Assembly (NCBI GenBank): GCA_017525025.1
Contig: JAFXUJ010000001.1
Span: 186,001-250,000, forward strand
Length of the DNA: 64,000 nucleotides
Direction of reading: 5' to 3'
From: Elusimicrobiaceae bacterium
GTDB lineage: Bacteria; Elusimicrobiota; Elusimicrobia; Elusimicrobiales; Elusimicrobiaceae
Part shown: in pieces, positions 1 to 64,000 of the stretch
Numbering within the stretch: position 1 is the first letter of the stretch
Layout: each line of letters opens with the position of its first letter
Position numbers and translations under genes: made by a program
Notes under the pieces: model-generated
Told to the model about the DNA's origin: nothing
The model's input: only the letters and a program-made list of their open reading frames with translations
The model's database searches: none

Positions 1-2391
1 GGTAACGATTTTATTTTCTTTATCATCCGCCCCGATGGCATTATGGCCGATTTCGTTGGTTAGGGCGGCACACATAAATTCAATGGGATAATTGGCCTTT
101 AAATAGGCGGTTTGATAGGATACCAATGCGTAAGCGTACGAGTGCGACTTATTGAACCCGTATCCGGCAAAAGCTTTCATTTGTTCGTAGATATGGTCGG
201 CTGTTTTTTCGGAAATTTTATGGGTTTTGCAGCCCTCTATAAATTTATGCCCGAATTTTTCCATCACGTCCAATTTCTTTTTCCCCATGGCTTTGCGCAA
301 GGAATCGGCTTCTCCGGGAGTAAACCCGCCCAAACGTTTGGAAATTTCCATGATTTGCTCTTGGTAAAGCATGCAACCGTAGGTATCCTTGAGAGGTTCT
401 TCCAATAAGGGTGTTTCGTAGTGGATTTTTTCCTGACCGTTTTTCCGCCGCACATAAGTATCCATCATGCCCGATTCCATAGGGCCGGGGCGATACAAGG
501 CGACCAAGGCAGACAAATCACTGAACTTGACCGGTTGTAATTTTTTAATTAAATCGCGCATGCCGCCGCTTTCCAGTTGGAAGATCCCCAATGTTTGGCA
601 ATCGCAAAGCATGTCATAGGTTTTTTTGTCATCCAACGGAATTTTGTTGATGTCAAAATCAGGATTATGGCGGGCGCGTACCATCTTTTCGGCATTATCT
701 ATGACCGTTAAGGTGCGTAAGCCCAAAAAGTCCATTTTAAGTAACCCTAAATTGGAGCAAGGCTCCCCTTCAAACTGGGTGGTAATTACATCTTTGGCCC
801 CACGGGCAAGCGGCACATATTCGGATACGGCTTCTTTAGTAATCAATACTCCGGCGGCGTGGATACCGGTATGACGTTTTAATCCTTCTATTTTGCGTGC
901 CATTTCAAAAAGTTTTTTACTTTGTGGGTTGTTGGTTACTTCGTTGCGCAGTTCATTGATTTCCAATGCTTTTTCCAAGGTCATTTTAGGATCATTGGGG
1001 ATCATTTTGGCAATACGGTTGGCTTCCGCCACCGGAATTTCCATAACCCGGGCCACGTCTTTTAAAGCCAGTTTGGCTTTCATGGTTCCAAAAGTAATAA
1101 TTTGGGAAACCTTATCTTTACCGTATTTTTGGCGTACGTAATCAATGACGCGTTCCCGTCCGGCGTCGGACATATCGATATCCAAATCGGGCATGCTGAT
1201 ACGGTCCGGATTTAAAAACCGTTCAAAGAGTAGTTTGTTTTGGATGGGATCAATACGGGTAATATCCAAGCTGTATGCAACCAAAGACCCTGCCCCGGAA
1301 CCGCGCCCGGGGCCTATCGGAATATCGTGCGCGCGTGCCCAATTGATAAAATCTTGCACGATAAGGAAATAGCAGTCAAAGCCCATGGTAATAATTACAT
1401 TAAATTCAAATTCCAATTGTTTCCAGTAATTATCCGGCACGTTGCCGTTCATTTTTTTGGTTAAACCTTTACGGCAGAGATCTTTAAAATATTCCTGTGA
1501 ATTGGGGTACGGCGCCGGAATATCAAAATTAGGCAAGATAAAACCGTGTTTAGGAAATTCCAAATTGCATTTTTCGGCAATAACGAGGGTGTTTTTGCAA
1601 GCTTCCGGGGTGTGGGAAAAAAGCGCACACATTTCTTCGGGTGATTTGAAATACAACTCATGGGACATTTGCATACGGTGCGGATCATTGAGAGTTTTGC
1701 CCGTGGCAATGCAAACGTGTACATCGTGGGCCTGCCAATCTTCTTTCTTTTCGTAGTGGCAATCGTTCGTGGCCACAAGGGGAATACCGGTGCGTTTGGC
1801 GACGTCTTTCAACAAAGGCAAGGCTTCCAATTCTTCGCGGATACCATGGTCCATCAGCTCAATATAATAATTGCCCTTGCCAAAGATACTTTCATATTCT
1901 TGGGCGAGCGCACAAGCTTTTTCAAAACCGCCTTCTTCGCGGACGTATTGGGAGAGAAATCCTTTCAAACAACCCGACAAACAAAGTAGGCCCCCGCTAT
2001 GCTTGGCTAAGATTTCTTTATCAATGCGCGGGTGATAATAGAAGCCGTCTACCCATGCCATGGAGTTTAGTTTCATGAGGTTTAAATACCCTTCGTGGTT
2101 GCGGGCGAGTAGCGTTAGGTGGCCGGTGCGGGATTTATCTTTTTCTTTATAATTCCCTTCGGTGATGTAAAATTCACACCCAACGATTGGTTTGAGCCCG
2201 GCCCCTTGGGCGGAAGAGTAAAAATCAAGTGCGCCGTAGAGGTTCCCGTGGTCGGTAATGGCCATGGCGGGGATACCTTGCTCAGCCAAGCCGCGCAAAA
2301 ACCGGGAGGGTTTGTGGTCCTCGGTGATGCGCAACATCCCGTCTAGCAGAGAATATTCGCTATGGTTATGCAGTTGTACAAATTCGGCCAT
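1..2391 (-). CDS. dnaE: DNA polymerase III alpha subunit, 3' part cut by window edge
   Basis: Replicative DNA polymerase catalytic subunit. The 797 codons seen start at the ATG at 2391 and run off the left edge, so about the last third (tau/beta-binding region, OB fold) is missing. The N-terminal PHP domain begins with HNHSEYSLLDG near residue 8. The polymerase core carries PDLDIDM near residue 400, which holds the first two catalytic aspartates, and MDFLGL near residue 552, which holds the third; this spacing matches E. coli DnaE. Later family motifs such as ALYRPGPM and GYGFNKSHSYAYA are present. It is divergent from the Nudix gene, with only 73 bp between the starts. No clear Shine-Dalgarno precedes the ATG. 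This is the DnaE rather than the PolC class, because the PHP domain is N-terminal and uninterrupted. Confidence 0.97.
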   Translation of the reverse strand, partial: MAEFVQLHNHSEYSLLDGMLRITEDHKPSRFLRGLAEQGIPAMAITDHGNLYGALDFYSSAQGAGLKPIVGCEFYITEGNYKEKDKSRTGHLTLLARNHEGYLNLMKLNSMAWVDGFYYHPRIDKEILAKHSGGLLCLSGCLKGFLSQYVREEGGFEKACALAQEYESIFGKGNYYIELMDHGIREELEALPLLKDVAKRTGIPLVATNDCHYEKKEDWQAHDVHVCIATGKTLNDPHRMQMSHELYFKSPEEMCALFSHTPEACKNTLVIAEKCNLEFPKHGFILPNFDIPAPYPNSQEYFKDLCRKGLTKKMNGNVPDNYWKQLEFEFNVIITMGFDCYFLIVQDFINWARAHDIPIGPGRGSGAGSLVAYSLDITRIDPIQNKLLFERFLNPDRISMPDLDIDMSDAGRERVIDYVRQKYGKDKVSQIITFGTMKAKLALKDVARVMEIPVAEANRIAKMIPNDPKMTLEKALEINELRNEVTNNPQSKKLFEMARKIEGLKRHTGIHAAGVLITKEAVSEYVPLARGAKDVITTQFEGEPCSNLGLLKMDFLGLRTLTVIDNAEKMVRARHNPDFDINKIPLDDKKTYDMLCDCQTLGIFQLESGGMRDLIKKLQPVKFSDLSALVALYRPGPMESGMMDTYVRRKNGQEKIHYETPLLEEPLKDTYGCMLYQEQIMEISKRLGGFTPGEADSLRKAMGKKKLDVMEKFGHKFIEGCKTHKISEKTADHIYEQMKAFAGYGFNKSHSYAYALVSYQTAYLKANYPIEFMCAALTNEIGHNAIGADDKENKIVT

Positions 2392-2419
2392 GGGTAAACC
2401 TGCGTTTTATGTATTTCGG

Positions 2420-2435
2420 CCCGGTTTTTACCGGG
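2420..2435. other. Small hairpin between divergent dnaE and Nudix genes
   Basis: CCCGG-TTTTTA-CCGGG forms a short stem between the two divergent starts. It has no T-run on either side, so it is not a convincing terminator; it could be an operator or the 5' end of a leader. Function unknown. Confidence 0.3.
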
Positions 2436-2450
2436 GAGTGGTCTAAAAAG

Positions 2451-2467
2451 TGTAAAATATATCTATG
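2451..2467 (+). promoter_or_regulatory. -10 box placed for a leaderless Nudix mRNA
   Basis: TAAAAT at 2453-2458 lies exactly 6 nt before the ATG at 2465, so transcription would begin at or next to the A of ATG. No Shine-Dalgarno is present upstream and the -35 region is poor. The same TAAAAT-N6-ATG arrangement occurs before mutS and purB. Confidence 0.5.
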
Positions 2468-3025
2468 AAACATTATAGTAAATTAAAAGAAACAAAAATT
2501 TCTTCCCAAACCCTTTATAAAGGGATTTTGAACGTTAAATTAGACGAAGTAAAACTGGTTAACAACAAAAAAGCCACCCGCATTTATTTGCAACACCGCG
2601 GGGCGAGCGGTATTTTGCCCGTGGAAGACGGCTACGTGTATTTAGTGGAACAATTCCGCTACCCTATCGGTGCCTCTACGTTGGAAATTCCGGCCGGCAA
2701 GCGCGAGCCGGGGCAAACTTTTGCCGCGTGTGCGCGGGCCGAACTAAAACAAGAAACGGGGCTAAGTGCCAAATCTTTTAAAGAAATTTTGGTATTTCAC
2801 CCGTGTAACGCGTTTTCGGACGAGGTGCAACATTTATACGTGGCCACGGGGCTTTCCCGCGGTAAGACGGATTTAGATGATGATGAATTTATTAATGTCA
2901 AAAAGATACCGCTTAAAAAAGCCTACCAAATGATAAAAAAAGGCCAAATTACCGACGCCAAAACCATTTTATCGCTCCAATGGTATAAGTTAAATCACGC
3001 AGTGGCGCAACGAAAGAAGAAATAA
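2465..3025 (+). CDS. Nudix hydrolase, ADP-ribose pyrophosphatase-like
   Basis: A 186-residue cytosolic Nudix protein of the ADP-ribose pyrophosphatase kind, which would cleave ADP-ribose or similar nucleoside diphosphate sugars. LVEQFRYPIG (about 60-69) followed by EIPAGKREPG matches the ADPRase subfamily. The Nudix box spans about residues 78-100 and is off consensus: the internal Glu is Gln, the Arg of the RE pair is Ala, and one Glu of the EE pair is Gln. The other two core glutamates remain (AE and QETG). The gene stands alone between divergent dnaE and the secreted-protein gene 25 bp downstream. The ATG lacks a Shine-Dalgarno and fits a leaderless start. Substrate cannot be fixed from sequence, and the altered box makes reduced or altered activity possible. 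Confidence 0.85.
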   Translation: MKHYSKLKETKISSQTLYKGILNVKLDEVKLVNNKKATRIYLQHRGASGILPVEDGYVYLVEQFRYPIGASTLEIPAGKREPGQTFAACARAELKQETGLSAKSFKEILVFHPCNAFSDEVQHLYVATGLSRGKTDLDDDEFINVKKIPLKKAYQMIKKGQITDAKTILSLQWYKLNHAVAQRKKK

Positions 3026-3050
3026 CCTAAATCATCAAGGAGGAATTCCC

Positions 3051-4484
3051 ATGAAGAAAATAATTCTAACGCTATGGGCTACATTATTTGTAGGGGCAGG
3101 GTTGGCAACCGCCAACGATACGGCCGGGGCCTTGCTACCTACTGGGGAAATCCGCTTTGAAAAACAAGACGGCGTTGTGTTGAAACACGAGGCCTTACTT
3201 TTATCCGATACCGTAACTGTGGATTATTTGTTTGAAAACATTACGGATAGCCCCGTGGAAACTACCGTATTTTTCCCTATTCCTACCGTTGGGCCGGTAA
3301 ATGTTTCATTCGGTACAGAACCGCATGATTTCAAGTTCCGCGTATGGAGTGACGGCAAAGAAATTAAGCCCGAATTAAGCCGTAAAGTTACGCTTGACGG
3401 CACGGATGTTACCAAATATTTTAATTTAATGGGCATAGATATTTACTATAAGCCAATAGACGCCGCCCCGGATGATTGTGAGAAAACTTTTGAAAACATA
3501 GTGGCGCCCTTGCGTAATTTGCCGCTTGAAGAACAAAAGAACCTGGAAGAATTGGGGTTGTTGGCCAAAGGATGCTTGGGCTATAAAGAAGAAACCATTG
3601 ATCCTTGCCGACAGGCGGTTAGCGATTACAATATTTCTTATTTTTCAAAAGGAAAATATTACACGGTGAATGATAAAGGGTATAGAGATATTCTTAAGAA
3701 AGATCCGCAAAGAGAACGACAATTAGCGTATATAGACTGGGACAATTCACGAATGTCTCCCAAAGAGCAGATACTGGCCCACTATCCGCAATGTAAGGAT
3801 AAAATACTCGCAAAAGAAAAACTTTTGACACGTCAAGTTTGTAAAAATAACCCCGACATTTACCACTTGGGGCCTGGTCCTTGCTATTCTGCAGATGAAC
3901 ATTACAAACAAGAAGTTATGTACTATTGGAAGCAAACGTTCCCACCGCACCAAACCGTGCACATCCGGCACGAATATAAACCGTCGTTTTTTACCAATTC
4001 TATTGGAGCGCCCAGCTCAATAGCGGTGAGTGAAGCGATAGAAAAATCTGATGGAAAACCGAAAGATACCTGTTGGGAGGACGCCTCTTATATTATCACT
4101 ACCGCTAATAACTGGAAAACTCCGATAGGGCAGTTTAATTTGCTGATTTTTGGCGAAAAAGGCGCGGCAGTTGCTGCCGAAAAGTCCTCCTACGCTCGGC
4201 TATCTCCTAAAAACTATTTGTTGGAAACACGGCAGGATTTCGTTCCAGCGGAGGAAATTGAATTTGAACTATGCGGTAATACCTCAGTTGTGCCACAACT
4301 TTACCGTATAGACGGACCGGCTAATGTGCGCGTAAAACCAAACGGCAAAAAAATATCCATTTTAAAGGACGGACAGTATGTGTGGGCCTATCCGGCGGAT
4401 AAAAAAGATTGGTTTGTTGTATTGTTGGATGAAGAAACAACCGGATATACCCACCGGACGAATCTGATACCGTTTGGGAAGTAA
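3051..4484 (+). CDS. Secreted DUF4424-like protein with C-terminal SH3-like domain
   Basis: A 477-residue exported protein. A signal peptide ends near residue 21 (ATA then ND), and the start is fixed by a strong AAGGAGG at 3037-3043. The N-terminal region (about 22-90, with NDTAGALLPTGEIRF and later FENITDSPVETTVFFPIP) resembles DUF4424, a periplasmic or surface beta domain of unknown role. A Cys-rich insert follows at about 135-300. The last 60 residues, starting near NVRVKPNGKK and including DWFVVLLDEETTGYTHR, look like a bacterial SH3 domain, which often binds cell wall. No catalytic motif is visible. It is followed by the repeat element and pilin 1, so it may end its transcription unit there. 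A cell-wall-associated role is inferred only from the SH3-like tail. Confidence 0.7.
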   Translation: MKKIILTLWATLFVGAGLATANDTAGALLPTGEIRFEKQDGVVLKHEALLLSDTVTVDYLFENITDSPVETTVFFPIPTVGPVNVSFGTEPHDFKFRVWSDGKEIKPELSRKVTLDGTDVTKYFNLMGIDIYYKPIDAAPDDCEKTFENIVAPLRNLPLEEQKNLEELGLLAKGCLGYKEETIDPCRQAVSDYNISYFSKGKYYTVNDKGYRDILKKDPQRERQLAYIDWDNSRMSPKEQILAHYPQCKDKILAKEKLLTRQVCKNNPDIYHLGPGPCYSADEHYKQEVMYYWKQTFPPHQTVHIRHEYKPSFFTNSIGAPSSIAVSEAIEKSDGKPKDTCWEDASYIITTANNWKTPIGQFNLLIFGEKGAAVAAEKSSYARLSPKNYLLETRQDFVPAEEIEFELCGNTSVVPQLYRIDGPANVRVKPNGKKISILKDGQYVWAYPADKKDWFVVLLDEETTGYTHRTNLIPFGK

Positions 4485-4487
4485 ATC

Positions 4488-4519
4488 GTTAACTACTGAT
4501 ACTTCTTACTTTTGGTGCC
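4488..4519. repeat. 32-bp direct repeat, left copy
   Basis: Matches 5377-5408 at 31 of 32 positions (G versus T at position 27 of the repeat). The right copy is the 3' end of the nuclease gene, so this left copy is a detached duplicate of that gene tail lying directly after the DUF4424-like gene. The two copies bracket the repeat element and pilin 1. Confidence 0.85.
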
Positions 4520-4781
4520 GATAAAAAATACCAAAAACTCCCGCACCGGATGCCATAAAAAGGCGGATAAGCCGGGAAAATTTATAAACTCGCCTACGGC
4601 TCAAACATATAAATTTTCTCATCTGGCTTGGCGCTTTATGGCGTCCGCAGGACCGGCACAAAAGGGGCGGATAAACGGCAAACAACCAACTACAAAGCGG
4701 TATTCCCGCTCATTGACAAGTGGCCTTTGGGGGTTCCTTGGTTGCAAATCTTTTGGTGCTTTTCTGTTTGCGGAAAAGTAC
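4506..4781. repeat. Foldback repeat element, copy A (upstream of pilin 1)
   Basis: About 276 bp of non-coding sequence sharing its ends and its fold with copy B at 49678-49913. The right end is a hairpin with 11-nt arms, 4756-4766 and 4771-4781, around loop TTTG (two G-U pairs). The left end (4506-4528) is a decayed version of the same kind of hairpin. The interior folds as nested stems: 4552-4559 with 4635-4642, 4569-4575 with 4623-4629, then 4576-4586 with 4608-4618, with a 4-nt bulge at 4619-4622. The stem sequences differ from copy B but pairing is kept. No ORF here is credible. This fills most of the 365-bp gap before pilin 1. Confidence 0.8.
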
Positions 4782-4788
4782 ATACCGC

Positions 4789-4827
4789 TTGTTTTATTTT
4801 TTTTTTTTTGATACACTGGCTTTATCA
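4789..4827 (+). promoter_or_regulatory. Pilin 1 promoter with T13 tract in spacer
   Basis: -35 TTGTTT (4789-4794), 17-bp spacer containing T13 (4797-4809), extended -10 TGA-TACACT (TACACT 4812-4817). The -10 lies inside an inverted repeat TGATA-N9-TATCA (4809 or 4810 to 4827) that is conserved before pilins 2 and 3. The mRNA would start near 4824 with a leader of about 25 nt ending in a Shine-Dalgarno, TAGGAG. Confidence 0.65.
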
Positions 4828-4849
4828 TTTCACTCGTATAGGAGTACGC

Positions 4850-5368
4850 ATGAAAAATAAAATCAGTTGTAAGAAAGGTTTTACCCTAATAGAACTTCTT
4901 GTGGTGGTATTAATTATTGGTATTTTAGCCAGCATTGCACTTCCGCAATACGAAAAGGCTGTGGAAAAATCGCGCGCGAGCGAAGCTATCACCATTCTTA
5001 AAAATCTGCGGGATCAGCAATCCCTGTGCTTTTTAGAAAAAGGGGAAGTCTCCGCCTGTATGCAAGGGGATGAAGATGATAATTTATTTACCAACGCCAG
5101 CATTACTATTTCTGGCGGTGAGGACGACGAATGCAACGACCCTAGATGTGGCCCTTCTACTAAAGATTTTACGTATGCTTTAGATGGTGAGTATATTTAT
5201 GCCACCCGCAAACCATATGGTACTAAATATTATTTCGAAACCACTGCCTTAACAGGGGCTGTAACCGCAGTTAACAGAATTATTTGCCATAACCAAAGCG
5301 AAACCGAGAATTGGTGCAATAAAGCCGGTTTTACAAAACAAGAGGGCAACGTATACGTAAAACCCTAA
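4850..5368 (+). CDS. Type IV pilin-like protein 1
   Basis: A 172-residue type IV pilin or pseudopilin. The leader MKNKISCKKG is cut by prepilin peptidase before the Phe of [17 protein letters not shown]; Glu+5 (the E of LIE) is present, and a hydrophobic helix runs to about residue 30. The polar head after about residue 35 is variable, acidic and rich in Cys (six in the head); the CHN...WC pair near 144-154 could form a disulfide-bound loop. The start is the ATG at 4850 behind TAGGAG; longer upstream frames run through the repeat element and promoter and are rejected. It ends 13 bp from the convergent nuclease gene. Whether it forms a filament, a minor tip subunit or a secretion pseudopilus cannot be told; no assembly ATPase or peptidase is nearby. 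Confidence 0.92.
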   Translation: MKNKISCKKGFTLIELLVVVLIIGILASIALPQYEKAVEKSRASEAITILKNLRDQQSLCFLEKGEVSACMQGDEDDNLFTNASITISGGEDDECNDPRCGPSTKDFTYALDGEYIYATRKPYGTKYYFETTALTGAVTAVNRIICHNQSETENWCNKAGFTKQEGNVYVKP

Positions 5369-5376
5369 TTTTGTGG

Positions 5377-5408
5377 GTTAACTACTGATACTTCTTACTT
5401 TTTGTGCC
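5377..5408. repeat. 32-bp direct repeat, right copy
   Basis: Partner of 4488-4519. It covers the last eight codons and stop of the nuclease gene (minus) plus 5 nt beyond. Bases 5395-5408 also resemble the left tip of the foldback element, so the repeat combines host gene tail and element end. Confidence 0.85.
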
Positions 5409-5888
5409 ACCTTGGTAGGAATAGCCCAAATCGCGTTTGATAAGTTCTTGGGCTAAATCTTGCCCGTCCCCGTTGGTAACGTCGCATAGTAAACGGAAAT
5501 ATTTATCCCGTCCGCAGTCGCTTAACGTAATGGGGTGGACATCTAAAAAATTTTTCGTAAATGCTTTGGCTTTTTGCGCCAAGGCTTTTTCCCGCTCGGT
5601 TTTACCTTTGATTTCCGGGGTGTCTACTCCGCGCACACGCACAGGTACTTTTTCACAATATACCGCCAGCGAACAGTTGAGATTGATTTTGAAGGTGTCT
5701 CCGTCGTAAATGGAAGCAACGGATACATTATTAAAAGCTTGTCCGTCTTCCACTTCGCCCGTTTTGGAAAGGGGCTTGCCTTGTTGTTGCATAAAATACA
5801 AAATCACCGCAACAATTACCGACGCCCAAAACTTTACTTGTTTTTGGGAAGAACTGCGGCGACCCGTTTTGCGTCGTCTAGCGGGCAT
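5382..5888 (-). CDS. Membrane-anchored staphylococcal-nuclease-like protein
   Basis: A 168-residue SNase (thermonuclease) family protein that would cut DNA or RNA outside the cytoplasm. A basic N-terminus (MPARRRKTGRR) is followed by one membrane segment (about 20-33), then the SNase fold. Key residues can be matched to S. aureus nuclease: the metal-binding YDGDTF (Asp62, Asp64), Arg84, Asp89 and Glu92 in VRVRGVDTPE, and Arg132 in RDKYFR. It is the last gene of a three-gene minus operon; its start overlaps the lipid kinase stop by 11 bp. Its final eight codons are part of a 32-bp repeat duplicated at 4488, so the tail GTKSKKYQ may have been reshaped by that event. Confidence 0.9.
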   Translation of the reverse strand: MPARRRKTGRRSSSQKQVKFWASVIVAVILYFMQQQGKPLSKTGEVEDGQAFNNVSVASIYDGDTFKINLNCSLAVYCEKVPVRVRGVDTPEIKGKTEREKALAQKAKAFTKNFLDVHPITLSDCGRDKYFRLLCDVTNGDGQDLAQELIKRDLGYSYQGGTKSKKYQ

Positions 5889-6768
5889 TATTTTGCTCCG
5901 GCAGTAGGATCTTTAACGCCTTGTGCGCTACGGAAATCTCCAGCGAATTTTCCGCTTGGTGGGGTTCGCCGTCTACATGGAAAGGAAAAGTTCCTTCCCG
6001 CATTAAAAGCACGTGATTTATCTGCGTGGTTTGGGTAACTTCAAGGGGGGGCTGTTGGCCCATAAAGAAGCTGGGTAAGGCAACGGCCAATTTCCACTTG
6101 GGTAAATTTTGCACCGCTACCATGTCTAACAATCCGTCATGCAAGCTGGCTTGCGGAGCAATTTTAAAATTACTCCCGTATTGTTTACCGTTTGCAAAAG
6201 TTAAGGTTAGCGGGCAGACGTAAGATTTTTTCTCGGCCACGTGCATTTCAAACGGAAGCGGTTGGTAAGAAAACAGTAATTCGGCACCCAATTTGAAATA
6301 GGGCCATTTGCCGCGCAACCCGTTCTTGCCATGCTCCATGAATTGCCAGGCGATTTCAGCTTCCAAGCCCACACCTGCCACGTTGAGAAAGAGGTGATTG
6401 TTGGCGTGCCCCACATCACATGCCATTACGTTCATGCGGCGTATTTGCTGGACGGCTTTTTTAAAAGAGAGGTCCATGCCGAGTTCCCGGGCAAAACCAT
6501 TGCCGGAACCGGATGGGATAATTCCTAGCGGAGTAAGAGTGTGAACCAGCCCGCGGGCGGCTTCGTTTAACGTGCCGTCTCCGCCTACGGCAATGACCGC
6601 TTTGGCATTGTGGGCGGCGGCTTCGCGCGCCAACTCGGTAGCGTGCCCGGGGCGCTGGGTTAATACTACTTCCGCATCCGGGAAAACGGTCTTAATGCAA
6701 GTGATTTTATCTTGCACGTTAGCTTTATTTTTCCCGCTGGCGGGATTGACAATAAAACGAATGTTCAT
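5878..6768 (-). CDS. Diacylglycerol kinase / YegS-type lipid kinase
   Basis: A 296-residue cytosolic member of the DgkB/YegS/BmrU lipid kinase family, which phosphorylates diacylglycerol or a related lipid with ATP. The catalytic-domain signature VGGDGTLNEAARG is at about residues 61-73 and the glycine-rich PSGSGNGFARELG at 85-97. The C-terminal beta-sandwich contains NGKQYGSNFKIAP and HDGLLDMVAV, which are typical of the family, and the FHVDGEP motif near the end. It is the middle gene of the minus operon: its ATG overlaps the upstream stop as ATGA (6765-6768) and its 3' end overlaps the nuclease start. The lipid substrate is not determinable; DgkB (phospholipid recycling) and YegS (phosphatidylglycerol) are alternatives. 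Confidence 0.92.
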   Translation of the reverse strand: MNIRFIVNPASGKNKANVQDKITCIKTVFPDAEVVLTQRPGHATELAREAAAHNAKAVIAVGGDGTLNEAARGLVHTLTPLGIIPSGSGNGFARELGMDLSFKKAVQQIRRMNVMACDVGHANNHLFLNVAGVGLEAEIAWQFMEHGKNGLRGKWPYFKLGAELLFSYQPLPFEMHVAEKKSYVCPLTLTFANGKQYGSNFKIAPQASLHDGLLDMVAVQNLPKWKLAVALPSFFMGQQPPLEVTQTTQINHVLLMREGTFPFHVDGEPHQAENSLEISVAHKALKILLPEQNNAR

Positions 6769-7106
6769 AGTTTTTTCAATTCTTCCATGGTTGGGTTTTT
6801 AAGTTGCGAAAGAGCTTCGTAAATGCGCTCATTTTTAAGCAAGTTGCAACCGATAGTTCCCACTTTGGCCCCTGCCGATAATACAAACATCATAAGCAGG
6901 ACAAACAACCCGATGTTGGCCAACTGGTTTATATTTTGCATAGGGACCAGCATGTTTCCGTATTGGGTGCGGATGTTCATATCGGTTAATTGCACTACTT
7001 GGGGAACCGGCTGATGATCCGCAAATGCTTTATACATACCGATGAGCGCAAAGAATACGAGTAGCATGCCGATAAAAATAAAGAAATATCCCACAATCTT
7101 GTGCAT
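6765..7106 (-). CDS. Small two-helix membrane protein, unknown
   Basis: 113 residues. The start is the ATG at 7106, with GGAG six to nine bases upstream; the longer frame to 7319 crosses the alaS start and is rejected. There are two membrane helices, at about 3-24 (IVGYFFIFIGMLLVFFALIG) and 62-82 (IGLFVLLMMFVLSAGAKVG), separated by a 35-residue polar loop. The soluble tail ends LKNPTMEELKKL. It heads the operon with the lipid kinase and nuclease and is divergent from alaS. I do not recognise the family. Confidence 0.7.
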   Translation of the reverse strand: MHKIVGYFFIFIGMLLVFFALIGMYKAFADHQPVPQVVQLTDMNIRTQYGNMLVPMQNINQLANIGLFVLLMMFVLSAGAKVGTIGCNLLKNERIYEALSQLKNPTMEELKKL

Positions 7107-7226
7107 AAAGTTCTCCGTGCTTTCTATTATAACAAAACAAGTTCCGCTTCGTACACGCGTTAATCGCGCGGGATAGGCCGCGTATTTGATATACTTTATT
7201 ATATATGTTATTTGCAAGAAGGTTTT

Positions 7227-9827
7227 ATGAAAACAAGTACAGAAATCAGAAATAGCTTTTTCCAATTTTTTAATAGCAAAGGATTGCCGACGGTACCCTC
7301 CAGCTCGCTCGTGCCGCATTCGGACCCGACCCTCCTTTTTACCTCTGCCGGCATGGTGCAGTTTAAAGCTAATTTTTTAGGAATTGATAAGTCGCTCAAA
7401 AATGCTATTTCTTGCCAAAAATGCGTGCGCACGACCGATATTGATAGCGTTGGTTTTACCGAGCGCCATTTAACCTTCTTTGAAATGTTGGGTAATTTTT
7501 CCTTTGGCGATTATTTTAAAAAAGAAGCAATCGCCTGGGCATGGGAATATTTAACCCAAACCCTCGGTTTACCCGCCGATAAATTATATGTGAGTATTTA
7601 CAAAGGCGGAATTGCCCCGCGGGATGAAGAGGCCTACCAAGCGTGGCTTTCTTACGTGCCCAAAGAACGTATTTTTGAGTTGGGCGAAGCCGACAATTTT
7701 TGGACCATGGGCCCCACCGGCCCTTGCGGCCCGTGTAGCGAAATCTATTATGATTTCGGCGACAAAGGGTGCAAAAATCCACATTGTGATATTACGTGTG
7801 ATTGCGGAAGATTTGTGGAAATTTGGAACATTGTATTTGAAAGTTATAACCGCCAAGAAGACGGCACCTTAAAAGCCTTACCGCATAACAACATTGATAC
7901 GGGTATGGGGCTAGAGCGTTTGTGCATGGCTCTGCAAGGGGCCAAAAATGTATTTGGTACAGATTTGTTCACCCCGCTTATTAAGCAAGCCCAACAGGAC
8001 TTACATATTTCCGGTAAAACGAAAGAGCAAGATTCCGCGCTTCGTATCATAGCGGACCACGTACGCAGCTCCAGCTTTCTCATTGCGGAAGGGATTTTGC
8101 CCTCCAATGAAGGCCGCGGTTACATTTTACGGCGCTTAATCCGCCGGGCGGCGCGTTATGCCAAACTCATGGGGAACGACAAGCCCTATTTGTATACCCT
8201 GGTGCCGGTGGTGCAGCGGATATTTGCCGGTCTATACCCGGAAATTGATAAAAATATTACGCATATTCAAGATGTGCTTAAACAAGAAGAAACTACTTTC
8301 TTAAAAACACTCGTTACCGGCGAAGAAAAACTATCGGCCTTGCTCGCGGGCGGTGCCAAAACACTCAGCGGAGAAGATGTATTTCACTTGCATGAAACGT
8401 ATGGTTTCCCGTTGGAATTAACGCAAGAAATCGCCGCTGCGCGGGGCGTAACCGTAGATGTAAAAGGTTATGAAAAAGCCAAAATTTCCGCCCAAGCAAA
8501 AAGTCGCTCTTATGCAGATGAATTTTCCAAAGGCAAAGTGATTGCGCTGCAAAAGTTGGAAAATACGCTGACGGCTACTCAATTTATGGGTTATGAAGAA
8601 CTTTCCTCCCCGGCCCGGGTATTGGCGTTGCTCAATACCCAATTTGAACAAGCAGATTCGGTAACGGACGGCTATGCTATCTTTGACAAAACCCCTTTCT
8701 ATGCCGAATCCGGTGGACAAGTGGCCGACACGGGAACGGTGCTATGCAACGGGCAAGAAATTGCCCAAATAACGGATGTACAAAAGCCGTTGGGCAAAAT
8801 TTATTTGCATAAATTTACCGGTACGCTTGAAAAAGGCCGCGAGGTTACTTTATTGGTAGATGCGCCGCGACGTGCCAGACTGCGGGCTAACCACAGTGCT
8901 ATTCACCTGGTCAATGCCGCGTTGCGCCAAGTTTTCGGGACGACCGTGCACCAAAGCGGTTCGTATGTGTCGCCGGAGCGATTCCGTTTTGATTACACCC
9001 TTTCCAAAGCTCCTAAAGCGGAAGAACTGAATAAAGTATGGGCCATTGCCAATCGGGCCGCGGCGGCCGCCTTACCGGTTACTTGCCAAACGCGTCCGCT
9101 AGCCGATGCCGAAAAATTGGGCGCGGTTACTTTACTCGGCGAAAAATATGCCGATCCGGCCCGTTTCGTGCTGATGGGCGGAGATTTTGATCATCCGGAA
9201 CAAAAGTATAGTTTGGAACTTTGCGGCGGAACACACGTAAAGAACACGGCTGAAGTTATTACCGTGCTGGTTTTAAAAGAAGGTTCCGTGTCGGCAGGGG
9301 TGCGGCGTATTGAAGGAATTGCCGGCCCGGCGGCTTTGGATTATTTGCGGGAAATCAACCGCCAGACCGAAGTGTTGGCTGCCCGGTTGGTAGTGCCGGC
9401 TAAAGATGTGTTTATTCGTGTAAATGCTTTGGTGGATGAACTTAAAGAAGTTAAGAAACGGTATGAAGATTTCCGCCAAAAAACACTTGCGGCCGGTGGG
9501 GTAAATGAAATGTGTGTTACCCTTAAAAACGGCACGGAAGTAATTTTGCGCAAAGCCGACGAAGCGCAACCCAAGGAACTGCGCAACATCGCTGATACCA
9601 TTGCCCAAAAACACAAACAAGGGTTAGTTATTGTAACGTGTGATAAAGACGGGAAACGCTCGTTTGTGGTTAAAATGACCGGCAAGTTGGCCGGGATAGA
9701 TGCCGTTACAGTGGCGAAACAACTGGCCGGGCATTTAAATGGCCGCGCCGGCGGACGGGCAGATTTTGCTCAAGGCGGCGGAGAGGCCAAAGAACCCATG
9801 GAAAAATTATTGGGGGTCCTTTCTTAG
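7227..9827 (+). CDS. alaS: Alanyl-tRNA synthetase
   Basis: An 866-residue class IIc synthetase that charges tRNA-Ala in the cytosol. The start is the ATG at 7227 behind AAGAAGG; an upstream TTG at 7212 lies before that ribosome site. The N-terminal aminoacylation domain begins with the classic segment LFTSAGMVQFK, then shows RHLTFFEMLGNFSFGDYFK and GMGLERL. The editing domain has both zinc-binding motifs, HSAIH (about residue 559) and CGGTH (about 666). The C-terminal C-Ala domain ends with GGRADFAQGGG. Length and order of domains are normal for bacteria. It is followed by a terminator and by the tRNA-Tyr unit. Confidence 0.98.
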   Translation: MKTSTEIRNSFFQFFNSKGLPTVPSSSLVPHSDPTLLFTSAGMVQFKANFLGIDKSLKNAISCQKCVRTTDIDSVGFTERHLTFFEMLGNFSFGDYFKKEAIAWAWEYLTQTLGLPADKLYVSIYKGGIAPRDEEAYQAWLSYVPKERIFELGEADNFWTMGPTGPCGPCSEIYYDFGDKGCKNPHCDITCDCGRFVEIWNIVFESYNRQEDGTLKALPHNNIDTGMGLERLCMALQGAKNVFGTDLFTPLIKQAQQDLHISGKTKEQDSALRIIADHVRSSSFLIAEGILPSNEGRGYILRRLIRRAARYAKLMGNDKPYLYTLVPVVQRIFAGLYPEIDKNITHIQDVLKQEETTFLKTLVTGEEKLSALLAGGAKTLSGEDVFHLHETYGFPLELTQEIAAARGVTVDVKGYEKAKISAQAKSRSYADEFSKGKVIALQKLENTLTATQFMGYEELSSPARVLALLNTQFEQADSVTDGYAIFDKTPFYAESGGQVADTGTVLCNGQEIAQITDVQKPLGKIYLHKFTGTLEKGREVTLLVDAPRRARLRANHSAIHLVNAALRQVFGTTVHQSGSYVSPERFRFDYTLSKAPKAEELNKVWAIANRAAAAALPVTCQTRPLADAEKLGAVTLLGEKYADPARFVLMGGDFDHPEQKYSLELCGGTHVKNTAEVITVLVLKEGSVSAGVRRIEGIAGPAALDYLREINRQTEVLAARLVVPAKDVFIRVNALVDELKEVKKRYEDFRQKTLAAGGVNEMCVTLKNGTEVILRKADEAQPKELRNIADTIAQKHKQGLVIVTCDKDGKRSFVVKMTGKLAGIDAVTVAKQLAGHLNGRAGGRADFAQGGGEAKEPMEKLLGVLS

Positions 9828-9844
9828 CGGAAATTTTTGTTATG

Positions 9845-9875
9845 CAAAGCTCCGGGATAAGCCCGGGGCTTTTTG
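9845..9875 (+). terminator. Rho-independent terminator after alaS
   Basis: Stem 9849-9856 with 9862-9869 (8 bp, one G-U), loop ATAAG, then a T-run. Confidence 0.8.
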
Positions 9876-9897
9876 CTTGTAAATTTCGTTCCCAAAA

Positions 9898-9926
9898 TGA
9901 CAAGACCTCTCTTTTTTTGTTATAAT
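9898..9926 (+). promoter_or_regulatory. Promoter of tRNA-Tyr
   Basis: -35 ATGACA (9898-9903), 17-bp spacer, -10 TATAAT (9921-9926): a near-perfect sigma-70-type promoter about 70 bp before the tRNA. A G+C-rich tract at 9960-9977 (GGGCGAG...) lies in the leader. Confidence 0.8.
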
Positions 9927-9995
9927 ATAACTACCTAGTTGTTTAAGTAATAATTAGGACCGGGGCGAGAGTTCCGGCGTTTTTATGAATTGTTT

Positions 9996-10082
9996 GGTAG
10001 GGTGGCTGAGTGGTCAAAAGCAACGGTCTGTAAAACCGTCGGGCTACGCCCTACATAGGTTCGAATCCTATCCCTACCACCA
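9996..10082 (+). tRNA. tRNA-Tyr (anticodon GTA), CCA encoded
   Basis: Acceptor stem GGTAGGG (9996-10002) with CCCTACC (10072-10078), discriminator A and encoded CCA (10080-10082). The anticodon stem ACGGT/ACCGT encloses loop CTGTAAA, with GTA at 10030-10032. The long variable arm (about 10040-10055) makes it a class II tRNA, as expected for bacterial Tyr. The T arm has GGTTCGAATCC. Confidence 0.96.
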
Positions 10083-10086
10083 CGTT

Positions 10087-10117
10087 AAAACCGCCTTTTG
10101 GCGGTTTTATTTTTTTA
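10087..10117 (+). terminator. Terminator after tRNA-Tyr
   Basis: AAAACCGCC-TTTT-GGCGGTTTT followed by A and a run of seven T. It isolates the single tRNA from mutS. Confidence 0.9.
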
Positions 10118-10133
10118 GAGTCGCTGCGAAAAT

Positions 10134-10151
10134 TGCTAAAATATCACTATG
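10134..10151 (+). promoter_or_regulatory. Extended -10 for a leaderless mutS mRNA
   Basis: TGC-TAAAAT (TAAAAT at 10137-10142) lies 6 nt before the ATG at 10149, with a weak -35 (TTTAGA, 10114-10119, 17-bp spacer). No Shine-Dalgarno is present. Confidence 0.55.
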
Positions 10152-12710
10152 TCTAAAACCTCTTTAACCCCCTTAATGGCTCAGTATTATGAAGTGCGGG
10201 CCAAATATCCCGGAATTATTCTTTTTTTCCGGTTGGGAGATTTTTATGAAATGTTTGATGAACAAGCCAAAGAAGTCAGCGCGCTTTTGGGCTTAACACT
10301 GACGGCCCGTAACGGGATACCCATGTGCGGGATTCCCTATCACGCAGCGAATACGTACATCGTCCGTTTGTTGGGCGCGGGGAAGAAGATAGGTATTTGC
10401 GAACAGACCAGCTCCTCTTGCGATAAAAACACCAAGCTTTTTGAGCGCCGTGTTACGCGGGTAATTACCCCCGGCACGGTGATGGAAGATACCCTTTTGG
10501 ACGCCAACCAGGCTAACTATTTAGTAAGTGTAGATGTTTCCCCTAAAGGGTGGGCGCTATCTTGCGTGGAAGTTTCTACCGGTGAATTTTGGGCCAACCA
10601 AAATGACCAAGACGAATCGCTAACCGGTTTGGCAGCGGCCCTCGCGACTATCAATCCGGCGGAAATCATAGGGGATAAAAAATCACTCGAGACTTTACGA
10701 CAAAAAGTGGTACTTCCCGGCACGTTGACCTTAACCGAGCAAGCTCCGTTTGATGGCGATTATACGACACCGTCCTCGTGGCCGACCGTGGATGCGTGGG
10801 GGGATAAACGCAAGGCCTTGGCCTGTGCTTTGCAAATTGTTAAATACTTAAACGCAACCGAACCGAGTTTTAATACCGTTTTGGCCCCTTCTTACCGCGA
10901 GCTGAAAGACTGCCTGCAAATTGATGAAAATGCTGTTTTGTCCTTAGAACTTGTTAAAAGCCAGGAAGGGGGGCGGCGGGGCAGCCTATGGGCGTTGTTG
11001 GATAAAACCCGCACGGCTATTGGCAGCCGTAAATTAAAAGAATGGATTTTACACCCCTTGATGGATGTGGCCGAAATCATCCAACGTCAAAACTGTGTGG
11101 AAAATTTTACTAAAAATCAAAGTGCCTTGGCCGATCTCAGTGCGCTACTGGAAAATATTTGCGACGTAGAGCGCATTATGACGCGTACGGCTACCGGTAC
11201 GGCTTCCCCACGTGATTTATCCGGCTTACGCCAATCGTTGTTGCATGTAAATGCCTTGGAACAATGGTTCCAAAATTATGGGGAAGTAGCTCCGCATTTG
11301 CGTGATAAATTTGCTGCCCATGTGCAACCGCTTAAAGAAATGGCCCGTTTGTTGTATGAAGCCATTGACGAAAACCCGCCGTTACGCTTATCGGACGGAC
11401 ACGTGATCCGTGCAGGTTATCACGCCGAATTGGACGAGTTGCGTTCGCTAAAACAAAACAGTAATGCGCGGATGGAAGAATTGTGCGCCCAGGAACGAGA
11501 AAAAACCGGCATTACCAATATGAAGGTAGGTTTTAATTCTGTTTTCGGCTATTATTTTGAAGTTTCTAAATCTCATATTGCCAAAGTACCTTACACATTT
11601 GTACGTAAACAAACACTTGTTAATGCCGAACGTTTTATCACGGAAGATTTAAAACAATTAGAAGATAAAATTTTAAATGCCGAACAGCGCATTTTGCGGT
11701 TGGAAAGCACTTTGTTTGATGAAGTGCGTAAAACGCTGTCCACGCAGATTGCTCATGTAAAAGAGTTTGGACAAATCGTATCCGAATTGGATGTATACAT
11801 GTCTTTGGCCCTATGTGCGCTAAAAGATAATTACGTTCGGCCGCTGGTGGATAACGGAGCCGAAATCCATTACACAGGGGGGCGCCACCCCTTGGTGGAA
11901 GCTACTCTCCCGGCTGGCAGTTTTGTGCCTAACTCGTTAGATTTGGGTACCGAACAAACCCAGATTATGCTGATTACCGGCCCTAATATGGGTGGTAAAA
12001 GTGTTTATTTAAAACAAACCGCTATTTTAGTTATTATGGCTCAAATGGGTAGTTTTGTACCGGCCCAACAGGCAAAAGTAGGGTTGGTGGACCGGATTAT
12101 GACGCGTATCGGAGCGCATGATGCACTCAGCCGCGGAAATTCCACTTTCATGGTGGAAATGAACGAAACGGCACACATTTTAACGACCATGACGCCCCGT
12201 AGTCTGATTTTATTGGATGAAGTAGGGCGGGGGACTTCCACCTTTGACGGCATTTCCATTGCTTGGGCCATTGTGGAGTATTTGTATAAACCGCGTGGCG
12301 GAGCGAAAGTGTTATTTGCCACGCACTATTTTGAACTAACGGATTTGGAAAGCAAATACAGCCGTGTACGTAACTTCCATGTGGATGCCAAGGAATATAA
12401 AGACGCCGCCGGGGAAAGCAAACTGGCTTTCTTGTATCAAATTTTGCCGGGCGCGGCAGACCGTTCCTATGGGATTCACGTAGCGGAGATTGCCGGTTTA
12501 CCGGCCGCTTGCACGGTTCGTGCCAAAAAAGTGCTTAAAGATTTGGAAGCTAAAAAAAGTACTAAAATTTCAGTCAAAGAACGGGATATGGTCAAAGATT
12601 TATTTTCTTCTCCTATTGTGGAAGAAATCAAAATGACCGATCCGAACAAACTTACCCCCTTGGCGGCGCTGGAACTTATCGGGGAATGGAAGAAACGCAT
12701 TGATGAATAA
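10149..12710 (+). CDS. mutS: DNA mismatch repair protein MutS
   Basis: An 853-residue mismatch-recognition ATPase. The N-terminal mismatch-binding domain has the Phe-X-Glu motif in RLGDFYEMF. The connector, lever and clamp domains follow, and the C-terminal ABC ATPase has Walker A GPNMGGKSVYLK (about 612) and LLDEVGRGTSTFDG (Walker B region, about 694). ATHYFELT follows. The length matches MutS1. It overlaps mutL, whose ATG at 12703 lies inside the last mutS codons, so the two are translationally coupled. The start has no ribosome-binding site and fits leaderless initiation. Confidence 0.98.
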   Translation: MSKTSLTPLMAQYYEVRAKYPGIILFFRLGDFYEMFDEQAKEVSALLGLTLTARNGIPMCGIPYHAANTYIVRLLGAGKKIGICEQTSSSCDKNTKLFERRVTRVITPGTVMEDTLLDANQANYLVSVDVSPKGWALSCVEVSTGEFWANQNDQDESLTGLAAALATINPAEIIGDKKSLETLRQKVVLPGTLTLTEQAPFDGDYTTPSSWPTVDAWGDKRKALACALQIVKYLNATEPSFNTVLAPSYRELKDCLQIDENAVLSLELVKSQEGGRRGSLWALLDKTRTAIGSRKLKEWILHPLMDVAEIIQRQNCVENFTKNQSALADLSALLENICDVERIMTRTATGTASPRDLSGLRQSLLHVNALEQWFQNYGEVAPHLRDKFAAHVQPLKEMARLLYEAIDENPPLRLSDGHVIRAGYHAELDELRSLKQNSNARMEELCAQEREKTGITNMKVGFNSVFGYYFEVSKSHIAKVPYTFVRKQTLVNAERFITEDLKQLEDKILNAEQRILRLESTLFDEVRKTLSTQIAHVKEFGQIVSELDVYMSLALCALKDNYVRPLVDNGAEIHYTGGRHPLVEATLPAGSFVPNSLDLGTEQTQIMLITGPNMGGKSVYLKQTAILVIMAQMGSFVPAQQAKVGLVDRIMTRIGAHDALSRGNSTFMVEMNETAHILTTMTPRSLILLDEVGRGTSTFDGISIAWAIVEYLYKPRGGAKVLFATHYFELTDLESKYSRVRNFHVDAKEYKDAAGESKLAFLYQILPGAADRSYGIHVAEIAGLPAACTVRAKKVLKDLEAKKSTKISVKERDMVKDLFSSPIVEEIKMTDPNKLTPLAALELIGEWKKRIDE

Positions 12711-14562
12711 AATACAGGTACTGGACGAAAAAACTGCTAGCAAGATAGCCGCCGGAGAGGTAATTGAGCGGCCGTCCGGCGTGCTTAAAGAACTGTTGGA
12801 AAATGCGGTGGACGCAGGCGCTACAAGTTTACGGATAGATATTGAGGGCGCCGGAAAAGAACTGATTCGTATCAACGATAACGGTTGCGGGATGGACGAA
12901 GCCGATTTACAAAATAGCGTCTTGCGGCATGCTACCAGCAAGATAAAATCTTTTGAAGATTTGGAACACCTGCAAACATTTGGCTTTCGCGGAGAAGCAC
13001 TCTATTCCGTGGCGGCCGTTTCACGCATGACGTTAACAAGCTGTAACGGAACGGGTAGCGGTAACCGATTGGAAATTCAAGCCGGCCAAGTGGTCTCTAA
13101 GAGTCCGGCCCCGGCTATCAAAGGAACAACGGTGGAAATCCGTGATTTGTTTTTTAATACTCCGGCGCGTCTTAAATTTTTGAAAAGTGATTCATACGAA
13201 CGGGCTTGCTTGTTTAAAGTAGTGGAAGAAAGTGCCTTAGCCAATTTGTCCGTAGCGTATCACGTGCATATCAACGGACGCGAGGTGTATAATTTACCCG
13301 CCCAACAGGGGCCTTTTGTCCAGGCGGTTACCCAACGAGCTAACGCTATTTTAGGGGAAGAGGTGGCTGAAAGTTTGCGTTATAAATCGTTTGATGAAAA
13401 GCAATTGCATTTGTTCATTACCCCCCCGGACAAATTGGTAACCGTACGAGATATGCAATATGTATTTGTCAACGGACGGCCCATTGATTCCAAAACCATC
13501 CAACAAGCTATTTATAAGGCTTATCAAAATCTCCGTCCCAAAGATCGGCACCCGGCTTTTATCGTATATTTAACGCTTCCTCCCGGTGATTTTGACGTAA
13601 ACATTCATCCGCAAAAACGCGATATTCGTTTCGTGGATGAAAGTCATGTTTTTGCCTTTATCATGCAGGCTGCGCAGCAGATTCTTTCGGAGCAAGCGCG
13701 CCCGGTAGAGGTGCGGGAAACGTCGGTTTCTTTGCCGCCCGTGGCGCAAGAAGCAGCCGAACGGTTATTGTCTGCCGTGTCGCCGAAACAGGCGGCCGAA
13801 ACGTGGCATCACCCTTGGGAAGAAAAATCTACCTTTGAATTACGCGAAACGGCCGAGCCGGCCCAGATAGCCGGTTTTGGGGCAGAAACATTTCAAGTAG
13901 CCGAGGAACGTCCTTTATTAAATCCCCAACCGGGCTCCTCCACTCCCGTTGCGGCCCCTTTGCCCGAAGATAGCCCCGCTTGGTTTGCGGGACCGTATCA
14001 TTATTTAGGGCAGTTACAAAAAACATATCTGGTATTTGAAAATCCGTTGGGTCTAGTACTTATTGACCAGCATGCGGCCCAAGAGCGGGTGCTCTTTGAG
14101 CATTATTTAGATGCTTTTGATAAGCGGGATATAAAAGTGCAAAAGTTATTATTTCCGTTACACGTAGATTTGCCGCCTTCTAATGCGCAAACACTTTTAT
14201 CGTGGAAAGAGTGGCTTAAAACGGCCGGGTTTGAAATAGAATCTTTTTCCGCCCGTACCATTTTAGTGCATACGCGTCCGCATATGATCCGGTTTCAAGA
14301 AGATGATTTAAAAGAATTTATTGTGTCGCTGGCGCAATTGGTGGGGGATCCTGCCAAATCTACAGACGAACTCAAGCGTAAAATGGTTGCCATGCTTGCT
14401 TGCAAAAAAGCCATTAAAGCGCATGACCAAATTTCTGCCGCGGAAGCTGAAGGGTTATTGGAAAATATGAAAAAGTGCAAAGACGGTATGCACTGCCCGC
14501 ACGGAAGGCCGTGCGTGGCCCAGCTGCAGATGAAAGATATTGGCAAATTATTTGGCCGATAA
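12703..14562 (+). CDS. mutL: DNA mismatch repair endonuclease MutL
   Basis: A 619-residue partner of MutS. The N-terminal GHKL ATPase shows ENAVDAGATS, DNGCGMDE and FGFRGEAL; a TTG three bases upstream is less likely than the ATG at 12703. A variable linker covers about 340-420. The C-terminal domain carries the metal-binding endonuclease motif DQHAAQERVLFE (about 455-466), plus ACKKAIKAHD and CPHGRPC (about 597). So this MutL should nick the strand itself, as in most bacteria that lack MutH. A terminator follows directly. Confidence 0.97.
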   Translation: MNKIQVLDEKTASKIAAGEVIERPSGVLKELLENAVDAGATSLRIDIEGAGKELIRINDNGCGMDEADLQNSVLRHATSKIKSFEDLEHLQTFGFRGEALYSVAAVSRMTLTSCNGTGSGNRLEIQAGQVVSKSPAPAIKGTTVEIRDLFFNTPARLKFLKSDSYERACLFKVVEESALANLSVAYHVHINGREVYNLPAQQGPFVQAVTQRANAILGEEVAESLRYKSFDEKQLHLFITPPDKLVTVRDMQYVFVNGRPIDSKTIQQAIYKAYQNLRPKDRHPAFIVYLTLPPGDFDVNIHPQKRDIRFVDESHVFAFIMQAAQQILSEQARPVEVRETSVSLPPVAQEAAERLLSAVSPKQAAETWHHPWEEKSTFELRETAEPAQIAGFGAETFQVAEERPLLNPQPGSSTPVAAPLPEDSPAWFAGPYHYLGQLQKTYLVFENPLGLVLIDQHAAQERVLFEHYLDAFDKRDIKVQKLLFPLHVDLPPSNAQTLLSWKEWLKTAGFEIESFSARTILVHTRPHMIRFQEDDLKEFIVSLAQLVGDPAKSTDELKRKMVAMLACKKAIKAHDQISAAEAEGLLENMKKCKDGMHCPHGRPCVAQLQMKDIGKLFGR

Positions 14563-14576
14563 AATTTAAATAAAGT

Positions 14577-14610
14577 AACCCCCGGATTTTACCGGGGGTT
14601 ATTTTATCTA
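14577..14610. terminator. Bidirectional terminator between mutL and the convergent secreted-protein gene
   Basis: Stem 14577-14585 with 14592-14600, 9 bp perfect (AACCCCCGG / CCGGGGGTT), loop ATTTTA, with T-rich sequence on the plus side and A-rich on the other. Confidence 0.85.
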
Positions 14611-16118
14611 AAAAAACAGCGTTTACTGTAATCGGGTAAATATACAGTAAAATCCGTATGCGGGATCCAAAAAGATTCTACGAGCGGGTATGATTGTAAT
14701 ACCTCTTGGCGTTGCGAATCTGCCCCGGCCGCTTGCTTAAAAGAAGGATAAACACTTTTAAGGAAGAACGGATGAGAAAAATCATGCGGTTCCTCAAGGG
14801 ATTTTTGTACATACTGCATGCAATATTCTGCGCTTTCATCCTGGAGCATGTCTTCCAACCACTCCATGGTAGAATTTTCCTCTTCCTGGATGCGTGCACA
14901 TTGTTCATAAGCTTCTTGGTCTTCTTGACTTAATTTTTCCCAAGTATAAAAGTCAAATAACACAAAAGGTTGTTGAATGCGTTGAGGTAGCAAGGCGGCT
15001 CCGGACAGAGGCATGCTTAGATGCCCGCTTCCCGCATAGGTGATGATCACATCATAAAAAGAGCTAATGGCTTCAATATATTGGGCCCATTGTGCGTTAC
15101 GTTGTTCCATGCCCCAAGGGCTACGGGATACAAAATCGTGCAAGTAGACGGTTTTCTTATGCTCCAATGCTTGTTTAGTTTGCTCCAAGAGTTGGCGTTG
15201 TTGCCAAAGTTGGTTTAAATCCTTTTGTAGTTGCTTTTTTACTTGTTCCGTTTGAGCGGGAGAAAGCGGTTTTCCGTCGGAGAAATAGACGGGATTTGTA
15301 TTCAATCGTTCCAATTGTTGTTGTTTGGATCGCAAGTTATTGTCCAGGGCCATTAAGTCCGACACAACCCCTCTGAGGGCCGGTAATAAAGTAATATCAT
15401 ATTGATTTAAAATATTTTGCGCAGAGGAGTGATCCAAATCCTCTACAATGCTGTCGCCCATTTTAAAACCGGGAGTTTCTCCTGATTGAGGCAATAGAAA
15501 GTCATCCAAGGCCAGTACGTCTATATCAAGCTTATCTGCTTTTTTTATCAAAAAAGAGTAGGATTGGTCTATGGTAAAAGGCAGTTCCTTTTCCCCGGCG
15601 AAGTGAATGGGCAGAGCGTGCGGATCTTCCCGCACGGCAAATTCCAAAGCCAATAAAATACGGGCTTTCGGGCGTGCTCTGCGGATTTGTTGTAACAACA
15701 CGCTCACTTCGTATGGGATGCTCTTGGTGCCATGGTCGGACGCGTCCGTTACGTAAATATATTTGACGTTTTGAGTTTCTTGGGCGTAGTCTGGTCGTTT
15801 ATTGCCCCTTTGCAAATCTCCCAAAAACAAGGTGGTAAATAATTCACAGTCCGAGTTGAATAAACGGGAAAGCAAATCGTTTGTATCGGGGGTATCTTCC
15901 GGCACTCGCAGAACGGCATTTTCTATTAAAAATCCATCCCACCCTATGTGGGATAGCCGGCTAAATACGGGTAATTGCAAGGCCTTTCTGATTTGGGTTT
16001 GGCGCGTTTGGATAAGTGCCGCCTGTTCGGCCCGGCGGGATACTTTCTGGGTTAAAGTCTGGGCCTGAACCGGGGCGAAGAATACAACCAAGATAACAAA
16101 TAAGAGCAGCTTTTTCAT
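14604..16118 (-). CDS. Secreted protein of unknown function, weakly ChaN/TIKI-like
   Basis: 504 residues from the ATG at 16118, where a clear signal peptide starts (MKKLLLFVILVVFFAPVQA); the frame extends upstream but only that start gives an export signal. The mature protein has a long helical, Gln-rich stretch (about 225-275, coiled-coil-like). Two segments, ARILLALEF and DVIITYAGSGHLSMP, recall the haem-binding ChaN / TIKI superfamily, but I cannot confirm the catalytic Glu and His pairs, so this is only a hint. A -10-like TATACT lies 8 nt before the ATG and no Shine-Dalgarno is seen. It is divergent from hpt, across a region with repeated AGGCCTA sites. Confidence 0.6.
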   Translation of the reverse strand: MKKLLLFVILVVFFAPVQAQTLTQKVSRRAEQAALIQTRQTQIRKALQLPVFSRLSHIGWDGFLIENAVLRVPEDTPDTNDLLSRLFNSDCELFTTLFLGDLQRGNKRPDYAQETQNVKYIYVTDASDHGTKSIPYEVSVLLQQIRRARPKARILLALEFAVREDPHALPIHFAGEKELPFTIDQSYSFLIKKADKLDIDVLALDDFLLPQSGETPGFKMGDSIVEDLDHSSAQNILNQYDITLLPALRGVVSDLMALDNNLRSKQQQLERLNTNPVYFSDGKPLSPAQTEQVKKQLQKDLNQLWQQRQLLEQTKQALEHKKTVYLHDFVSRSPWGMEQRNAQWAQYIEAISSFYDVIITYAGSGHLSMPLSGAALLPQRIQQPFVLFDFYTWEKLSQEDQEAYEQCARIQEEENSTMEWLEDMLQDESAEYCMQYVQKSLEEPHDFSHPFFLKSVYPSFKQAAGADSQRQEVLQSYPLVESFWIPHTDFTVYLPDYSKRCFFR

Positions 16119-16164
16119 ATATAGATAGTATATACACATATGAACCGGGTTCGCCAGGGTCAAA

Positions 16165-16214
16165 AGGCCTAATTTAAACTAGGCCCCTTAAAACCCTTTC
16201 TTTTAGGCCTAAAA
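16165..16214. promoter_or_regulatory. Three AGGCCTA-type sites in a divergent promoter region
   Basis: AGGCCTA (16165-16171) and TAGGCC (16180-16185) form an inverted pair; a third site is the perfect 14-bp palindrome TTTTAGGCCTAAAA (16201-16214). All lie between the secreted-protein gene (minus) and hpt (plus). Likely operators for one dimeric regulator; the regulator is unknown. Confidence 0.45.
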
Positions 16215-16251
16215 AAAGATATCCTATAGGTATATTTCTATGGGAGGCCAT

Positions 16252-16782
16252 ATGCCTGAACAACAGTTTTTGGAACGGATCTTAATTTCGGAAGAACAAC
16301 TCGCCCAACGCGTGCATGAATTGGGGCGCCAAATCTCAGCTGATTACCGCGGGAAACAACCGTTGTTTGTGGGTATTTTAAGAGGGTGCATTTTATTCTA
16401 TTCCGATTTGATGAAAAATATCAGTGTGGACTGTACCATGGATTTTATGTGTTTATCCTCCTATTCCGGCACGGGTAGTACGGGTCACGTGCGTACGATG
16501 TTAGATTTGCGCGAAAGTATCAAAGGCCGCCACGTAGTTATTGTGGAGGATATTGTGGATACCGGGCTTACCCTGGACTACCTCATGCAGCACCTCAAAG
16601 ACCGCGGTGCCGCCAGCATTGAAGTATGCTGCCTGTTGGATAAACCTTCCAACCGCAAGGTGGAAATACATCCCAAATATGTCGGCTTCCCTATTGAGAA
16701 CGAATTTGTTATCGGCTATGGCTTAGATTATAACGAGTTATACCGCAACCTACCTTACATCGGAGTTTTTAAGAAACAATGA
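16252..16782 (+). CDS. hpt: Hypoxanthine phosphoribosyltransferase
   Basis: A 176-residue purine salvage enzyme that turns hypoxanthine (and usually guanine) plus PRPP into IMP or GMP. The PRPP-binding signature VVIVEDIVDTGLTLDYL is at about residues 92-108, LRGCILFYSDL near 42 and the flexible-loop segment SSYSGTGSTG near 67. The ATG at 16252 is chosen over 16240 because GGGAGG at 16242-16247 lies between them. First gene of the operon running to 24502; its stop overlaps the ftsH start as ATGA. The hpt-ftsH order is common in bacteria. Confidence 0.95.
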   Translation: MPEQQFLERILISEEQLAQRVHELGRQISADYRGKQPLFVGILRGCILFYSDLMKNISVDCTMDFMCLSSYSGTGSTGHVRTMLDLRESIKGRHVVIVEDIVDTGLTLDYLMQHLKDRGAASIEVCCLLDKPSNRKVEIHPKYVGFPIENEFVIGYGLDYNELYRNLPYIGVFKKQ

Positions 16783-18710
16783 AGAATAAACAACGTCCAA
16801 ACAACCGTAAAATTATTTCCGTTGGGCAAATTATAGGCTGGCTGGCTGTTTTTGCTATCGCCGTTTTGCTTTTTAATAAGCCGGGCGCGAAGGAAATCAC
16901 CCTAGACTATTCGGATTTTAAACATAAAGTGGCCGCCGCGGAAGTATCCGATTTAACGATTGCTCCCGCTATGATTTCGGGGCTGTATAAAAACGAAGAA
17001 GGAAAGTTCGCCCCTTTTAAAACGGTGCGTATGGAAGACCCCGCCCTTGTGCAGGAATTGACGGCGGCCAAGGTGAAATTTAAAGCCGAACAAGACCGCA
17101 GTTGGATCGGCAACGTTTTGTTTAATGTATTGTGGATTGTGCTACTTATTGGGCTATGGTGGTTTATTTTCATCCGTCCGCAACGAAGCGACGGGAAAAG
17201 TGCCCTAAATTTTGCTCGCTCCAAAGCCAAAATGCAAGATCCGTCCAAGCAAACGGTTACTTTTAAAGATGTTGCCGGATGTGACGAGGCCAAAGAAGAA
17301 TTGGAAGACGTCATAAAATTTTTGAAAAATCCGAAAAAATTTCAAAAATTGGGCGGTAAACTTCCCAAAGGGGTGCTTCTCTACGGGGCTCCCGGCACGG
17401 GGAAAACGTTGCTCGCCAAGGCGGTGGCGGGGGAAGCCGGCGTATCCTTTTTTTCCGCTTCGGCCTCCGAATTTGTAGAAATGTTTGTAGGGGTAGGCGC
17501 CGCGCGTGTACGTGATTTGTTTGATCAAGCCAAGAAAAATTCTCCGGCCATTATTTTTATTGATGAATTGGATGCCGTAGGCCGCCGGCGTTTTGCCGGT
17601 ATTGGCGGCGGGCATGACGAACGCGAACAAACACTCAACCAGTTGCTCATTGAGTTGGACGGTTTTGAAAGCAAACAGGGTATTATTTTAATGGCTTCCA
17701 CCAACCGCCCGGACGTGTTGGATCCGGCTCTTATTCGTCCCGGACGTTTCGACCGTCATATCTCCGTTCCGGCACCGGATTTGAAAGGGCGCGAAGAAAT
17801 TTTGAAAGTTCATGCCAAAAAAGTCAAACTGGGCGCGGACGTAGATTTGAAACAAGTAGCCAAAGGAACACCCGGTTTTGTGGGGGCGGATCTGGCAAAC
17901 GTGATTAACGAGGCGGCTATTTTAGCGGCGCGCGGAGATAAAGAAGCCGTTGGAAAACCCGATATGGAAGAAGCCATTGAGCGCGTGATTGCCGGCCCGC
18001 AGAAGAAAAGCCGTATTATTTCCAAACATGAACAACACGTTATTGCGGCGCATGAGTCCGGTCATACCATTGTAGCGCGTTTAACTAACCATTCGGATCC
18101 CGTACACAAGGTTACTATTATTCCGCGGGGACAGGCGTTGGGCTATACGTTACAACTCCCGTTAGAGGATAAATTTTTAACCAGTAAATCCGAATTATTG
18201 GATAAATTGTGTATTCTTTTGGCCGGGCGTGCCGCTGAAGAAATCGTATTCGGTGAAATTACGTCCGGTGCCAGCGACGATTTAAATAAGACCATGTCTT
18301 ATGCCCGTAAAATGGTGGTGGAGCTTGGAATGAGTGATAAACTCGGTCCGGTGGCACTGCCTAACGGACAGGATAGCGAAGTCTTTTTGGGGCGCGACCT
18401 TTCCCGTCATACTACGTTTTCGGATGAGCTCGCCCGTACGATTGATCAGGAAATTCTCCATTTGATAAATACGTCCTATGCTCGCGCGAAAGATATTATT
18501 TCCAAAAACCGCGCGGCTTTTGATAAACTGGTATCTACGTTACTTGAAAAAGAAGTGGTAGAGGCCAGTGAAATTGATGAAATATTGGGTTTAAAACCTG
18601 CCGTGCAAGAGGACCAGGCACAACCCGACGCTTCCACCCCAATTGAAGAAAAACCGAAGGCGCAGACGGCCGTGCGGCCCGAAGCTAAACAAGCGGGACT
18701 CTTTGATTAA
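16779..18710 (+). CDS. ftsH: ATP-dependent zinc metalloprotease FtsH
   Basis: A 643-residue membrane-bound AAA+ protease for quality control of membrane and regulatory proteins. Two membrane helices (about 14-29 and 108-130) flank a short periplasmic domain. The AAA domain has Walker A GAPGTGKT (about 203), Walker [12 protein letters not shown], and the second region of homology [19 protein letters not shown]. The zinc site is HESGH (about 424-428), with the third ligand Asp in SGASDDLNK. The C-terminal tail is low-complexity and charged. ATGA overlap with hpt. Confidence 0.98.
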
Positions 18711-18778
18711 CGAAGCAAGTTGGCAGGGATCTAAGCGCGTATGGCCGAGTGGCTATACCGGCGCAACAGGGAGTTTGT

Positions 18779-20131
18779 ATGGGAAAATATTTTGGAACCG
18801 ATGGGGTCCGGGCGGTTGCCGGGCAATTCCCGTTGGTAGATGATTTTATCCAAAAGTTAGGTTACGCGGCTTTGCGCCAACTACAGGCGCGTAGCGGCAA
18901 AAGTGGGTTATTAACCCAAGTGATCGTGGCGCAAGATTCGCGCGCTTCCGGCCCGGCTATTTTGGCCGCGCTGGAAAAAGGTATCCGTGCCAGCGGTGCC
19001 AATGTAATTAGCGTGGGCATTGCCCCTACTCCGGCAGTGGCTTATCTAGTTAAAAAGACAAATAGTTTGTGCGGGGTAGTTATTTCTGCCAGCCACAACC
19101 CTGCCGAATTTAACGGTATCAAGTTTTTTACCAACCAAGGCACCAAATTGCCGGAAGAATTGGAAAATTCTATTGAACAGGAGATAGACACCTTATCTTC
19201 CGTGCCGGCTCCCCGCGGGACGTTTAGCCAAAACGAAGACCTAATACACGAATACGAAAAATTTTTAATGTCTACCGTAGAACCGGCCGTCTTAAAGGGA
19301 ACCAAGGTCGTGCTGGATTGTGCCAATGGTGCCAGCTATAAAGTGGCCGCCCGTGTTTTCGCCGGGTTAGGCATGCAAGCTACCATTACAGCAGCCAAAC
19401 CGAACGGCACAAATATCAACCAAAACGTGGGAGCTTTGCACACGCAATTCATGCAAGATTTAACGGTTAAAGAAAAAGCTTTTATGGGATTTAGCTTTGA
19501 TGGAGACGCCGACCGGGTAATAGCAGCTGATGAAAAGGGCCGTCAGTTAGACGGAGATAATATCATCGCTTCTTCGGCTTTATGTATGAAGGAATGCGGA
19601 CTGCTTAATTCCAACAAGGCCGTGCTAACCATTATGGCTAATTTGGGTTGTATCAATTATCTTAAAGAGAACGGGATAGAAGTGGCCCTGACCACAGTCG
19701 GCGATAAATATGTGTCCGAAGCGCTTGAAAAAGAAAACCTGTCTATCGGCGGGGAAACTTCCGGCCATATTATTTTCCGGCAATTTTCCAATACGGGGGA
19801 CGGGCTTCTCTCGGCTCTGCAATTTTTGCAATTTGTAAAACGTTCCGGCAAACCTGCCAGTTATTTTGCCGACCAGTGGAAGCGTTATCCCAGTAAACAA
19901 AAGGCCCTGGCGGTTGGCCAAAAGCCGCCGTTAGAAACGATTCCGGGTTTTTTGCCGGGCGTGCAACAGCTGGAAAAGAGCATGGCAGGCAAAGGACGCA
20001 TTGTGGTGCGTTATAGCGGAACGGAACCTAAACTGCGCATTTTGGTAGAAGGGGAAAATGCCTCTTTGGTAGATCGTGTATTAAACGAAGTAGAAACTCT
20101 TTACAAGCAAAAAACAGGAGTGGCTTTGTGA
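18779..20131 (+). CDS. glmM: Phosphoglucosamine mutase
   Basis: A 450-residue cytosolic enzyme that converts glucosamine-6-phosphate to glucosamine-1-phosphate for UDP-GlcNAc. The first residues MGKYFGTDGVR are typical. The active phosphoserine is in VISASHNPAEFNGIK (Ser about 103), the Mg loop is FDGDADR (about 240), and the phosphate-binding loop RYSGTEPKLRI is near the end. The ATG at 18779 has AGGGAG upstream; an in-frame ATG at 18749 gives an unrelated N-terminus. Its TGA overlaps the GTG start of pdxJ. glmS lies two genes on, so both amino-sugar steps are in one operon. Confidence 0.97.
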   Translation: MGKYFGTDGVRAVAGQFPLVDDFIQKLGYAALRQLQARSGKSGLLTQVIVAQDSRASGPAILAALEKGIRASGANVISVGIAPTPAVAYLVKKTNSLCGVVISASHNPAEFNGIKFFTNQGTKLPEELENSIEQEIDTLSSVPAPRGTFSQNEDLIHEYEKFLMSTVEPAVLKGTKVVLDCANGASYKVAARVFAGLGMQATITAAKPNGTNINQNVGALHTQFMQDLTVKEKAFMGFSFDGDADRVIAADEKGRQLDGDNIIASSALCMKECGLLNSNKAVLTIMANLGCINYLKENGIEVALTTVGDKYVSEALEKENLSIGGETSGHIIFRQFSNTGDGLLSALQFLQFVKRSGKPASYFADQWKRYPSKQKALAVGQKPPLETIPGFLPGVQQLEKSMAGKGRIVVRYSGTEPKLRILVEGENASLVDRVLNEVETLYKQKTGVAL

Positions 20132-20844
20132 ATTTGAAATTGGGTGTTAATATAGATCATGTGGCCACTTTGCGCCAGGCTCGTCGGGCGAACTATCCCG
20201 TGCCGGAAGACGCGGCCGACATTTGCCTGCACAGCGGGGCTGATTATATCGTGGTGCATTTGCGCCGTGATGAACGCCATATCCACAAGCAAGATGTGGC
20301 GCGGCTGTGCAAAAAATTCCCCGGTAAAATTCATTTAGAATGTTCCATCTCCCCTGCGATGGAAAAAGCGGCCCTAACCTATAAACCCTTTTCTGTTTGC
20401 CTCGTGCCGGAAAAACCCGGTGAAATTACCACCACCGGCGGTTTACGTTTTTCCGCGGCGGTACGAAAACGTCTGCAGGAAATGATTGTGCGTTTACACA
20501 AAAAAAATATTTTGGTTAGTTTATTTGTTAGCCCGGCAAAAACGGATATTCAAACAGCTGCCCGTGTCGGCGCGGATATCGTGGAACTTTGTACCCGCGA
20601 TTATAGTGAGGCCCACACGCTTGCGGCTCAACGCAGGGAGCTTAAAAAATTAGTGCTCGCTACCGAGCAGGCACGCCAATTGGGGCTTGAAGTGCACGCC
20701 GGTCATGGGTTGGATTATCAAAATGTGCAAGCGGTAGCCCGGATAAAAGGCATGGCTTGCATGAATATTGGTTTTTCTATTTTGGCCCGTGCGCTCTTTA
20801 CGGGTTTAGCAAGTGCCGTGCGCACCATGAAAGATTTGCTGTAA
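20128..20844 (+). CDS. pdxJ: Pyridoxine 5'-phosphate synthase
   Basis: A 238-residue TIM barrel that joins 1-deoxyxylulose-5-phosphate and 3-amino-2-oxopropyl phosphate in the DXP-dependent B6 pathway. The start LKLGVNIDHVATLRQAR, VVHLRRDERHI (about 42) and HAGHGLDY (about 191) are family signatures. The start codon is GTG at 20128, overlapping the glmM stop (GTGA), with AGGAG at 20117-20121. Length is normal. Confidence 0.96.
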   Translation: MNLKLGVNIDHVATLRQARRANYPVPEDAADICLHSGADYIVVHLRRDERHIHKQDVARLCKKFPGKIHLECSISPAMEKAALTYKPFSVCLVPEKPGEITTTGGLRFSAAVRKRLQEMIVRLHKKNILVSLFVSPAKTDIQTAARVGADIVELCTRDYSEAHTLAAQRRELKKLVLATEQARQLGLEVHAGHGLDYQNVQAVARIKGMACMNIGFSILARALFTGLASAVRTMKDLL

Positions 20845-20853
20845 GGAGATCCT

Positions 20854-22695
20854 ATGTGTGGGATTATCGGATACGTCGGTAAAAATAATAGTGTTTCTTA
20901 CATTATAGACGGACTTAAAAAATTAGAGTACCGCGGATATGATTCGGCGGGAATTTCTATTTTGCAAGAGGGCAAGCTGGTAACGGTCCGGGCGGTCGGT
21001 AAAGTGGCCGAGTTGGAAAGGGCCGCCTTGCAAGTCAATCCGGTCGGCACTACCGGATTGGGGCATACTCGGTGGGCCACTCACGGTAAACCCAGCGAAG
21101 AAAATTCTCACCCGCATACCGATTGCAGTGGCGAACTGGTTGTGGTGCATAACGGTATCATTGAAAATTATCTTACTTTGCGTACGCAATTGGAATCTTT
21201 GGGGCATAAATTCAAAAGCGAAACCGATACCGAAGTAATCGCTCATTTAATTGAAGAAAATTTGAAACATGTGCGAGCGGCTAATGAAGAAGAAAAACTT
21301 ATTAAAGCCGTTCAAAAAACGAACAAAGAAATTTCCGGCGCTTTTGCATACGGGGTTATGTGGGCCCATGCGCCCGGGTTGTTAGTGGGCGTAAAAAACC
21401 AAAGTCCGTTAGTTGTGGGCATAGGCAAGAAAGAAAGTTTCCTGGCTTCCGATGTTCCGGCATTTTTGCAGCATACCAATAAGGTTATCTTTTTGGATGA
21501 AGGGGAAGTGGCCCTTTTACGTGGCGGACAAGTAACGGTGCTGGATAAAACAGGGCAAGTCAAAAAAGCAAAATCAGTTAGAATTTCTTGGGATCAAAAA
21601 ACAGCCGAGAAAGGCGGTTATGACCATTTCATGCTCAAGGAAATTTACGAACAACCCCAAGCCATTGAAGATACCTTGCGTACGGCCCGGGCCGATTTTG
21701 GCAAGATTTTAGGGCTGGATACCTCCACCTTACGCGGGTTAAAAGATATTCATATTATTGCCTGCGGAACAGCATATCATGCGGGGCTTGTCGGCAAATA
21801 TTATATTGAGCAGTTTGCGGGTATTCCGGTCAGTGTAGATTTGGCTAGCGAGTATAAATACCGCACAGTGCCGCATATGAAAGGCACGTTAGCTATTGCC
21901 ATTAGTCAATCGGGCGAAACGGCAGATACCATCGGTGCTATTAAAAAAGCCAAATCGTTGGGGTTCCGCACCCTGGCGATTTGTAACGTACTCGGTTCCA
22001 CGCTTACGCGTTTGTGCGACAGTACTTTTTTCACGCATTGCGGCCCGGAGATTAGCGTAGCATCCACCAAAGCTTTTACCAGCCAAATTACTTCTATGTA
22101 TATGTTGGCTATCACCCTGGGGCTAGCCAACGGAAATGTGAGCAAGGCGGCTTTTGATAAGTTGCACCGGGAGCTCATGCGCTTATCTAAAGCCATGAGT
22201 GAAACCGTTAAGTTAGAATACACCGTACGTCATTTAACGCGTAAGATTTACAAGGCGGATCGTTTCATTTTCTTGGGGCGTCATGTCAATTTCCCCATTG
22301 CTTTAGAAGGCGCTTTAAAATTAAAAGAAGTTTCATACCGTAGCGCGGAAGGCTTTGCCGCCGGCGAAATTAAACATGGGCCGATTTCAATTATTGATAA
22401 AGGAACCCCGGTGTTTATGTTAATGCCGCATGATAGCGTGTTTGAAAAAATGCTGTCTGCTTGTCAAGAATGCCGCGCACGCGGAGCTTTTGTGGTAGCT
22501 ATTACTACGCCGGACGGAGTAGCACAAGCCAAGCGGGTAGCGGATATGATTATTCCCGTACCGCAAGCAAGTGAATTTTTACAACCGGTGCTTAATGTAG
22601 TTCCGTTGCAATTTTTGGCCTATTGGATTGCCAAACGGTTGGGGTGTGATATAGATCAACCGCGCAATTTGGCCAAGAGTGTAACCGTAGAATAA
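20854..22695 (+). CDS. glmS: Glutamine-fructose-6-phosphate aminotransferase
   Basis: A 613-residue enzyme that makes glucosamine-6-phosphate from fructose-6-phosphate and glutamine, the entry step to peptidoglycan amino sugars. The N-terminal class II glutaminase starts with the catalytic Cys2 (MCGIIGYVG) and has LGHTRWATHG. Two SIS sugar-isomerase domains follow, with ISQSGETADT and AEGFAAGEIKHGPI. The C-terminus is DQPRNLAKSVTVE. AAGGAG precedes the ATG. No GlmS ribozyme-like leader is possible, as the gene starts 9 bp after pdxJ. Confidence 0.97.
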   Translation: MCGIIGYVGKNNSVSYIIDGLKKLEYRGYDSAGISILQEGKLVTVRAVGKVAELERAALQVNPVGTTGLGHTRWATHGKPSEENSHPHTDCSGELVVVHNGIIENYLTLRTQLESLGHKFKSETDTEVIAHLIEENLKHVRAANEEEKLIKAVQKTNKEISGAFAYGVMWAHAPGLLVGVKNQSPLVVGIGKKESFLASDVPAFLQHTNKVIFLDEGEVALLRGGQVTVLDKTGQVKKAKSVRISWDQKTAEKGGYDHFMLKEIYEQPQAIEDTLRTARADFGKILGLDTSTLRGLKDIHIIACGTAYHAGLVGKYYIEQFAGIPVSVDLASEYKYRTVPHMKGTLAIAISQSGETADTIGAIKKAKSLGFRTLAICNVLGSTLTRLCDSTFFTHCGPEISVASTKAFTSQITSMYMLAITLGLANGNVSKAAFDKLHRELMRLSKAMSETVKLEYTVRHLTRKIYKADRFIFLGRHVNFPIALEGALKLKEVSYRSAEGFAAGEIKHGPISIIDKGTPVFMLMPHDSVFEKMLSACQECRARGAFVVAITTPDGVAQAKRVADMIIPVPQASEFLQPVLNVVPLQFLAYWIAKRLGCDIDQPRNLAKSVTVE

Positions 22696-22698
22696 TTT

Positions 22699-23598
22699 AT
22701 GAAAAAAATAGACCGTTCTACCGTCGCGCGTTTACTGCCGGAGCGAGCGCAAGACGCACACAAAGGAACGTTTGGCCGGGTGTTAGTAATTGCCGGATCG
22801 CGTGAAATGTGTGGAGCCGGGCTCCTTTGCGCCAAAAGTGCGCTCAAGGCCGGGGCGGGGCTTGTGTATTGGGCCCTTCCTAAAAGTATGCAACCGGCTT
22901 TTGCTGCGGCCTTGCCGGAAGTAATCACGCTACCGCTACCTGAAACAAAAAGCGGCGAATTAGCCCGAAATGCGTGGCCCGTTTTGGCCCGATATATCAA
23001 AAAATTTTCTCCCTCTTTGGCGGTAGTAGGTCCGGGGATGGGCAAGAGCCCGTTGTTGCCGCCGTTATTAGAAAAAATCAATTTGCCGCTTGTGTTAGAT
23101 GGAGATGCGTTAAATGCTTGCGCGTCTTTTAAAAAAATTTCGTTTAAAAATCCGGTCATTTTTACACCGCACCCCGGAGAGATGGCGCGTTTATTACAAG
23201 AAAAAATTGCTTTAGATGCCGCTACCCGTGAGCGTCAAACGCGTCAACTGATTGCAAAAAAGGGGGGCGTGTGTGTATTGAAAGGGTACGATACGATTGT
23301 CGGTGTGGAAATGCTTCGCCGCGTTTTCTTGCGGCAAAACACCACCGGAGGCCCGGCCTTGGCGAAGGGCGGTAGCGGGGATGTATTATCCGGTATAATT
23401 GCCGGGTTATGGAGCCAGTTGGGCACAAGGGACGGATTTGATACAACATCCGCTTTCCAAATGGCGGTGTGTGCGGTATATATTCATGGTCTTGCCGGCG
23501 ATTTGGCCGGACAGGCAAATAGCACATACAGCGTTTTGGCAACGGATATTATTGCATATCTTTCCGCAGCTTTCAAAGATGTTTTAAAGGAGAAATAA
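22699..23598 (+). CDS. nnrD: ADP/ATP-dependent NAD(P)H-hydrate dehydratase
   Basis: A 299-residue metabolite-repair enzyme of the ribokinase-like CARKD family, which restores damaged NAD(P)H hydrates. KGTFGRVLVIAGS near residue 22, VVGPGMGKS near 112 and GGPALAKGGSGDVLSG near 217 are the family motifs. Only the dehydratase is present; the YjeF_N epimerase domain often fused in front is absent. It begins 3 bp after glmS and ends 1 bp before the next gene. Confidence 0.93.
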   Translation: MKKIDRSTVARLLPERAQDAHKGTFGRVLVIAGSREMCGAGLLCAKSALKAGAGLVYWALPKSMQPAFAAALPEVITLPLPETKSGELARNAWPVLARYIKKFSPSLAVVGPGMGKSPLLPPLLEKINLPLVLDGDALNACASFKKISFKNPVIFTPHPGEMARLLQEKIALDAATRERQTRQLIAKKGGVCVLKGYDTIVGVEMLRRVFLRQNTTGGPALAKGGSGDVLSGIIAGLWSQLGTRDGFDTTSAFQMAVCAVYIHGLAGDLAGQANSTYSVLATDIIAYLSAAFKDVLKEK

Positions 23599-23599
23599 T

Positions 23600-24502
23600 A
23601 TGAACTCTATTTGGTGGGTCTTATTAATAACGGTTTGCGTATTAGGCATAATTGTTCTGGGAACGATTTGGGCTTGCACGCAGGTAGCCAAAAAAGTTCT
23701 TCATCCTATTTCCAAGCGCAAACCTTTGTACGCGTGGCCGGATCAATTTAATTTACCGTATGAAAATGTAGTATTTAAAACGGAAGATAAAGTGCAATTG
23801 CGGGGTTGGTTTATCAACGCGGCGGAGGAATCCGACAAAACAATTATTCTCATGCATGGGTGGGGGATGAATCGTTCCGATATTTTAAAAAATACGTGTT
23901 TCTTACGAGATTTGGGGTTCAATTTGTTTTACTTTGATTTTCGTGCATTAGGAGAAAGCGGGGGTAAAACGAGTTCCATCGGCTATTTGGAACTCAAAGA
24001 TATAGCCGCGGCAATCGCATTTTTGAGAGAAACACGCCCGCAATTCTGTGCTAAAATCGGTTTGTACGGTTTATCCATGGGAGGCATGGTAGCCATTTGC
24101 GAAGCCGCCCGCAACCCGGAAATCGCTTGTGTGGTGGCAGAGGCATCTTATTATTCCTTCCGGCGTGTCGTATCGCGCTGGGCTTGGGTACATCGCCGGG
24201 TGCCGTACTTTCCCTTGATGCCGCTTGTCTTGCACTACATTCGCAAACAATTAGGGGTCAACCCGGAGCGTTACAGCCCCAAATACAATATTCCCAAAAT
24301 ATCGCCCAGACCGGTGTTTTTAATTCACGGGCGGTATGATAATTTGGTGCCGGCCGCGCAGGCTAAACTGCTCTATAAAAGCGCGGGCGAACCAAAGGAG
24401 ATTTGGTTGGTACCCGGGGCTAAACATAATAAGTGCGCCGAAGTCGGCGGATATGAATATAAACAACGGTTGGCGGATTTTTATAGAAAGTATTTGAAAT
24501 AA
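23600..24502 (+). CDS. Membrane-anchored alpha/beta hydrolase
   Basis: A 300-residue protein with one N-terminal membrane helix (about 3-26), then an alpha/beta hydrolase domain. HGWGMNRSD (about 85) forms the oxyanion region, the nucleophile elbow is GLSMGG (Ser about 157), the acid is likely Asp in HGRYDNLVPA (about 249), and the His is in PGAKHNKCAE (about 276). Similar to the YqkD/BEM46-like serine hydrolases, whose substrates are mostly unknown. Last gene of the hpt operon; a strong terminator follows. Confidence 0.85.
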   Translation: MNSIWWVLLITVCVLGIIVLGTIWACTQVAKKVLHPISKRKPLYAWPDQFNLPYENVVFKTEDKVQLRGWFINAAEESDKTIILMHGWGMNRSDILKNTCFLRDLGFNLFYFDFRALGESGGKTSSIGYLELKDIAAAIAFLRETRPQFCAKIGLYGLSMGGMVAICEAARNPEIACVVAEASYYSFRRVVSRWAWVHRRVPYFPLMPLVLHYIRKQLGVNPERYSPKYNIPKISPRPVFLIHGRYDNLVPAAQAKLLYKSAGEPKEIWLVPGAKHNKCAEVGGYEYKQRLADFYRKYLK

Positions 24503-24525
24503 AAGTATTGTTTGTTGATATATGT

Positions 24526-24555
24526 GGGTAGGTAATTATTTACCTACCCTTTTTG
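24526..24555 (+). terminator. Terminator of the hpt-to-hydrolase operon
   Basis: GGGTAGGTAA-TTAT-TTACCTACCC, 10 bp perfect stem, then T5. Confidence 0.93.
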
Positions 24556-24585
24556 GCCGTTTTTTGTTGGAAAATTAGAAGGGCC

Positions 24586-24624
24586 TTGAATCGTTTTTTT
24601 TTGATACACTGACTTTATCATTTC
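24586..24624 (+). promoter_or_regulatory. Pilin 2 promoter with T9 tract and short spacer
   Basis: Extended -10 TGA-TACACT (TACACT 24605-24610) in the same TGATA-N9-TATCA palindrome as pilin 1. The only -35 candidate is TTGAAT (24586-24591), just 13 bp away; the spacer contains T9 (24594-24602). Four more T would restore 17 bp. The leader ends ATAGGGG before the ATG. Confidence 0.5.
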
Positions 24625-24642
24625 TCTCGTATAGGGGTACGT

Positions 24643-25167
24643 ATGAAAAATAAAATCAGTTGTAAAAAAGGTTTTACACTTATAGAACTTCTTGTAGTGG
24701 TACTTATTATTGGTATTTTAGCCAGTATTGCTTTACCGCAATACCAGAAAGCGGTGTTTAAAGCAAGAACTCGCGAAGCCGTAAGTGTATTAAAATCTAT
24801 GCACGACGCTTGCAATGTGCTAGCCTTAAATCAAGGAGCACAAAATTGTTGGAATCGGCTCGGGGATGAGGGTGTAGAAGATTTAGATATTGAAATACCC
24901 GGAAATCTTACCACGTTTCAAGGACGTTCCGCACGACAAACCAGGTATTTTCTCTATACAATCTTCAGCCCCGGTGGTGGTGCGGTGGCGTATTACCGCG
25001 GGCCGGAAGAGATATCGGGTAATTCGGAAGGAAACTTTTCTCTTTGTTTCACTATCAATGATGACGCCCCCCACGATATGATTTGTGGTTACACAGATGA
25101 AGAAAGTGAAAAACTGTGCAGCGTGAGTGGATTTCGAGCAGAAGAGGGCGCAGGGGAATGTTGGTAA
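24643..25167 (+). CDS. Type IV pilin-like protein 2
   Basis: A 174-residue pilin. The leader MKNKISCKKG and the helix [20 protein letters not shown] are identical in protein to pilin 1 and nearly so in DNA. After about residue 40 the head diverges completely; it has a segment DLDIEIPGNLTTFQGR and Cys at several places near the C-terminus (CGY, CSV, CW). It ends 13 bp from the convergent glycerate kinase gene. Preceded by the terminator of the hpt operon, so it must be transcribed from its own promoter. Confidence 0.92.
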   Translation: MKNKISCKKGFTLIELLVVVLIIGILASIALPQYQKAVFKARTREAVSVLKSMHDACNVLALNQGAQNCWNRLGDEGVEDLDIEIPGNLTTFQGRSARQTRYFLYTIFSPGGGAVAYYRGPEEISGNSEGNFSLCFTINDDAPHDMICGYTDEESEKLCSVSGFRAEEGAGECW

Positions 25168-25180
25168 TAACGTGATCCAA

Positions 25181-26284
25181 TTATATTCCTTTCAACACGC
25201 GGCGCAAGTATTTGGCCGTGTGTTTTTTTGCGTCATTTTCGTCTTTAGCAAAATCAATAAGTACAGCTATTTTATCGGGTAATACATTTTTCCGACGTAA
25301 AATGTTTTCATCCGTTTGCCCGCAAATAAATAATACGGGCTTGCGGTATTTTTTGGCCCATTGCAAAACGGTACCCGGCGCTTTGCCATAAAAAGTTTGG
25401 TTATCTAATTTGCCTTCGGTAGTGATGATGAAATCGGCCCATTTTATTTGGTATTCCAGTTTCGCTTTTTTAAAAAGCTCTTCCGCGCCCAAACAAAGCG
25501 TTGCACCGAAACATCCGTAAAGCCCGGCCGCAATGGCTCCGGCCGCACCGGTGCTTTTTACATGGGAAATCTTTATTCCCGTTTCTTTTTTGAGCGCATT
25601 TGCCCATATCGTCAGCGCTTTCTCTAAAATTTTTACTTGCGCTTGTGTGGCGCCTTTTTGCGGCCCGAATACGCGTGCCGATCCCAAGGGCCCCAACAAC
25701 GGATTTGTTACATCTGCTATGCCGATTATTTTTATACCCTTGAATAATTTTTTTAGCGGAGATAAATCTACCCTGTGTAATTGTAATAACGATTGAGCTC
25801 CCAATTTAATAGGTTGGTTTTTCTTATTTAGCAGTTGCGCCCCGCAAGCTTGTGCCATGCCTGCGCCCCCGTCATTACAAGCTACTCCGCCCAGTCCTAC
25901 ATAAATGGTTTTAGCGCCGCGTTTGGCAGCGGCTAAAATTGCTTGTCCGACTCCGTATGAAGAAGCCCCCAGCGGATCCAGTTCGCTCTTTTCGGCACGT
26001 CCCAATCCGCAGATTTTAGCAGTTTCAATGACGGCTGTTTTTTTGTCGGATAAGAGTAAAAAAGAAGTGCGTTTATTTTTTAAAAAAGCATTTTTAGCGG
26101 ATAGGAAAATGGTTTTGGCTTGCGGATCTAACGTCTTAAAAAAATCCAGCAGGCCGTCTCCGCCATCCGAAATAGGGAGCGCACGCACCCGGTGGCGGGG
26201 GGATAGTTCCCGCACAAAAATTTGCCCGGCCGCACGCGCGGAAAGGGATCCTTTAAACGCATTGGGCAGGGCAAGAATTTTCAT
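25181..26284 (-). CDS. Glycerate kinase, GlxK/GarK family
   Basis: A 367-residue cytosolic kinase that phosphorylates D-glycerate, usually to 2-phosphoglycerate in this family. The N-terminus MKILALPNAFKGSLSA with PISDGGDGLLDFF, LGGVACNDGGAGMAQACG (about 125) and TTEGKLDNQTFYGKAPG (about 290) are characteristic. It is translationally coupled to the upstream beta-barrel gene: that gene ends TAA and this one starts ATG sharing an A at 26284. No other glycerate or glyoxylate genes are near, so the pathway source is unclear. Confidence 0.92.
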   Translation of the reverse strand: MKILALPNAFKGSLSARAAGQIFVRELSPRHRVRALPISDGGDGLLDFFKTLDPQAKTIFLSAKNAFLKNKRTSFLLLSDKKTAVIETAKICGLGRAEKSELDPLGASSYGVGQAILAAAKRGAKTIYVGLGGVACNDGGAGMAQACGAQLLNKKNQPIKLGAQSLLQLHRVDLSPLKKLFKGIKIIGIADVTNPLLGPLGSARVFGPQKGATQAQVKILEKALTIWANALKKETGIKISHVKSTGAAGAIAAGLYGCFGATLCLGAEELFKKAKLEYQIKWADFIITTEGKLDNQTFYGKAPGTVLQWAKKYRKPVLFICGQTDENILRRKNVLPDKIAVLIDFAKDENDAKKHTAKYLRRVLKGI

Positions 26285-27600
26285 TAAAATTTCCAGCTAA
26301 GCTGTGCTTGTATTACCGTGCTGGATGCGGCAGATTTTTTTAGTTCGTCTTTGCGAGGAGAGAAAATTTGGCGAATTTCCAACCCGAGCATTAAATCGTC
26401 CACCCACGTTTCCACCCCAAAACCGGCCGAAGCAGCCAACCCGCTGTTGGAAATGGAATTGTTAAAGGGTGTTTCCGGAGCACCAAAAGAGTGTTCTCCG
26501 TGGTAATTGACAGATAACATTTCGTACAAGGCCGAACCCGTTATATAGCAAGCAAAGCGGTTTTTGGGGGTTAAATAATAATTTCCGGATACGCCCAATT
26601 GTAAAATACTCCCGCTGGATTTAGCGTCCATGGCACCGGAACTATTTTCAATGTGAAACGAATTGCTGGCTACATTGGCAAATCCTACTACCGGGCCCAG
26701 CCATAAATTGCTTTCTTTGATACGCCACAAAAACTTACTGGAAATAGCCGCACTTGTGCCGCCGAGGTCTTGCGTATCATCTCCCAGGCTTAAGGTATAG
26801 GAACCGAGTGATAGGTCCCCACTGAGTTTTAAATCAAGCGGCATAACGCCTGCTTGTACCGCGAAATATTTGGAAAAATTTTGCTCCACCCGATTAGCGG
26901 CTGCGCTTGTTTTGGGGGCAGGTTCTTTTTTTGTTTTTAATTCTTGCTTGGCAGCGGAAGCATATTCCTGTTGGCTGACGGCTCCGGCTTTAACACCTTT
27001 TAAAAAGGCTTCTTCATCCGTCATTACCCGTGGGGTTACGGCTTGGGGCTGGGCAGTGGGTGTTTGTACCTGTCCGTTGACAACGGTTGCTTTTTTGGCA
27101 TCAAACACTTGGTCAATGTCGGAATCAAAGGTAAGCCCGCCGGCGGCTTCCACGTGCCCGGTGGCTTGGACTTGTTGGTTTTGGGCCGCCTGTTGGGCGG
27201 CTTGTTGTTCGCGGACAATTTGTTTTTCTACAAATTCTTGTTGAGCATTTTGGCCGCGGTCATAATCGTAAACTTCAATGCTGACAATTTGCGGCATATC
27301 TACGTTCACGGTAGCACCGTCATCCGTTTGCAACTTGAGGTTAAATTCGTCCATATCCAAAATAACCCCGATCAACTGCGAGCCGCCTTTTAAAATTAAA
27401 CGGTGTTTATCAGGTAAAATTTGTTCTATTTCACGTTGGTTCAGCGTGATGTTACCGTAGGAAGTGGCTAAGTTAAGCGTATATTCTGTTTGCGATAAAA
27501 TAGAGCCGCTGATTAAGGCGCCGTCTTTCATTTTTAAAGTTTCGGCATGGCCCAGTGAACAAAGGTAAGCAAACAGGCTCAGTAAAATTATTTTTTTCAT
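26284..27600 (-). CDS. Outer-membrane beta-barrel protein with SH3-like N-terminal repeats
   Basis: 438 residues from the ATG at 27600, where GAAGGA and a signal peptide (to about residue 19, GHA) fix the start. The mature N-terminus (about 20-115) has two beta repeats resembling small Sm/SH3-like domains (LKMKDGALISGSIL; RLILKGGSQLIGVIL). A Gln/Ala-rich linker runs to about 230. The C-terminal 210 residues alternate hydrophobic and polar like an 8-10-stranded barrel and end with Phe (AQLSWKF), the outer-membrane insertion signal. Likely an OmpA-like surface barrel with a periplasmic N-terminus; the ligand is unknown. Confidence 0.75.
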   Translation of the reverse strand: MKKIILLSLFAYLCSLGHAETLKMKDGALISGSILSQTEYTLNLATSYGNITLNQREIEQILPDKHRLILKGGSQLIGVILDMDEFNLKLQTDDGATVNVDMPQIVSIEVYDYDRGQNAQQEFVEKQIVREQQAAQQAAQNQQVQATGHVEAAGGLTFDSDIDQVFDAKKATVVNGQVQTPTAQPQAVTPRVMTDEEAFLKGVKAGAVSQQEYASAAKQELKTKKEPAPKTSAAANRVEQNFSKYFAVQAGVMPLDLKLSGDLSLGSYTLSLGDDTQDLGGTSAAISSKFLWRIKESNLWLGPVVGFANVASNSFHIENSSGAMDAKSSGSILQLGVSGNYYLTPKNRFACYITGSALYEMLSVNYHGEHSFGAPETPFNNSISNSGLAASAGFGVETWVDDLMLGLEIRQIFSPRKDELKKSAASSTVIQAQLSWKF

Positions 27601-27620
27601 ACGGTTTTCCTTCAAACAAT

Positions 27621-27644
27621 AAGGGCGCGCCGAAGCGCACCCTT
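27621..27644 (-). terminator. Hairpin between small membrane protein and beta-barrel gene
   Basis: On the minus strand AAGGGTGCGC-TTCG-GCGCGCCCTT, 10 bp with one G-U and a stable TTCG loop. It is followed by only a weak T-rich stretch, so it may be a partial terminator or an mRNA processing or stability element within one transcript. Confidence 0.55.
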
Positions 27645-27651
27645 ATATAAT

Positions 27652-27975
27652 TTATTTGGATTCTTCTTTCTTTTTGTCTTCGTTATGTTCTTGGCAGCAG
27701 CACGGAGCGACGGCTTGTTTGATTTTGCGCAGGGCTTGCAAAACCTTGGCGATGGTCAAGAATCCTACAGCTGCACCCCAGCAACTCAATAAGTAATAAG
27801 CAATTGCTTTATACAAAAGAGCGCCGGAAAAGGCCGGATGTTTGCAGATGACCCAAGTGTAGTAAAAACCACATGCAAAGGAAAAATAAAAAAGGACCAG
27901 GAAAAGAATAGACAGCCCTTTCAAGCACAACCAGTTGTGCGGAAACCATTTCATACATTTGCAGCATTTAGACAT
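27652..27975 (-). CDS. Small Cys-rich membrane protein, paralogue of the next gene
   Basis: 107 residues, with ten cysteines including CCKC near the start and CCCQ near the end. Two membrane helices (about 17-43 and 55-80) are followed by a basic helix and a charged tail DKKKEESK. It aligns over its length with the 91-residue product at 28047-28322 (PHxW near residue 13, an HP after helix 1, and KALQ/QALR after helix 2), so the two are tandem duplicates. Preceded by GGAG-type ribosome site. Function not recognised; it lies downstream of recN. Confidence 0.7.
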   Translation of the reverse strand: MSKCCKCMKWFPHNWLCLKGLSILFLVLFYFSFACGFYYTWVICKHPAFSGALLYKAIAYYLLSCWGAAVGFLTIAKVLQALRKIKQAVAPCCCQEHNEDKKKEESK

Positions 27976-28046
27976 AACTGACTCCTTGAATTTAATTAGG
28001 GAAATTTCCCCCTACTAACATTGTATCAAAAGAATTCCACTAAAAA

Positions 28047-28322
28047 TTATTTTTTTGGATATTTTTGTTGGGTTATAATCTGCAGGGCTTTCAACGCGTG
28101 TGCGAACGAGCCGGACACTAAGCAGAAAAAAGTGGCTTGAAGCCATGCCGCCAAATAGAGGCGGCGGGTCAACAGGGCGGTGGCGGACGGATGTACGAAT
28201 GTCCCGATCCATCTTACTAAGGCATATATTCCTACTACAAACGCAATATAAAATACAACAAGCGCAATGAAGCGTAAACCGCGCCAGGATATCCATTGAT
28301 GCGGTGCATATTTGTTAAGCAT
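28047..28322 (-). CDS. Small two-helix membrane protein, paralogue of 27652-27975
   Basis: 91 residues from the ATG at 28322, with GGAGG eight bases upstream; it overlaps the 3' end of recN by 8 bp. Two hydrophobic helices (about 16-38 and 57-80) flank a short loop with VHPSATALL. It shares PHxW, HP and the ALK/ALQ motif with its neighbour but lacks the cysteines, so those are a lineage-specific addition in the other copy. No family recognised. Confidence 0.7.
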   Translation of the reverse strand: MLNKYAPHQWISWRGLRFIALVVFYIAFVVGIYALVRWIGTFVHPSATALLTRRLYLAAWLQATFFCLVSGSFAHALKALQIITQQKYPKK

Positions 28323-29973
28323 GGTGAACCTCCTGCAATAATTCTCTGGCATGAGTAAATGCGGCGGAACGTTTATCCGTTCCGGCGCCCAGCATACGGG
28401 CAATTTCCACCACGAGGCTTTCCCCATGCAACGGGGATATATTCACCTGGGTAGAATTTTTGACAACGGTTTTTTCTACATGGAAATTAAAATCGGCTTG
28501 GGCGGCTACCTGTGCTAAGTGGGTAACGCATAAAATTTGTTTCCCTTTGGCAGCCTGATGTAATTTTTGACCGACCAAATGCCCGGTTTCGCCGCCAATT
28601 CCGGCATCAATTTCATCAAAAACCATAGTCGGGACGGTAGGCGCCAAAACTGTTTTCAACCCTAACATGACGCGGGAAATTTCCCCGCCGGAAGCTATAT
28701 TTTTAAGCGGACGCAAGGATTGCCCCGGGTTAGCGGAGAATAAAAATTCCACTTTATCGGCCCCGGTAGGCCCCAAATTTTCTTCATCCATTTCAACCGC
28801 TACGGAGAATTTAATTTGATTAAACCCCAACGGACGGATTTGCTCGGTAATTTGGGCCGCTAGTTTTTGGGCGGCGTTCATGCGTTTGTCGTGTAAGGTG
28901 CGGGCCAATTTGAGCAGTTGCTCATGCGCCGTGTTTAGTTCATTTTCCAAATCTTGTTCGTGTTCTTCGGCGTGTTCCAAGTTGGCAATTTTCGTTCGCA
29001 AATCTTCGGCGCGTGTCAGCACATCACTTAATTCCGGGCCGTATTTAAGTTTTAAACGTTTTAATTTTTCATGACGCGTAAGCATTTTATCCAAAGCGTC
29101 CGGGTCTACTTCCATCCCTTCCTTGTAACTGCTTAAAGTGGAAGCCGCGTCTTCCAAGGCTACAAGGGCTGCATTAGCCTCTTGTGCCGGTTGGGTTAGA
29201 TTTTCATCCAGTTCCGCCATTTGGGCTAGCAGTTTAGCCGCCCGGGCGACACGGGTGGCGGCAGCATTTTCGGCGTTATATAATTCGTCGTACGCTTCTT
29301 GAGCCATTTCCAACAGTTTACCGGCATGTTTTAATTTCGGCAAAGATTGTTCCAATTGTAAATCTTCCCCGGCGGCGGGGTGGGCCTCTTCAATTTCTTT
29401 CAACTGGTAAGAATACAAATCCAACAAGCGTTCTTTCTCTTGTGCGCTTAGGCGCAATGCTTCCAGTTTGGCCCGGAGTGCTTGCAAATGGGAATAAGCA
29501 GTTTGCGTTTGTTCCACCAGATGGGTATGTTTAGCAAAATGATCTAATAAAGTTAAATGGACGGAGGCATGTAATAAGCTTTGATGTTCGTGTTGCCCGT
29601 GAAAATCCACCAAATAGCTGCCCAATTGGGCCAACGTGGAAACGGTTGTTAACCGCCCGTCTACGTATGCTTTGCTCTTCCCTTTGCGGTCCAGTTCGCG
29701 GCGTAAGGTAAAGCGGTCGGCGGTAATCTGTTGCGTTTTGCGTATATCCGCCGGTAGCGCGGAGCTGATAAATTCCGCACTTACCTGCATACGGTCTGCC
29801 CCGTCCTTGATGACGGATACATCCCCGCGCGCGCCCAACACGAAACCCAACGCTTCTATAACGATAGATTTCCCGGCGCCGGTTTCACCGGAGAACACCG
29901 TTAATCCTTGGGAAAAATCCAGGGTTAGCTGCGAAATAATAGCAAAATTTTGGATATGTAGTTTCGTTAGCAT
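28315..29973 (-). CDS. recN: DNA repair protein RecN
   Basis: A 552-residue SMC-like ATPase in recombinational repair of double-strand breaks. Starting at the ATG at 29973 (MLTKLHIQNFAIIS), Walker A is GETGAGKS near residue 32. A long coiled coil fills about 160-370, and the C-terminal half has ASGGEISRVMLGLK (signature) and TMVFDEIDAGIGGETG (Walker B). The frame extends upstream into nadK, but the start 1 bp after the nadK stop gives the standard RecN N-terminus. Operon nadK-recN-small membrane gene. Confidence 0.96.
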   Translation of the reverse strand: MLTKLHIQNFAIISQLTLDFSQGLTVFSGETGAGKSIVIEALGFVLGARGDVSVIKDGADRMQVSAEFISSALPADIRKTQQITADRFTLRRELDRKGKSKAYVDGRLTTVSTLAQLGSYLVDFHGQHEHQSLLHASVHLTLLDHFAKHTHLVEQTQTAYSHLQALRAKLEALRLSAQEKERLLDLYSYQLKEIEEAHPAAGEDLQLEQSLPKLKHAGKLLEMAQEAYDELYNAENAAATRVARAAKLLAQMAELDENLTQPAQEANAALVALEDAASTLSSYKEGMEVDPDALDKMLTRHEKLKRLKLKYGPELSDVLTRAEDLRTKIANLEHAEEHEQDLENELNTAHEQLLKLARTLHDKRMNAAQKLAAQITEQIRPLGFNQIKFSVAVEMDEENLGPTGADKVEFLFSANPGQSLRPLKNIASGGEISRVMLGLKTVLAPTVPTMVFDEIDAGIGGETGHLVGQKLHQAAKGKQILCVTHLAQVAAQADFNFHVEKTVVKNSTQVNISPLHGESLVVEIARMLGAGTDKRSAAFTHARELLQEVHHA

Positions 29974-29974
29974 A

Positions 29975-30799
29975 TTAGCGGCTCCCCCAACTGAGTTTTC
30001 GGTTGAGCATGGTAAAAAAATCGCGTTTGGGATGCATGAGCAATTTAGCTTGAGAAGAGCTGCGTGTGATTTGTACGCGGGCATCGGGGGGTAAAGTTAA
30101 ATTTTCCTGCCCGTCTATACTTAAACAAATTCCGTCTTGGGCATTTTTCCCCAGCGGGCAGAGTTCCAGCTTGCCTTGCGAAGGTAAGAGGAGTGGTCGT
30201 TGCGTAAGGGTGTGCGGACACACGGGTGTAACGAGCAGACCGTCTACCCCCGGGGCCACGATCGGCCCACCCGCTGCCAACGCATAAGCCGTAGAACCGG
30301 TGGGGGTAGATACGAGTACCCCGTCTCCAAAATAAGAGGGGAGCGGGTGATTATTGAAAGAGGCTTCTATGGTTAGCGCGCGTGGTTTATCTGCCCGCAA
30401 AAGGCAGTCGTTCAAAGCCAATAAATGTTGGGTTTTACCATTGGGCAATCGCACGCACACCGCTAACATGGTACGTTCTTGAAGTTGCAGTTTGTCCGCG
30501 AGCAAATCGGATAAGGTATTTTCAAATTCGTTTTTTTCGCAGGCGGCCAAAAAACCCAGCGTACCACAATTGATGCCTAATAAGGGTATATTTAAAGGGG
30601 TGGCTTCGCGCGCACAACGCAACATGGCTCCGTCTCCTCCCATGCAAATAAGTAGATCGGTCGGAGCTAAATTTTCAAACGAGGTTATCACGCGCGCCTC
30701 CACTTGGTGCGCCGTCAGCCATGCGTGCACTTGTTGGGCCAGGGGCTCGTTTTGCGGTTTTTGGGTATTGTAAAAAATAGTTATCCGTGAAAAATTCAT
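29975..30799 (-). CDS. nadK: NAD kinase
   Basis: A 274-residue enzyme that phosphorylates NAD to NADP. GGDGAMLRCAREA (about 54-66) is the ATP/polyphosphate loop, LNDCLLRAD the NE/D motif, and TPTGSTAYALAAGGPIV the NAD-binding signature. nadK next to recN is a very common bacterial order. It is divergent from nifU, 87 bp away. Confidence 0.96.
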   Translation of the reverse strand: MNFSRITIFYNTQKPQNEPLAQQVHAWLTAHQVEARVITSFENLAPTDLLICMGGDGAMLRCAREATPLNIPLLGINCGTLGFLAACEKNEFENTLSDLLADKLQLQERTMLAVCVRLPNGKTQHLLALNDCLLRADKPRALTIEASFNNHPLPSYFGDGVLVSTPTGSTAYALAAGGPIVAPGVDGLLVTPVCPHTLTQRPLLLPSQGKLELCPLGKNAQDGICLSIDGQENLTLPPDARVQITRSSSQAKLLMHPKRDFFTMLNRKLSWGSR

Positions 30800-30852
30800 T
30801 GTATCTTATTGTAGCAAAAAAGTACCCCAGGTGCCTGTAAGGGAAGGAAAAT

Positions 30853-30860
30853 GATACAAT
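30853..30860 (+). promoter_or_regulatory. Likely -10 of nifU-nifS
   Basis: TGA-TACAAT type extended -10 (TACAAT 30855-30860) about 26 nt before the ATG; the -35 (TGCCTG, 17-bp spacer) is weak. AGGGGG at about 30874 is the ribosome site. Confidence 0.4.
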
Positions 30861-30886
30861 ATATATAAGTATCAGGGGGCTTGTAT

Positions 30887-31735
30887 ATGTGGGACTACAC
30901 AGATAAAGTAATGGATCATTTTAAAAATCCGCGCAACGTGGGAACGATCCCCAACGCGGATGGCACCGGCCAAGTTGGCAGTTTGGTGTGCGGGGACGCT
31001 TTGCGCCTCACTATCAAAGTTAATAAAAAAAACCAAGTCATTGAAGATGCCAAATTTGAAACGTTCGGTTGTGCCAGTGCGATAGCTTCGTCTTCCATGC
31101 TTACCGAAATGGTAAAAGGAAAAACGTTGGAGCAAGCTGCCCAAATTACCAACCAAGATATTGCCGATGCGCTGGGTAGTTTGCCGGCGGAAAAAATGCA
31201 CTGCTCGGTAATGGGTATGGAAGCGTTGGAAGCCGCTATTAAGAGTTATCACCAAGGCGGTAAGCCCGTTGTGTTTGAACAACAGGAAGAAAAAATGGTT
31301 TGCCGTTGCTTTAACGTGTCCGAAGAGGCCATTATTAAGGCGATTCGGTTAAATCATTTGACGACTGTAGAGGATGTTACCCACTTTACCAAAGCGGGTG
31401 GGGCCTGCGGCCGTTGCAAAGGTGAAATCCAACAAATTCTAGATAAAGTAAACGGGGCCAAAGAATCGGCTGCCCCCATACAGAAAAAATTTGATGACAT
31501 GACTTTGGTTGAAAAAATCAAAGCCGTAGAAAAGGTTTTGGAAGAGGAAATCCGCCCGACACTCAATCGGGACGGCGGCTCTGCCGAACTGGTGGATTTG
31601 GCGGGACACACGGTTAAAATCCGTTTGGTGGGAATGTGCAGCGGTTGCGTCAATGCGCAAGCCACCATTAAAAATTTTATAGAAAAGACTCTCCAGGAAA
31701 AATTGGATTCATCTCTTACGGTAGAGCAGGCCTAA
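30887..31735 (+). CDS. nifU: NifU-type iron-sulfur scaffold, three domains
   Basis: A 282-residue scaffold for Fe-S cluster assembly. The N-terminal IscU domain has its three Cys ligands (VCGDALR, Cys35; FGCASAIASS; MHCSVMG). The central BFD-like [2Fe-2S] domain has CRCFNVSEE and GGACGRCKGE. The C-terminal Nfu domain has MCSGCVNAQAT. This full NifU layout is unusual outside nitrogen fixers and some anaerobes, but it is a known form of general assembly system; no nif structural genes are here. The ATG at 30887 is preferred to the TTG at 30881. It overlaps nifS as TAATG. Confidence 0.96.
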   Translation: MWDYTDKVMDHFKNPRNVGTIPNADGTGQVGSLVCGDALRLTIKVNKKNQVIEDAKFETFGCASAIASSSMLTEMVKGKTLEQAAQITNQDIADALGSLPAEKMHCSVMGMEALEAAIKSYHQGGKPVVFEQQEEKMVCRCFNVSEEAIIKAIRLNHLTTVEDVTHFTKAGGACGRCKGEIQQILDKVNGAKESAAPIQKKFDDMTLVEKIKAVEKVLEEEIRPTLNRDGGSAELVDLAGHTVKIRLVGMCSGCVNAQATIKNFIEKTLQEKLDSSLTVEQA

Positions 31736-32907
31736 TGATGAAGGAAATTTATTTGGATAATAATGCCACTACCCGTTGCGCCCCGCAGGTGGTAGAGGCG
31801 ATGCTCCCCTATTTTAGCGAAAAGTATGGGAATGCTTCCAGTATGCATAATTTCGGCGGAGAAAACCGTCATGCAATTGAAGCCGCCCGCGCACAAGTGG
31901 CCGCTTTATTAAATGCGGCTTATGCCGATGAAATTATTTTTACATCCTGCGCCACGGAAAGTAACGATTCTGTTCTTTTCTCAGCCGCGGAGGCCTTCCC
32001 GGATAAAAAACATATCATTACCACGGCAGTAGAACATCCGGCTATTTTAGAACCGTGCCGCGTTTTGGAAAGCCGCGGCTGGCGGGTAGATTATATACGG
32101 GTGGATGAAAACGGCCGTTTGGATATAGAAGAATTAAAGAGTTTAATAGATGATAAAACCTCGCTCGTATCCGTCATGTGGGCCAATAACGAAACGGGTA
32201 CGATTTTTCCTATAAAAGAAGTAGCCGAGATTGCCCACGCTCACGGAGCTCTTTTTCATACCGATGCCGTACAAGCAGCCGGTAAAATTCCGCTGGATGT
32301 TCAGGCCGCGGGGGTAGATTTCCTTTCTATTTCGGCACATAAGTTCCACGGGCCCAAAGGTATCGGGGCGTTATATGTGCGCCGCGGAGCTCGTTTTGTG
32401 CCGTATTTAATCGGCGGGCATCAGGAAAAGCACCGCCGGGCCGGTACGGAAAACGTGCCGTATATCATAGGGATTGGCAAGGCGGCCGAGTTGGCTCAAA
32501 AGCGTTTGGCCGATGGTTCCGCCGCGCGGATAGCGGCCTTGCGTGACCGTCTGGAAGAAGGTATCTTATCCGCCGTTGCGGACGTGAAAGTAAACGGCGA
32601 TACGCAGCATCGCGTGCCCAATACTACCAATATTAGTTTCGGGTATATTGAAGGTGAATCTATTTTGATGTATTTAAATGATTTCAATATCTGCGCTTCT
32701 TCCGGATCCGCCTGCACATCGGGTTCGTTGGAGCCGTCTCATGTGTTGCGGGCCATGAAAGTACCATTTCAATTTGCGCACGGGTCTATCCGTTTTTCGC
32801 TGTCAGAGGAAACAACGGACGGAGATATTGAAAAAGTATTAAAAGAAATTCCGCCGATTATAGAGCGTTTACGTAAGATATCGCCTTTTTCCCGCGTAAA
32901 TGCCTAA
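31735..32907 (+). CDS. nifS: Cysteine desulfurase NifS
   Basis: A 390-residue PLP enzyme that supplies sulfur to NifU. IYLDNNATT starts the protein, the PLP lysine is in SISAHKFHGPKG (Lys about 203), and the active Cys loop is CASSGSACTSGSLEPSHV (about 320-337). A second ATG at 31738 is equally possible as the start. It forms a two-gene operon with nifU. The hydrogenase at 38317 is one obvious client in this window. Confidence 0.96.
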   Translation: MMKEIYLDNNATTRCAPQVVEAMLPYFSEKYGNASSMHNFGGENRHAIEAARAQVAALLNAAYADEIIFTSCATESNDSVLFSAAEAFPDKKHIITTAVEHPAILEPCRVLESRGWRVDYIRVDENGRLDIEELKSLIDDKTSLVSVMWANNETGTIFPIKEVAEIAHAHGALFHTDAVQAAGKIPLDVQAAGVDFLSISAHKFHGPKGIGALYVRRGARFVPYLIGGHQEKHRRAGTENVPYIIGIGKAAELAQKRLADGSAARIAALRDRLEEGILSAVADVKVNGDTQHRVPNTTNISFGYIEGESILMYLNDFNICASSGSACTSGSLEPSHVLRAMKVPFQFAHGSIRFSLSEETTDGDIEKVLKEIPPIIERLRKISPFSRVNA

Positions 32908-32951
32908 AGGTCGGCGCAGTAAATAAAGTTCCCCAAAGGAGAAATCTCAGT

Positions 32952-34433
32952 ATGAAAAAAATTGCTTTATTAAGCTTGGCGCTTTTGTTTTCTTTTGCGC
33001 TCAACGCCAAAGATACGATTATTTATCACACCAGCGATACGCATGGTTTTTTCTACCCGCAGGACGGACGGGGAGGTTTTGCGGCCTTGGGGGCGGTAAT
33101 CAAAAACGGACCCAAAGATTATTTACTTTTAGACAGCGGAGATTTTGCTAACGGGACAGTGGAAACCAAAAATTCCAAGGGATTAAAAGCCGTTGAATTG
33201 ATGAACGCGCTTAAATACGATGCCTCCACCATCGGCAACCACGAATTTGATTTTTACGAAGACAATTTGCCTCCCATGTTGGAAAAAGCGCAGTTTGCTA
33301 TATTGGCGGCCAACTTTTTTGAAGCGGGCACGCTCAAACGTCCTGCACACGTTTTGCCGTATAAAATTTTTACCCGCAACGGCGTAAAGATTGCCGTTAT
33401 CGGTTTAGCCAACAACAATCCTACGCAAGGAACTAAGAAATATACGTATATAAAACCCCTTACCGCCTTGGAAAACGCTTTGGAAGAAGTGGAAGCACAA
33501 CATCCCGATGTAGTAACGGTGATTGTGCATGATTCATTAGCGGATGACAAACACGGCGGGGCCGGCACCTATGTTGGAGAAATCGGGCGCAAATTTTCCG
33601 GACGGGTAAATATCGTATTCGGCGGTCACGCACACAAAGTTTTCCAAAATGAAAAAATCAATGACGTTTTATTTGTAGAGAGCGGATATTACATTAAGAA
33701 CGTAAGTAAAGTAACTGTAACAACTGATGACAAAACCGGGAAGTTTGTTTCGGCCAAGTCAGAGTTGATCCCTCTTTATATTAACAAAACCGGCCAAGAC
33801 AAAGAGATTTTAAAATTAGGCGAAGCGTTGCGCGAGCCGGGCGTGGATGAAGTGCTGGGCTACACGGAAGAACCCATGCCCAAACGTGCTTCTAATCCGA
33901 AATTTTTAGATAATTCACTAGATAACTGGTTAGCCGATTTGGGCCGTGCGTATGCAAATGTAGATGTGTTTATTACAAACACCGGCGGCACCCGCGTAGA
34001 TATGCCCAAAGGTGCCGTAACCAAGCGGGACGTGATTGATATTCACCCTTTTGAAAATACCGTTACCAAAATGACGGTGAACGGCCGAATGCTCAAACGC
34101 ATTGTTAAAAGCGGGCTTTCCAAAGGGCGTACGCGGTTTGCCTATTCGGGCTTGGCAGTTAATTTTGTGTATAACAAAAAAGGCAAAGTAAAAGACTTGC
34201 ACATTTGGGTGCATAATAAGCCGTTGGAAAACCGCAAAAAATACACCATTGCTACCAATTCATTTATTGCGCAAGGGCGCAGCGAAGGATTTGCGTTTAA
34301 GGCCATTCCGGACGAACAAAAAACGCAAGTGGGTACCAAAAATATGCGCCAGCTGTTGGAAGACGGTTTGCGCCAAGGTACGGCCAAAGAGCCGGTAAAA
34401 CCCGGGCCGGAAGGCCGCGTGGCGGAGCGTTAA
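32952..34433 (+). CDS. Secreted 5'-nucleotidase family phosphatase
   Basis: A 493-residue exported member of the UshA/5'-nucleotidase family. The signal peptide covers about 1-19 and AAAGGAG precedes the ATG. All the metallophosphatase ligands are seen in order: HTSDTHG, DSGDFANG, TIGNHEFD, VIVHDS and FGGHAH. The C-terminal substrate domain (from about 290) includes NTGGTRVDMPKGAVT and a DIHPFENTVTKM segment. It should dephosphorylate nucleotides or nucleotide sugars in the periplasm. The next gene is a degenerate relative, 3 bp downstream. Confidence 0.93.
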   Translation: MKKIALLSLALLFSFALNAKDTIIYHTSDTHGFFYPQDGRGGFAALGAVIKNGPKDYLLLDSGDFANGTVETKNSKGLKAVELMNALKYDASTIGNHEFDFYEDNLPPMLEKAQFAILAANFFEAGTLKRPAHVLPYKIFTRNGVKIAVIGLANNNPTQGTKKYTYIKPLTALENALEEVEAQHPDVVTVIVHDSLADDKHGGAGTYVGEIGRKFSGRVNIVFGGHAHKVFQNEKINDVLFVESGYYIKNVSKVTVTTDDKTGKFVSAKSELIPLYINKTGQDKEILKLGEALREPGVDEVLGYTEEPMPKRASNPKFLDNSLDNWLADLGRAYANVDVFITNTGGTRVDMPKGAVTKRDVIDIHPFENTVTKMTVNGRMLKRIVKSGLSKGRTRFAYSGLAVNFVYNKKGKVKDLHIWVHNKPLENRKKYTIATNSFIAQGRSEGFAFKAIPDEQKTQVGTKNMRQLLEDGLRQGTAKEPVKPGPEGRVAER

Positions 34434-34436
34434 ATC

Positions 34437-35930
34437 ATGTGGCATAGCCGTATTGGGTGGATGGTAGCGGTTTTGTTCTTCTTGTGCGCTTGCTCGCACG
34501 AGAAAACCACTCAGTTGGATATTTTTTATACGGCTGATGCCGAGGGATTTTACCATAGCCGCCCGGAACCTCATTTTGCCAATCAGGATGCGGGCGGTTA
34601 TGGCGTTTTAAAAGCTTTTTTAGCCCGCCAAGAGGGTCCCTACTTGCTTTTGGATGGCGGAAACTGGCTTGGTTCAGGGCCGGAGGCCGCCATTACGCAA
34701 GGAGGATATATTACGCGCATGATGCGGGATATCCCGTATACGGCCGCTTCGGTAAGTGATAAAGACTTCGCCTTTGGATGGGGCGCGCTACGCAATACGT
34801 TGCGTGAAATGCCTTATCCGTTTATCGTATCCAATTTAAAATCAAATAATCAAATTCCGCGTCCGTTGCACGATTACCAAATTGTAACCCAAAAGGGTAT
34901 TAGAATAGGCATTATCGGCGTGATCGGCCCGGAAGTAATTCAAAATCACAAAAATCGTTTGGTAGGGTTTAGCTTGCAAGATCCGGTGGAGAGCGCAGTT
35001 GAAATGTCCGCCTTAATGCAAAGCAAGGGCGTAGATTTAATCATTCTGCTGAATTCATGGGCCGGGGAAGAAAAAGCGAGTCCGGCCGCGGTGCGTTTGG
35101 CGGAAGAAGCCGGGGAGATCAACCTCATTCTCAGCTCTAATAAAGGACGGGAAACGCCTGAAACGGATAAAATCAACAAGACTTACATTGTTTATCCCGG
35201 TTCCAAATTAGATAGCATTGCTCATATCCGGGTATGGTTTGATAAAAACAAACAAATCAAAGATATTTCTTTCACGGATGTCCCATTATTGAAAAATTCC
35301 TGGGGCGAAGATGAAACGATTGCGGCAGAATCGCAACGTTTACAACAAGAAACCCAACGCAAACTCAGCTCCCGTGTTTCCACCGCTCCGCAAGAGTTGG
35401 AAACCTCTTTGTCTGCGGAATCGGTCTTGGGTGATTTGCTGACCGATTGTTTGTATAAATGGTCCAAGTTGGATGGTGCCATTTTGAATGCGGATTCTAT
35501 CCGCAGTTCTCTGCCGGAAGGTGTTGTAACGGAATATGACTTGCATAAAATGTATCCGTACGGGGACAATATTACCTTTTTGACCATGCGCGGAAGTTCT
35601 TTTTTAAAGGCCTTGGAAGCGTCTATGGATGTTAAAGATAATTTTCCGCAAATTGCCGGATTTACGGTTTCGTATCGTTCGCAAGCTCCAACCGGTAAAA
35701 AGATCAGCCAAGTAGTGCTTAACAACGGGCGCATTATCCGCCCGCAAGAAACATACCGTTTTGCGGTAACGGATCACGTGTTGGCCGGTGGGTTTGGGCA
35801 TGATTATTTTATTGATTCCTTAGAATTTAAAAACACATTTGTAGATGCTCGCCAAATTATGAGGGCCTGTTTAGTGCGTCAAAAAACGATTGCGCTACCT
35901 AAAACCGGCCGCTGGAAACAAGTGCAATGA
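34437..35930 (+). CDS. 5'-nucleotidase-like lipoprotein lacking catalytic residues
   Basis: A 497-residue lipoprotein (lipobox LCAC, Cys about 19) with the full two-domain 5'-nucleotidase fold. The active site is lost: the DxH motif is TADAEG (His to Glu), GD is DGGNW, GNHEFD is SDKDF, the lone His region is LLNSWAG, and GGHxH is SSNKG. The C-terminal domain is better kept (NADSIRSSLPEGVVTE, YPYGDNITF). So it probably binds rather than cleaves, perhaps as a receptor or a partner of the intact paralogue just upstream. Its stop overlaps the dus start (ATGA). Confidence 0.88.
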   Translation: MWHSRIGWMVAVLFFLCACSHEKTTQLDIFYTADAEGFYHSRPEPHFANQDAGGYGVLKAFLARQEGPYLLLDGGNWLGSGPEAAITQGGYITRMMRDIPYTAASVSDKDFAFGWGALRNTLREMPYPFIVSNLKSNNQIPRPLHDYQIVTQKGIRIGIIGVIGPEVIQNHKNRLVGFSLQDPVESAVEMSALMQSKGVDLIILLNSWAGEEKASPAAVRLAEEAGEINLILSSNKGRETPETDKINKTYIVYPGSKLDSIAHIRVWFDKNKQIKDISFTDVPLLKNSWGEDETIAAESQRLQQETQRKLSSRVSTAPQELETSLSAESVLGDLLTDCLYKWSKLDGAILNADSIRSSLPEGVVTEYDLHKMYPYGDNITFLTMRGSSFLKALEASMDVKDNFPQIAGFTVSYRSQAPTGKKISQVVLNNGRIIRPQETYRFAVTDHVLAGGFGHDYFIDSLEFKNTFVDARQIMRACLVRQKTIALPKTGRWKQVQ

Positions 35931-36895
35931 CACACATCCGTCCGTTTTGTATAGGTAAACTCTCCCTAAAAAATAATTTAGTACTGGCCCCTATGGCCGG
36001 CATTACCGATTCGCCTTTCCGTATTCTATGCTTAAAGGGCGGTGCGGGGCTTGTCTGTGCGGAAATGGTGTCGGCGCACGCGTTGCATTACGGCAATGCC
36101 AAAAGCGGGCGCATGTTGCAGGTCAGCCCCAAAGAACACCCGGTCTCTATGCAGATTTTCGGCTCTGATGAAGAAACTATTTCCCAAGCTGCGCAAAATG
36201 CCGAAAAGGCCGGGGCCGATATCGTAGATTTAAATGCCGGGTGCCCGGTTAAAAAAATAAATAAAGCGGGTGCCGGGTGTGTGCTGATGAAAGACGAAAC
36301 TAAACTGGCACGTCTATTAACAGCGGCCATAAAGAGCGTTAAAATTCCGGTTACGCTTAAAACGCGCATAGCCTTAAATCACAAAGAATTTTTAGGGGCG
36401 CGCCTGGCTAAATTAGCCGAAGATTGCGGAGCAGCCGCGGTTACACTTCACGCCCGCGCGGCGGTGGATATGCACAGCGGCGAGCCGGATGTAGAAGCGT
36501 TAGCTAATGCGTGCCAAGCAGTAAAAATTCCGGTCATTGGTAACGGCGGCGTAACAAATGCTGCGCGCGTAAAAGAATTTCTAGAAGCGGGTTGCGCGGG
36601 GGTAATGATCGGCCGCGGCGCGGTAGGCAATCCGTTTATTTTTCAGGATATAATAGACGAATTGGCAGGCCGTCCGGTGCAGGCCCACACGGCACAAAAG
36701 CGGTTAGAAATTTATTTGAAACTCATTGAAGAAAACGTAGATTACTACGGCGAGCGTATCGGCATTAACCGCAGCCGCAAAATCGCCGGCTATTGGATAA
36801 GCGGTTTCCCCAATGCGGCCGCTGTACGCGGGGAATTTGTACGCTTAGATACGCTGCCGGACGTTCGTGCGCTTTTACGCCAAGTTATTTCCTAA
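35927..36895 (+). CDS. tRNA-dihydrouridine synthase
   Basis: A 322-residue FMN enzyme of the Dus family (DusB-like) that reduces uridines in the tRNA D-loop. LAPMAGITDSPFR (about 20), the MQIFGSDEE segment, the catalytic Cys in DLNAGCPVKKI (about 105) and IPVIGNGGV with GRGAVGNPFIF are present. It overlaps the pseudo-nucleotidase gene by 4 bp, an unexpected functional pairing. The specific uridine position cannot be called. Confidence 0.94.
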   Translation: MTHIRPFCIGKLSLKNNLVLAPMAGITDSPFRILCLKGGAGLVCAEMVSAHALHYGNAKSGRMLQVSPKEHPVSMQIFGSDEETISQAAQNAEKAGADIVDLNAGCPVKKINKAGAGCVLMKDETKLARLLTAAIKSVKIPVTLKTRIALNHKEFLGARLAKLAEDCGAAAVTLHARAAVDMHSGEPDVEALANACQAVKIPVIGNGGVTNAARVKEFLEAGCAGVMIGRGAVGNPFIFQDIIDELAGRPVQAHTAQKRLEIYLKLIEENVDYYGERIGINRSRKIAGYWISGFPNAAAVRGEFVRLDTLPDVRALLRQVIS

Positions 36896-36904
36896 ATCCG
36901 CGTT

Positions 36905-36933
36905 TTGCGCAAAATCTTCTATTTTGTTATAAT
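36905..36933 (+). promoter_or_regulatory. rplM-rpsI promoter
   Basis: -35 TTGCGC (36905-36910), 17-bp spacer, extended -10 TGT-TATAAT (TATAAT 36928-36933). Confidence 0.8.
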
Positions 36934-36959
36934 ATATAGGAAACCACGAGTCATTACTA

Positions 36960-36981
36960 CGCGCGGCCACCACTCCGTGCG
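36960..36981 (+). promoter_or_regulatory. Leader hairpin before rplM
   Basis: CGCGCGG (36960-36966) pairs with CCGTGCG (36975-36981) around an 8-nt loop CCACCACT, in the roughly 70-nt leader between promoter and ATG. Possibly the L13 autoregulatory leader, or a stability hairpin. Confidence 0.45.
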
Positions 36982-37009
36982 AAATAATTACAAAAGGTAG
37001 AAACAAAAC

Positions 37010-37435
37010 ATGACAAAAACTTTTTTACCTTCCGTCAAGGAAGTAGAAACCACCCGCAAATGGCACCACATTGATGCCGCGGGCCAAACCCTTGGAAGAT
37101 TGGCAACCAAAATTGCCGTTCTTTTAATGGGTAAACACAAAAGAACCTATACGCCTCATATGGACTGCGGCGATTTCGTCGTAGTAACCAATGCAGGCAA
37201 AATCAAACTGACCGGTAGCAAGATGGAACAAAAAGTATATTTCTCTCACTCCGGGTATGCCAAAGGCGCCAAAGAAACGCCTGTTAAAAGAATGTTGGAA
37301 ACCAACCCGACCCGCGTGCTTGAATTAGCCGTTAAACGGATGTTGGATGAAAACAAACTCCGCGCGCCCCGTATGAAACGCTTGCGTTTATTTGCCGGCG
37401 AAGAACATACTTTCACCGCACGCATGGGTAAATAA
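37010..37435 (+). CDS. rplM: 50S ribosomal protein L13
   Basis: A 141-residue core protein of the large subunit. WHHIDAAGQTLGRLAT, MGKHKRTYTPHMDCGDFVVV and RMLETNPTRVLELAVKRML are the family landmarks. AAAAGGTAG precedes the ATG. Cotranscribed with rpsI, 11 bp downstream, as in nearly all bacteria. Confidence 0.98.
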   Translation: MTKTFLPSVKEVETTRKWHHIDAAGQTLGRLATKIAVLLMGKHKRTYTPHMDCGDFVVVTNAGKIKLTGSKMEQKVYFSHSGYAKGAKETPVKRMLETNPTRVLELAVKRMLDENKLRAPRMKRLRLFAGEEHTFTARMGK

Positions 37436-37446
37436 GAGGGAAACAT

Positions 37447-37842
37447 ATGAACAATACGAAAGAATTAAAAACCGGAAGAAGAAAAACGGCTGTTGCGCAG
37501 GTAGCGTTACTGAAAGGTAAAGGCAACATTACCGTAAATACCAAATCGTTAGATGAATACTTTGGTAATCATACCCGCTGCAAAGCGATGGTAAAATCTC
37601 CGCTTGTTGTAACCAATTTGGAAAAATCTTATGACGTTACCGCCCGTGTAAACGGGGGCGGTATTTCTGCTCAAGCCGGTGCGCTTCGCCACGCGATTGC
37701 GCGCTCTTTGGCCCAAATCAGCGAAGACGTCAAAAAGATTGTTAAAAAAGCGGGCTACCTTACGCGCGATCCGCGTATGGTGGAAAGAAAGAAACCCGGT
37801 CAACCCGGCGCCCGCAAACGCTTCCAATTCTCCAAACGTTAA
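37447..37842 (+). CDS. rpsI: 30S ribosomal protein S9
   Basis: A 131-residue small-subunit protein. TGRRKTAVAQV near the start, RVNGGGISAQAGALRHAIAR in the middle and the basic tail ending RKRFQFSKR, which reaches the P-site tRNA. Second gene of the L13-S9 operon, followed by a terminator. Confidence 0.98.
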   Translation: MNNTKELKTGRRKTAVAQVALLKGKGNITVNTKSLDEYFGNHTRCKAMVKSPLVVTNLEKSYDVTARVNGGGISAQAGALRHAIARSLAQISEDVKKIVKKAGYLTRDPRMVERKKPGQPGARKRFQFSKR

Positions 37843-37872
37843 TCGTTGGACGGAAACGTTGGCAAGTTTTAC

Positions 37873-37901
37873 AAACACCCCGCAATTTGCGGGGTGTTTT
37901 C
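37873..37901 (+). terminator. Terminator of rplM-rpsI
   Basis: AAACACCCCGCA-ATT-TGCGGGGTGTTT, 12 bp perfect stem, ending in T4. Confidence 0.92.
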
Positions 37902-37954
37902 TGTTAAATTTAGTATACTAGTAAAGGTTGTATATTTTATGTTAGGAGTTTATT

Positions 37955-38257
37955 ATGAAAAAACTGATGTTGTTACCAGCTGCCGCTATGTTGCTGGGCG
38001 CTTGCGCGACACCTGCCACCCACGCGGGGACCGCTTTGTTTGCTCAAACCCAACAACCTGTTATGGCCACCAATGCCCCCGCTAACAGAATAGGCCGTGC
38101 TTGCGCAACGAATGTATTGGGTATATTGATCCAAGGGGATATGTCTATAGAAGCTGCCAAACGTAACGGACAAATTACCCAGGTTTCCTCGGTAGATTTG
38201 GATATTAAGAGCTATGCGATATATTCCGAAGTTTGCACCATTGTAACGGGTAGATAA
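37955..38257 (+). CDS. TRL-like family lipoprotein
   Basis: A 100-residue small exported protein. The signal peptide ends in the lipobox LGAC (Cys about 17). The mature part has the pattern of the TRL-like family: RACATNVLGILIQGDMSIEAAKR, GQITQVSSVDLD and the end CTIVTGR. The role of the family is not known to me; it is often a single small gene near tRNAs or stress genes. TTAGGAG precedes the ATG. It stands alone, bounded by terminators on both sides. Confidence 0.8.
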   Translation: MKKLMLLPAAAMLLGACATPATHAGTALFAQTQQPVMATNAPANRIGRACATNVLGILIQGDMSIEAAKRNGQITQVSSVDLDIKSYAIYSEVCTIVTGR

Positions 38258-38278
38258 TTAAATAGCTCTATTTGAAAA

Positions 38279-38305
38279 CCCCCGAGCATTCGCTCGGGGG
38301 TTTTT
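38279..38305 (+). terminator. Terminator after TRL-like gene
   Basis: CCCCCGAGC-ATTC-GCTCGGGGG with T5 on the plus side and A4 on the other. It can also serve the convergent hydrogenase gene, whose stop is at 38317. Confidence 0.92.
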
Positions 38306-38316
38306 GTATGTAAAAG

Positions 38317-39792
38317 CTATTTCTTTTTGTCCGATTTTTTAAATACAGGTTTTAGCTGGGGACTCTGTTGGGCAAACTTTTTGATTTCCTCAATCACTTC
38401 CGCTTGCTTTTTAACCGTGCACGGCCCGCCGATACAGCCGCCTTTGCAACTCATTACTTCCAACAGTTGGAAGTCGCCTGCTTTGCCTTGTGCGTACGCA
38501 TTGAGCATGAGCATGGCTTTTTTATCCAGTCCGTTAATCGTCATTTTTTTAAAAGTTATTTTGCCGGCCAGGGCATTTTCCACCGCTTGTGCCACACCGC
38601 CCGTTACACCGTAATAGCGGCCTTCGGCAGAAATATCCTTTTGCAAGGGGGTTTCTTCGCACGCGGACGGGCTAATGTTACGCGCGCGTAAGAGCGCATC
38701 AATTTCTTCGTAAGTAAGTACGAAATCAATGTTGGGATCATCATGCCCTTCCACCCGTTTGGAAGCACACGGCCCGATAAACACGGTTGTAAATCCGTTT
38801 TTCTTTTCAATCTCTGCCGTATAACCGGCGGGCGTTTTGGCGTCGGAAATAAAATCTTTGAGGGCGGGCAAATGTTTTTTAACAACTTGCACCCATGCGG
38901 CGCAGCAAGAGGTGGTCATAAACCGGGCTCCTTTTTCAAGGCGCTCCACCAATTCGCGTGCTTCGTTTTGGGTGGTAATATCTGCCCCCAGAGCGACCTC
39001 GGTTACTTTATCAAACCCTGCTTTTTTTAGCGCGGTAACCACTTGCGCCAGCGTCCCTTCCAATTGTCCCACAATAGACGGCGCAATCATGGCGCAAACT
39101 TTTTGTTTTCCTTTCATGGCGCGCAATACGTCTATAAGCTGGCTGCGTTCCATAACGGCGCCGAACGGACAAGCGTTCATGCATTGTCCGCAAGAAATGC
39201 ATTTATCAAAGTTGATGTGGGCGAAGCCGTCGCTGTCTTTGTGGATGGCATCTACCGGGCAGGCTTGTTCACACGGAACGGGCACATACGTAATGGCATT
39301 GTACGGACAAGAAGCCTTGCACTGCCCGCAATTTTTGCATTTTTCCGGGTCAATTTTAGAGCGTCCGTTTTCGGTTGAAATGGAAATAGCCCCGAACTTA
39401 CAGGCCGCTTGGCAATGACGAGCCAAGCATCCTTGGCAAGCTTCGGTTACAATATGCCGGGCTTTTACACATCCTTTACAGGCGATATCAAGTACGGTAA
39501 GGGTATTTTCGGCCGGGGCTTTGCGGGCTAAGGCCATTTTGGCATAGTCATTAAGAGAAGTGGCCTCATCGTCGGCTTCTAAACTACCGCCCAGCGCGGC
39601 TAACGTCCGGGCCCGGAAAACGGCCCGCTCTTTATAAATACAACACCGCACGCCCGAAGTGGCATCCTGCGGTAATACATCAAAAGGGATACGATACGCT
39701 TTTGTTTCCAAATTACCTTGGTCAAAAGCTTCTACAACTCTTTTTAAAGCTTCTCTTTTAAAAAAAAGAGCCTTATTGTCCGAAGTATTCAT
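38317..39792 (-). CDS. [FeFe] hydrogenase, monomeric group B-like
   Basis: A 491-residue cytosolic iron-only hydrogenase that would make or use H2. Ferredoxin-like cluster sites fill about 104-210: CKGC...CQGCLARHC, CKNCGQCKASCP and CISCGQCMNACP, with an extra PCEQACP. The H-cluster domain has L1 TTSCCAAW (Cys296, 297), L2 IGPCASKRVE (Cys342) and L3 EVMSCKGGCIGGPC (Cys449, Cys453). Ala instead of Pro after TSCC, and the lack of a [2Fe-2S] N-terminus, PAS domain or NuoF-type partner, favour group B over A or sensory C. Maturases HydEFG are not in the window. It starts 9 bp after the secreted-protein gene, behind AGGGG. Confidence 0.9.
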   Translation of the reverse strand: MNTSDNKALFFKREALKRVVEAFDQGNLETKAYRIPFDVLPQDATSGVRCCIYKERAVFRARTLAALGGSLEADDEATSLNDYAKMALARKAPAENTLTVLDIACKGCVKARHIVTEACQGCLARHCQAACKFGAISISTENGRSKIDPEKCKNCGQCKASCPYNAITYVPVPCEQACPVDAIHKDSDGFAHINFDKCISCGQCMNACPFGAVMERSQLIDVLRAMKGKQKVCAMIAPSIVGQLEGTLAQVVTALKKAGFDKVTEVALGADITTQNEARELVERLEKGARFMTTSCCAAWVQVVKKHLPALKDFISDAKTPAGYTAEIEKKNGFTTVFIGPCASKRVEGHDDPNIDFVLTYEEIDALLRARNISPSACEETPLQKDISAEGRYYGVTGGVAQAVENALAGKITFKKMTINGLDKKAMLMLNAYAQGKAGDFQLLEVMSCKGGCIGGPCTVKKQAEVIEEIKKFAQQSPQLKPVFKKSDKKK

Positions 39793-39801
39793 ATTTATCC
39801 C

Positions 39802-40626
39802 CTATATTTTATCATAATTTTCCGTGGATGACTCTCTCACGGCTCCCGCAGGAGAAGGGGAAGCTGGGGCCGTTTCTGAACCGGAAACGGGCGAATGGGA
39901 AGGCTTTATAACGTGTGGCATGAACATTTGGTCATGCAAGGTTCCTCCCTCTACCAGAGCTCTAAAAACTTTCTTTTTGGCAGGTTTGGGCGGTTCCGGC
40001 TTTTGGGTTTGGGCGGCCAGGGCTTCTTTTTGTTGTTGCAAGAGCCGGTCAGCCTCGGTTGGTGTTAATATTTGGTGTAAAATTTGTGCTTTGAATAATA
40101 AGAAAAGAGGTTCTTTATCTTTAACGTCTACTTTATAGAGTAGTTGTTTATCTTCAGGGAACGGTAAGGGAACGGACGTTGCTTGCGGCTCAAAAGCCAG
40201 CAGCTCTTCTACGCTCAGTCCCACCGGAACCCGGTATTGAGAAATGAGGGATAGGGTTTCTTGTGCGTTGGAAGCACAAGCCACAAAAAGTTGCGGATCT
40301 TTGGCCAGGAAAAGAAATCTGCGGGAATCGTCCCCTTGCCCATATTGGACAAAGCGAAAGCGAGTGCCGTCTGAAGAGGGGATGATTCGATCTTGTGAAG
40401 ATACACTTGTAATTGAATAGAGGGCTTTTTCGCACGTTTGGCCGCGCAATAATTTGGCCAATTGGGCGCAGTCGTTGGTCCAAACGGAAATTTCATCTTT
40501 AGCCGAAACGGGGCTGGGTTCCCCGGTTAATTCAATTACAATTTCAGGTTCCGTCTCCTGTGCTTGCAAAAGAAAGGGGCAGCATAATAATATAATCCCG
40601 GCGTATTTTTTGTAGCTGGAAGACAT
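39802..40626 (-). CDS. Secreted protein of unknown function
   Basis: 274 residues with a signal peptide (about 1-22, LLCCPFLLQAQ). The mature part has a pair of Cys (NDCAQLAK...QTCEKAL), a middle domain with RFRFVQYGQGDDSRRFLFLAKD, a Lys/Pro/Gln-rich hinge (about 205-225) and a Ser/Pro-rich tail. No family recognised. It lies 9 bp ahead of the hydrogenase on the same strand, but an exported protein and a cytosolic hydrogenase need not work together. No promoter was fixed. Confidence 0.65.
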   Translation of the reverse strand: MSSSYKKYAGIILLCCPFLLQAQETEPEIVIELTGEPSPVSAKDEISVWTNDCAQLAKLLRGQTCEKALYSITSVSSQDRIIPSSDGTRFRFVQYGQGDDSRRFLFLAKDPQLFVACASNAQETLSLISQYRVPVGLSVEELLAFEPQATSVPLPFPEDKQLLYKVDVKDKEPLFLLFKAQILHQILTPTEADRLLQQQKEALAAQTQKPEPPKPAKKKVFRALVEGGTLHDQMFMPHVIKPSHSPVSGSETAPASPSPAGAVRESSTENYDKI

Positions 40627-40733
40627 ATTTTTATTCCCTTAATAGCAACTTCTTGTATTATAAAATTTTTTTTAGGGCTTGTCCTGCCTCGCACAAAAAT
40701 AATGTAAAAAAACGATAGAGCGGTTTTAACGGG

Positions 40734-40755
40734 TTTATTACAATATCGTAATAAA
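40734..40755. promoter_or_regulatory. 22-bp palindrome, likely operator of the RND efflux operon
   Basis: TTTATTAC-AATATC-GTAATAAA, a perfect 8-bp inverted repeat 22 bp before the adaptor ATG. A -10-like TACAAT (40739-40744) lies inside it, so binding would block transcription. The form suits a TetR or MarR-type repressor; no such gene is adjacent. Confidence 0.6.
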
Positions 40756-40776
40756 TTTCACAAAGAGAGGAACCGT

Positions 40777-42108
40777 ATGAACCGTATTTTATGTCTGGGT
40801 GTAGTGGCCGCAAGTTGTTTGGTTTATGGATGCCGGGCCAATAAAGAGGCCCAAATGCCTTTACCCACCGTGAACGTGGTGGAAGCAATACAGCAAGATT
40901 ATCCGTGGTTTATGGAATATCCTGCCCAAGTAGCCGGATCTTTAGATGTGCAAATTCGCGCACAGGTGGGGGGTATTTTACAAGCGCGTTTATACAATGA
41001 AGGTGAATTTGTAGCGGCCGGTACACAGCTATTCCAAATTGATGACACGGAATATAAAGTAGCTTTGGAAAAAGCACAGGGTTCTCTTTCGCAAGCGCAG
41101 GCCGAAGCTAAACGTACCCAACGTGCTTACCAACGCATGAAAACGCTCCGGGCGGAAAATGCGGTTAGCCAACAAGATTACGATAATGCCCTTTCTTCTT
41201 ACGAAACGGCCAAAGCCAATGTGCAGATGGCTCAAGCCGGCGTGCAAGATGCCCGGATCAACCTGGGCTATACTAAAGTACTTGCCCCTATTTCCGGAAT
41301 TGCCGGCGAAGAAGTACAAACTGTGGGAAGTTTGGTGGCCGATCAAGGGGATTCCGGCTTGTTAACCACTATGGTGCAAATTGATCCGTTATACATCAAT
41401 TTTTCCATGCCGGGTAGTCAGTTTGAAAAATTGGCCCAAGGGTACCGGGACGGTACGATTACCATGGGCGACGCGGACAACCCGGATATGTTAAAGTCGG
41501 AGCAATATCGGGCAGCTTCTTCTCAACAGGCTCCCATCTATATAGAGGTGCTGTTAGCAAATGGTCAACTATATCCCCAACGGGGTAAATTGGTTTTTTT
41601 TGATAGTTCCGAAAATACTCAAACGTCCAGCATTGCTATCAAAGCACAAATTCCTAACCCGGCCCGTTCGCGCGAGCTAATCCCCGGGCAGTTCGTACGA
41701 GTGCGGTTGGTAGGGGCTGTGTTTAAAGATGCCGTATTGGTTCCTTCTTCTGCCGTACTGGCAACGGCAAACGGGCTAACGGCCTATGTGGTAAAGGAAG
41801 ATAATAGTGTGGAAATGCGCCCCATTCACGCCAGTTTGCAGAATGATTTATATATGGTGGCTTCCGGTTTAAAAGCAGGCGAACGGGTAATAGATGGCGG
41901 GCTTGCCAAAATTCGGCCGGGTGAAAAGGTAGTGCCTTCTTTGCAGAAATTTCAAGTTTCTTTACCCAAAGAACCCGTACAAACAGACCTTTCCGCCAAG
42001 ACCAGTGTGGCCGGTTTGGAACAAGCTTTTCAAACCGCGGAAATAGCGGATCAACAAACGTTGCCGGGAATTTCCGCCACCTCTTCCGCACCGGTGTCGG
42101 GTAAATAG
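40777..42108 (+). CDS. RND efflux periplasmic adaptor (MexA/AcrA type)
   Basis: A 443-residue lipoprotein (LVYGC lipobox, Cys about 19), the membrane-fusion subunit of a tripartite pump. The lipoyl halves (VQIRAQVGGILQARLYNEGEFV and LAPISGIAGEEVQTVGSLV) surround a helical hairpin (about 90-150) that docks on the outer-membrane channel; beta-barrel and membrane-proximal domains follow. AGAGAGG precedes the ATG. First gene of a three-gene operon. Confidence 0.95.
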   Translation: MNRILCLGVVAASCLVYGCRANKEAQMPLPTVNVVEAIQQDYPWFMEYPAQVAGSLDVQIRAQVGGILQARLYNEGEFVAAGTQLFQIDDTEYKVALEKAQGSLSQAQAEAKRTQRAYQRMKTLRAENAVSQQDYDNALSSYETAKANVQMAQAGVQDARINLGYTKVLAPISGIAGEEVQTVGSLVADQGDSGLLTTMVQIDPLYINFSMPGSQFEKLAQGYRDGTITMGDADNPDMLKSEQYRAASSQQAPIYIEVLLANGQLYPQRGKLVFFDSSENTQTSSIAIKAQIPNPARSRELIPGQFVRVRLVGAVFKDAVLVPSSAVLATANGLTAYVVKEDNSVEMRPIHASLQNDLYMVASGLKAGERVIDGGLAKIRPGEKVVPSLQKFQVSLPKEPVQTDLSAKTSVAGLEQAFQTAEIADQQTLPGISATSSAPVSGK

Positions 42109-42118
42109 AGGGGAAAAT

Positions 42119-45100
42119 ATGTTCTCTAAATTTTTTATTAACCGCCCGATTTTTGCTACTGTTATTTCCTTACTGATTGTACTGGCGGGGATTGTATCCA
42201 TCACGGTCTTGCCGGTAGAACAATACCCGAATTTAACGCCGCCTACGATTCAGGTAAGTGCTTCTTACCCCGGAGCCAGCCCGGAGGTAATTGCTAATAC
42301 CGTCGCCGCCCCGTTGGAGCAACAAATTAACGGGGTGGAAGATATGCTCTATATGGATTCCGTATCCAATGCAAACGGAGATATGAATTTGCTTGTTTCT
42401 TTTAAAGTGGGTACGGACCCCGACCAAGCGCTTATCAACGTAAATAATCGCGTCCAACAAGCCACCTCTTCTTTGCCGGATGATGTGCGTCGTTACGGTG
42501 TAACGGTAGAGAAGAAATCTTCTTCCATGTTGCAAATTATTGCCCTTTATTCCAAGTCAGGTCAAACGGATACAACCACTATCGGGAATTATGCGCTTGT
42601 TAATATCGTAGATGATTTGAAACGCTTGGATGGAGTGGGAGATGCACAAGTGATGTCCGCCAATGATTACGCGATTCGTATTTGGATTAAACCGGACATT
42701 TTATCGCAGCGTAATTTGACAGTGGGGGATATTGTTTCGGCCGTACAAGCTCAAAACACGCAACGCGCGGCCGGTAAAATCGGCCAACCTCCTTTGCCGC
42801 AAGACGTGGACCGCACCTACTCCATTGTGGCACCGGGGCGCTTAACCACTCCGGAAGAATTTGAAAACATTATCTTACGGGCCCATGCGGACGGAACCAC
42901 GTTGCTGCTTAAAGACGTGGCGCAGGTTGATTTGGGCAGCCAAACGTATGAATTTAACGGTAGCTACAACGGCAAACCGGCGGTGCCGATTGGTATTTTC
43001 TTGGCTCCGGGGGCCAATGCGGTGGCTACTGCCAAGGCGGTTGCCCAACGCATGCAGGAATTGGCCAAAGACTTTCCGCCCAGTATGGACATGGAGTACC
43101 AAGTTGCGTATGATACCACGCTTTTTGTTACCGAATCTATCAAAGAGGTCATTCGTACGCTTCTAGAGGCCATGATCCTGGTGTTTTTGGTCGTGTATTT
43201 GTTTTTAAAAGATTGGCGGGCTACCCTTATTCCTTGTTTGGCAGTTCCGGTGTCCATTATCGGTGCTTTTGCCGGGATGCATTTATTTGGGTTTTCGGTG
43301 AATACGCTTACACTATTCGGTTTGGTGTTGGCGATTGGGATGGTGGTGGATGACGCTATCGTTGTTATTGAAAACGTAGAACGGCTCATGCAAACGGAAC
43401 GTTTATCTCCCAAAGAGGCTACGATTAAAGCCATGGGGGAAGTATCCGGTCCGGTAGTGGCGATCGTGTTGGTTTTGTGCTCGGTATTTGTGCCGGTAGC
43501 CTTTATGGGAGGGCTAACGGGAGTCATGTATCAGCAATTTGCCATTACGATTGCAGTGTCGGTGGTACTTTCCGGGTTGGTAGCGTTAACGTTGACACCG
43601 GCTTTATGTGCCTTACTTCTTAAAAAGCAGGAAACTCCCGCTAAGGGTTTTTTCTATTGGTTTGATCATAATTTTGAAAAATTAACCGGGAAATACGGCT
43701 CTTGGGTTTCATTTTTTATTCGGCGCGTACCGGTATCTGCGGTGGTGCTGGCTCTGCTAATAGCGGGAACGTTAGGACTTTTTAAATTAGTACCGGGGAG
43801 TTTATTGCCGGAAGAAGACCAAGGTTTTATTATGGTTGCCGCCCAACTGGATCCGGCCTCTTCTCTTACCGGTAGTGAAGAAGTTTCCGACCAATTGGAA
43901 AAAATTATTCTGCACAATCCGGCCGTTAAACAAGATATGACTTTTACCGGGTATGATTTATTAAGCGGCTCACAGAAAACAAGCGCCGTTTCTTCTTTCG
44001 TCATGTTAAAACCATGGGACGAACGAAAGAAAAAAGATCTTTCCGTGCAGGCTGTTTTGGGGTATGTTTATGAGCAATCTTTGGGGCAGATTCCAACAGC
44101 CAATGTCATGCCCTTTAACCCGCCCCCTATCATGGGGATGAGCACCACCGGCGGGTTGGAAGGATATATCCAAAACCGGGGAACGTCCGACAGCCGAGTG
44201 TTGGAAACCCAAATGGATACTTTCTTGGCAGCCGTGCGCAAACGTCCGGAAATTGCCAGTGTTACAAGCACGTTTACGGCGGACGTACCACAATATACAT
44301 TAACGGTGGATAAAACAAAAGCCCAGGCCATGCAAGTGTCTCTCAATGATTTATACACATCTTTGCAAGGAACATTCGGCACCCTGTATGTAAATGATTT
44401 TACTTATTTGGGGCGCAGTTTTAAGGTAATGATACAGGCAGCCGGGGCTTACCGGGCCAAGCCGGAGCAAATCAACGGTATTTATGTCCGTTCGCAAAGC
44501 GGGGCCATGGTGCCGCTCTCGTCTTTAGTTACGTTGACGCCCAGCTTGGGGCCGGATACCGTAGAGCGGTTTAATGTTTTCCCGGCCGCTAAATTTATTG
44601 CAAACCCGGCGGCAGGTTTCAGTTCAGGTGATGCAATGAAAGCCGTAGAGGAAACGGCCCGAGAGTCGCTAGATCCTAATTTCACCTTGTCTTGGACAGG
44701 AACGGCGTACCAAGAAACGCTATCGGGTAGTTCTTCCGCACAGGCACTTGTGTTGGGTATTTTGGTAGTGTTTTTGATTTTGGCTGCCCAATATGAAAAA
44801 TGGAGTTTGCCGGTAGCGGTGTTGCTGGCAGTACCGTTTGCGGTATTCGGGGCCCTGTTGGGTACGTGGCTGCGCGGGCTATCCAACGATATTTATTTTC
44901 AAATTGCACTCGTGGCTTTGGTGGGATTGGCGGCCAAGAATGCTATTTTGATTGTGGAGTTTGCCGTATTACTTACAGAACAAGGAGAAGATAAAATTAA
45001 AGCCGCAATAGCGGCTGCCCAACTGCGCTTCCGCCCAATTGTAATGACTTCACTGGCGTTTATTTTAGGTTGTGTGCCGCTTATGATTAGCAGCGGGGCC

Positions 45101-45232
45101 GGCGCGGCCAGCCGTCATTCCATTGGCACGGCCGTTGTGTTCGGTATGTTAATAGCCACGGGGGTGGCTCCGTTATTTATTCCGCTGTTTTTCTGTTGGT
45201 TTAGCGGAAAGAAAAAAGAGGAAACAAGATGA
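42119..45232 (+). CDS. RND multidrug efflux transporter, HAE1 family (MexB/AcrB type)
   Basis: A 1037-residue inner-membrane proton/drug antiporter. Twelve helices are expected; TM1 at FFINRPIFATVISLLIVLAG is classic. The proton-relay Asp pair is in GLVLAIGMVVDDAIVVIENV (about 400-419) and the relay Lys is probably in VGLAAKNAILIVEFA (about 935). Porter-domain motifs include QNTQRAAGKIGQPP and FEKLVPGSLLPEEDQG-like GSLLPEEDQGFIMV. Starts 10 bp after the adaptor; its stop overlaps the channel gene (ATGA). Confidence 0.96.
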   Translation: MFSKFFINRPIFATVISLLIVLAGIVSITVLPVEQYPNLTPPTIQVSASYPGASPEVIANTVAAPLEQQINGVEDMLYMDSVSNANGDMNLLVSFKVGTDPDQALINVNNRVQQATSSLPDDVRRYGVTVEKKSSSMLQIIALYSKSGQTDTTTIGNYALVNIVDDLKRLDGVGDAQVMSANDYAIRIWIKPDILSQRNLTVGDIVSAVQAQNTQRAAGKIGQPPLPQDVDRTYSIVAPGRLTTPEEFENIILRAHADGTTLLLKDVAQVDLGSQTYEFNGSYNGKPAVPIGIFLAPGANAVATAKAVAQRMQELAKDFPPSMDMEYQVAYDTTLFVTESIKEVIRTLLEAMILVFLVVYLFLKDWRATLIPCLAVPVSIIGAFAGMHLFGFSVNTLTLFGLVLAIGMVVDDAIVVIENVERLMQTERLSPKEATIKAMGEVSGPVVAIVLVLCSVFVPVAFMGGLTGVMYQQFAITIAVSVVLSGLVALTLTPALCALLLKKQETPAKGFFYWFDHNFEKLTGKYGSWVSFFIRRVPVSAVVLALLIAGTLGLFKLVPGSLLPEEDQGFIMVAAQLDPASSLTGSEEVSDQLEKIILHNPAVKQDMTFTGYDLLSGSQKTSAVSSFVMLKPWDERKKKDLSVQAVLGYVYEQSLGQIPTANVMPFNPPPIMGMSTTGGLEGYIQNRGTSDSRVLETQMDTFLAAVRKRPEIASVTSTFTADVPQYTLTVDKTKAQAMQVSLNDLYTSLQGTFGTLYVNDFTYLGRSFKVMIQAAGAYRAKPEQINGIYVRSQSGAMVPLSSLVTLTPSLGPDTVERFNVFPAAKFIANPAAGFSSGDAMKAVEETARESLDPNFTLSWTGTAYQETLSGSSSAQALVLGILVVFLILAAQYEKWSLPVAVLLAVPFAVFGALLGTWLRGLSNDIYFQIALVALVGLAAKNAILIVEFAVLLTEQGEDKIKAAIAAAQLRFRPIVMTSLAFILGCVPLMISSGAGAASRHSIGTAVVFGMLIATGVAPLFIPLFFCWFSGKKKEETR

Positions 45233-46599
45233 AACAACTAACTTTATTCTTAACAATGATTGCTTTGTGCGGGTGTATGATGGGGCCCAACTATAAGCGC
45301 CCGGATATTCCCCTGCCGGCTGGGGGAAGCGATAAACAAATCAGTGCGTTTACCGCCCATGATTGGTGGCGTGTATTTGACGACCCGGTGTTGGACACAC
45401 TGGAACAGCAGGCGCTTGCTTATAACCAAGATTTGCGTGCTGCCATGGCTCGCGTAGATGAGGCCCGCGCAGATGTAAATATAGCCCGAGCCGATCAAAT
45501 GCCGTCTCTTTCAGCCAATGTTCAAAGCGGGCGACAAGGAGACAATACCGGTTCTGGACAAAGCACCAGTCGGGCGGGGGTGTCGGTTTCGTTTGAATTG
45601 GATTTATGGGGGAAATACCGTCGTTTGTCGCAGGCCGCCCGCGCCCGGTTGCTAGCCTCACAAGCGGCCCGTGATACGGTGCGCCTTACTTTAACGGCCG
45701 ATGTGGCAAACCAATATTTTACCTTGCGTATGTTGGATAGACAATTGGAAATTTTACAACGCACGTTACAAGCACGGGAGGAGAATATCCGTATTTATGA
45801 AGCCCGTTATAAAGCCGGATATTGTACGGAAGTAGATTTGCGCCGCGTGCAAGCGGCCAAAGATAGCGTGCAAGCGCAAATGCAGCAATTATCCTTGCAG
45901 CAGGAACAAACGGAGACAGCCCTTTCCGTGCTTTTAGGGCAGTCCCCGAGGGAGATGATCACGCATAGCATCCCGCGCGGAAAAACGCTTAAAGAACTTA
46001 ACTTAGTGCCGGATGTCCCCGCAGATTTACCGTCTAATCTATTGGAACGTCGCCCGGATGTGCAAGCCGCCGAGGAACAACTGATTGCTGCCAATGCCGA
46101 TATCGGCGCCGCGCGCGCCGCATACTTTCCGTCTATTTCGCTTACCGGAGCCGCCGGATTTGCCAGCGGGGCACTTAGTAGTTTGTTTACGGGCGGTGCA
46201 GGCGTGTGGAATATAGCGGGGGAGGCACTTGCTCCCATTTTTGAAGGGGGTAAAATCCGTGCGCAAAATAAAAAGGCAGAAGCGGTTTACCGTGAGCAAC
46301 TGGCCGACTATACCAAAACGGTGGAAACGGCTTTCAAAGAAGCGTATGACGCTCTTACGGCTAACCGCATAGACCGGGATATTTTTGATTCATATTTAGC
46401 ACAAACCCAAGAAATGCAACGTAGTTATGAACTGACAAAAAAGCAGGAAGATGCGGGGCTGATCGGTGTGACGGATTTGTTAGATGTGGAAGAAAATTTA
46501 CTGTCGGCCGAGATGAATTTGTCTACTGCGCGCAAGAACGAACTTTCGGCGGTGGTCAATTTGTGCAAAGCTCTCGGCGGGGGCTGGGAGAGAGTATAA
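45229..46599 (+). CDS. Outer-membrane efflux channel (OprM/NodT type)
   Basis: A 456-residue lipoprotein (lipobox LCGC, Cys about 16; GCMMGPNYKRPDIP is typical of OprM-like proteins). Two TolC-type repeats of long helices follow, with NIARADQMPSLSANV in the first and NADIGAARAAYFPSISLTGAAG in the second. It completes the tripartite pump, so all components are encoded together and substrate export across both membranes is expected. Confidence 0.95.
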   Translation: MKQLTLFLTMIALCGCMMGPNYKRPDIPLPAGGSDKQISAFTAHDWWRVFDDPVLDTLEQQALAYNQDLRAAMARVDEARADVNIARADQMPSLSANVQSGRQGDNTGSGQSTSRAGVSVSFELDLWGKYRRLSQAARARLLASQAARDTVRLTLTADVANQYFTLRMLDRQLEILQRTLQAREENIRIYEARYKAGYCTEVDLRRVQAAKDSVQAQMQQLSLQQEQTETALSVLLGQSPREMITHSIPRGKTLKELNLVPDVPADLPSNLLERRPDVQAAEEQLIAANADIGAARAAYFPSISLTGAAGFASGALSSLFTGGAGVWNIAGEALAPIFEGGKIRAQNKKAEAVYREQLADYTKTVETAFKEAYDALTANRIDRDIFDSYLAQTQEMQRSYELTKKQEDAGLIGVTDLLDVEENLLSAEMNLSTARKNELSAVVNLCKALGGGWERV

Positions 46600-46637
46600 A
46601 AGAGTTGTTCTGCCGCGGTGTTGTGCAAATGCAAATT

Positions 46638-46655
46638 TGCTAAAATATAAATATG
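46638..46655 (+). promoter_or_regulatory. Extended -10 for a leaderless purB mRNA
   Basis: TGC-TAAAAT (TAAAAT 46641-46646), then 6 nt, then the ATG at 46653; no Shine-Dalgarno. Same layout as mutS. Confidence 0.55.
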
Positions 46656-48047
46656 GAAAATACGGTCCTTAGCCCGTTAGATGGCCGTTACCGCGGCAAG
46701 TTGGGCACGCTCAGGGGATATATGGGCGAGGCCGCTTTCGCCGCCGCCCGCATACGTGTGGAAACTACGTGGTTAGAAGTTTTGTGCGGCCTAAAATTAC
46801 CTTTCTTAAAACCGCTTTCCCGAAGTGAGAAAAAAATACTGGCGGAGCTTCCCGTATTAACGGAAAAAGATTTGGCTGTTTTACGCGCGCTTGAATTTGA
46901 CGGTTACCAAGGCATTCCCGCTACCCGTCACGACGTAAAAGCCGTAGAATATTTCTTACAATTAAAATTAAAAAACACATCCTTAAAAAACCGTCTAAAC
47001 GGCCTTCACTTTGCACTAACCAGCGAAGATGTAAATAGTGTTTCGTATGCATTCTTGTTAGCGGACGGAGTGGAAAAAGTTTTACTTCCCGCGCTTGAAA
47101 AAGTCCGCCAAACATTAGCCAAGTTGGCCGTTAAAGAGGCGCGGTCTGTTTTATTGGCCCGTACGCACGGGCAGCCCGCTGTGCCGACGACATTTGGCAA
47201 AGAAGTTCGCGTGTTTGAAAACCGCTTATCGCGCCAAATAGCACAACTTAAAAAGCAATCCGTTTCCTGTAAATTCGGGGGAGCGGTAGGCAATTTTAAT
47301 GCTCACACGGCCACATTTGGAAAAATCAATTGGCCGCGCGTGGCAGATCAAGTGATCGGTTTGCTTAATAAAAACCGCAAAATTAAAATCTACCGCACAT
47401 CTGTTTCTACGCAGGTGGATCCGCGTGATACGTACGCCGAACTTTTTGATAATTTGCGCCGTATTAACGTTATTTTAACGGATTTAAGCCGCGATATGTG
47501 GCTTTATATTTCTGCCGGGCTCGTGCGCCAACAAGCCGTAAAGGGCGAAGTGGGGTCATCTACTATGCCGCAAAAAGTAAACCCGATTGATTTTGAAAAT
47601 GCCGAAGGGAATTTGCAACTGGCGAATGCTCTTTTTGGTTTATTCTCTACCAAACTGCCTATTTCGCGCTTGCAACGGGATTTGTCGGACTCTACGGTTT
47701 TGCGTAACATGGGCCTGTCATTTGGCTATACGTGCGTGGCGTATGATTCTTTGCTACGCGGACTTGGTAAGATTGCGTTTGACCGTGCGGCCGCTTTGGA
47801 TGAAGTAAAAAACCATCCGGAGGTATTGGCAGAAGCCTACCAGACCATTCTGCGTGCGGCGGGAATGGAAGGCCCATATGAAAAACTGCGCGATTTTACA
47901 CGCGGACATGCGATCACGTATGAAAAATTACAACAATTTGTAAATCAGTTGAAAGTATCGGCAACGGTCAAGAAACAATTACGTGCCTTAAAGCCGGAAA
48001 ATTACATCGGGCTAGCCGAAAAACTAGCAAGGGGAAACTATGATTGA
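46653..48047 (+). CDS. purB: Adenylosuccinate lyase
   Basis: A 464-residue fumarase-fold tetramer acting twice in purine synthesis, on SAICAR and on adenylosuccinate. The signature GSSTMPQKVNPIDFENAEGN (about 301-320) is the E. coli-type form, and TSEDVNSVSYA (about 122) and ARTHGQPAVPTTFGKE (about 168) are the other conserved regions. It overlaps purA by 8 bp, so the two steps from IMP to AMP are coupled. Start by likely leaderless initiation. Confidence 0.96.
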   Translation: MENTVLSPLDGRYRGKLGTLRGYMGEAAFAAARIRVETTWLEVLCGLKLPFLKPLSRSEKKILAELPVLTEKDLAVLRALEFDGYQGIPATRHDVKAVEYFLQLKLKNTSLKNRLNGLHFALTSEDVNSVSYAFLLADGVEKVLLPALEKVRQTLAKLAVKEARSVLLARTHGQPAVPTTFGKEVRVFENRLSRQIAQLKKQSVSCKFGGAVGNFNAHTATFGKINWPRVADQVIGLLNKNRKIKIYRTSVSTQVDPRDTYAELFDNLRRINVILTDLSRDMWLYISAGLVRQQAVKGEVGSSTMPQKVNPIDFENAEGNLQLANALFGLFSTKLPISRLQRDLSDSTVLRNMGLSFGYTCVAYDSLLRGLGKIAFDRAAALDEVKNHPEVLAEAYQTILRAAGMEGPYEKLRDFTRGHAITYEKLQQFVNQLKVSATVKKQLRALKPENYIGLAEKLARGNYD

Positions 48048-49056
48048 TTTGGTATGCGGCGGACAAGCCGGAGATGAAGGGAAAGGCAAAATAGCGGCGT
48101 ATTTATCGTACAAAGGAAATTACGATTATTGCGTGCGCGTAGGCGGCCCAAACGCCGGACATACGGTGGTACAAGACGGCGTTTCCTATACGCTTAAAAA
48201 TATCCCGTCCGGATTTTTAAATCCCAAAACCAAGCTTGTTTTAGGCGCGGGCGCATATACAAAAACCGAATGGTTACTCGACGAAGTAAAGAAAACAAAC
48301 ACGCAAGACCGCTTAATTATTGACCCATATGCCGTGTTAATTACCGACGATCAGACAGCCGCAGAGCGCGGGGCCAGCCACTTTATGAATCATATTGGCA
48401 GCGTAGGGACGGGGCTGGGCCAAGCCGTTAAAGAACGTATTGAACGGCGTGATATTAAATTTGCCAAAGACGAACCTCTCCTAAAAGATTACATCCAGGA
48501 TGTGCCGGAATTATTAAACGCGTGTTTGGATAAGGGCGGCGATATTTTGTTGGAAGGCACGCAAGGGATTAAGCTTTCACTTCTGCACGGAGAATATCCG
48601 TTTGTAACGTCACGCGATACGACGGCCAGCACTTTTTTGGGAGAGGCCGGCCTCGGCCCCAAGAGTGTGCGGGATGTGTATGTGGTTTTTAAACCTTACA
48701 TTACGCGTGTAGGCCCCGGCCCGTTAGAAAAAGAAATGACCGATGAAAAAGAATTGGAAATTTATCATACCAAAGGACACGAAATCGGCAGCGTGAGCAA
48801 ACGTTTGCGCCGTGTAGGCGAGTTTGAAAAACGCTCGGCCTCCCGTGCCATTATGATTAACAACTGTACCAAAATCGCCATTACGCATATAGATATGTTC
48901 CCCGGTAATGACCGTGTGAAAAAAGAAGCGGACTTTACCCCGCAGGCCAAACAATTTTTGGCTGATTTGCGCGCGTTATCGGCCGAAGTATACCCGCATC
49001 CTAAAATTGCCCTAATCTCTACCGGGCCGGACATGGAAGATACATTGGTGCTGTAA
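48040..49056 (+). CDS. purA: Adenylosuccinate synthetase, short form
   Basis: A 338-residue enzyme that joins IMP and aspartate using GTP. It is about 90 residues shorter than E. coli PurA and close in size to archaeal and phage forms. GGQAGDEGKGKIAAYL has the catalytic Asp (Asp12), GPNAGHTV the His, and SVGTGLGQA, EGTQGIKLSLLHG and the SRDTTAS loop are present. Asp in the GDEGKG loop marks it as PurA rather than the phage 2-aminoadenine enzyme PurZ. AAGGGG precedes the ATG, which lies within purB. Confidence 0.93.
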   Translation: MIDLVCGGQAGDEGKGKIAAYLSYKGNYDYCVRVGGPNAGHTVVQDGVSYTLKNIPSGFLNPKTKLVLGAGAYTKTEWLLDEVKKTNTQDRLIIDPYAVLITDDQTAAERGASHFMNHIGSVGTGLGQAVKERIERRDIKFAKDEPLLKDYIQDVPELLNACLDKGGDILLEGTQGIKLSLLHGEYPFVTSRDTTASTFLGEAGLGPKSVRDVYVVFKPYITRVGPGPLEKEMTDEKELEIYHTKGHEIGSVSKRLRRVGEFEKRSASRAIMINNCTKIAITHIDMFPGNDRVKKEADFTPQAKQFLADLRALSAEVYPHPKIALISTGPDMEDTLVL

Positions 49057-49076
49057 GTAGCCGACGAAGGAGTTTT

Positions 49077-49676
49077 ATGAAAGATATTGTTTTTGATTTG
49101 GGCGGAGTGTTAGTAGATTGGAATCCGCGGCATTTGTATAAAAAAGTGTTTACCACCGAAGCCGAAATGGAATGGTTTTTAACCAATGTTTGTACGGCGC
49201 AATGGAACACGCAACAAGATGCCGGACGCCCGTTTGAAGAAGGAATTGAACTCTTAAAAGCCAAATATCCGGAATATACGTTTGCCATTGAATTTTACCG
49301 CTCCCGTTGGGAAGAAATGCTGGGGGGCGTGATAGAAGGCAGCGTGGAAATTTTGCGTAATTTAAAAACGCGCGGCTATCGCGTGTATGCACTGAGCAAT
49401 TGGTCGGCGGAGACGTTTCCGATAGTCCAAAAAAAATACGGTTTTTTCAACGCGTTTGACGGAATGATTATTTCCGGTGAGGAAAAATTAGTTAAGCCGG
49501 ATCCGCAAATCTATGCACGTTTGCTGGAAAAATATAATTTGCGTGCCTCTAATTGTATTTTTATTGATGATAATTCGGCCAATATTTCCAAAGCGGCGGA
49601 TTTGGGGTTTGAAACTATTTTGTTCACGGACCCAGAGGCGTTACACCGCACTTTAAGCAGCCGCGGCATTTTGTAA
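49077..49676 (+). CDS. HAD-superfamily hydrolase (YihX-like)
   Basis: A 199-residue cytosolic haloacid dehalogenase-fold hydrolase. Motif I is IVFDLGGVLVDWNP (nucleophile Asp about 6; the usual second Asp is Gly, as in the YihX and 2-haloacid branches). Motif II is ALSNWS, the Lys is in EEKLVKPDP, and motif III is FIDDNSANI. YihX acts on glucose-1-phosphate; the substrate here is unknown. It follows purA by 20 bp behind AAGGAG. The repeat element begins 1 bp after its stop. Confidence 0.88.
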   Translation: MKDIVFDLGGVLVDWNPRHLYKKVFTTEAEMEWFLTNVCTAQWNTQQDAGRPFEEGIELLKAKYPEYTFAIEFYRSRWEEMLGGVIEGSVEILRNLKTRGYRVYALSNWSAETFPIVQKKYGFFNAFDGMIISGEEKLVKPDPQIYARLLEKYNLRASNCIFIDDNSANISKAADLGFETILFTDPEALHRTLSSRGIL

Positions 49677-49677
49677 A

Positions 49678-49913
49678 GTACTTTTTGTACCGACAAAAAG
49701 TACCAAAAACCTCGCCTCCAATCCCATTGCGGGCCAAACAAAACGGGATGTTTTTCAAACTCACTTCGTTCAAACATGAAAAACATCTTATCCGTTTTGT
49801 GCGGCCCTTCATAAACGGGATAAGTCGGCCTTACATAACAAAGCGGAATTACCTTATTTGATTGCGGCCTTGGCCGCAAATCTTTTGGTACTTTTCTGTT
49901 TGCAGAAAAGTAC
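49678..49913. repeat. Foldback repeat element, copy B (upstream of pilin 3)
   Basis: 236 bp with a perfect 11-bp hairpin at each end: left 49678-49688 with 49693-49703 (loop ACCG), right 49888-49898 with 49903-49913 (loop TTTG). Inside those, GTACCAAAA and TTTTGGTAC are inverted. The central stem is 49731-49735 with 49803-49807, 49738-49746 with 49792-49800, then 49747-49756 with 49778-49787; the 4-nt bulge 49788-49791 and a 21-nt apical loop match copy A. A further palindrome is at 49862-49879. No ORF is credible. It fills the 307-bp gap before pilin 3. Confidence 0.85.
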
Positions 49914-49920
49914 ATACCTC

Positions 49921-49964
49921 TTGTTTTATTTTTTTTTTTTTTTGATACACTGGTTTTATCAGAT
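49921..49964 (+). promoter_or_regulatory. Pilin 3 promoter with T15 tract
   Basis: -35 TTGTTT (49921-49926), 19-bp spacer containing T15 (49929-49943), extended -10 TGA-TACACT (TACACT 49946-49951) in the conserved TGATA-N9-TATCA palindrome. The same parts as pilin 1 but with a spacer two bases longer. Confidence 0.6.
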
Positions 49965-49983
49965 TTCCCGTATAGGAGTACGT

Positions 49984-50490
49984 ATGAAAAATAAAATCAG
50001 TTATAGACGTGGTTTTACCCTTATAGAGCTTTTAGTAGTGGTGCTTATTATTGGAATTTTAGCCAGTATCGCACTCCCTCAGTACCAAAAAGCGGTAACA
50101 AAATCACGTTTTTCGGAGGCTATGAGTAATTTGCGGACAATTTATCAAGCGAATCGGGTTTGTTTTATGGAAAATACAGAGGGATGTTCGCTGGAAGATT
50201 TAAGTGTTAATATTGGCAAAGTTCCAAATCCCTGCCCATTTACTCTGGATGGGGAATGCGCCGCGAGAGAGACGGAACACTTTACGTATCTTGGAGGCGA
50301 TTATGTTCAAGGTGTTTGTGGTTCAGACAGACCGGTAGTTGGAGCGCAATATAAGGACGATGATGTTTGTATTTGTTTTGATGGAGAGGGCTTTGCACTT
50401 GCGTATAATTGGTGTAAAGACGGGACAACAACAGACTATACCAGAATATTAAGAATTCCAGAAGATCCTGACCGTTGTGGATGTTGCTAA
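49984..50490 (+). CDS. Type IV pilin-like protein 3
   Basis: A 168-residue pilin. Leader [10 protein letters not shown], helix [20 protein letters not shown] and [13 protein letters not shown] match the others. The head has ten or so Cys in pairs (CFME...CSLE, CPF...CAA, CICF, CGCC at the end), the richest of the five. The ATG at 49984 with TAGGAG is used; upstream in-frame sequence is promoter. It stops 3 bp from the convergent CorC-like gene. A 45-bp stretch at 50061-50105 is nearly identical to pilin 4. Confidence 0.92.
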
Positions 50491-50493
50491 TTT

Positions 50494-51789
50494 TTATTCC
50501 GCTTTGCTAATCAATACTTCCATCATTTTATGACGGCGAAATTTGCGGGTTTCCAATAAAATACCGTTTTGGCGGATTTTTTCATTTTTGGTCGGTTCAT
50601 GCCCGAGTTTTTGGCTAACCCATTGTTCTACCGTGGTAGCGGGAGTAACATCTGCGGGGACAGATAAATCCAATCGCTCAAAAATATCTGCTATTTTCGC
50701 CGGCGCGCTGGCTGCCAGAGCTTTACCGAAGGGCCGGATGTAGGCGGGGAAAAAGTCATACTCATCTTCAATTTCGCCCACCATTTCTTCAAAAATATCT
50801 TCCAAAGTAACAATGCCGGTAATTTTTGCGTCTTCGGTTACCAGGCAAATGTGTTGTTTGTTTTTCATTAGTTTTTCAAGGGCGGCCGATATGATGGTGT
50901 CCGCCTCCAAGCGCAATATCGGGCGCACAATGCTGCGTGCCGAGGTGGGGCCGCCTTGCGCTATTTTGGTGGAAAGGAAAATATCTTTAAAGTTTAAATA
51001 CCCAATAATACTTTGCGGATCTTGCGCATCAGCACGTACGGGGAAGCGCGTATGCATATCTAAGTGCGCTTTGACGAAAGTATCTGCAATGGAGTCGTCG
51101 GCGTTTAACATATATACTTGTTCCAGCGGAACTTGAATTTCACGTATTTTACGCACGCAAAACTGGGCACTGGAAAGCACAATTTTTTCTTCCGTTTTGC
51201 CGAACAGCCGGTAAGAGGAAGCAATGGCGGCGGCTGTACGCAAATCTTCCATCGCCGTTTTTTGCATTTCTTTAGGATCGGGAACGCGGGAAAATTTACG
51301 TGTTAAAATGCGTACAATGGCTTCCATAATATTTACGATTGGGGCCAACAGAGCGTACATCACCCGCATGCACGGGGATAATTTTAATACCACAAATTCT
51401 TTGTTTTTGATGGCAAATGTTTTAGGCGTAAGTTCGGCAAAAACAATGGTTAAAAAACTTAACGGGAATACCACGCAAATCATGGCAAGTGCATTGGCCG
51501 CATGGCGGGAGAGGTATAAGTGCTCCCGTAGCCAGGGGGCAAAGCGCGCGCCGGCATCCGAGCCGCCAAAAGCAGCCGCAATAGATCCCGCTACGGTAAT
51601 ACCGATTTGGACAGTTGCCAAACTGCCCTCCATGTGGTCTTTCATATAGAGTGCGGCTTCCGCCCCGGAACATTTATTTTGCACTAACAAAGACAACCGC
51701 GTGCGGGAAATAGAGGCCAAGCCCATTTCATACGCGGCGAGTAACGCGTTGGCGGCCAACATAAGCAAAATAATTAAAAGTGTAATCAT
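50494..51789 (-). CDS. CNNM/CorC-family membrane protein with CBS domains
   Basis: A 431-residue protein of the HlyC/CorC (DUF21) family, thought to handle Mg2+ or Co2+. The DUF21 part has hydrophobic helices at about 1-20, 60-80, 100-125 and 140-165 and the motif ELTPKTFAIKN. A CBS pair covers about 215-345 (FPVRADAQDPQSIIGYLNFKD; HICLVTEDAKITGIVTLEDI). The C-terminal CorC_HlyC domain begins after DEYDFFP. Old hemolysin names are not informative. It overlaps the upstream glycosyltransferase gene (ATGA). Confidence 0.9.
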   Translation of the reverse strand: MITLLIILLMLAANALLAAYEMGLASISRTRLSLLVQNKCSGAEAALYMKDHMEGSLATVQIGITVAGSIAAAFGGSDAGARFAPWLREHLYLSRHAANALAMICVVFPLSFLTIVFAELTPKTFAIKNKEFVVLKLSPCMRVMYALLAPIVNIMEAIVRILTRKFSRVPDPKEMQKTAMEDLRTAAAIASSYRLFGKTEEKIVLSSAQFCVRKIREIQVPLEQVYMLNADDSIADTFVKAHLDMHTRFPVRADAQDPQSIIGYLNFKDIFLSTKIAQGGPTSARSIVRPILRLEADTIISAALEKLMKNKQHICLVTEDAKITGIVTLEDIFEEMVGEIEDEYDFFPAYIRPFGKALAASAPAKIADIFERLDLSVPADVTPATTVEQWVSQKLGHEPTKNEKIRQNGILLETRKFRRHKMMEVLISKAE

Positions 51790-52709
51790 AAATTTATCTT
51801 CTCATCTATAAAATAGGCGGGGCGTTGTTTAACTTCGGTAAAAATACGGCTTAAATACTCCCCAATGACGCCCAAAGTAATCAGCTGCACACCGCTAAAA
51901 AATAAAATGGCTACCATAATGGAAGCATACCCGCTGACCGGATTGCCAAAAACAATTTTCTTGTATGCCGTCCAAAAAGCAAATAAGAAAGAGACCACCG
52001 AAACACACAAGCCAAAGTAGGTACACAACTTCAACGGCAGTGTGGTAGAGGCGGTAAGTCCGCCGAGGGCAAAATTCCAAAGTTTCCAATAGCTCCATTT
52101 TGTTTTTCCGGCGGCGCGTTTTTCACGCGTGAACGGCACCGCGGTGTTTTTATATCCCACCCAAGAAAATAACCCCTTAGAAAATCGTTCCCGCTCCGGC
52201 AAGGCTAATAAGGCCGCTACCGCTCGGCGGCTGAGCAAACGGAAATCGCCTGCGTTGTAAGGGATGGGCGTATCGGCCAAGCGGTTATATAATTTATAAA
52301 AAGCCCCGGCCGTCATGCGTTTCAAAAAGGAATCGGCCGTGCGGTCTTTGCGGATGCCGTATACATTGTCAAACCCTTGGTTAAATTTTTCCCAAAGCGT
52401 GGTAATGAGTTCCGGCGGATCTTGTAAGTCCGCGTCCAACAGTACAACGGCTTGCCCCGTGCTGGCCGAAAGCCCTGCCAAGGTGGCACTTTCCTTGCCG
52501 AAGCGGCGCGAGAGGGAAATAACTTTTATTTGTTTATTTTCCGCGGCCCAGTTTTTAAGTAAATTTAAAGAGCCGTCGCAACTGCCGTCATTTACAAAAA
52601 TAATTTCATAATCGTCGGTACACGCTTGCACAACAGGCAACAGCCTCGTGCGCAGTAGCGGCAAGGATTCTTGTTCGTTGTAAACCGGTATAACGACGGA
52701 TAACTGCAT
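51786..52709 (-). CDS. GT2 glycosyltransferase, GtrB/DPM1-like
   Basis: A 307-residue enzyme that would move a sugar from a nucleotide donor to a polyprenyl phosphate. SVVIPVYNEQESL starts the GT-A fold, FVNDGSCDGS and LLDADLQDPPE hold the metal-binding Asp residues (DxD-like), and RKDR is seen near 119. Two C-terminal membrane helices (about 229-249 and 263-285) and the end GEYLSRIFTEVKQRP are typical of GtrB. Likely in surface-glycan or lipid modification; no matching flippase or transferase is adjacent. Confidence 0.92.
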   Translation of the reverse strand: MQLSVVIPVYNEQESLPLLRTRLLPVVQACTDDYEIIFVNDGSCDGSLNLLKNWAAENKQIKVISLSRRFGKESATLAGLSASTGQAVVLLDADLQDPPELITTLWEKFNQGFDNVYGIRKDRTADSFLKRMTAGAFYKLYNRLADTPIPYNAGDFRLLSRRAVAALLALPERERFSKGLFSWVGYKNTAVPFTREKRAAGKTKWSYWKLWNFALGGLTASTTLPLKLCTYFGLCVSVVSFLFAFWTAYKKIVFGNPVSGYASIMVAILFFSGVQLITLGVIGEYLSRIFTEVKQRPAYFIDEKINL

Positions 52710-52782
52710 AAGAGGCTCCTTTTCACTTGTAATAGTATAGCAATTATGCGGCGGGTGTATGAAAAAAATTAGGGTACTCCGC

Positions 52783-52811
52783 TTGAGCCGGTTTTCTTTT
52801 TTTAATAAACT
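52783..52811 (+). promoter_or_regulatory. Pilin 4 promoter with T-rich spacer
   Basis: -35 TTGAGC (52783-52788), 17-bp spacer with T4 and T7 (52797-52803), -10 TAAACT (52806-52811). It lacks the TGATA palindrome of pilins 1-3. The leader ends AAGAGG before the ATG. Confidence 0.6.
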
Positions 52812-52844
52812 AATCTTATCTTCTCACCCATACAAGAGGCACAT

Positions 52845-53384
52845 ATGTTGCACAAAAATAACTATAAAAAAGGTTTTACCTTAATAGAACTTCTTGTAGT
52901 GGTGTTAATTATCGGAATACTAGCCAGTATCGCACTCCCTCAGTACCAAAAAGCGGTGACAAAATCCAGGTTATCGCAATTAAACGTTACTATAGACGCG
53001 GCCAAAAAGAATATGGATTTATACATCCTTGAGCACGGATATGAAACCATATCATTTACAAGAGATGACCTTTCCATAGAGATTCCCGGGCAGTGGAATG
53101 GCGCTGAGTGCCAAAACAACCTGGGGGACCTACGCCTAGAATGCTCGGCAACCGGATATTGTTTGTTTTGGTTTAAAGGTTTTCCTTCTACTGTGTACGC
53201 GGAGTTAGCTTTAATCAAGCGAAGCGGAGCGAGACAATGGATGATAGAAGGGGTAAATGCCGGAAACGATACGGATCTCCCGATACTGTGCCAATGGATA
53301 AGGGATAATGGATACCCGGCCGGGAATGCGGATACATTTAGCACATGCCAGCGTGAAGGTATTACGTTGCAAAGAGGATACTGA
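52845..53384 (+). CDS. Type IV pilin-like protein 4
   Basis: A 179-residue pilin with a shorter-motif leader MLHKNNYKKG, then [20 protein letters not shown]. The start of the mature protein ([13 protein letters not shown]) matches pilin 3 at DNA level. The head contains an RDDLSIEIPGQWNG segment, similar in place to DLDIEIPGN of pilin 2, and Cys pairs ending TCQREG. It is convergent with deoB across a shared terminator and divergent from the glycosyltransferase, so it is a single-gene unit. Confidence 0.92.
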   Translation: MLHKNNYKKGFTLIELLVVVLIIGILASIALPQYQKAVTKSRLSQLNVTIDAAKKNMDLYILEHGYETISFTRDDLSIEIPGQWNGAECQNNLGDLRLECSATGYCLFWFKGFPSTVYAELALIKRSGARQWMIEGVNAGNDTDLPILCQWIRDNGYPAGNADTFSTCQREGITLQRGY

Positions 53385-53401
53385 TTTATATGGTTGTAAA
53401 T

Positions 53402-53434
53402 AAAAACCCCCGGTTTTTACCGGGGGTTTTTTTC
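53402..53434. terminator. Bidirectional terminator between pilin 4 and deoB
   Basis: AAAAACCCCCGG (53402-53413) pairs with CCGGGGGTTTTT (53420-53431), 12 bp perfect, loop TTTTTA, with T-run and A-run on either side. Near-identical core to the terminator after mutL. Confidence 0.92.
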
Positions 53435-54643
53435 TTACTCTTTCAAAAAACTTTTCCCAAACGGTAGCGGTGGCAAGTTAAAGTAATCTGCTACCGTTTG
53501 TCCCAGGTCGGCATACGTATCCCGCCCGCCGATAAACTTGGGTGTAATATCCTTACCAAACATAATAACCGGTACGTGTTCACGGGTATGGTCGGTGCCT
53601 TTGTAGGTTGGGTCGCAACCGTGATCGGCCGTGATAAAAGCGACATCTCCATCCTGCATTTGGGCGGCCAGTTCCGGCAGGCGCGTATCAAAATATTCCA
53701 GTCCCTTGGCATAACCTTCTACGTCACGGCGGTGGCCCCACGTCATATCAAAATCCACAAAGTTGGTAAACACCAAACTAAAATCAGGTGCCTCTTTGGC
53801 TTCGTGCAGGGTGGTGTTCCATAGTTCTTCCAGGCCGGAGGCCTTAACGGCTTTTGTAATGCCCTGTTTAGCAAAAATATCGTTAATTTTGCCAACGGAT
53901 ATTACGTGTCCGCCCGCATTTTTTACTGCGTCTAAAACAGTTGGTTTCGGTGGCGGAACGGAATAATCATGGCGATTTTTGGTGCGGGTAAACTCGCCTT
54001 TTTTTTCGCCCACAAACGGACGCGCAATCACGCGGGCAATGTTGTAGGGTTTTACATATTTAAAAGCAATTTCACAAATCTGGTATAACTTCTCTAACCC
54101 AAAATGCGTCTCATGCGCGGCAATTTGAAAAACGCTATCTGCCGATGTGTAGCAAATGGGTTTACCGGTTTTAATGTGTTCCTCGCCCAGCTCATCAATA
54201 ATGACGGTGCCGGAGGCCGCTTGGTTACCCAAAATGCCGGGTAATCCGCCCGCTAAGCAGATTTTTTCAAGCAACTCGGGTGGAAAAGAAGGATAGTCCG
54301 GCTTGAAATAGCCCCATTCAAATTGGACGGGGCACCCGGCCATTTCCCAATGGCCCGAAGACGTGTCCTTGCCATGACTGATTTCCCGCATAAAGCCATA
54401 TTTGGAAGGAAGCGTAATGGCGGAGGAAGTTTGCGGCCCGGCGGAAATTTCTCGGCCGGTGGAGGCTTGGGCGGCTTTTAATAGCCCCAACGCCGCTAAA
54501 TTGGGTACTTGCAATCCGCCGCGCGCCGCAACAATATGGCCCAGGGTGTCGGCCCCCTCATCCTGGAATTTGGCGGCGTCTTCCGCTCCGCCAATGCCGA
54601 ACGAGTCCATCATCAAAATAATTACGCGGCCTTTTTTAGTCAT
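53435..54643 (-). CDS. deoB: Phosphopentomutase
   Basis: A 402-residue alkaline-phosphatase-superfamily enzyme that moves phosphate between C1 and C5 of ribose or deoxyribose, in nucleoside catabolism. VIILMMDSFGIGGAEDA holds the first metal Asp, TSSGHWEMAG the phosphothreonine/serine region, and AFITADHGCDPTYKGTDHTREHVP the second metal cluster. AGGAGG precedes the ATG, and a TATAAT -10 is at 54669-54674 (minus). A single-gene unit. Confidence 0.97.
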   Translation of the reverse strand: MTKKGRVIILMMDSFGIGGAEDAAKFQDEGADTLGHIVAARGGLQVPNLAALGLLKAAQASTGREISAGPQTSSAITLPSKYGFMREISHGKDTSSGHWEMAGCPVQFEWGYFKPDYPSFPPELLEKICLAGGLPGILGNQAASGTVIIDELGEEHIKTGKPICYTSADSVFQIAAHETHFGLEKLYQICEIAFKYVKPYNIARVIARPFVGEKKGEFTRTKNRHDYSVPPPKPTVLDAVKNAGGHVISVGKINDIFAKQGITKAVKASGLEELWNTTLHEAKEAPDFSLVFTNFVDFDMTWGHRRDVEGYAKGLEYFDTRLPELAAQMQDGDVAFITADHGCDPTYKGTDHTREHVPVIMFGKDITPKFIGGRDTYADLGQTVADYFNLPPLPFGKSFLKE

Positions 54644-54755
54644 ACGATATCCTCCTGGGCTTTCTTCTATTATACTCCAAAAAAAGGACTTCGTGTAGCT
54701 TGGTTTTATATCAAAAAAGATTATGAAAATGGTATCATTTATACGAGGAAATATT

Positions 54756-55277
54756 ATGAAACCGGCTTACACAAATATGCGCAATTTTTGGTTGGATGTT
54801 AAAAATTTGGAAAACCGAAAAGGAATCATTGAAATCGGCCCGGAACATATTTGCGTGGCAGGGATAGAAATGGCCTTGGCTGACGGGGCGGAAACGAAAC
54901 ACTTGTTTTTGGCCACTAATTCGTTGGGGGACAGTAGCTTGTATTTTGAAAATAATAGCAAAAGCGGGTTGGGCGGCATGATCGGCGGACATGGAAACGA
55001 GGCCTTACAAACGGCCGCCGCACGCATGTTGGCGCACGCCAGTAAGTTGACCTCTTCTATGCAAGCGCAGACGGTCCCGGCCGATCTTCCGGCTCCTTCC
55101 ATGCCGGGGAAGGTGCGGCTGTTTGCGGTGTCCAAAGAAAAATTATTCCATACGGAATTTACCGAAGAGGAACTGCGTGAACCCTCTCACCCGTTCTATC
55201 CGTTTTTTGCATATTCTCAACAAGCAGTCGGCTTTTTCCGGGCTCAGCAGACACAATCTTCTGCCGGGCAGGCGTAG
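54756..55277 (+). CDS. Uncharacterised protein upstream of the GGDEF/EAL gene
   Basis: 173 residues from the ATG at 54756 with GAGGA upstream (an in-frame ATG at 54723 has no ribosome site). No signal peptide or membrane helix. It has an N-terminal alpha/beta region (RKGIIEIGPEHICVAGIEMALADG), a Gly-rich stretch (SKSGLGGMIGGHGNEAL, about 65-81) and a Pro/Ser/Gln-rich tail. No family recognised. It is 21 nt from the c-di-GMP phosphodiesterase gene and almost surely cotranscribed, so it may act in the same signalling route. Confidence 0.6.
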   Translation: MKPAYTNMRNFWLDVKNLENRKGIIEIGPEHICVAGIEMALADGAETKHLFLATNSLGDSSLYFENNSKSGLGGMIGGHGNEALQTAAARMLAHASKLTSSMQAQTVPADLPAPSMPGKVRLFAVSKEKLFHTEFTEEELREPSHPFYPFFAYSQQAVGFFRAQQTQSSAGQA

Positions 55278-55298
55278 TATATCAACAAGGAGCGGCTT

Positions 55299-57548
55299 AT
55301 CAAACGTATTTCTTTCTTGGCTTTCTTTTTATTATTTCTCGCGGTTGGGGTAATTTTAGTAGCGGGCGTGGCTTTTTATTGGAATAAAGTAGGCAACTTG
55401 CTGGAAGCGGACGTTACTTCACACATTATGGTGGCCGGGGATGAAACCGCCGAAAGTTTTGACCGCGCTATAGCGGCCGACCAACGTATCGTAGATACCA
55501 TTGCCATTACCGTTCAAAATTCTTACCCCTGGCAAGACCGTGCCCGGCTGAAACGTTTCTTGCGTTTACAAGTAAAGTATAACGAATTTGAAAATTTAGG
55601 TATCATCCCTTTGCAAGGGGATATTATTACGGCTTTGCCCCAAACATTAGGGACGAACTGGTCGCACGAAGTGTTGGAAAAAACGTTAAAAGAAGATACG
55701 TATGTTTCCCCGCATCAAATAGACCTTGAAAGCGGACATAATGTTTTTGTTCAGGCGGCCTCTTTGCATCACGGCGAAAATGCAGTCGGCGTGATTTTTG
55801 CCCTGGTGCCGACCGAGCGCTACCAATCTATCTTGTCTTTGCCCTCTATCGGGGAAGCCGGGCGGGTGTTTGTGATTTCTAAAGAAGGCCGGGTGGAAGC
55901 CGCCGGAAAGACACAAAATATTAACAATATGTTTACTTTTTTGCAGGAAGCTAAATTTTCCGGCAAGAAGTCTTTTGAAGAAATCCGCCGTCAAATTCAA
56001 GAAGGAGAACCCATTTTTGTCCGTTACCGTAGAGATGGAAAACACCGCTTGTTGTACGGCGTGTCGTTGGTGGTTAATGACTGGTATTTGCTCTCTATCT
56101 TGCCGATGGATTTTATTCGTTCCCAAGCTCAGCATTTAACGTGGATGTCGTTGGCGTTGTTTGCTTTCATTTTCTTTTTATTCGGATTATTGCTTGCCTA
56201 CCTATTCCGGTTGCGTGATTACAGCAACCAGCAACTATTTACAACCGCTTTTGTGGATTCTTTGACCGGGGCGGATAATTTAAACCGCATGGCCAGCATT
56301 TTCCCACAGCGATTAAGAGATTTGGAAGAAAACGCCGCGCTGGCTGTTTTTGATATTTTAAAATTTAAGGCCATTAACGATATGCTCGGTTATGAACGGG
56401 GAAACGTCGTATTGAAACGGGTGGCCTATTTGTTACGTGGGAATTTGTTACCCGGGGAATGCTTCTGCCGTAGTACCGCGGATAATTTCGTCTTGTTGTT
56501 AAGGTTTAAAGACCGCCGCGAATTACGCACCCGATTGGGAGGACTCGCCACCTTGATTCGGCGCAATTGTACGGTTTCGGATTCGTGTATTATGGTGGAC
56601 GGTGCTTTTGGGGTATATGAACTGAAAAAAGACCCGGTACCGTTCTATATTGCGTTAGATAGGGCCCATTTGGCGTTGGATAACGCCAAGCGTTCTTCCA
56701 CCGATACCATTCAATTTTATGATGAAAAGGACCGCCATCGTATTTTAAATGAACGCCAGTTGGAAAATACCATGGAACTGGCTTTGGAAACGGGTGCTTT
56801 TGAAGTTGTGTTGCAACCTAAGTTTGATTTTAGAACCGGCCGTATGGACAGTGCCGAGGCCTTGGTGCGGTGGAATCAGGCGGAGCGCGGCCTTGTGCGG
56901 CCGGATGATTTCATTCCGCTTTTTGAGAAGAATGGTTTTATTTTGAAATTAGACATGTTTATTTTGCAACGGGTAACGCAGCTGCTTTCTTATTGGCGCG
57001 AATGCGGAAAGGAGCAAGTCCCCATAGCGGTTAATTTTTCACGGTTGCACTTAAATGATTCACATTATATCGCCCAAATGCTACACATTTTGGAAGATTG
57101 CCATATTCCCACGAACTTGATAGAAGTGGAATTAACCGAAAATGTCATTTTAAACAACTGGGAATTGGCCCAAAGTGTTATTCGCGGATTGCATAATAAG
57201 GGCTTTTCCGTGGCGATGGATGATTTCGGTTCGGGCTATTCATCTCTCAATGTGTTAAAGAGTTTGCAGTTTGACGCGATTAAGTTGGATAAAGAATTTT
57301 TGAACGATTGCGACCAAAACACAACTACCCGCAAAGTCATTCAAGGAGCCGTAGATATGATTAAAGCCGTCGGTGCTAAGGTGATTGCGGAAGGCGTTGA
57401 AACGGAAGAACAGGCAGATTTCTTACGTGAAATCGGGTGTGATTTGGCCCAAGGGTATTACTTCTCGCGGCCGTTAGCGGTAGATGAATTTGAAAAATTA
57501 CTTTCCCCGGCTAAGCCGCACAATTCAAAAGAAAACCCACACCGTTAA
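55299..57548 (+). CDS. Membrane GGDEF/EAL protein, likely c-di-GMP phosphodiesterase
   Basis: About 749 residues. A membrane helix at the N-terminus (FFLLFLAVGVILVAGVAF), an extracytoplasmic sensor of dCache type (about 30-265), a second helix (SLALFAFIFFLFGLLLAYLF), then GGDEF and EAL domains. The GGDEF signature is degraded (STADNF), so no cyclase activity is expected. The EAL domain is intact: SAEALVRW, VNFSRLH, EVELTEN, MDDFGSGYSS, KLDKEF and AEGVETEEQA. The start is odd: AAGGAG (55287-55292) stands 6 nt before ATC AAA CGT at 55299, exactly where ATG is expected; the only standard in-frame start is TTG at 55317, 18 bases on. Confidence 0.88.
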   Translation: MKRISFLAFFLLFLAVGVILVAGVAFYWNKVGNLLEADVTSHIMVAGDETAESFDRAIAADQRIVDTIAITVQNSYPWQDRARLKRFLRLQVKYNEFENLGIIPLQGDIITALPQTLGTNWSHEVLEKTLKEDTYVSPHQIDLESGHNVFVQAASLHHGENAVGVIFALVPTERYQSILSLPSIGEAGRVFVISKEGRVEAAGKTQNINNMFTFLQEAKFSGKKSFEEIRRQIQEGEPIFVRYRRDGKHRLLYGVSLVVNDWYLLSILPMDFIRSQAQHLTWMSLALFAFIFFLFGLLLAYLFRLRDYSNQQLFTTAFVDSLTGADNLNRMASIFPQRLRDLEENAALAVFDILKFKAINDMLGYERGNVVLKRVAYLLRGNLLPGECFCRSTADNFVLLLRFKDRRELRTRLGGLATLIRRNCTVSDSCIMVDGAFGVYELKKDPVPFYIALDRAHLALDNAKRSSTDTIQFYDEKDRHRILNERQLENTMELALETGAFEVVLQPKFDFRTGRMDSAEALVRWNQAERGLVRPDDFIPLFEKNGFILKLDMFILQRVTQLLSYWRECGKEQVPIAVNFSRLHLNDSHYIAQMLHILEDCHIPTNLIEVELTENVILNNWELAQSVIRGLHNKGFSVAMDDFGSGYSSLNVLKSLQFDAIKLDKEFLNDCDQNTTTRKVIQGAVDMIKAVGAKVIAEGVETEEQADFLREIGCDLAQGYYFSRPLAVDEFEKLLSPAKPHNSKENPHR

Positions 57549-58564
57549 TGAGGTAATCTGCCCGCTAAGATTTCCGCCACCGGGCGTGTATGCTTGATAT
57601 TGCCGAGAACAATTTTAAGAGAAGCCGTAATCGGTACAGATAAAAAAGCACCCGGAACACCCCAAACAAGTGCCCAGAAAATTAACGAACCGACTACCGT
57701 TACCGGGTGTAAGTCCATGCCTTCCCCTAAGAATCGGGGTTCTACCAGGTTTCCGATAACAAATTCTGTGGCGGCAAGCAGGCCTATAATAATGAAGAAT
57801 TTGGGGCCCAGCCCATATTGTAAAAACAGCACCGGTGCCGGTAATAAAACGGAAGTAATGGAGCCGAGGCTGGGAATAAAATTCAATAAGAAAGCAAACA
57901 ACGCAAATAAGACGGCCAGTTTAACCTGAAATCCTAACAGAATACCGGCCACCACAAACCCTGTAATAAGAGACGCTATCAATTTTACAGATAGGTAAAC
58001 AGATACATTGGCTAACATTTGTTTAATGGCCGGGTTGGTAATGGGTTTGGCCTTCTTGCTGCCGAATAAAAAGAACGTCATGAATAATACAATTAAAATA
58101 ATGTTAGACAAAACGGAAAATAATTTCCCGCCAAAGTTTTTGAGCCAATCAAACAACGGCATTTCCCGCAGATAATTTTCTATAAAGTTTTTGTCCAGCG
58201 TAATTCCATGCGGTTCAAGCCGGGCCGAAATATCGGTAATGGTGGCGATTAAGTTTTGGCGGTAGACTTCCGCTCCTTTTAGAAACTGCCCGACGGAACT
58301 GGTAGTAAATAAAATAACGGCTGTAAAAAAGGATATCCCCAACAGGACGGAAACCGACAAAGCCAGCCAATGAGGAAAGTGGAATTTCTGCTGCAAGTAT
58401 AAAGTAGTTTGCGCCAAGATAGTATACAGAAAAACAGAAATAACAAGCGGAATAAGCAAGGCTTTTGTGTATACTAAGAGCGCCATAACGACGCCGGCGG
58501 CAATAATTGTTAAACAAATAGCCGTTGTTTTTAGATAATAGTAAGTTGACTTATCTGCTAGCAT
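57545..58564 (-). CDS. AI-2E family permease
   Basis: A 339-residue inner-membrane protein of the AI-2E / PerM / YdiK family (autoinducer, Na+/H+ or unknown substrate). About eight helices: two near the N-terminus (ICLTIIAAGVVMALLVYTKALLIPL), one after LALSVSVLLG, then five in the C-terminal half. The family motif LNFIPSLGSITSVLLPAPV (about 238-256) and NLVEPRFLGEGMDLHPV (about 280) are clear. It overlaps the coiled-coil gene by 14 bp; last gene of the minus operon from 60696. Confidence 0.92.
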   Translation of the reverse strand: MLADKSTYYYLKTTAICLTIIAAGVVMALLVYTKALLIPLVISVFLYTILAQTTLYLQQKFHFPHWLALSVSVLLGISFFTAVILFTTSSVGQFLKGAEVYRQNLIATITDISARLEPHGITLDKNFIENYLREMPLFDWLKNFGGKLFSVLSNIILIVLFMTFFLFGSKKAKPITNPAIKQMLANVSVYLSVKLIASLITGFVVAGILLGFQVKLAVLFALFAFLLNFIPSLGSITSVLLPAPVLFLQYGLGPKFFIIIGLLAATEFVIGNLVEPRFLGEGMDLHPVTVVGSLIFWALVWGVPGAFLSVPITASLKIVLGNIKHTRPVAEILAGRLPH

Positions 58565-59075
58565 TTTTCCCCCGGCTTTTCTCGGTGTTTTTGGCGATTT
58601 CTCTGGCCAGGAAAAGGATTTTTCCCGTCAGGTTGGTAAGATCATTCTCACAAGAAGTCAGCAACCAAACATTTAATTTGGAAGCGGTAAATCCCTTGTA
58701 AGATTGGATAAAAATGCCATAGGTGGTAGAAAATTCATCACACACCCGAGAGAGCATTTTGGCATGGCTGTTGAGGCCTTTAGCGGGCAAGGCCAGGCTG
58801 GCGTCCCAATCGGTTTGTTTGTGTGCGCGTGCCTGAGCGCGCAAGGTAAGCCAAGCGTTTTCATTTTTATCCAGTTGTTTACGCAAGTTTTGGCAATAAG
58901 CGTTAAAATCTTCGGCGAAAGAATTATCCCGCACGTCTATATTTTTGTGAATTTGCTGGGATATTTGGGTTAAGCGTTTGTTCAATTCCTGCAACTCTTG
59001 TGTGGTGCGGAAAAGAAGACTGCGTAGTAAGTCGCAGTATTGAGTTAAGCGTTCTAAAATGGTTTCTGCTGTCAT
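58551..59075 (-). CDS. Helical (coiled-coil) protein of unknown function
   Basis: 174 residues, soluble, almost all helix. Heptad-like stretches at about 5-55 (LRSLLFRTTQELQELNKRLTQISQQ) and 65-100, and a helical C-terminal part ending with basic residues. No known domain. It lies between a histidine kinase (overlap 4 bp) and the AI-2E permease (overlap 14 bp), so it may be a cytosolic partner or docking protein for one of them. Confidence 0.6.
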   Translation of the reverse strand: MTAETILERLTQYCDLLRSLLFRTTQELQELNKRLTQISQQIHKNIDVRDNSFAEDFNAYCQNLRKQLDKNENAWLTLRAQARAHKQTDWDASLALPAKGLNSHAKMLSRVCDEFSTTYGIFIQSYKGFTASKLNVWLLTSCENDLTNLTGKILFLAREIAKNTEKSRGKNASR

Positions 59076-59818
59076 AGAATAGGAAGATTGATCGTGAAAA
59101 TAGAACCCAGGCCCCGGTCCGAAACGACGCTGATCGTGCCGTGGTGTAATTCTACGATGCGTTTAACCGTTGTGAGGCCTAAACCCCACCCGGTAATCTG
59201 CCCGGTGAAGTCATCATCCACCTGGTAGAAAGGCTCAAAAATACGTTGTACATCCTGCGGCCGGATGCCCGTGCCGTAGTCGCGTACGGAAAGGGAGATA
59301 CTATTTCCATGGTTCACGCATTGTATTTTAATAATTTTTTCTGCCCGGTTATTGAATTTAATAGCATTAGATAACAACTCTTGTATGCAAAGCCGGAACA
59401 TGCCCTCGTTGGCGTGAAGCGTTAAATCGGCCGGGCAATCGGTTTCTATAAACGTTCCGCGGCGTTCGCTTTCTTGCGTGTCGGGCATGGATACTTGCGG
59501 GCGGATTTCTTCTTGGGCCAAGGATTGAGAAGCACACTCTTTTAACAAGGATTTTAAAGAAATTTCTTTCTTTTCCAGCGCCTTTTCTTGGGTGTCAAAC
59601 ACTTGGTTAAAAGCCAGCAATTTATCCACTAATTGGGAAAGGTGCGTTCCCTGTGTATTGATTTCCTGCAACGCTTTGTCCGCGAAGGGGGACAACGAAT
59701 TTTTCGTCTGAGTCTGGATGGCTTCGCAATAACCCGTAATAATAGACAGCGGGGTGCGCAACTTATGTGCAATCAGCGAAAGAAGCTGAGCGTTGAGGTT
59801 AAATTCAGTCTGTGCCAT
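59072..59818 (-). CDS. Soluble sensor-less histidine kinase
   Basis: 248 residues from the ATG at 59818; the longer frame starts inside the upstream beta-barrel gene. The HisKA domain begins at once: SLIAHKLRTPLSIITGY (phospho-His18; HK instead of the usual HE). HATPase_c has ELLSNAIKFN (N box), VRDYGTGIRP (G1) and GWGLGLTTVKRIVELH (G2). There is no membrane helix or input domain, and no response regulator in the operon. Input probably comes from a partner protein; the coiled-coil protein downstream is a candidate. Confidence 0.88.
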   Translation of the reverse strand: MAQTEFNLNAQLLSLIAHKLRTPLSIITGYCEAIQTQTKNSLSPFADKALQEINTQGTHLSQLVDKLLAFNQVFDTQEKALEKKEISLKSLLKECASQSLAQEEIRPQVSMPDTQESERRGTFIETDCPADLTLHANEGMFRLCIQELLSNAIKFNNRAEKIIKIQCVNHGNSISLSVRDYGTGIRPQDVQRIFEPFYQVDDDFTGQITGWGLGLTTVKRIVELHHGTISVVSDRGLGSIFTINLPIL

Positions 59819-59820
59819 GA

Positions 59821-60696
59821 TTAGAAAGCGGCTCCCAGTTGTATATACCAAATATCCCGGTGGTTGACGTTGTGCACCGTGCGTACGTGGTTATAAGCCA
59901 AATCTATGGATACCCGGTTGGCTACGTAGAAGGAATTTCCGACCATGACGGAATGTTCCGGGTCTGCCGTGTGGAATTCGCCGTAGCGGTAACTAACGTA
60001 AAAAGAGGATCCGTTGTCCGCCCATAAACGGGTAAACCGGGCCCCTACGGTATATTTAGTTAAATCGTGTACAATATCCAACGTTTGTAAATAAGCTAAT
60101 TCCTGCTGGTTTAAAACACTGCGCAATCCTTTAACGGTAGAAATGCCGTCCGGATATTCAAAAACCGTGCCGATTAAGTCAAGCCCAAACGTATTGAAGA
60201 GTGTAGAGGAAAGCCCCAACGAATAGGCCGTTTGGGAATAATAACGGTTTTCTTCGCTGCCGTTATTAAAGAATACAGTTCCCTTTTCACGAGCAAAGGC
60301 GGCATTTACAAAAGCGTGAGAATAAATATCATTTAACCGATCGTCGCGTAAAGTCATGCGCAGTTGGGAGCTGACCCCGTAAGCGGAAGCATCTTGATAG
60401 GAGGGGTTATCGCTTTTGTTTTTAAAATAGTAAAAAGGCCGTACGCTGATACGTACCAAATCCAAATCTAACGAAAGCGGTACGGCGACAGAATATACCG
60501 GATCTTTAAAAATCCGCTCACTGGCTAATTTGGCTTGTAAACCGGCCTGCGTATTAAGCGTAAGGGCTACCGTAGCATCTACTTGAGCTTGGTCAAAGTG
60601 GGAAGCACCCGTATAAGAGGTTTCCACTTCTACCGTGCGGGCATAGGCCCCAAAAGCAACCGACAACAAAAGAGAAAAGAAAATAATTTTTTTCAT
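59821..60696 (-). CDS. Predicted outer-membrane beta-barrel protein
   Basis: 291 residues. A signal peptide (about 1-19, MKKIIFFSLLLSVAFGAYA) and, across the rest, amphipathic beta strands with aromatic girdles (FYYFKNKSDNP, SSFYVSYRYGEF, VSIDLAYNHVRT), ending in Phe (YIQLGAAF). Likely a 12-strand or so barrel. First gene of the operon with the histidine kinase, coiled-coil protein and AI-2E permease. No Shine-Dalgarno is evident before the ATG. No named family recognised. Confidence 0.7.
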   Translation of the reverse strand: MKKIIFFSLLLSVAFGAYARTVEVETSYTGASHFDQAQVDATVALTLNTQAGLQAKLASERIFKDPVYSVAVPLSLDLDLVRISVRPFYYFKNKSDNPSYQDASAYGVSSQLRMTLRDDRLNDIYSHAFVNAAFAREKGTVFFNNGSEENRYYSQTAYSLGLSSTLFNTFGLDLIGTVFEYPDGISTVKGLRSVLNQQELAYLQTLDIVHDLTKYTVGARFTRLWADNGSSFYVSYRYGEFHTADPEHSVMVGNSFYVANRVSIDLAYNHVRTVHNVNHRDIWYIQLGAAF

Positions 60697-60765
60697 ATAT
60701 TACTATTTAACCAAATTTTATACGCTTTTACCAAAGAAACTTTTTGTTTTTACAAGTGAGATATT

Positions 60766-60784
60766 TGATAGAATAAAAGAGATG
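60766..60784 (+). promoter_or_regulatory. Extended -10 for a near-leaderless phosphatase-like mRNA
   Basis: TGA-TAGAAT (TAGAAT 60769-60774), then 7 nt, then the ATG at 60782. A possible -35 TTGTTT (60744-60749) is 19 bp upstream. GAG touches the ATG and is too close to act as a ribosome site. Confidence 0.45.
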
Positions 60785-61993
60785 AGAAAAATTTTGTTTT
60801 TAATCTGTTTTTTGTTGTATCCGTTTATATTACAAGCGGCCCAAGTTTCGCGAGGGCCGTATTTAGAAGATCCCACCCAAAGCACCATGGTTTTGCGTTG
60901 GCAGACGGATGTGCCTACTCCGGCATGGTTGGAATACGGGCCGGCGCCTCGTTGTAATCAAATTATGACTATTTCCCCGGAGGGACGCAATCATAAAGTG
61001 GTGTTATATGGTTTAGTGCCCAACCAAGATTTTTGCTACCGGTTGTATGTGTATAACCGGGAGCGAGACGGAGCGCAAGAACCCATTACCGGTACTTTTC
61101 GTACGTTGTTTTCGGCTGAACGCAAAATAGTCAATTTCTTGGTTATGGGTGCTACCGGAGAACCGTTGTCTTACGACGAATCCGGAAACCTTTTACCCAG
61201 TGAAGCCGACGCAGCCCGGGAATCGTTAGCCTCTTTAATGGAAACGGAAACAAGCGATTTTGTCATTCATACCGGTAATATCACCGCCAGCGGTTTAAAT
61301 ATAGATGCCAACCGGGAATTTTTCACTCCGTTTAAAGAAGTTTTGCGCAAGACACCGCTGTTTGTGGCCTTGGGGCCCAATGAATACGGGCCGAATCGGG
61401 CGGATAGAGAAAGCAAACCCTTTTTAGCGAACAATTATACGCGTTTTCATAGTATGCCTTGGAGCAATGCGACTCCCAAGTATTACTCGTTTGATACGGC
61501 GAATGCACGTTTTGTTTTCTTAGATACGAACATTGCCGAGGGAGCGGCTTGGGCTCCGGATTTAGATGAAAAGTCTAACCAGATCGCTTGGTTGAAAACG
61601 ACGTTAGCAGGAGCGGGAGAACGGTGGAGAATTGTGGTGATGAACGCACCGGCGTATTCTTCGGGTGCGCGCGGGCCTAACAACGAAGTATTTGCCGATT
61701 TGGTTAAAATTTTTGAGGATTACCGCGTCAATTTGGTTATTCAGGGAGGAGACGCGAATTACGAACGAACGTTCCCCATGTTCCGCGGGGAAATTAAACC
61801 CAGAGGTGTAACGTATCTTACCTTGGGAACGGCGGGACAGACGCCTACGAAACGGACCAATCCGGATGCTTCCACCGCGCGTTTCGTTTCTGCGCGGCAC
61901 TACGCGGCAGTAAAAATAGTGGATCGTAAATTGTCAGTCAAAATTTACAACGAAAAAGGCAAAACGATAGACGAATTTGACCAGTATTTGTAA
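60782..61993 (+). CDS. Purple-acid-phosphatase-like secreted protein lacking metal ligands
   Basis: A 403-residue exported protein (signal peptide about 1-19). The N-terminal fibronectin-like domain (VSRGPYLEDPTQSTMVLRW) and the C-terminal metallophosphatase fold follow purple acid phosphatases. The ligand motifs are altered at every site: GDTG is GATG, TGD is TGN, GNHEY is GPNEYG, the HHPPY site is MNAPAY, and GHxHxYER is GGDANYER. So it is very likely not a phosphatase. It lies 23 nt upstream of pilin 5, which has only a ribosome site, so the two are cotranscribed; a surface-binding role is a guess. Confidence 0.85.
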   Translation: MRKILFLICFLLYPFILQAAQVSRGPYLEDPTQSTMVLRWQTDVPTPAWLEYGPAPRCNQIMTISPEGRNHKVVLYGLVPNQDFCYRLYVYNRERDGAQEPITGTFRTLFSAERKIVNFLVMGATGEPLSYDESGNLLPSEADAARESLASLMETETSDFVIHTGNITASGLNIDANREFFTPFKEVLRKTPLFVALGPNEYGPNRADRESKPFLANNYTRFHSMPWSNATPKYYSFDTANARFVFLDTNIAEGAAWAPDLDEKSNQIAWLKTTLAGAGERWRIVVMNAPAYSSGARGPNNEVFADLVKIFEDYRVNLVIQGGDANYERTFPMFRGEIKPRGVTYLTLGTAGQTPTKRTNPDASTARFVSARHYAAVKIVDRKLSVKIYNEKGKTIDEFDQYL

Positions 61994-62016
61994 GATTGAT
62001 AAAGGAGGAATCTACT

Positions 62017-62571
62017 ATGTCAAACTGTAAGCATGGCTTTACTTTAATTGAAATGTTGGTAGTTGTATTAATAATTGGTATCTTGGCGGCGGTAGCTATA
62101 CCGCAGTACCAAACAGCTGTTGATAGGGCGCGCCTAACCCGCTATATAACACTTGTACGGGGTATAGCAGATGCACGCCGGAGACTTTATTTAGCAACGG
62201 GCGAATGGAAACACCATTTTGATGAATTGGATGTAAGCATTCCGGGAACCCCTATATCAAAAGTCCCCGCTCCGGGGGCCTCCGTAGGAGAAATCGCTAC
62301 ATATGATTGGGGTTACTGTTATATTATGGAGCCAAGACACAATTGGTGGGATGCTGATATCTTTTGCGGGGGATATGATCTTGTGGGATATAATCAAACG
62401 ATTCGCTTGGCGGATGATGAAAAAGAAACCCTAGAGGCATACTGCATATCGTCTAAAGATAACGAGCGGGGAAAAAGATTGTGCAACTCACATGGAGATA
62501 TATATACATGGGGTTGTTTTTGGGGCCCCGATGCTCGTACGGTGTGTAAAGCACAAGCCGCTCGCATGTAA
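62017..62571 (+). CDS. Type IV pilin-like protein 5
   Basis: A 184-residue pilin, the most divergent of the five: leader MSNCKHG, helix [20 protein letters not shown], then IPQYQTAVDRARL. The head has six or seven Cys, aromatic residues (YDWGYCY, HNWWDADIFCGG) and a DVSIPGTP segment placed like DLDIEIPG in pilin 2. The ATG at 62017 follows AAGGAGG (62001-62007); a TTG at 61996 precedes it and is rejected. Unlike pilins 1-4 it has no own promoter and follows the phosphatase-like gene. Convergent with rlmB across a terminator. Confidence 0.92.
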   Translation: MSNCKHGFTLIEMLVVVLIIGILAAVAIPQYQTAVDRARLTRYITLVRGIADARRRLYLATGEWKHHFDELDVSIPGTPISKVPAPGASVGEIATYDWGYCYIMEPRHNWWDADIFCGGYDLVGYNQTIRLADDEKETLEAYCISSKDNERGKRLCNSHGDIYTWGCFWGPDARTVCKAQAARM

Positions 62572-62587
62572 TTTGTTGTATCAATCA

Positions 62588-62624
62588 AAAAAATCCTTTG
62601 GCCTTATGAGCCAAAGGATTTTTT
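62588..62624. terminator. Bidirectional terminator between pilin 5 and rlmB
   Basis: A 15-bp perfect stem, 62588-62602 with 62610-62624 (core AATCCTTTGGC), loop CTTATGA, A-run and T-run on the two sides. Confidence 0.93.
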
Positions 62625-62641
62625 ATGGTTAAGTTACGATA

Positions 62642-63388
62642 TTATTTTTGTATTTTAGCCATCATATCATACATAATAATACTGGCCGCAGCGGAAGCGT
62701 TTAAACTCTCCACACCGCCTTTTTGCGGAATAGAAATGATCTCGTCGCAATTTTCAGCTGTCTTTTCGCGAATACCAAATCCTTCCGAACCGATTACCAA
62801 CACCGCCGGGGAAGCATATTCCATTTTTGTAATGGGTTTACCGGCCATGTCGGCCCCATAAATCCAAAAACCTTCTTCCTTTAAATCGTTCAAGGCGGCA
62901 GACAAATTGGCCACTTCCACAATATTGACGCTTTCAATTGCTCCGCACGCTACTTTATACACGGCCGGCGTAAGCCCTACTGTTCGGCGGTTGGGCAAAA
63001 TAATAGTGGAAAAACCCAAACAAGCCGCGCTGCGGATAATGGCCCCCAGATTTTGCGGATCCGTCATTTCATCTACGGCCAACCATAAATCTTTTTTGTT
63101 CCCGTCCGCCTCGTAGATTGCGTTAGAGAGTTTCATTAGTTTAACGGGTTGTATTTTAGCCATAATACCTTGGTGGTTGGCGTTGTGGGTTAAGCGGTCC
63201 AACGTTTTATTATCAATGCGGTCAATTTTTACATTGGCGCGTTTGGCTAGGCGGATAATGTCTTCAATGGCACGGTGCCCGGCCTTGGAGTCGGACACGT
63301 ATAGCTGGGTTACGCTGCGCTTTTTACTGCGAAGGGCTTCTTGTACGGGATGAATCCCGTAAATTAAATCTAAATTATTTTCGTTCAT
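62642..63388 (-). CDS. rlmB: 23S rRNA 2'-O-methyltransferase RlmB (TrmH/SpoU family)
   Basis: A 248-residue SPOUT methyltransferase. The substrate-binding N-terminal domain starts IYGIHPVQEALRS. The trefoil-knot motifs are EMTDPQNLGAIIRSAACLG (motif 1), VLVIGSEGFGI (motif 2) and VESLNASAAASI (motif 3). RlmB methylates G2251 in E. coli; other TrmH-type proteins act on different guanosines, so the site is inferred. AAGAGG precedes the ATG; 10 bp after pfkA on the same strand. Confidence 0.92.
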   Translation of the reverse strand: MNENNLDLIYGIHPVQEALRSKKRSVTQLYVSDSKAGHRAIEDIIRLAKRANVKIDRIDNKTLDRLTHNANHQGIMAKIQPVKLMKLSNAIYEADGNKKDLWLAVDEMTDPQNLGAIIRSAACLGFSTIILPNRRTVGLTPAVYKVACGAIESVNIVEVANLSAALNDLKEEGFWIYGADMAGKPITKMEYASPAVLVIGSEGFGIREKTAENCDEIISIPQKGGVESLNASAAASIIMYDMMAKIQK

Positions 63389-63398
63389 ATATTACCTC

Positions 63399-64000
63399 TT
63401 AACCGATTGCACGTGAACCGAAGCTCATGCCTATCTTCAAGGCGCAGCTCACTTCGTCGCCGTGGGGATCCACGCGTTTTAAGTTGGAAATAGCTTCCGT
63501 AATTTTTACTTCATCCATTGCAAAATTGTGGAAAGCCGCCATATAACCGAATTTATTTTCTAATACCATATCCAACGCTTTGGCTCCGTAAAGGGTGGAA
63601 AGCCAACGGTCAAAGGCCGTAGGAGTTCCGCCGCGTTGGGTATGTCCTAATATACAAGCACGGGATTCAATGCCTGTTTTGCTTTCAATCATATCGCTTA
63701 GTTTATTAGCGATACCTCCTAAGCGGATAGCATCCGTGCTACCGGGTACGGTACGCGCGACGGTTTGTTCGCCTTTTTCGTTTTTGGCGCCTTCCGCCGC
63801 GACGACAATGCTGCAGGTTTTGCCTTTGCTCTTACGGTTTAAAATGTAATTCACGATGACATCATCATTATACGGAATTTCCGGTATCAATACTATATCT
63901 CCGCCCCCCGCGATAGCCGAACGTAACGCAATCCAACCCGCGTAGCGGCCCATGGTTTCTACAATCATGACGCGGTGGTGCGACTGGGCCGTAGTATGCA
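63399..64000 (-). CDS. pfkA: 6-phosphofructokinase, C-terminal part (cut by window edge)
   Basis: About 200 residues of the C-terminal part of phosphofructokinase; the start and the phosphoryl-donor loop lie outside the window. VETMGRYAGWIALRSAIAGGGD, PEIPYNDD and LGHTQRGGTPTAFDR match the family. Because the GGDG/GGDD and the TIDND regions are missing, ATP cannot be told from pyrophosphate as donor; the MGRYAGWIAL form occurs in both. It precedes rlmB in the same transcript. Confidence 0.93.
   Translation of the reverse strand, partial: HTTAQSHHRVMIVETMGRYAGWIALRSAIAGGGDIVLIPEIPYNDDVIVNYILNRKSKGKTCSIVVAAEGAKNEKGEQTVARTVPGSTDAIRLGGIANKLSDMIESKTGIESRACILGHTQRGGTPTAFDRWLSTLYGAKALDMVLENKFGYMAAFHNFAMDEVKITEAISNLKRVDPHGDEVSCALKIGMSFGSRAIG

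What the first reader, a model, noticed from the sequence alone, without database searches (positions are those of the whole stretch)
4789..52811. Pilin promoters with variable T-tracts between -35 and -10: candidate phase variation
Four pilin genes have a poly-T or T-rich tract inside the spacer of a recognisable promoter: T13 (spacer 17 bp) at 4789, T9 (spacer 13) at 24586, T15 (spacer 19) at 49921, T7 plus T4 (spacer 17) at 52783. Pilins 1 and 3 share -35 TTGTTT, and pilins 1-3 share extended -10 TGA-TACACT. Since 17 bp is optimal, pilins 1 and 4 would be on, and 2 and 3 weak or off. Length change in such tracts is the known mechanism of fimbrial phase variation in Haemophilus and Neisseria. 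Here it would act on several dispersed pilin genes at once. The active mutS-mutL nearby would affect tract stability.
Basis: partly seen in the sequence, partly recalled or inferred. Interest (0 to 1): 0.85.

Follow-up and report, generated by a model that had tools for sequence, protein, structure and literature searches.

The report
Poly-T promoters of dispersed pilin genes
In this gut bacterium and most of its relatives, dozens of scattered pilus-protein genes each carry the same promoter containing a run of about twelve Ts, a stretch that looks prone to slippage yet is held near one length, so each gene may have its own easily mutated volume knob; on-off switching itself is not shown.

Summary
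In detail: all four tracts and spacers are as stated (17, 13, 19, 17 bp). The window lies in a 1.55-Mb genome with 60 pilin-type matches. All 15 of its T runs of 10 or more lie in pilin promoters (against 16, 17).

The same promoter (TTGAC-type -35, T run, GNTANNNT -10) has 1,650 matches in 66 genomes of the genus against 20 for the reversed pattern; 43 of 66 genomes have ten or more. Of 75 copies read in G048, 73 precede pilins.

Length is not free: exactly T12 in 194 of 267 promoters from 11 species, 11-13 in 239. Yet it can change fast: two cross-species pairs, 98-99% identical over 400-600 nt around the tract, differ as T10/T12, as does one recent duplicate; five of seven pairs with shared upstream are equal.

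Best reading: a pilin promoter with a length-selected, slippage-prone T12 spacer, so off-length alleles tune single pilins. On/off phase variation is possible but unproven; no strain, read or expression data were reachable. This species has unusually scattered lengths.

The parts
4789..4817 (+). Promoter of pilin 1: TTGTTT, T13 (4797-4809), extended -10 TGA-TACACT; spacer 17
   Evidence: sequence, measured
4850..5368 (+). Pilin 1, 172 aa, N_methyl prepilin motif
   Evidence: PF07963 8.9e-09, over cut-off
24586..24610 (+). Promoter of pilin 2: TTGAAT, T9 (24594-24602), TGA-TACACT; spacer 13
24643..25167 (+). Pilin 2, 174 aa; next to a hydrolase gene. In the 29 relatives' loci held around that gene (about 1.5 kb each side, some cut by contig ends), a pilin lies immediately downstream only in G047
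49921..49951 (+). Promoter of pilin 3: TTGTTT, T15 (49929-49943), TGA-TACACT; spacer 19
49984..50490 (+). Pilin 3, 168 aa
   Evidence: PF07963 8e-09
52783..52811 (+). Promoter of pilin 4: TTGAGC, T4-C-T7, TAAACT; spacer 17; tract interrupted, no TGn
52845..53384 (+). Pilin 4, 179 aa
   Evidence: PF07963 1.1e-09
4736..4809 (+). 74-bp upstream block shared with 49868-49941 (93%), ending in the tract; T13 here, T15 there
49868..49943 (+). Second copy of the shared upstream block, with T15
10149..12710 (+). mutS, full length (context for tract stability)
   Evidence: NF003810 910 bits, cut-off 480; TIGR01070 855 bits, cut-off 641.7
12700..14562 (+). mutL, full length
   Evidence: TIGR00585 482.1 bits, cut-off 180

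Best explanation
The tracts are the spacer of one shared pilin promoter found across the genus: a sigma70-like -35 (TTGAC-type; degraded to TTGTTT/TTGTAA/TTGAGT in this species), a nearly always uninterrupted run of about 12 Ts, and an extended -10 (TGN-TANNNT). Each of tens of dispersed pilin genes carries its own copy. Shown by comparison: the long T run is pilin-specific in this genome, its purity and its length near 12 are maintained in relatives while the rest of the genes diverge, and it can nevertheless differ in length between closely related copies. Inferred: replication slippage makes off-length alleles; a run away from the set length shifts the -35 against the -10 or alters the local DNA shape and so lowers or raises that one pilin, a separate rheostat for each pilin rather than a clean switch; selection brings alleles back towards the set length. 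Not shown: transcription start, effect of length on expression, and variation within a clone or species.
For: Specificity: 15 of 15 T>=10 runs in the genome (against 16, 17); 73 of 75 promoters read in G048 precede pilins. Genus-wide: 1,650 matches in 66 genomes against 20 for the reversed pattern; 59 of 66 have at least one match, 43 have ten or more (recounted). Purity: with only TTGAC and GNTACAAT fixed and the spacer free, 79 of 83 hits in G048 have a T-run spacer and 78 of those 79 are pure (my reading). Set length: 194 of 267 exactly T12 in 11 species; the mode is 12 in each of the nine species and in G048 and G069. Stabilising selection: of the 2,513 G048 pairs binned at 50% identity or more over 300 downstream nt, 2,507 are below 80%, and the upstream 80 nt are 45-73% identical in 39 of the 40 closest pairs printed, while the core varies at few positions. 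Lability: G012/G024 have three other differing columns in the first 401 but T10 against T12; G012/G050 have 10 mismatches in 601 columns but T10 against T12; G069 duplicates are 98% identical over 300 nt but T12 against T10. In all, 7 of 20 pairs with up to 9 differences per 150 nt differ in length (pairs not independent). The promoter call is backed by a class whose ATG sits where +1 is expected, 43 distinct sequences. In this genome 13 of 19 spacers are 16-17 bp and the rest 13, 13, 15, 18, 18, 19 (one -35 re-read by hand).
Against: Of seven close pairs that also share their upstream 40 nt (6 or fewer differences), five have equal lengths. Both cross-species differences involve one genome, G012. 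The G012/G024 pair is 86% over its full 745 columns, because the later coding part diverges. The G069 duplicates also have 24 mismatches and three other one-base gaps in 467 columns, mostly upstream and in the leader. All genomes are consensus assemblies of unknown read type, and long-read homopolymer errors could make T10 or T11 out of T12. In G059, six copies keep T12 although TTGACA lies at 19 bp (two more of that kind have T7 and T14), so -35/-10 spacing alone does not explain the set length. Of the 59 matching genomes ten have only 1-3 matches, the level of the control. No expression data.
Confidence: 0.6

Rival explanations
1. Fixed structural promoter element: the T run is needed for polymerase binding (A/T-tract contact near -18 or DNA shape), its length is held by purifying selection, and off-length alleles are mutational or assembly noise with no adaptive role.
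For: Tight mode at T12 in 11 species; known precedent: an AT-tract upstream of the -10 stimulates transcription through sigma70 R451 (PMC7229825, passages); T12 kept in six G059 copies where TTGACA lies at 19 bp.
Against: 73 of 267 copies are off length, and this species is much more scattered (SD 2.2 over 19; Levene against G048 p 4e-11). A shape role might tolerate some interruptions, yet only 1 of 79 in G048 is not pure. Outside pilin promoters this genome has no T>=10 run, so the element is not a general promoter feature.
Confidence: 0.35
2. True on/off phase variation: slippage in the spacer switches each pilin between on and off, giving combinatorial pilus phenotypes.
For: Location and form match known systems (M. 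[quoted passage not shown] Bordetella fim). Length differences between orthologs and duplicates; spacers 13-19 in this genome and no stop inside any of the 60 pilin matches; mutS/mutL full length.
Against: The narrow genus-wide length distribution is unlike the broad ones of known cases. No within-species data.
Confidence: 0.25
3. The T run is part of a larger palindrome over the -10 and start region that works as an operator or as an RNA lock: read-through transcripts fold and hide the start codon, transcripts from the promoter itself do not.
For: In leaderless-type promoters 43 distinct sequences keep GATAAATTTTG-N8-CAAAATTTATC, followed by A5 or A6 in 38 of 43; 92% of arm cells pair against 26-52% when one arm is shifted. 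In a stem scan against base-shuffled controls, 15 of 23 rows classed leaderless and 25 of 70 short-UTR rows reach p 0.05.
Against: Arms mostly keep one sequence, so covariation is slight: 0.924 paired against 0.907 for permuted arms, reached by 1 of 500 permutations. Absent from the long-UTR class (2 of 76), and no consensus RNA fold there. Some rows are misclassed, and its shuffles keep base composition only. It could explain at most the last 5-6 Ts.
Confidence: 0.1
4. Assembly artefact: the differences in tract length are sequencing or assembly errors.
For: Homopolymers are error-prone; in G077 two tracts carry scaffold Ns at the tract.
Against: The tract itself recurs in dozens of separately assembled genomes; the length mode is the same in assemblies of 2 to about 110 contigs; interrupted variants and different -35s in G000 are sequence differences, not homopolymer errors; mutS, mutL, deoB and the four pilins of the window are full-length frames.
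Confidence: 0.1

Closest known systems
Mycoplasma hyorhinis vlp promoters
   Same: Homopolymeric A tract in the promoter region of every member of a surface-protein family, each member its own transcript (PMC10502178 passage)
   Different: There switching is shown by experiment; here tens of unlinked pilin genes in a different phylum, strong T12 mode, no expression data. That the vlp tract lies between -35 and -10 is recalled
Bordetella fim2/fim3/fimX C-stretch promoters
   Same: Several fimbrial subunit genes each with a homopolymer in the promoter; one base correlates with a 3.8-fold change of fimX transcript (PMC1891110, abstract and passages)
   Different: C tract, Bvg-activated promoter (recalled), few genes, wide length range; not type IV pilins (recalled)
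Helicobacter pylori sabA T-tract rheostat
   Same: T tract whose length gives graded promoter output by slippage (PMC4081817, abstract and passages)
   Different: Tract adjacent to the -35 rather than in the spacer; broad T5-T22 distribution; few loci
AT-tract promoters read by sigma70 R451
   Same: A/T-rich sequence just upstream of the -10 helps polymerase (PMC7229825 passages)
   Different: Not described there as a long homopolymer; spurious promoters in horizontally acquired genes
Haemophilus influenzae fimbrial promoter (van Ham 1993)
   Same: A repeat in a combined promoter region switches fimbriae (title seen as a reference; repeat between -35 and -10 recalled)
   Different: Dinucleotide TA repeats, one divergent pair of genes (recalled)

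Membership tests
Simple-sequence contingency locus (phase-variable promoter) | Repeat longer than chance, placed in the core promoter | tested here: met
   15 of 15 T>=10 runs in the genome are in pilin promoters
Simple-sequence contingency locus (phase-variable promoter) | Length differs between otherwise near-identical copies | tested here: met
   G012/G024, G012/G050, G069 duplicates; 7 of 20 close pairs differ, but 5 of 7 pairs with shared upstream are equal, and assembly error is not excluded
Simple-sequence contingency locus (phase-variable promoter) | Length polymorphic within a species or clone | not testable with these tools
   one genome per species; no reads; two viral-contig scans found nothing
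Simple-sequence contingency locus (phase-variable promoter) | Broad length distribution, as in proven cases | tested here: not met
   T12 in 194 of 267; 239 of 267 within 11-13; broader in G000 (7-15 over 19)
Simple-sequence contingency locus (phase-variable promoter) | Expression changes with tract length, reversibly | not testable with these tools
   no expression data
sigma70-type extended -10 promoter | -35 TTGAC-like, 15-19 bp spacer, TGN-TANNNT | tested here: met
   in G000 the -35 is weaker and 2 of 19 spacers are 13 bp
sigma70-type extended -10 promoter | Transcription start about 7 nt after the -10 | tested here: inconclusive
   ATG lies at the expected +1 in 43 distinct leaderless-type sequences; not mapped
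Type IV pilin (prepilin) | N-terminal methylation motif with hydrophobic helix | tested here: met
   PF07963 over cut-off for all four window proteins
Type IV pilin (prepilin) | Assembled into pili | not tested
   no analysis of the assembly machinery was made

The most novel reading that the evidence does not exclude
A genome-wide bank of independent promoter rheostats: about 20 to 100 unlinked pilin genes per 1-2 Mb genome, each with its own slippage-prone T12 spacer set to a common length, so that every cell carries a slightly different combination of pilin expression levels. Selection resets each tract towards T12, making this a self-centring contingency system rather than a binary switch.
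Probability: 0.35. Interest if true: 0.8.

Novelty: new variant of a known kind. Interest (0 to 1): 0.6.

Why it matters
If length tunes expression, this would be one of the largest sets of homopolymer-tuned promoters acting on a single gene family that I know of (my own knowledge, not a search), in gut bacteria whose pili are little studied. It also gives a natural experiment: tens of copies of one promoter in each of dozens of species, whose T-run length has a clear preferred value, so slippage rate, selection on spacer length and expression can be separated. Even if it is only structural, a pure T12 spacer conserved in a pilin-specific promoter is an unusual promoter design.

Tried and rejected
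Translated leader: in G048 the region after the tract reads as an open frame in many copies, so T12 could have been four Phe codons. Rejected: no codon-position pattern of conservation (0.80, 0.83, 0.84), the sequence before TTG is not conserved, and T11/T13 copies break the frame. RNA structure in the long-UTR class: RNAalifold finds none in 49 sequences.

Terminator for upstream transcription: not favoured, because the sequence before the -35 is not conserved in G048.

Strain-level variation: sought in viral contigs (0 hits) and genome contigs (7 of 11 loci are Elusimicrobium MAGs, all seven tracts before pilins, compared only with each other). No close relative of G000 is held: the best long hydrolase match is 80% over 816 nt.

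Literature: searches in the held library for Elusimicrobium minutum or Elusimicrob* with pilin or type IV pil* (4 papers; 28: 13 papers) listed no title on this promoter; (any two of four terms) had 1,717 hits of which 10 were listed. The E. minutum genome paper is not held; that it reports many pilin genes is only recalled. [quoted passage not shown]

Counting choices: the 267 promoters are 148 typed rows of nine genomes, 75 of 83 matches of G048 and 44 loci of G069 (67 matches). The nine genomes are among those whose rows were printed, with 26 of 59 matches for G062. I left out non-promoter rows (seven for G059; one each for G001, G078 and G050) and, by oversight, one true-looking row of G001; rows of G011, G071, G015 and G044 (1-2 each) were not used. 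One G059 row was replaced by the longer reading of the same place. The 267 include three interrupted tracts, counted by their last run (5, 5, 6). The G000 figure (19) leaves out three degenerate promoters named in the observation check. In one search I fetched mainly off-length loci of G012 and odd ones of G059, so the overall tally printed is not an unbiased distribution. One search read minus-strand loci in the wrong orientation; one search corrects it. One search printed 'pilin hit 75' through an index slip; the right figure is 73 (two None in its last line).
Full report
What is there. The window is G000:C15:186001-250000 of a 1,554,540-base, 17-contig genome. The nearest named DNA found with the same promoter comes from uncultured Elusimicrobium MAGs (7 of 11 loci; all seven tracts stand before pilins). 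A PF07963 search finds 60 matches in the genome at E 0.01, 58 of them over the cut-off. Nineteen of these genes carry the promoter with a T run of 7-15; three more have degenerate forms that I left out (T5, T8 with no -35, T8 broken by a C). The others lack it.

Not chance. A motif scan gives 4 hits in the window against 0.01 expected and 21 in the genome against 0 for the reversed pattern; 18 of the 21 lie before pilins. The strongest test is the whole-genome list of T runs on both strands: all 15 runs of 10 or longer sit in pilin promoters, in the sense direction, and 1 of 9 runs of exactly nine does.

Not just this genome. All 61 genus genomes examined have PF07963 matches, from 22 up to the scoring ceiling of 112, with up to 257 unscored first-look candidates. 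The pattern -35/T run/-10 gives 1,650 matches in 66 genus genomes against 20 for the reversed pattern; 59 genomes have at least one, 43 have ten or more, the highest 102, and ten have only 1-3, which is the level of the control (0-3 per genome). In a wider scan of 149 genomes of the order, 62 match; outside the genus the matches are in one other genus of the family (four genomes with 10-28, two with 1-2) and one hit elsewhere. Seven genus genomes have no match and some with many pilins (for example G011, 238 candidates, 2 matches) almost none, so the promoter is common but not universal. Only in G000, in the loci read from G048 and in other fetched loci did I check that it stands before pilins.

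Length. In G048, 75 promoters were read: T10 1, T11 10, T12 59, T13 5; spacers 14-17 with 57 at 16; 73 of 75 precede pilins. In G069, 44: T10 4, T11 4, T12 35, T13 1. Nine further genomes all have their mode at T12. Together 194 of 267 are exactly 12 and 239 are 11-13. In G048, 2,507 of the 2,513 pairs binned at 50% identity or more over 300 downstream bases are below 80%, and the upstream 80 bases of the 40 closest pairs are 45-73% identical in 39 cases, but the core varies little. With the spacer left free, 79 of 83 TTGAC...GNTACAAT hits have a T-run spacer and one of these is not pure. A slippage-prone homopolymer kept at one length over such divergence implies selection on length and purity; this is inference from the pattern.

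Lability. Near-identical copies show that the run itself changes. G012 and G024: three other differing columns in the first 401, T10 against T12; the coding part diverges after that (86% over 745 columns). G012 and G050: 601 columns, ten mismatches, T10 against T12. G012 and G069: 515 columns, eight mismatches, both T12. G069 duplicates: 98% over 300 nt, T12 against T10, with 24 mismatches and three other one-base gaps in 467 columns that include the upstream flank. G048 duplicates: T11 against T12. Of 20 pairs with up to nine differences in 150 downstream bases, seven differ in length; among the seven that also share the upstream 40 nt, two differ and five do not. In the window itself, pilins 1 and 3 share a 74-bp upstream block at 93% and differ T13/T15. 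Consensus assemblies cannot exclude homopolymer error in single cases.

This species is unusual. Its T runs are more scattered than in G048 (SD 2.2 over 19; Levene p 4e-11). Its spacers are less so: 13 of 19 at 16-17 bp, because shorter or interrupted runs are partly made up by other bases. Six of 19, including window pilins 2 and 3, are off that geometry. Whether these are off, weak or differently tuned is unknown; no pilin match has a stop inside.

Promoter anatomy. In one class the start codon sits at the expected +1 (43 distinct sequences), inside a palindrome GATAAATTTTG-N8-CAAAATTTATC followed by A5 or A6 in 38 of 43, so that the last Ts of the tract form part of its arms. Short-UTR promoters of G048/G059 have a different palindrome over the -10. 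Window pilins 1-3 show a weak form, TGATA-N9-TATCA (sequence). This may be an operator or a lock on read-through RNA; covariation is slight (0.924 against 0.907, 1 of 500 permutations). In G059 six copies keep T12 with TTGACA 19 bp away, one has T7 and one T14, so the run length may be selected for itself and not only as a spacer.

Mechanism. Most likely a pilin-specific sigma70-type promoter whose T12 spacer is both functionally set and slippage-prone, giving each pilin a graded, mutable output. The published cases that it resembles have broad length distributions (PMC1891110 and PMC4081817, passages), which the genus does not show, though this one species leans that way. A purely structural role with noise remains a serious rival (PMC7229825, passages).

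Verdict. Observation confirmed and much larger than reported. Interpretation partly supported. New variant of a known kind.

Noticed in passing
L105, L110, L199, L206, L313, L344-L346 and others (G012, G069, G007, G078): Leaderless-type pilin promoters: ATG at the predicted +1, inside a long palindrome spanning the -10 and codons 2-6, extended by the T tract and an A5-6 run.
   Followed up: partly
L225, L232, L237, L259, L181, L183 (G048, G059): Short-UTR pilin promoters have a palindrome from the -10 (such as GCTACAATTTTT) to just before the RBS (AAAAATTGTAGC), with some matching changes in both arms.
   Followed up: partly
L295-L302 (G059): Promoters with TTGACA 19 bp from the -10 still have exactly T12 in six copies; L296 has T7 and L302 T14.
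   Followed up: partly
L311 against L333 (G012, G021): Pilin genes of two species share an identical promoter, UTR and first part of the coding region apart from the tract, while upstream does not align and the later coding part diverges, which suggests exchange of a 5' module.
   Followed up: no
L260 (G048:C38:50749) and L253: The two of 75 promoters of this type not before a pilin; L260 precedes a small lipoprotein-like ORF.
   Followed up: no
G000 contig ends C10, C13, C15, C2: Several contigs end inside or near pilin genes (matches at C13:25, C10:66659, C15:279342, C2:184477; the last two nearly the same start), so pilin 5' ends may break the assembly.
   Followed up: no
window 4500-4790 and 49670-49920: Repeat material upstream of pilins 1 and 3, including an inverted repeat near GTACTTTTCTG...CAGAAAAGTAC; by eye, similar sequence lies before the pilin at G000:C15:66998.
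   Followed up: partly
genus genomes G011, G076, G004, G042, G047: Very large numbers of prepilin genes: 112 scored (ceiling) and up to 257 first-look candidates in a 1.7-Mb genome; G011 (238 candidates) has almost none of the T-tract promoter.
   Followed up: no
G046:C4:192191, G063:C40:7703: Very long T runs (at least 25, and 24) in two relatives, not examined for what they precede.
   Followed up: no

Follow-up and report, generated by a model that had tools for sequence, protein, structure and literature searches.

Introduction

Pseudoenzymes have been much studied in signalling, and few have been described among bacterial periplasmic nucleotidases; full-text literature searches found neither a dead nucleotidase lipoprotein nor a pseudoenzyme in the UshA-CD73 family. 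In UshA, F429 and F498 stack the base (PMC7922932), and in CD73 the nucleotide is held by R354, R395, D506, F417 and F500 (PMC7508162). The isolated C domain of E. coli CpdB is inactive and carries the substrate-binding site that sets specificity (PMC7922932). These systems are compared here with a tandem pair of homologues in a window of 64,000 nucleotides (the whole stretch of DNA that was analysed) from a 1.55 Mb genome; among named relatives, gut Elusimicrobium/Elusimicrobiaceae MAGs stand closest to it.

The gene pair and its surroundings

The gene at 34437-35930 starts with ATG, contains no internal stop and lies 3 bp behind the TAA of a secreted paralogue (32952-34433; Table 1), which possesses the full dimetal set (D29, H31, D64, N96, H193, H226, H228) and the dyad H97/D100, i.e. 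DHDNHDHHH at the nine positions compared; both the spacing and the intactness of the neighbour had been given correctly in the first-pass annotation. The two proteins share 22% identity (E 2e-22). Every ligand of the active copy is invariant among 74 paired-type homologues of the genus, and a third homologue in the same genome (L003) is distant and ligand-complete. Co-translation of the dead copy with the following dus-like gene is likely because of their 4-bp overlap; the latter comes next after the partner at the majority of the family's loci and belongs to the conserved context, with no part in the mechanism. No Rfam match to RNA elements was obtained near the gene pair, a promoter/terminator scan performed no better than chance, and a phage collection gave weak matches only (<60% identity; at most 21.5% among the matches listed). 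Upstream of the pair, a third tandem paralogue was observed at L063:7832-9337, L061:4578-6083, L060:6616-8157 and about eight further loci of the genus; it keeps the metal ligands and has the catalytic-dyad Asp replaced by Ala (GNHEFA; 11 of 85 active-type genus sequences).

Table 1. Coordinates of the gene pair, its sequence motifs and associated genes (window positions unless a locus is named).
Feature	Coordinates	Strand	Remarks
Active paralogue	32952..34433	+	493 aa; signal peptide without lipobox Cys; Pfam Metallophos + 5_nucleotid_C
Pseudoenzyme lipoprotein, 5'-nucleotidase fold, ligand-less	34437..35930	+	497 aa; conserved in all 36 congeners
Predicted lipoprotein signal peptide, lipobox L16-C-A-C19	34437..34493	+	C19 codon 34491-34493
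Former DxH metal motif, now D34-A-E36	34536..34544	+	position 36 E/Q in 49/50 genus orthologues
Former GD(F) motif, now G75-N76-W77	34659..34667	+	G75, W77 invariant in partners
Former GNHEFD (metal Asn, catalytic His + Asp), now S107-D-K-D-F-A112	34755..34772	+	motif table
Former metal His of VHD motif, now S207 (LNS)	35055..35057	+	motif comparison
Former GHxH metal motif, now S234-N-K-G237	35136..35147	+	motif comparison
C338, partner-specific Cys	35448..35450	+	invariant in partners; missing from active copies
Pocket segment N351-R356	35487..35504	+	R356 aligns with UshA R410; N351, R356 invariant in 50 genus orthologues
Pocket segment Y373-D377	35553..35567	+	Y375 aligns with UshA F429, D377 with N431
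Pocket segment T445-H455	35769..35801	+	H447 aligns with UshA F498, F453 with D504
C478, partner-specific Cys	35868..35870	+	present in compared partners; missing from active copies
tRNA-dihydrouridine-synthase-like gene	35927..36895	+	named from sequence reading; ATG overlaps pseudoenzyme TGA by 4 bp
Sister-family AphA-like HAD phosphatase, membrane-anchored, FEYDDG (Glu for nucleophile Asp)	L057:5386-6009 (-), L052:4749-5465 (+), L070:3914-4555 (-), others		

Loss of the metal site in a complete fold

Of the nine dimetal-ligand and catalytic-dyad positions, D34 alone agrees with the active paralogue, and the other eight have been replaced (DENDKASNG versus DHDNHDHHH). The motif substitutions proposed beforehand (DxH to DAE, GD to GN, GNHE to SDKD, GHxH to SNKG) read as claimed, and the statement that nearly every metal ligand is replaced stands, with the VHD histidine and the dyad aspartate changed to S207 and A112. 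The dimetal ligand set of a 5'-nucleotidase (D, H, D, N, H, H, H/Q) and its His/Asp dyad are therefore gone. It is a bacterial lipoprotein as judged by its signal peptide and lipobox cysteine (LCAC19), with processing being predicted: C19 is invariant in the 45-sequence partner alignment, and within the order the lipobox pattern occurs at 42 of 49 N-termini of partners versus 7 of 83 of active copies (start codons are approximate).

The Pfam 5'-nucleotidase C domain is matched with 92 bits (cut-off 23.6) and the Metallophos domain is not matched in 34437-35930, whereas the neighbour has both domains. According to the AlphaFold model of the lipoprotein alone (45 aligned partners; mean pLDDT 90.5, pTM 0.85), the fold is complete, as had been assumed; the closest solved structures, matched along the entire chain (residues 22-497, Z 31-35), are 5'-nucleotidases such as 3ivd with uridine (Z 35.2), CD73 6vc9 (Z 34.3, rmsd 4.1) and UshA (Z about 32), and the two-domain fold of the UshA/CD73 family is thus present.

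Distribution and clade history

The dead copy was found in 36 of 36 sampled congeners, split by contig ends in a few. The first-pass annotation had reckoned with a decaying gene if orthologues retained the ligands, and the outcome speaks for its pseudoenzyme: the metal set is restored in none of the 50 distinct orthologue sequences of the genus, and only the basal L123 of the family keeps part of it. Position 34 is D throughout these 50 sequences, position 36 E/Q/L and position 76 N/S; the other former ligand and dyad positions hold D/E/G/P, K/N/Q/P and small or hydrophobic residues, and the former VHD/GHxH positions S/A/G/T, N/D/G and D/G/N/S.

A ligand-less lipoprotein is also encoded directly downstream of the active nucleotidase in five further sampled genera of the family (g12-g16; the neighbour is hidden by contig ends in g14 and g15) and in the majority of the sister family (f2), in which 16 of 24 genomes have a clear partner. 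Very divergent partners are present in G038, G049, G053, G057 and G060 (the last three on weaker matches), and that of G042 is broken by stops (L077:5694-7203), which would be a pseudogene or an assembly error. No partner was found in G044 and G048, which are also without the paired active copy and the AphA-like gene discussed below; the flanks of their sole active copy match those of the solitary second copy in other genomes (L050), and the entire pair locus is accordingly absent from these two or was not assembled. Beyond the order, homologues of this type sampled from the same class and from other classes of the phylum occur singly and have all ligands; the other altered proteins comprise three PCG-type relatives and one long outlier, these four together forming a separate clade.

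Trees calculated after masking of the ligand columns unite the dead copies in one clade (SH-aLRT 99.7 with 77 rows, 95 with 132 rows) that splits into the two families. Grouping of this clade with the active copies of the order, as expected for a duplication inside the order, was rejected (AU p 0.0007); this points to an early split or to an effect of the long branches. Invariant in 45 partners are C19, G37, G54, G75, W77, D110, N133, C338, G386, G408, Y440, D446, E463 and F464. C338, D446 and C478 are new marks of all intact full-length partners read and are absent from active copies, and a disulfide between C338 and C478 is possible; W342 occurs in the compared partners except L127 and is absent from the compared active copies. 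An intermediate state is represented by the lipoprotein of G161 (L123:5374-6999, +), which is basal in its family in the tree: it reads DHDGMAHNH at the nine positions, lipobox, W342, C338 and C478 are already there, and the dus-like gene is separated from the pair. It would appear from these sequences that an ancient copy of a periplasmic 5'-nucleotidase lost its dimetal centre and remained in one operon with the active enzyme.

Selection and redistribution of constraint

The dN/dS values among close partner pairs were 0.06-0.16, and the medians for pairs with dS below 2 were nearly identical for the partner (0.15) and the active copy (0.14). Among the 50 genus orthologues, the nine former ligand and dyad positions had a mean entropy of 0.95 versus a background of 1.29 (permutation p 0.13; p 0.07 against the N domain alone); as far as the alignment tells, the former metal residues in the genus vary as fast as the background. 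The 20 positions of the C-domain pocket, a set picked by homology that includes structural motif residues, had an entropy of 0.35, a value that none of the 20000 draws reached (p 0.00005 against the C domain alone). By domain, entropy was 1.14 for C versus 1.36 for N in the dead copy, and 0.94 for N versus 1.16 for C in the active copy. The alignments thus show a shift of constraint in the genus from the N-domain metal site to the C domain. The pocket shows the same degree of conservation in the active copy (entropy 0.37), which indicates retention rather than a new use.

Catalytic residues lost across orthologues, a preserved fold and purifying selection together characterize a pseudoenzyme; indeed, the lipoprotein paired with an active paralogue that the annotation had recognized in a single genome extends throughout the order as one clade under purifying selection. 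Based on this retention under strong selection, the product of 34437-35930 is, to judge from sequence comparison, a working non-catalytic protein and an old pseudoenzyme rather than a decaying gene.

The C-domain pocket and a possible ligand

R356, Y375, D377, D446 and H447 are strongly conserved pocket residues in the genus, D446 being invariant in 45 of 45 partners. Relative to UshA, R410 is kept, and F429 is changed to Y, N431 to D, F498 to H and D504 to F/A. The base clamp and ribose-binding Asp of 5'-nucleotidases are in consequence not preserved: Y375 is still aromatic, but H447 stands for F498 and F453 for D504. The large genus g12 of the family has lost R356, and the sister family has lost most of the pocket; binding of a small ligand would therefore not be a function common to the entire clade, short of a change of ligand. 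The earlier suggestion that the lipoprotein captures or presents nucleotides is accordingly only partly upheld: capture is possible in the family, since the C-domain pocket stays conserved, whereas the ribose Asp and both base-clamp Phe are changed and the sister family is without the pocket.

The conserved pocket and the precedent of the CpdB C domain place ligand binding first, and the changes within the pocket limit the confidence in it. On this evidence, the best reading, held with slightly less than even confidence, is a non-catalytic lipoprotein, encoded in one operon with the active enzyme, that in this family binds a small ligand in its C-domain pocket. The ancient periplasmic 5'-nucleotidase copy would have lost its dimetal centre and become a membrane-anchored non-catalytic protein in the operon of the active enzyme; it would be catalytically dead as a phosphohydrolase, reside in a cell-envelope membrane and hold a nucleotide, nucleoside or related compound in the pocket of its C domain. 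It would serve the active soluble enzyme by concentrating or sensing the substrate or product of that enzyme; the reading does not presuppose that the two proteins touch each other.

A possible role as protein partner

A possible, somewhat more doubtful explanation is that the lipoprotein acts through protein contacts on the soluble nucleotidase or on some other envelope protein, as an anchor, stabiliser or allosteric regulator, and that its pocket is only structural. It agrees with the position of the partner directly downstream of the active copy almost wherever both share a contig, with the joint absence of paired active copy, partner and AphA-like gene from G044 and G048, where the solitary second active copy stays, and with whole-clade marks that are not pocket ligands (C338, W342, C478, W77, E463-F464). 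The adjacency may, however, be inherited from tandem duplication. As the two genes are in frame, they were folded as one read-through chain (TAA as Q), to which eight natural in-frame pairs were added. Each domain folds, but their relative placement is not confident, with a pTM of 0.46 versus 0.85 for the lipoprotein alone. The model thus lends no support to a stable heterodimer, and it is weak evidence against one given nine sequences (a shallow alignment) and a short linker. The proposal of a regulatory partner is hence compatible with genetic linkage and the loss of the pair locus in two genomes, whereas the fused chain did not place the proteins confidently together. Ligand binding and a protein-partner role may also both apply.

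The ancestral locus

In the rest of the class (f10, f14, f15), the gene after the active nucleotidase typically encodes an AphA-like HAD protein with a membrane anchor and the motifs DYDDT/DYDET and GDSDxD. In examples from f4 and f13 (L140, L141), the nucleotidase adjoins a Pit phosphate transporter and a PhoU-like protein; the PhoU_div and PHO4 (Pit) genes lie beside the single active nucleotidase at L140:4715-6317 (-) and L141:4866-6500 (-). The ancestral locus thus looks like one for phosphate or nucleotide salvage. The sister family has the order active nucleotidase, dead nucleotidase, AphA-like protein, the latter with EYDDG (or a close variant) where readable and the second acidic motif mostly lost, compared with FDYDDT in the relatives of most of the class. 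According to the known HAD mechanism, the exchange of the nucleophile Asp for Glu should render the sister-family protein inactive. An AphA-like gene was found in none of the sampled genomes of Elusimicrobiaceae. The two losses are not strictly tied, as one f10 genome outside the order (L148) has EYDDG without a dead nucleotidase. Small helical proteins are encoded upstream of the sister-family pair (L070:7791-8444 (-), L058:4609-5169, L057:9225-9824 (-)); two that were scanned are Pfam-negative, and by eye they are possibly remote PhoU_div relatives.

It is conceivable, if rather unlikely as a whole, that a nucleotidase lineage across the order gave rise to a lipoprotein that, as receptor or sensor of nucleotides, monitors their periplasmic levels on behalf of the adjacent enzyme and that, with the AphA-like phosphatase of the sister family also dead, a former phosphate-scavenging operon came to consist partly of binding proteins.

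Altered catalysis or decay as improbable alternatives

That D34, N76, D108, K109 and N235 form a new catalytic site with new chemistry is improbable: D34 is invariant, N76 and N235 are nearly so and position 108 is D/E in 47 of 50 genus orthologues, but position 109 varies (K/N/Q/P) as does position 36 (E/Q/L), the remaining polar set as a whole is not common to the sister family, where D34 is mostly R, and the former excess of conservation of the N domain is gone in the dead copy. A decaying duplicate under relaxed selection, of which the broken G042 partner and the very divergent sister-family copies might be reminiscent, is excluded in the genus by the low dN/dS of close pairs, and the intact frames and dozens of invariant positions there and the order-wide retention leave it scarcely any credence.

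Comparison with known systems

The single active enzyme outside the order, the basal L123 with partial ligands and the fully dead partners beside their active twins constitute a complete natural series and, therefore, a clean system for asking what role a dead nucleotidase has; annotation by homology could mislabel the gene as a nucleotidase, with the nucleotide-degrading capacity overstated in consequence.

With the UshA/CD73 family (COG0737; PF00149 + PF02872), the dead copy has in common the two-domain fold, the C-terminal domain and an operon neighbour that is a full member; in contrast to that family, it is without dimetal centre and dyad, is a predicted lipoprotein, has the clamp F/F changed to Y/H and its Metallophos domain is unrecognised. 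The UshA-like (seleno)proteins PCGU/PCGC (NF041198; COG0737 selenoprotein, PMC2398784) are UshA relatives with some ligands changed, like the dead copy. Assignment to this family was rejected, since the dead copy scores 70.7 bits (active copy 37.5 bits) at a cut-off of 275 and the PCG[UC] motif is absent. Elusimicrobiota members resembling PCGU/PCGC were seen at L139:2579-4135, L142:3465-4952 (PCGC) and L147:2548-3945; unlike the dead copy, they keep partial ligands (SND-DQ/EQ-x-HHQ) and belong to another clade. The C domain of E. coli CpdB, inactive alone and with a nucleotide-binding site, is a laboratory truncation, whereas natural CpdB keeps its catalytic N domain (PMC7922932). In the insect salivary binders, tsetse 5'Nuc and deerfly chrysoptin, which are likened here by description, a 5'-nucleotidase fold binds protein; in contrast to the reading proposed for the dead copy, tsetse 5'Nuc is still an active apyrase (PMC2843633).
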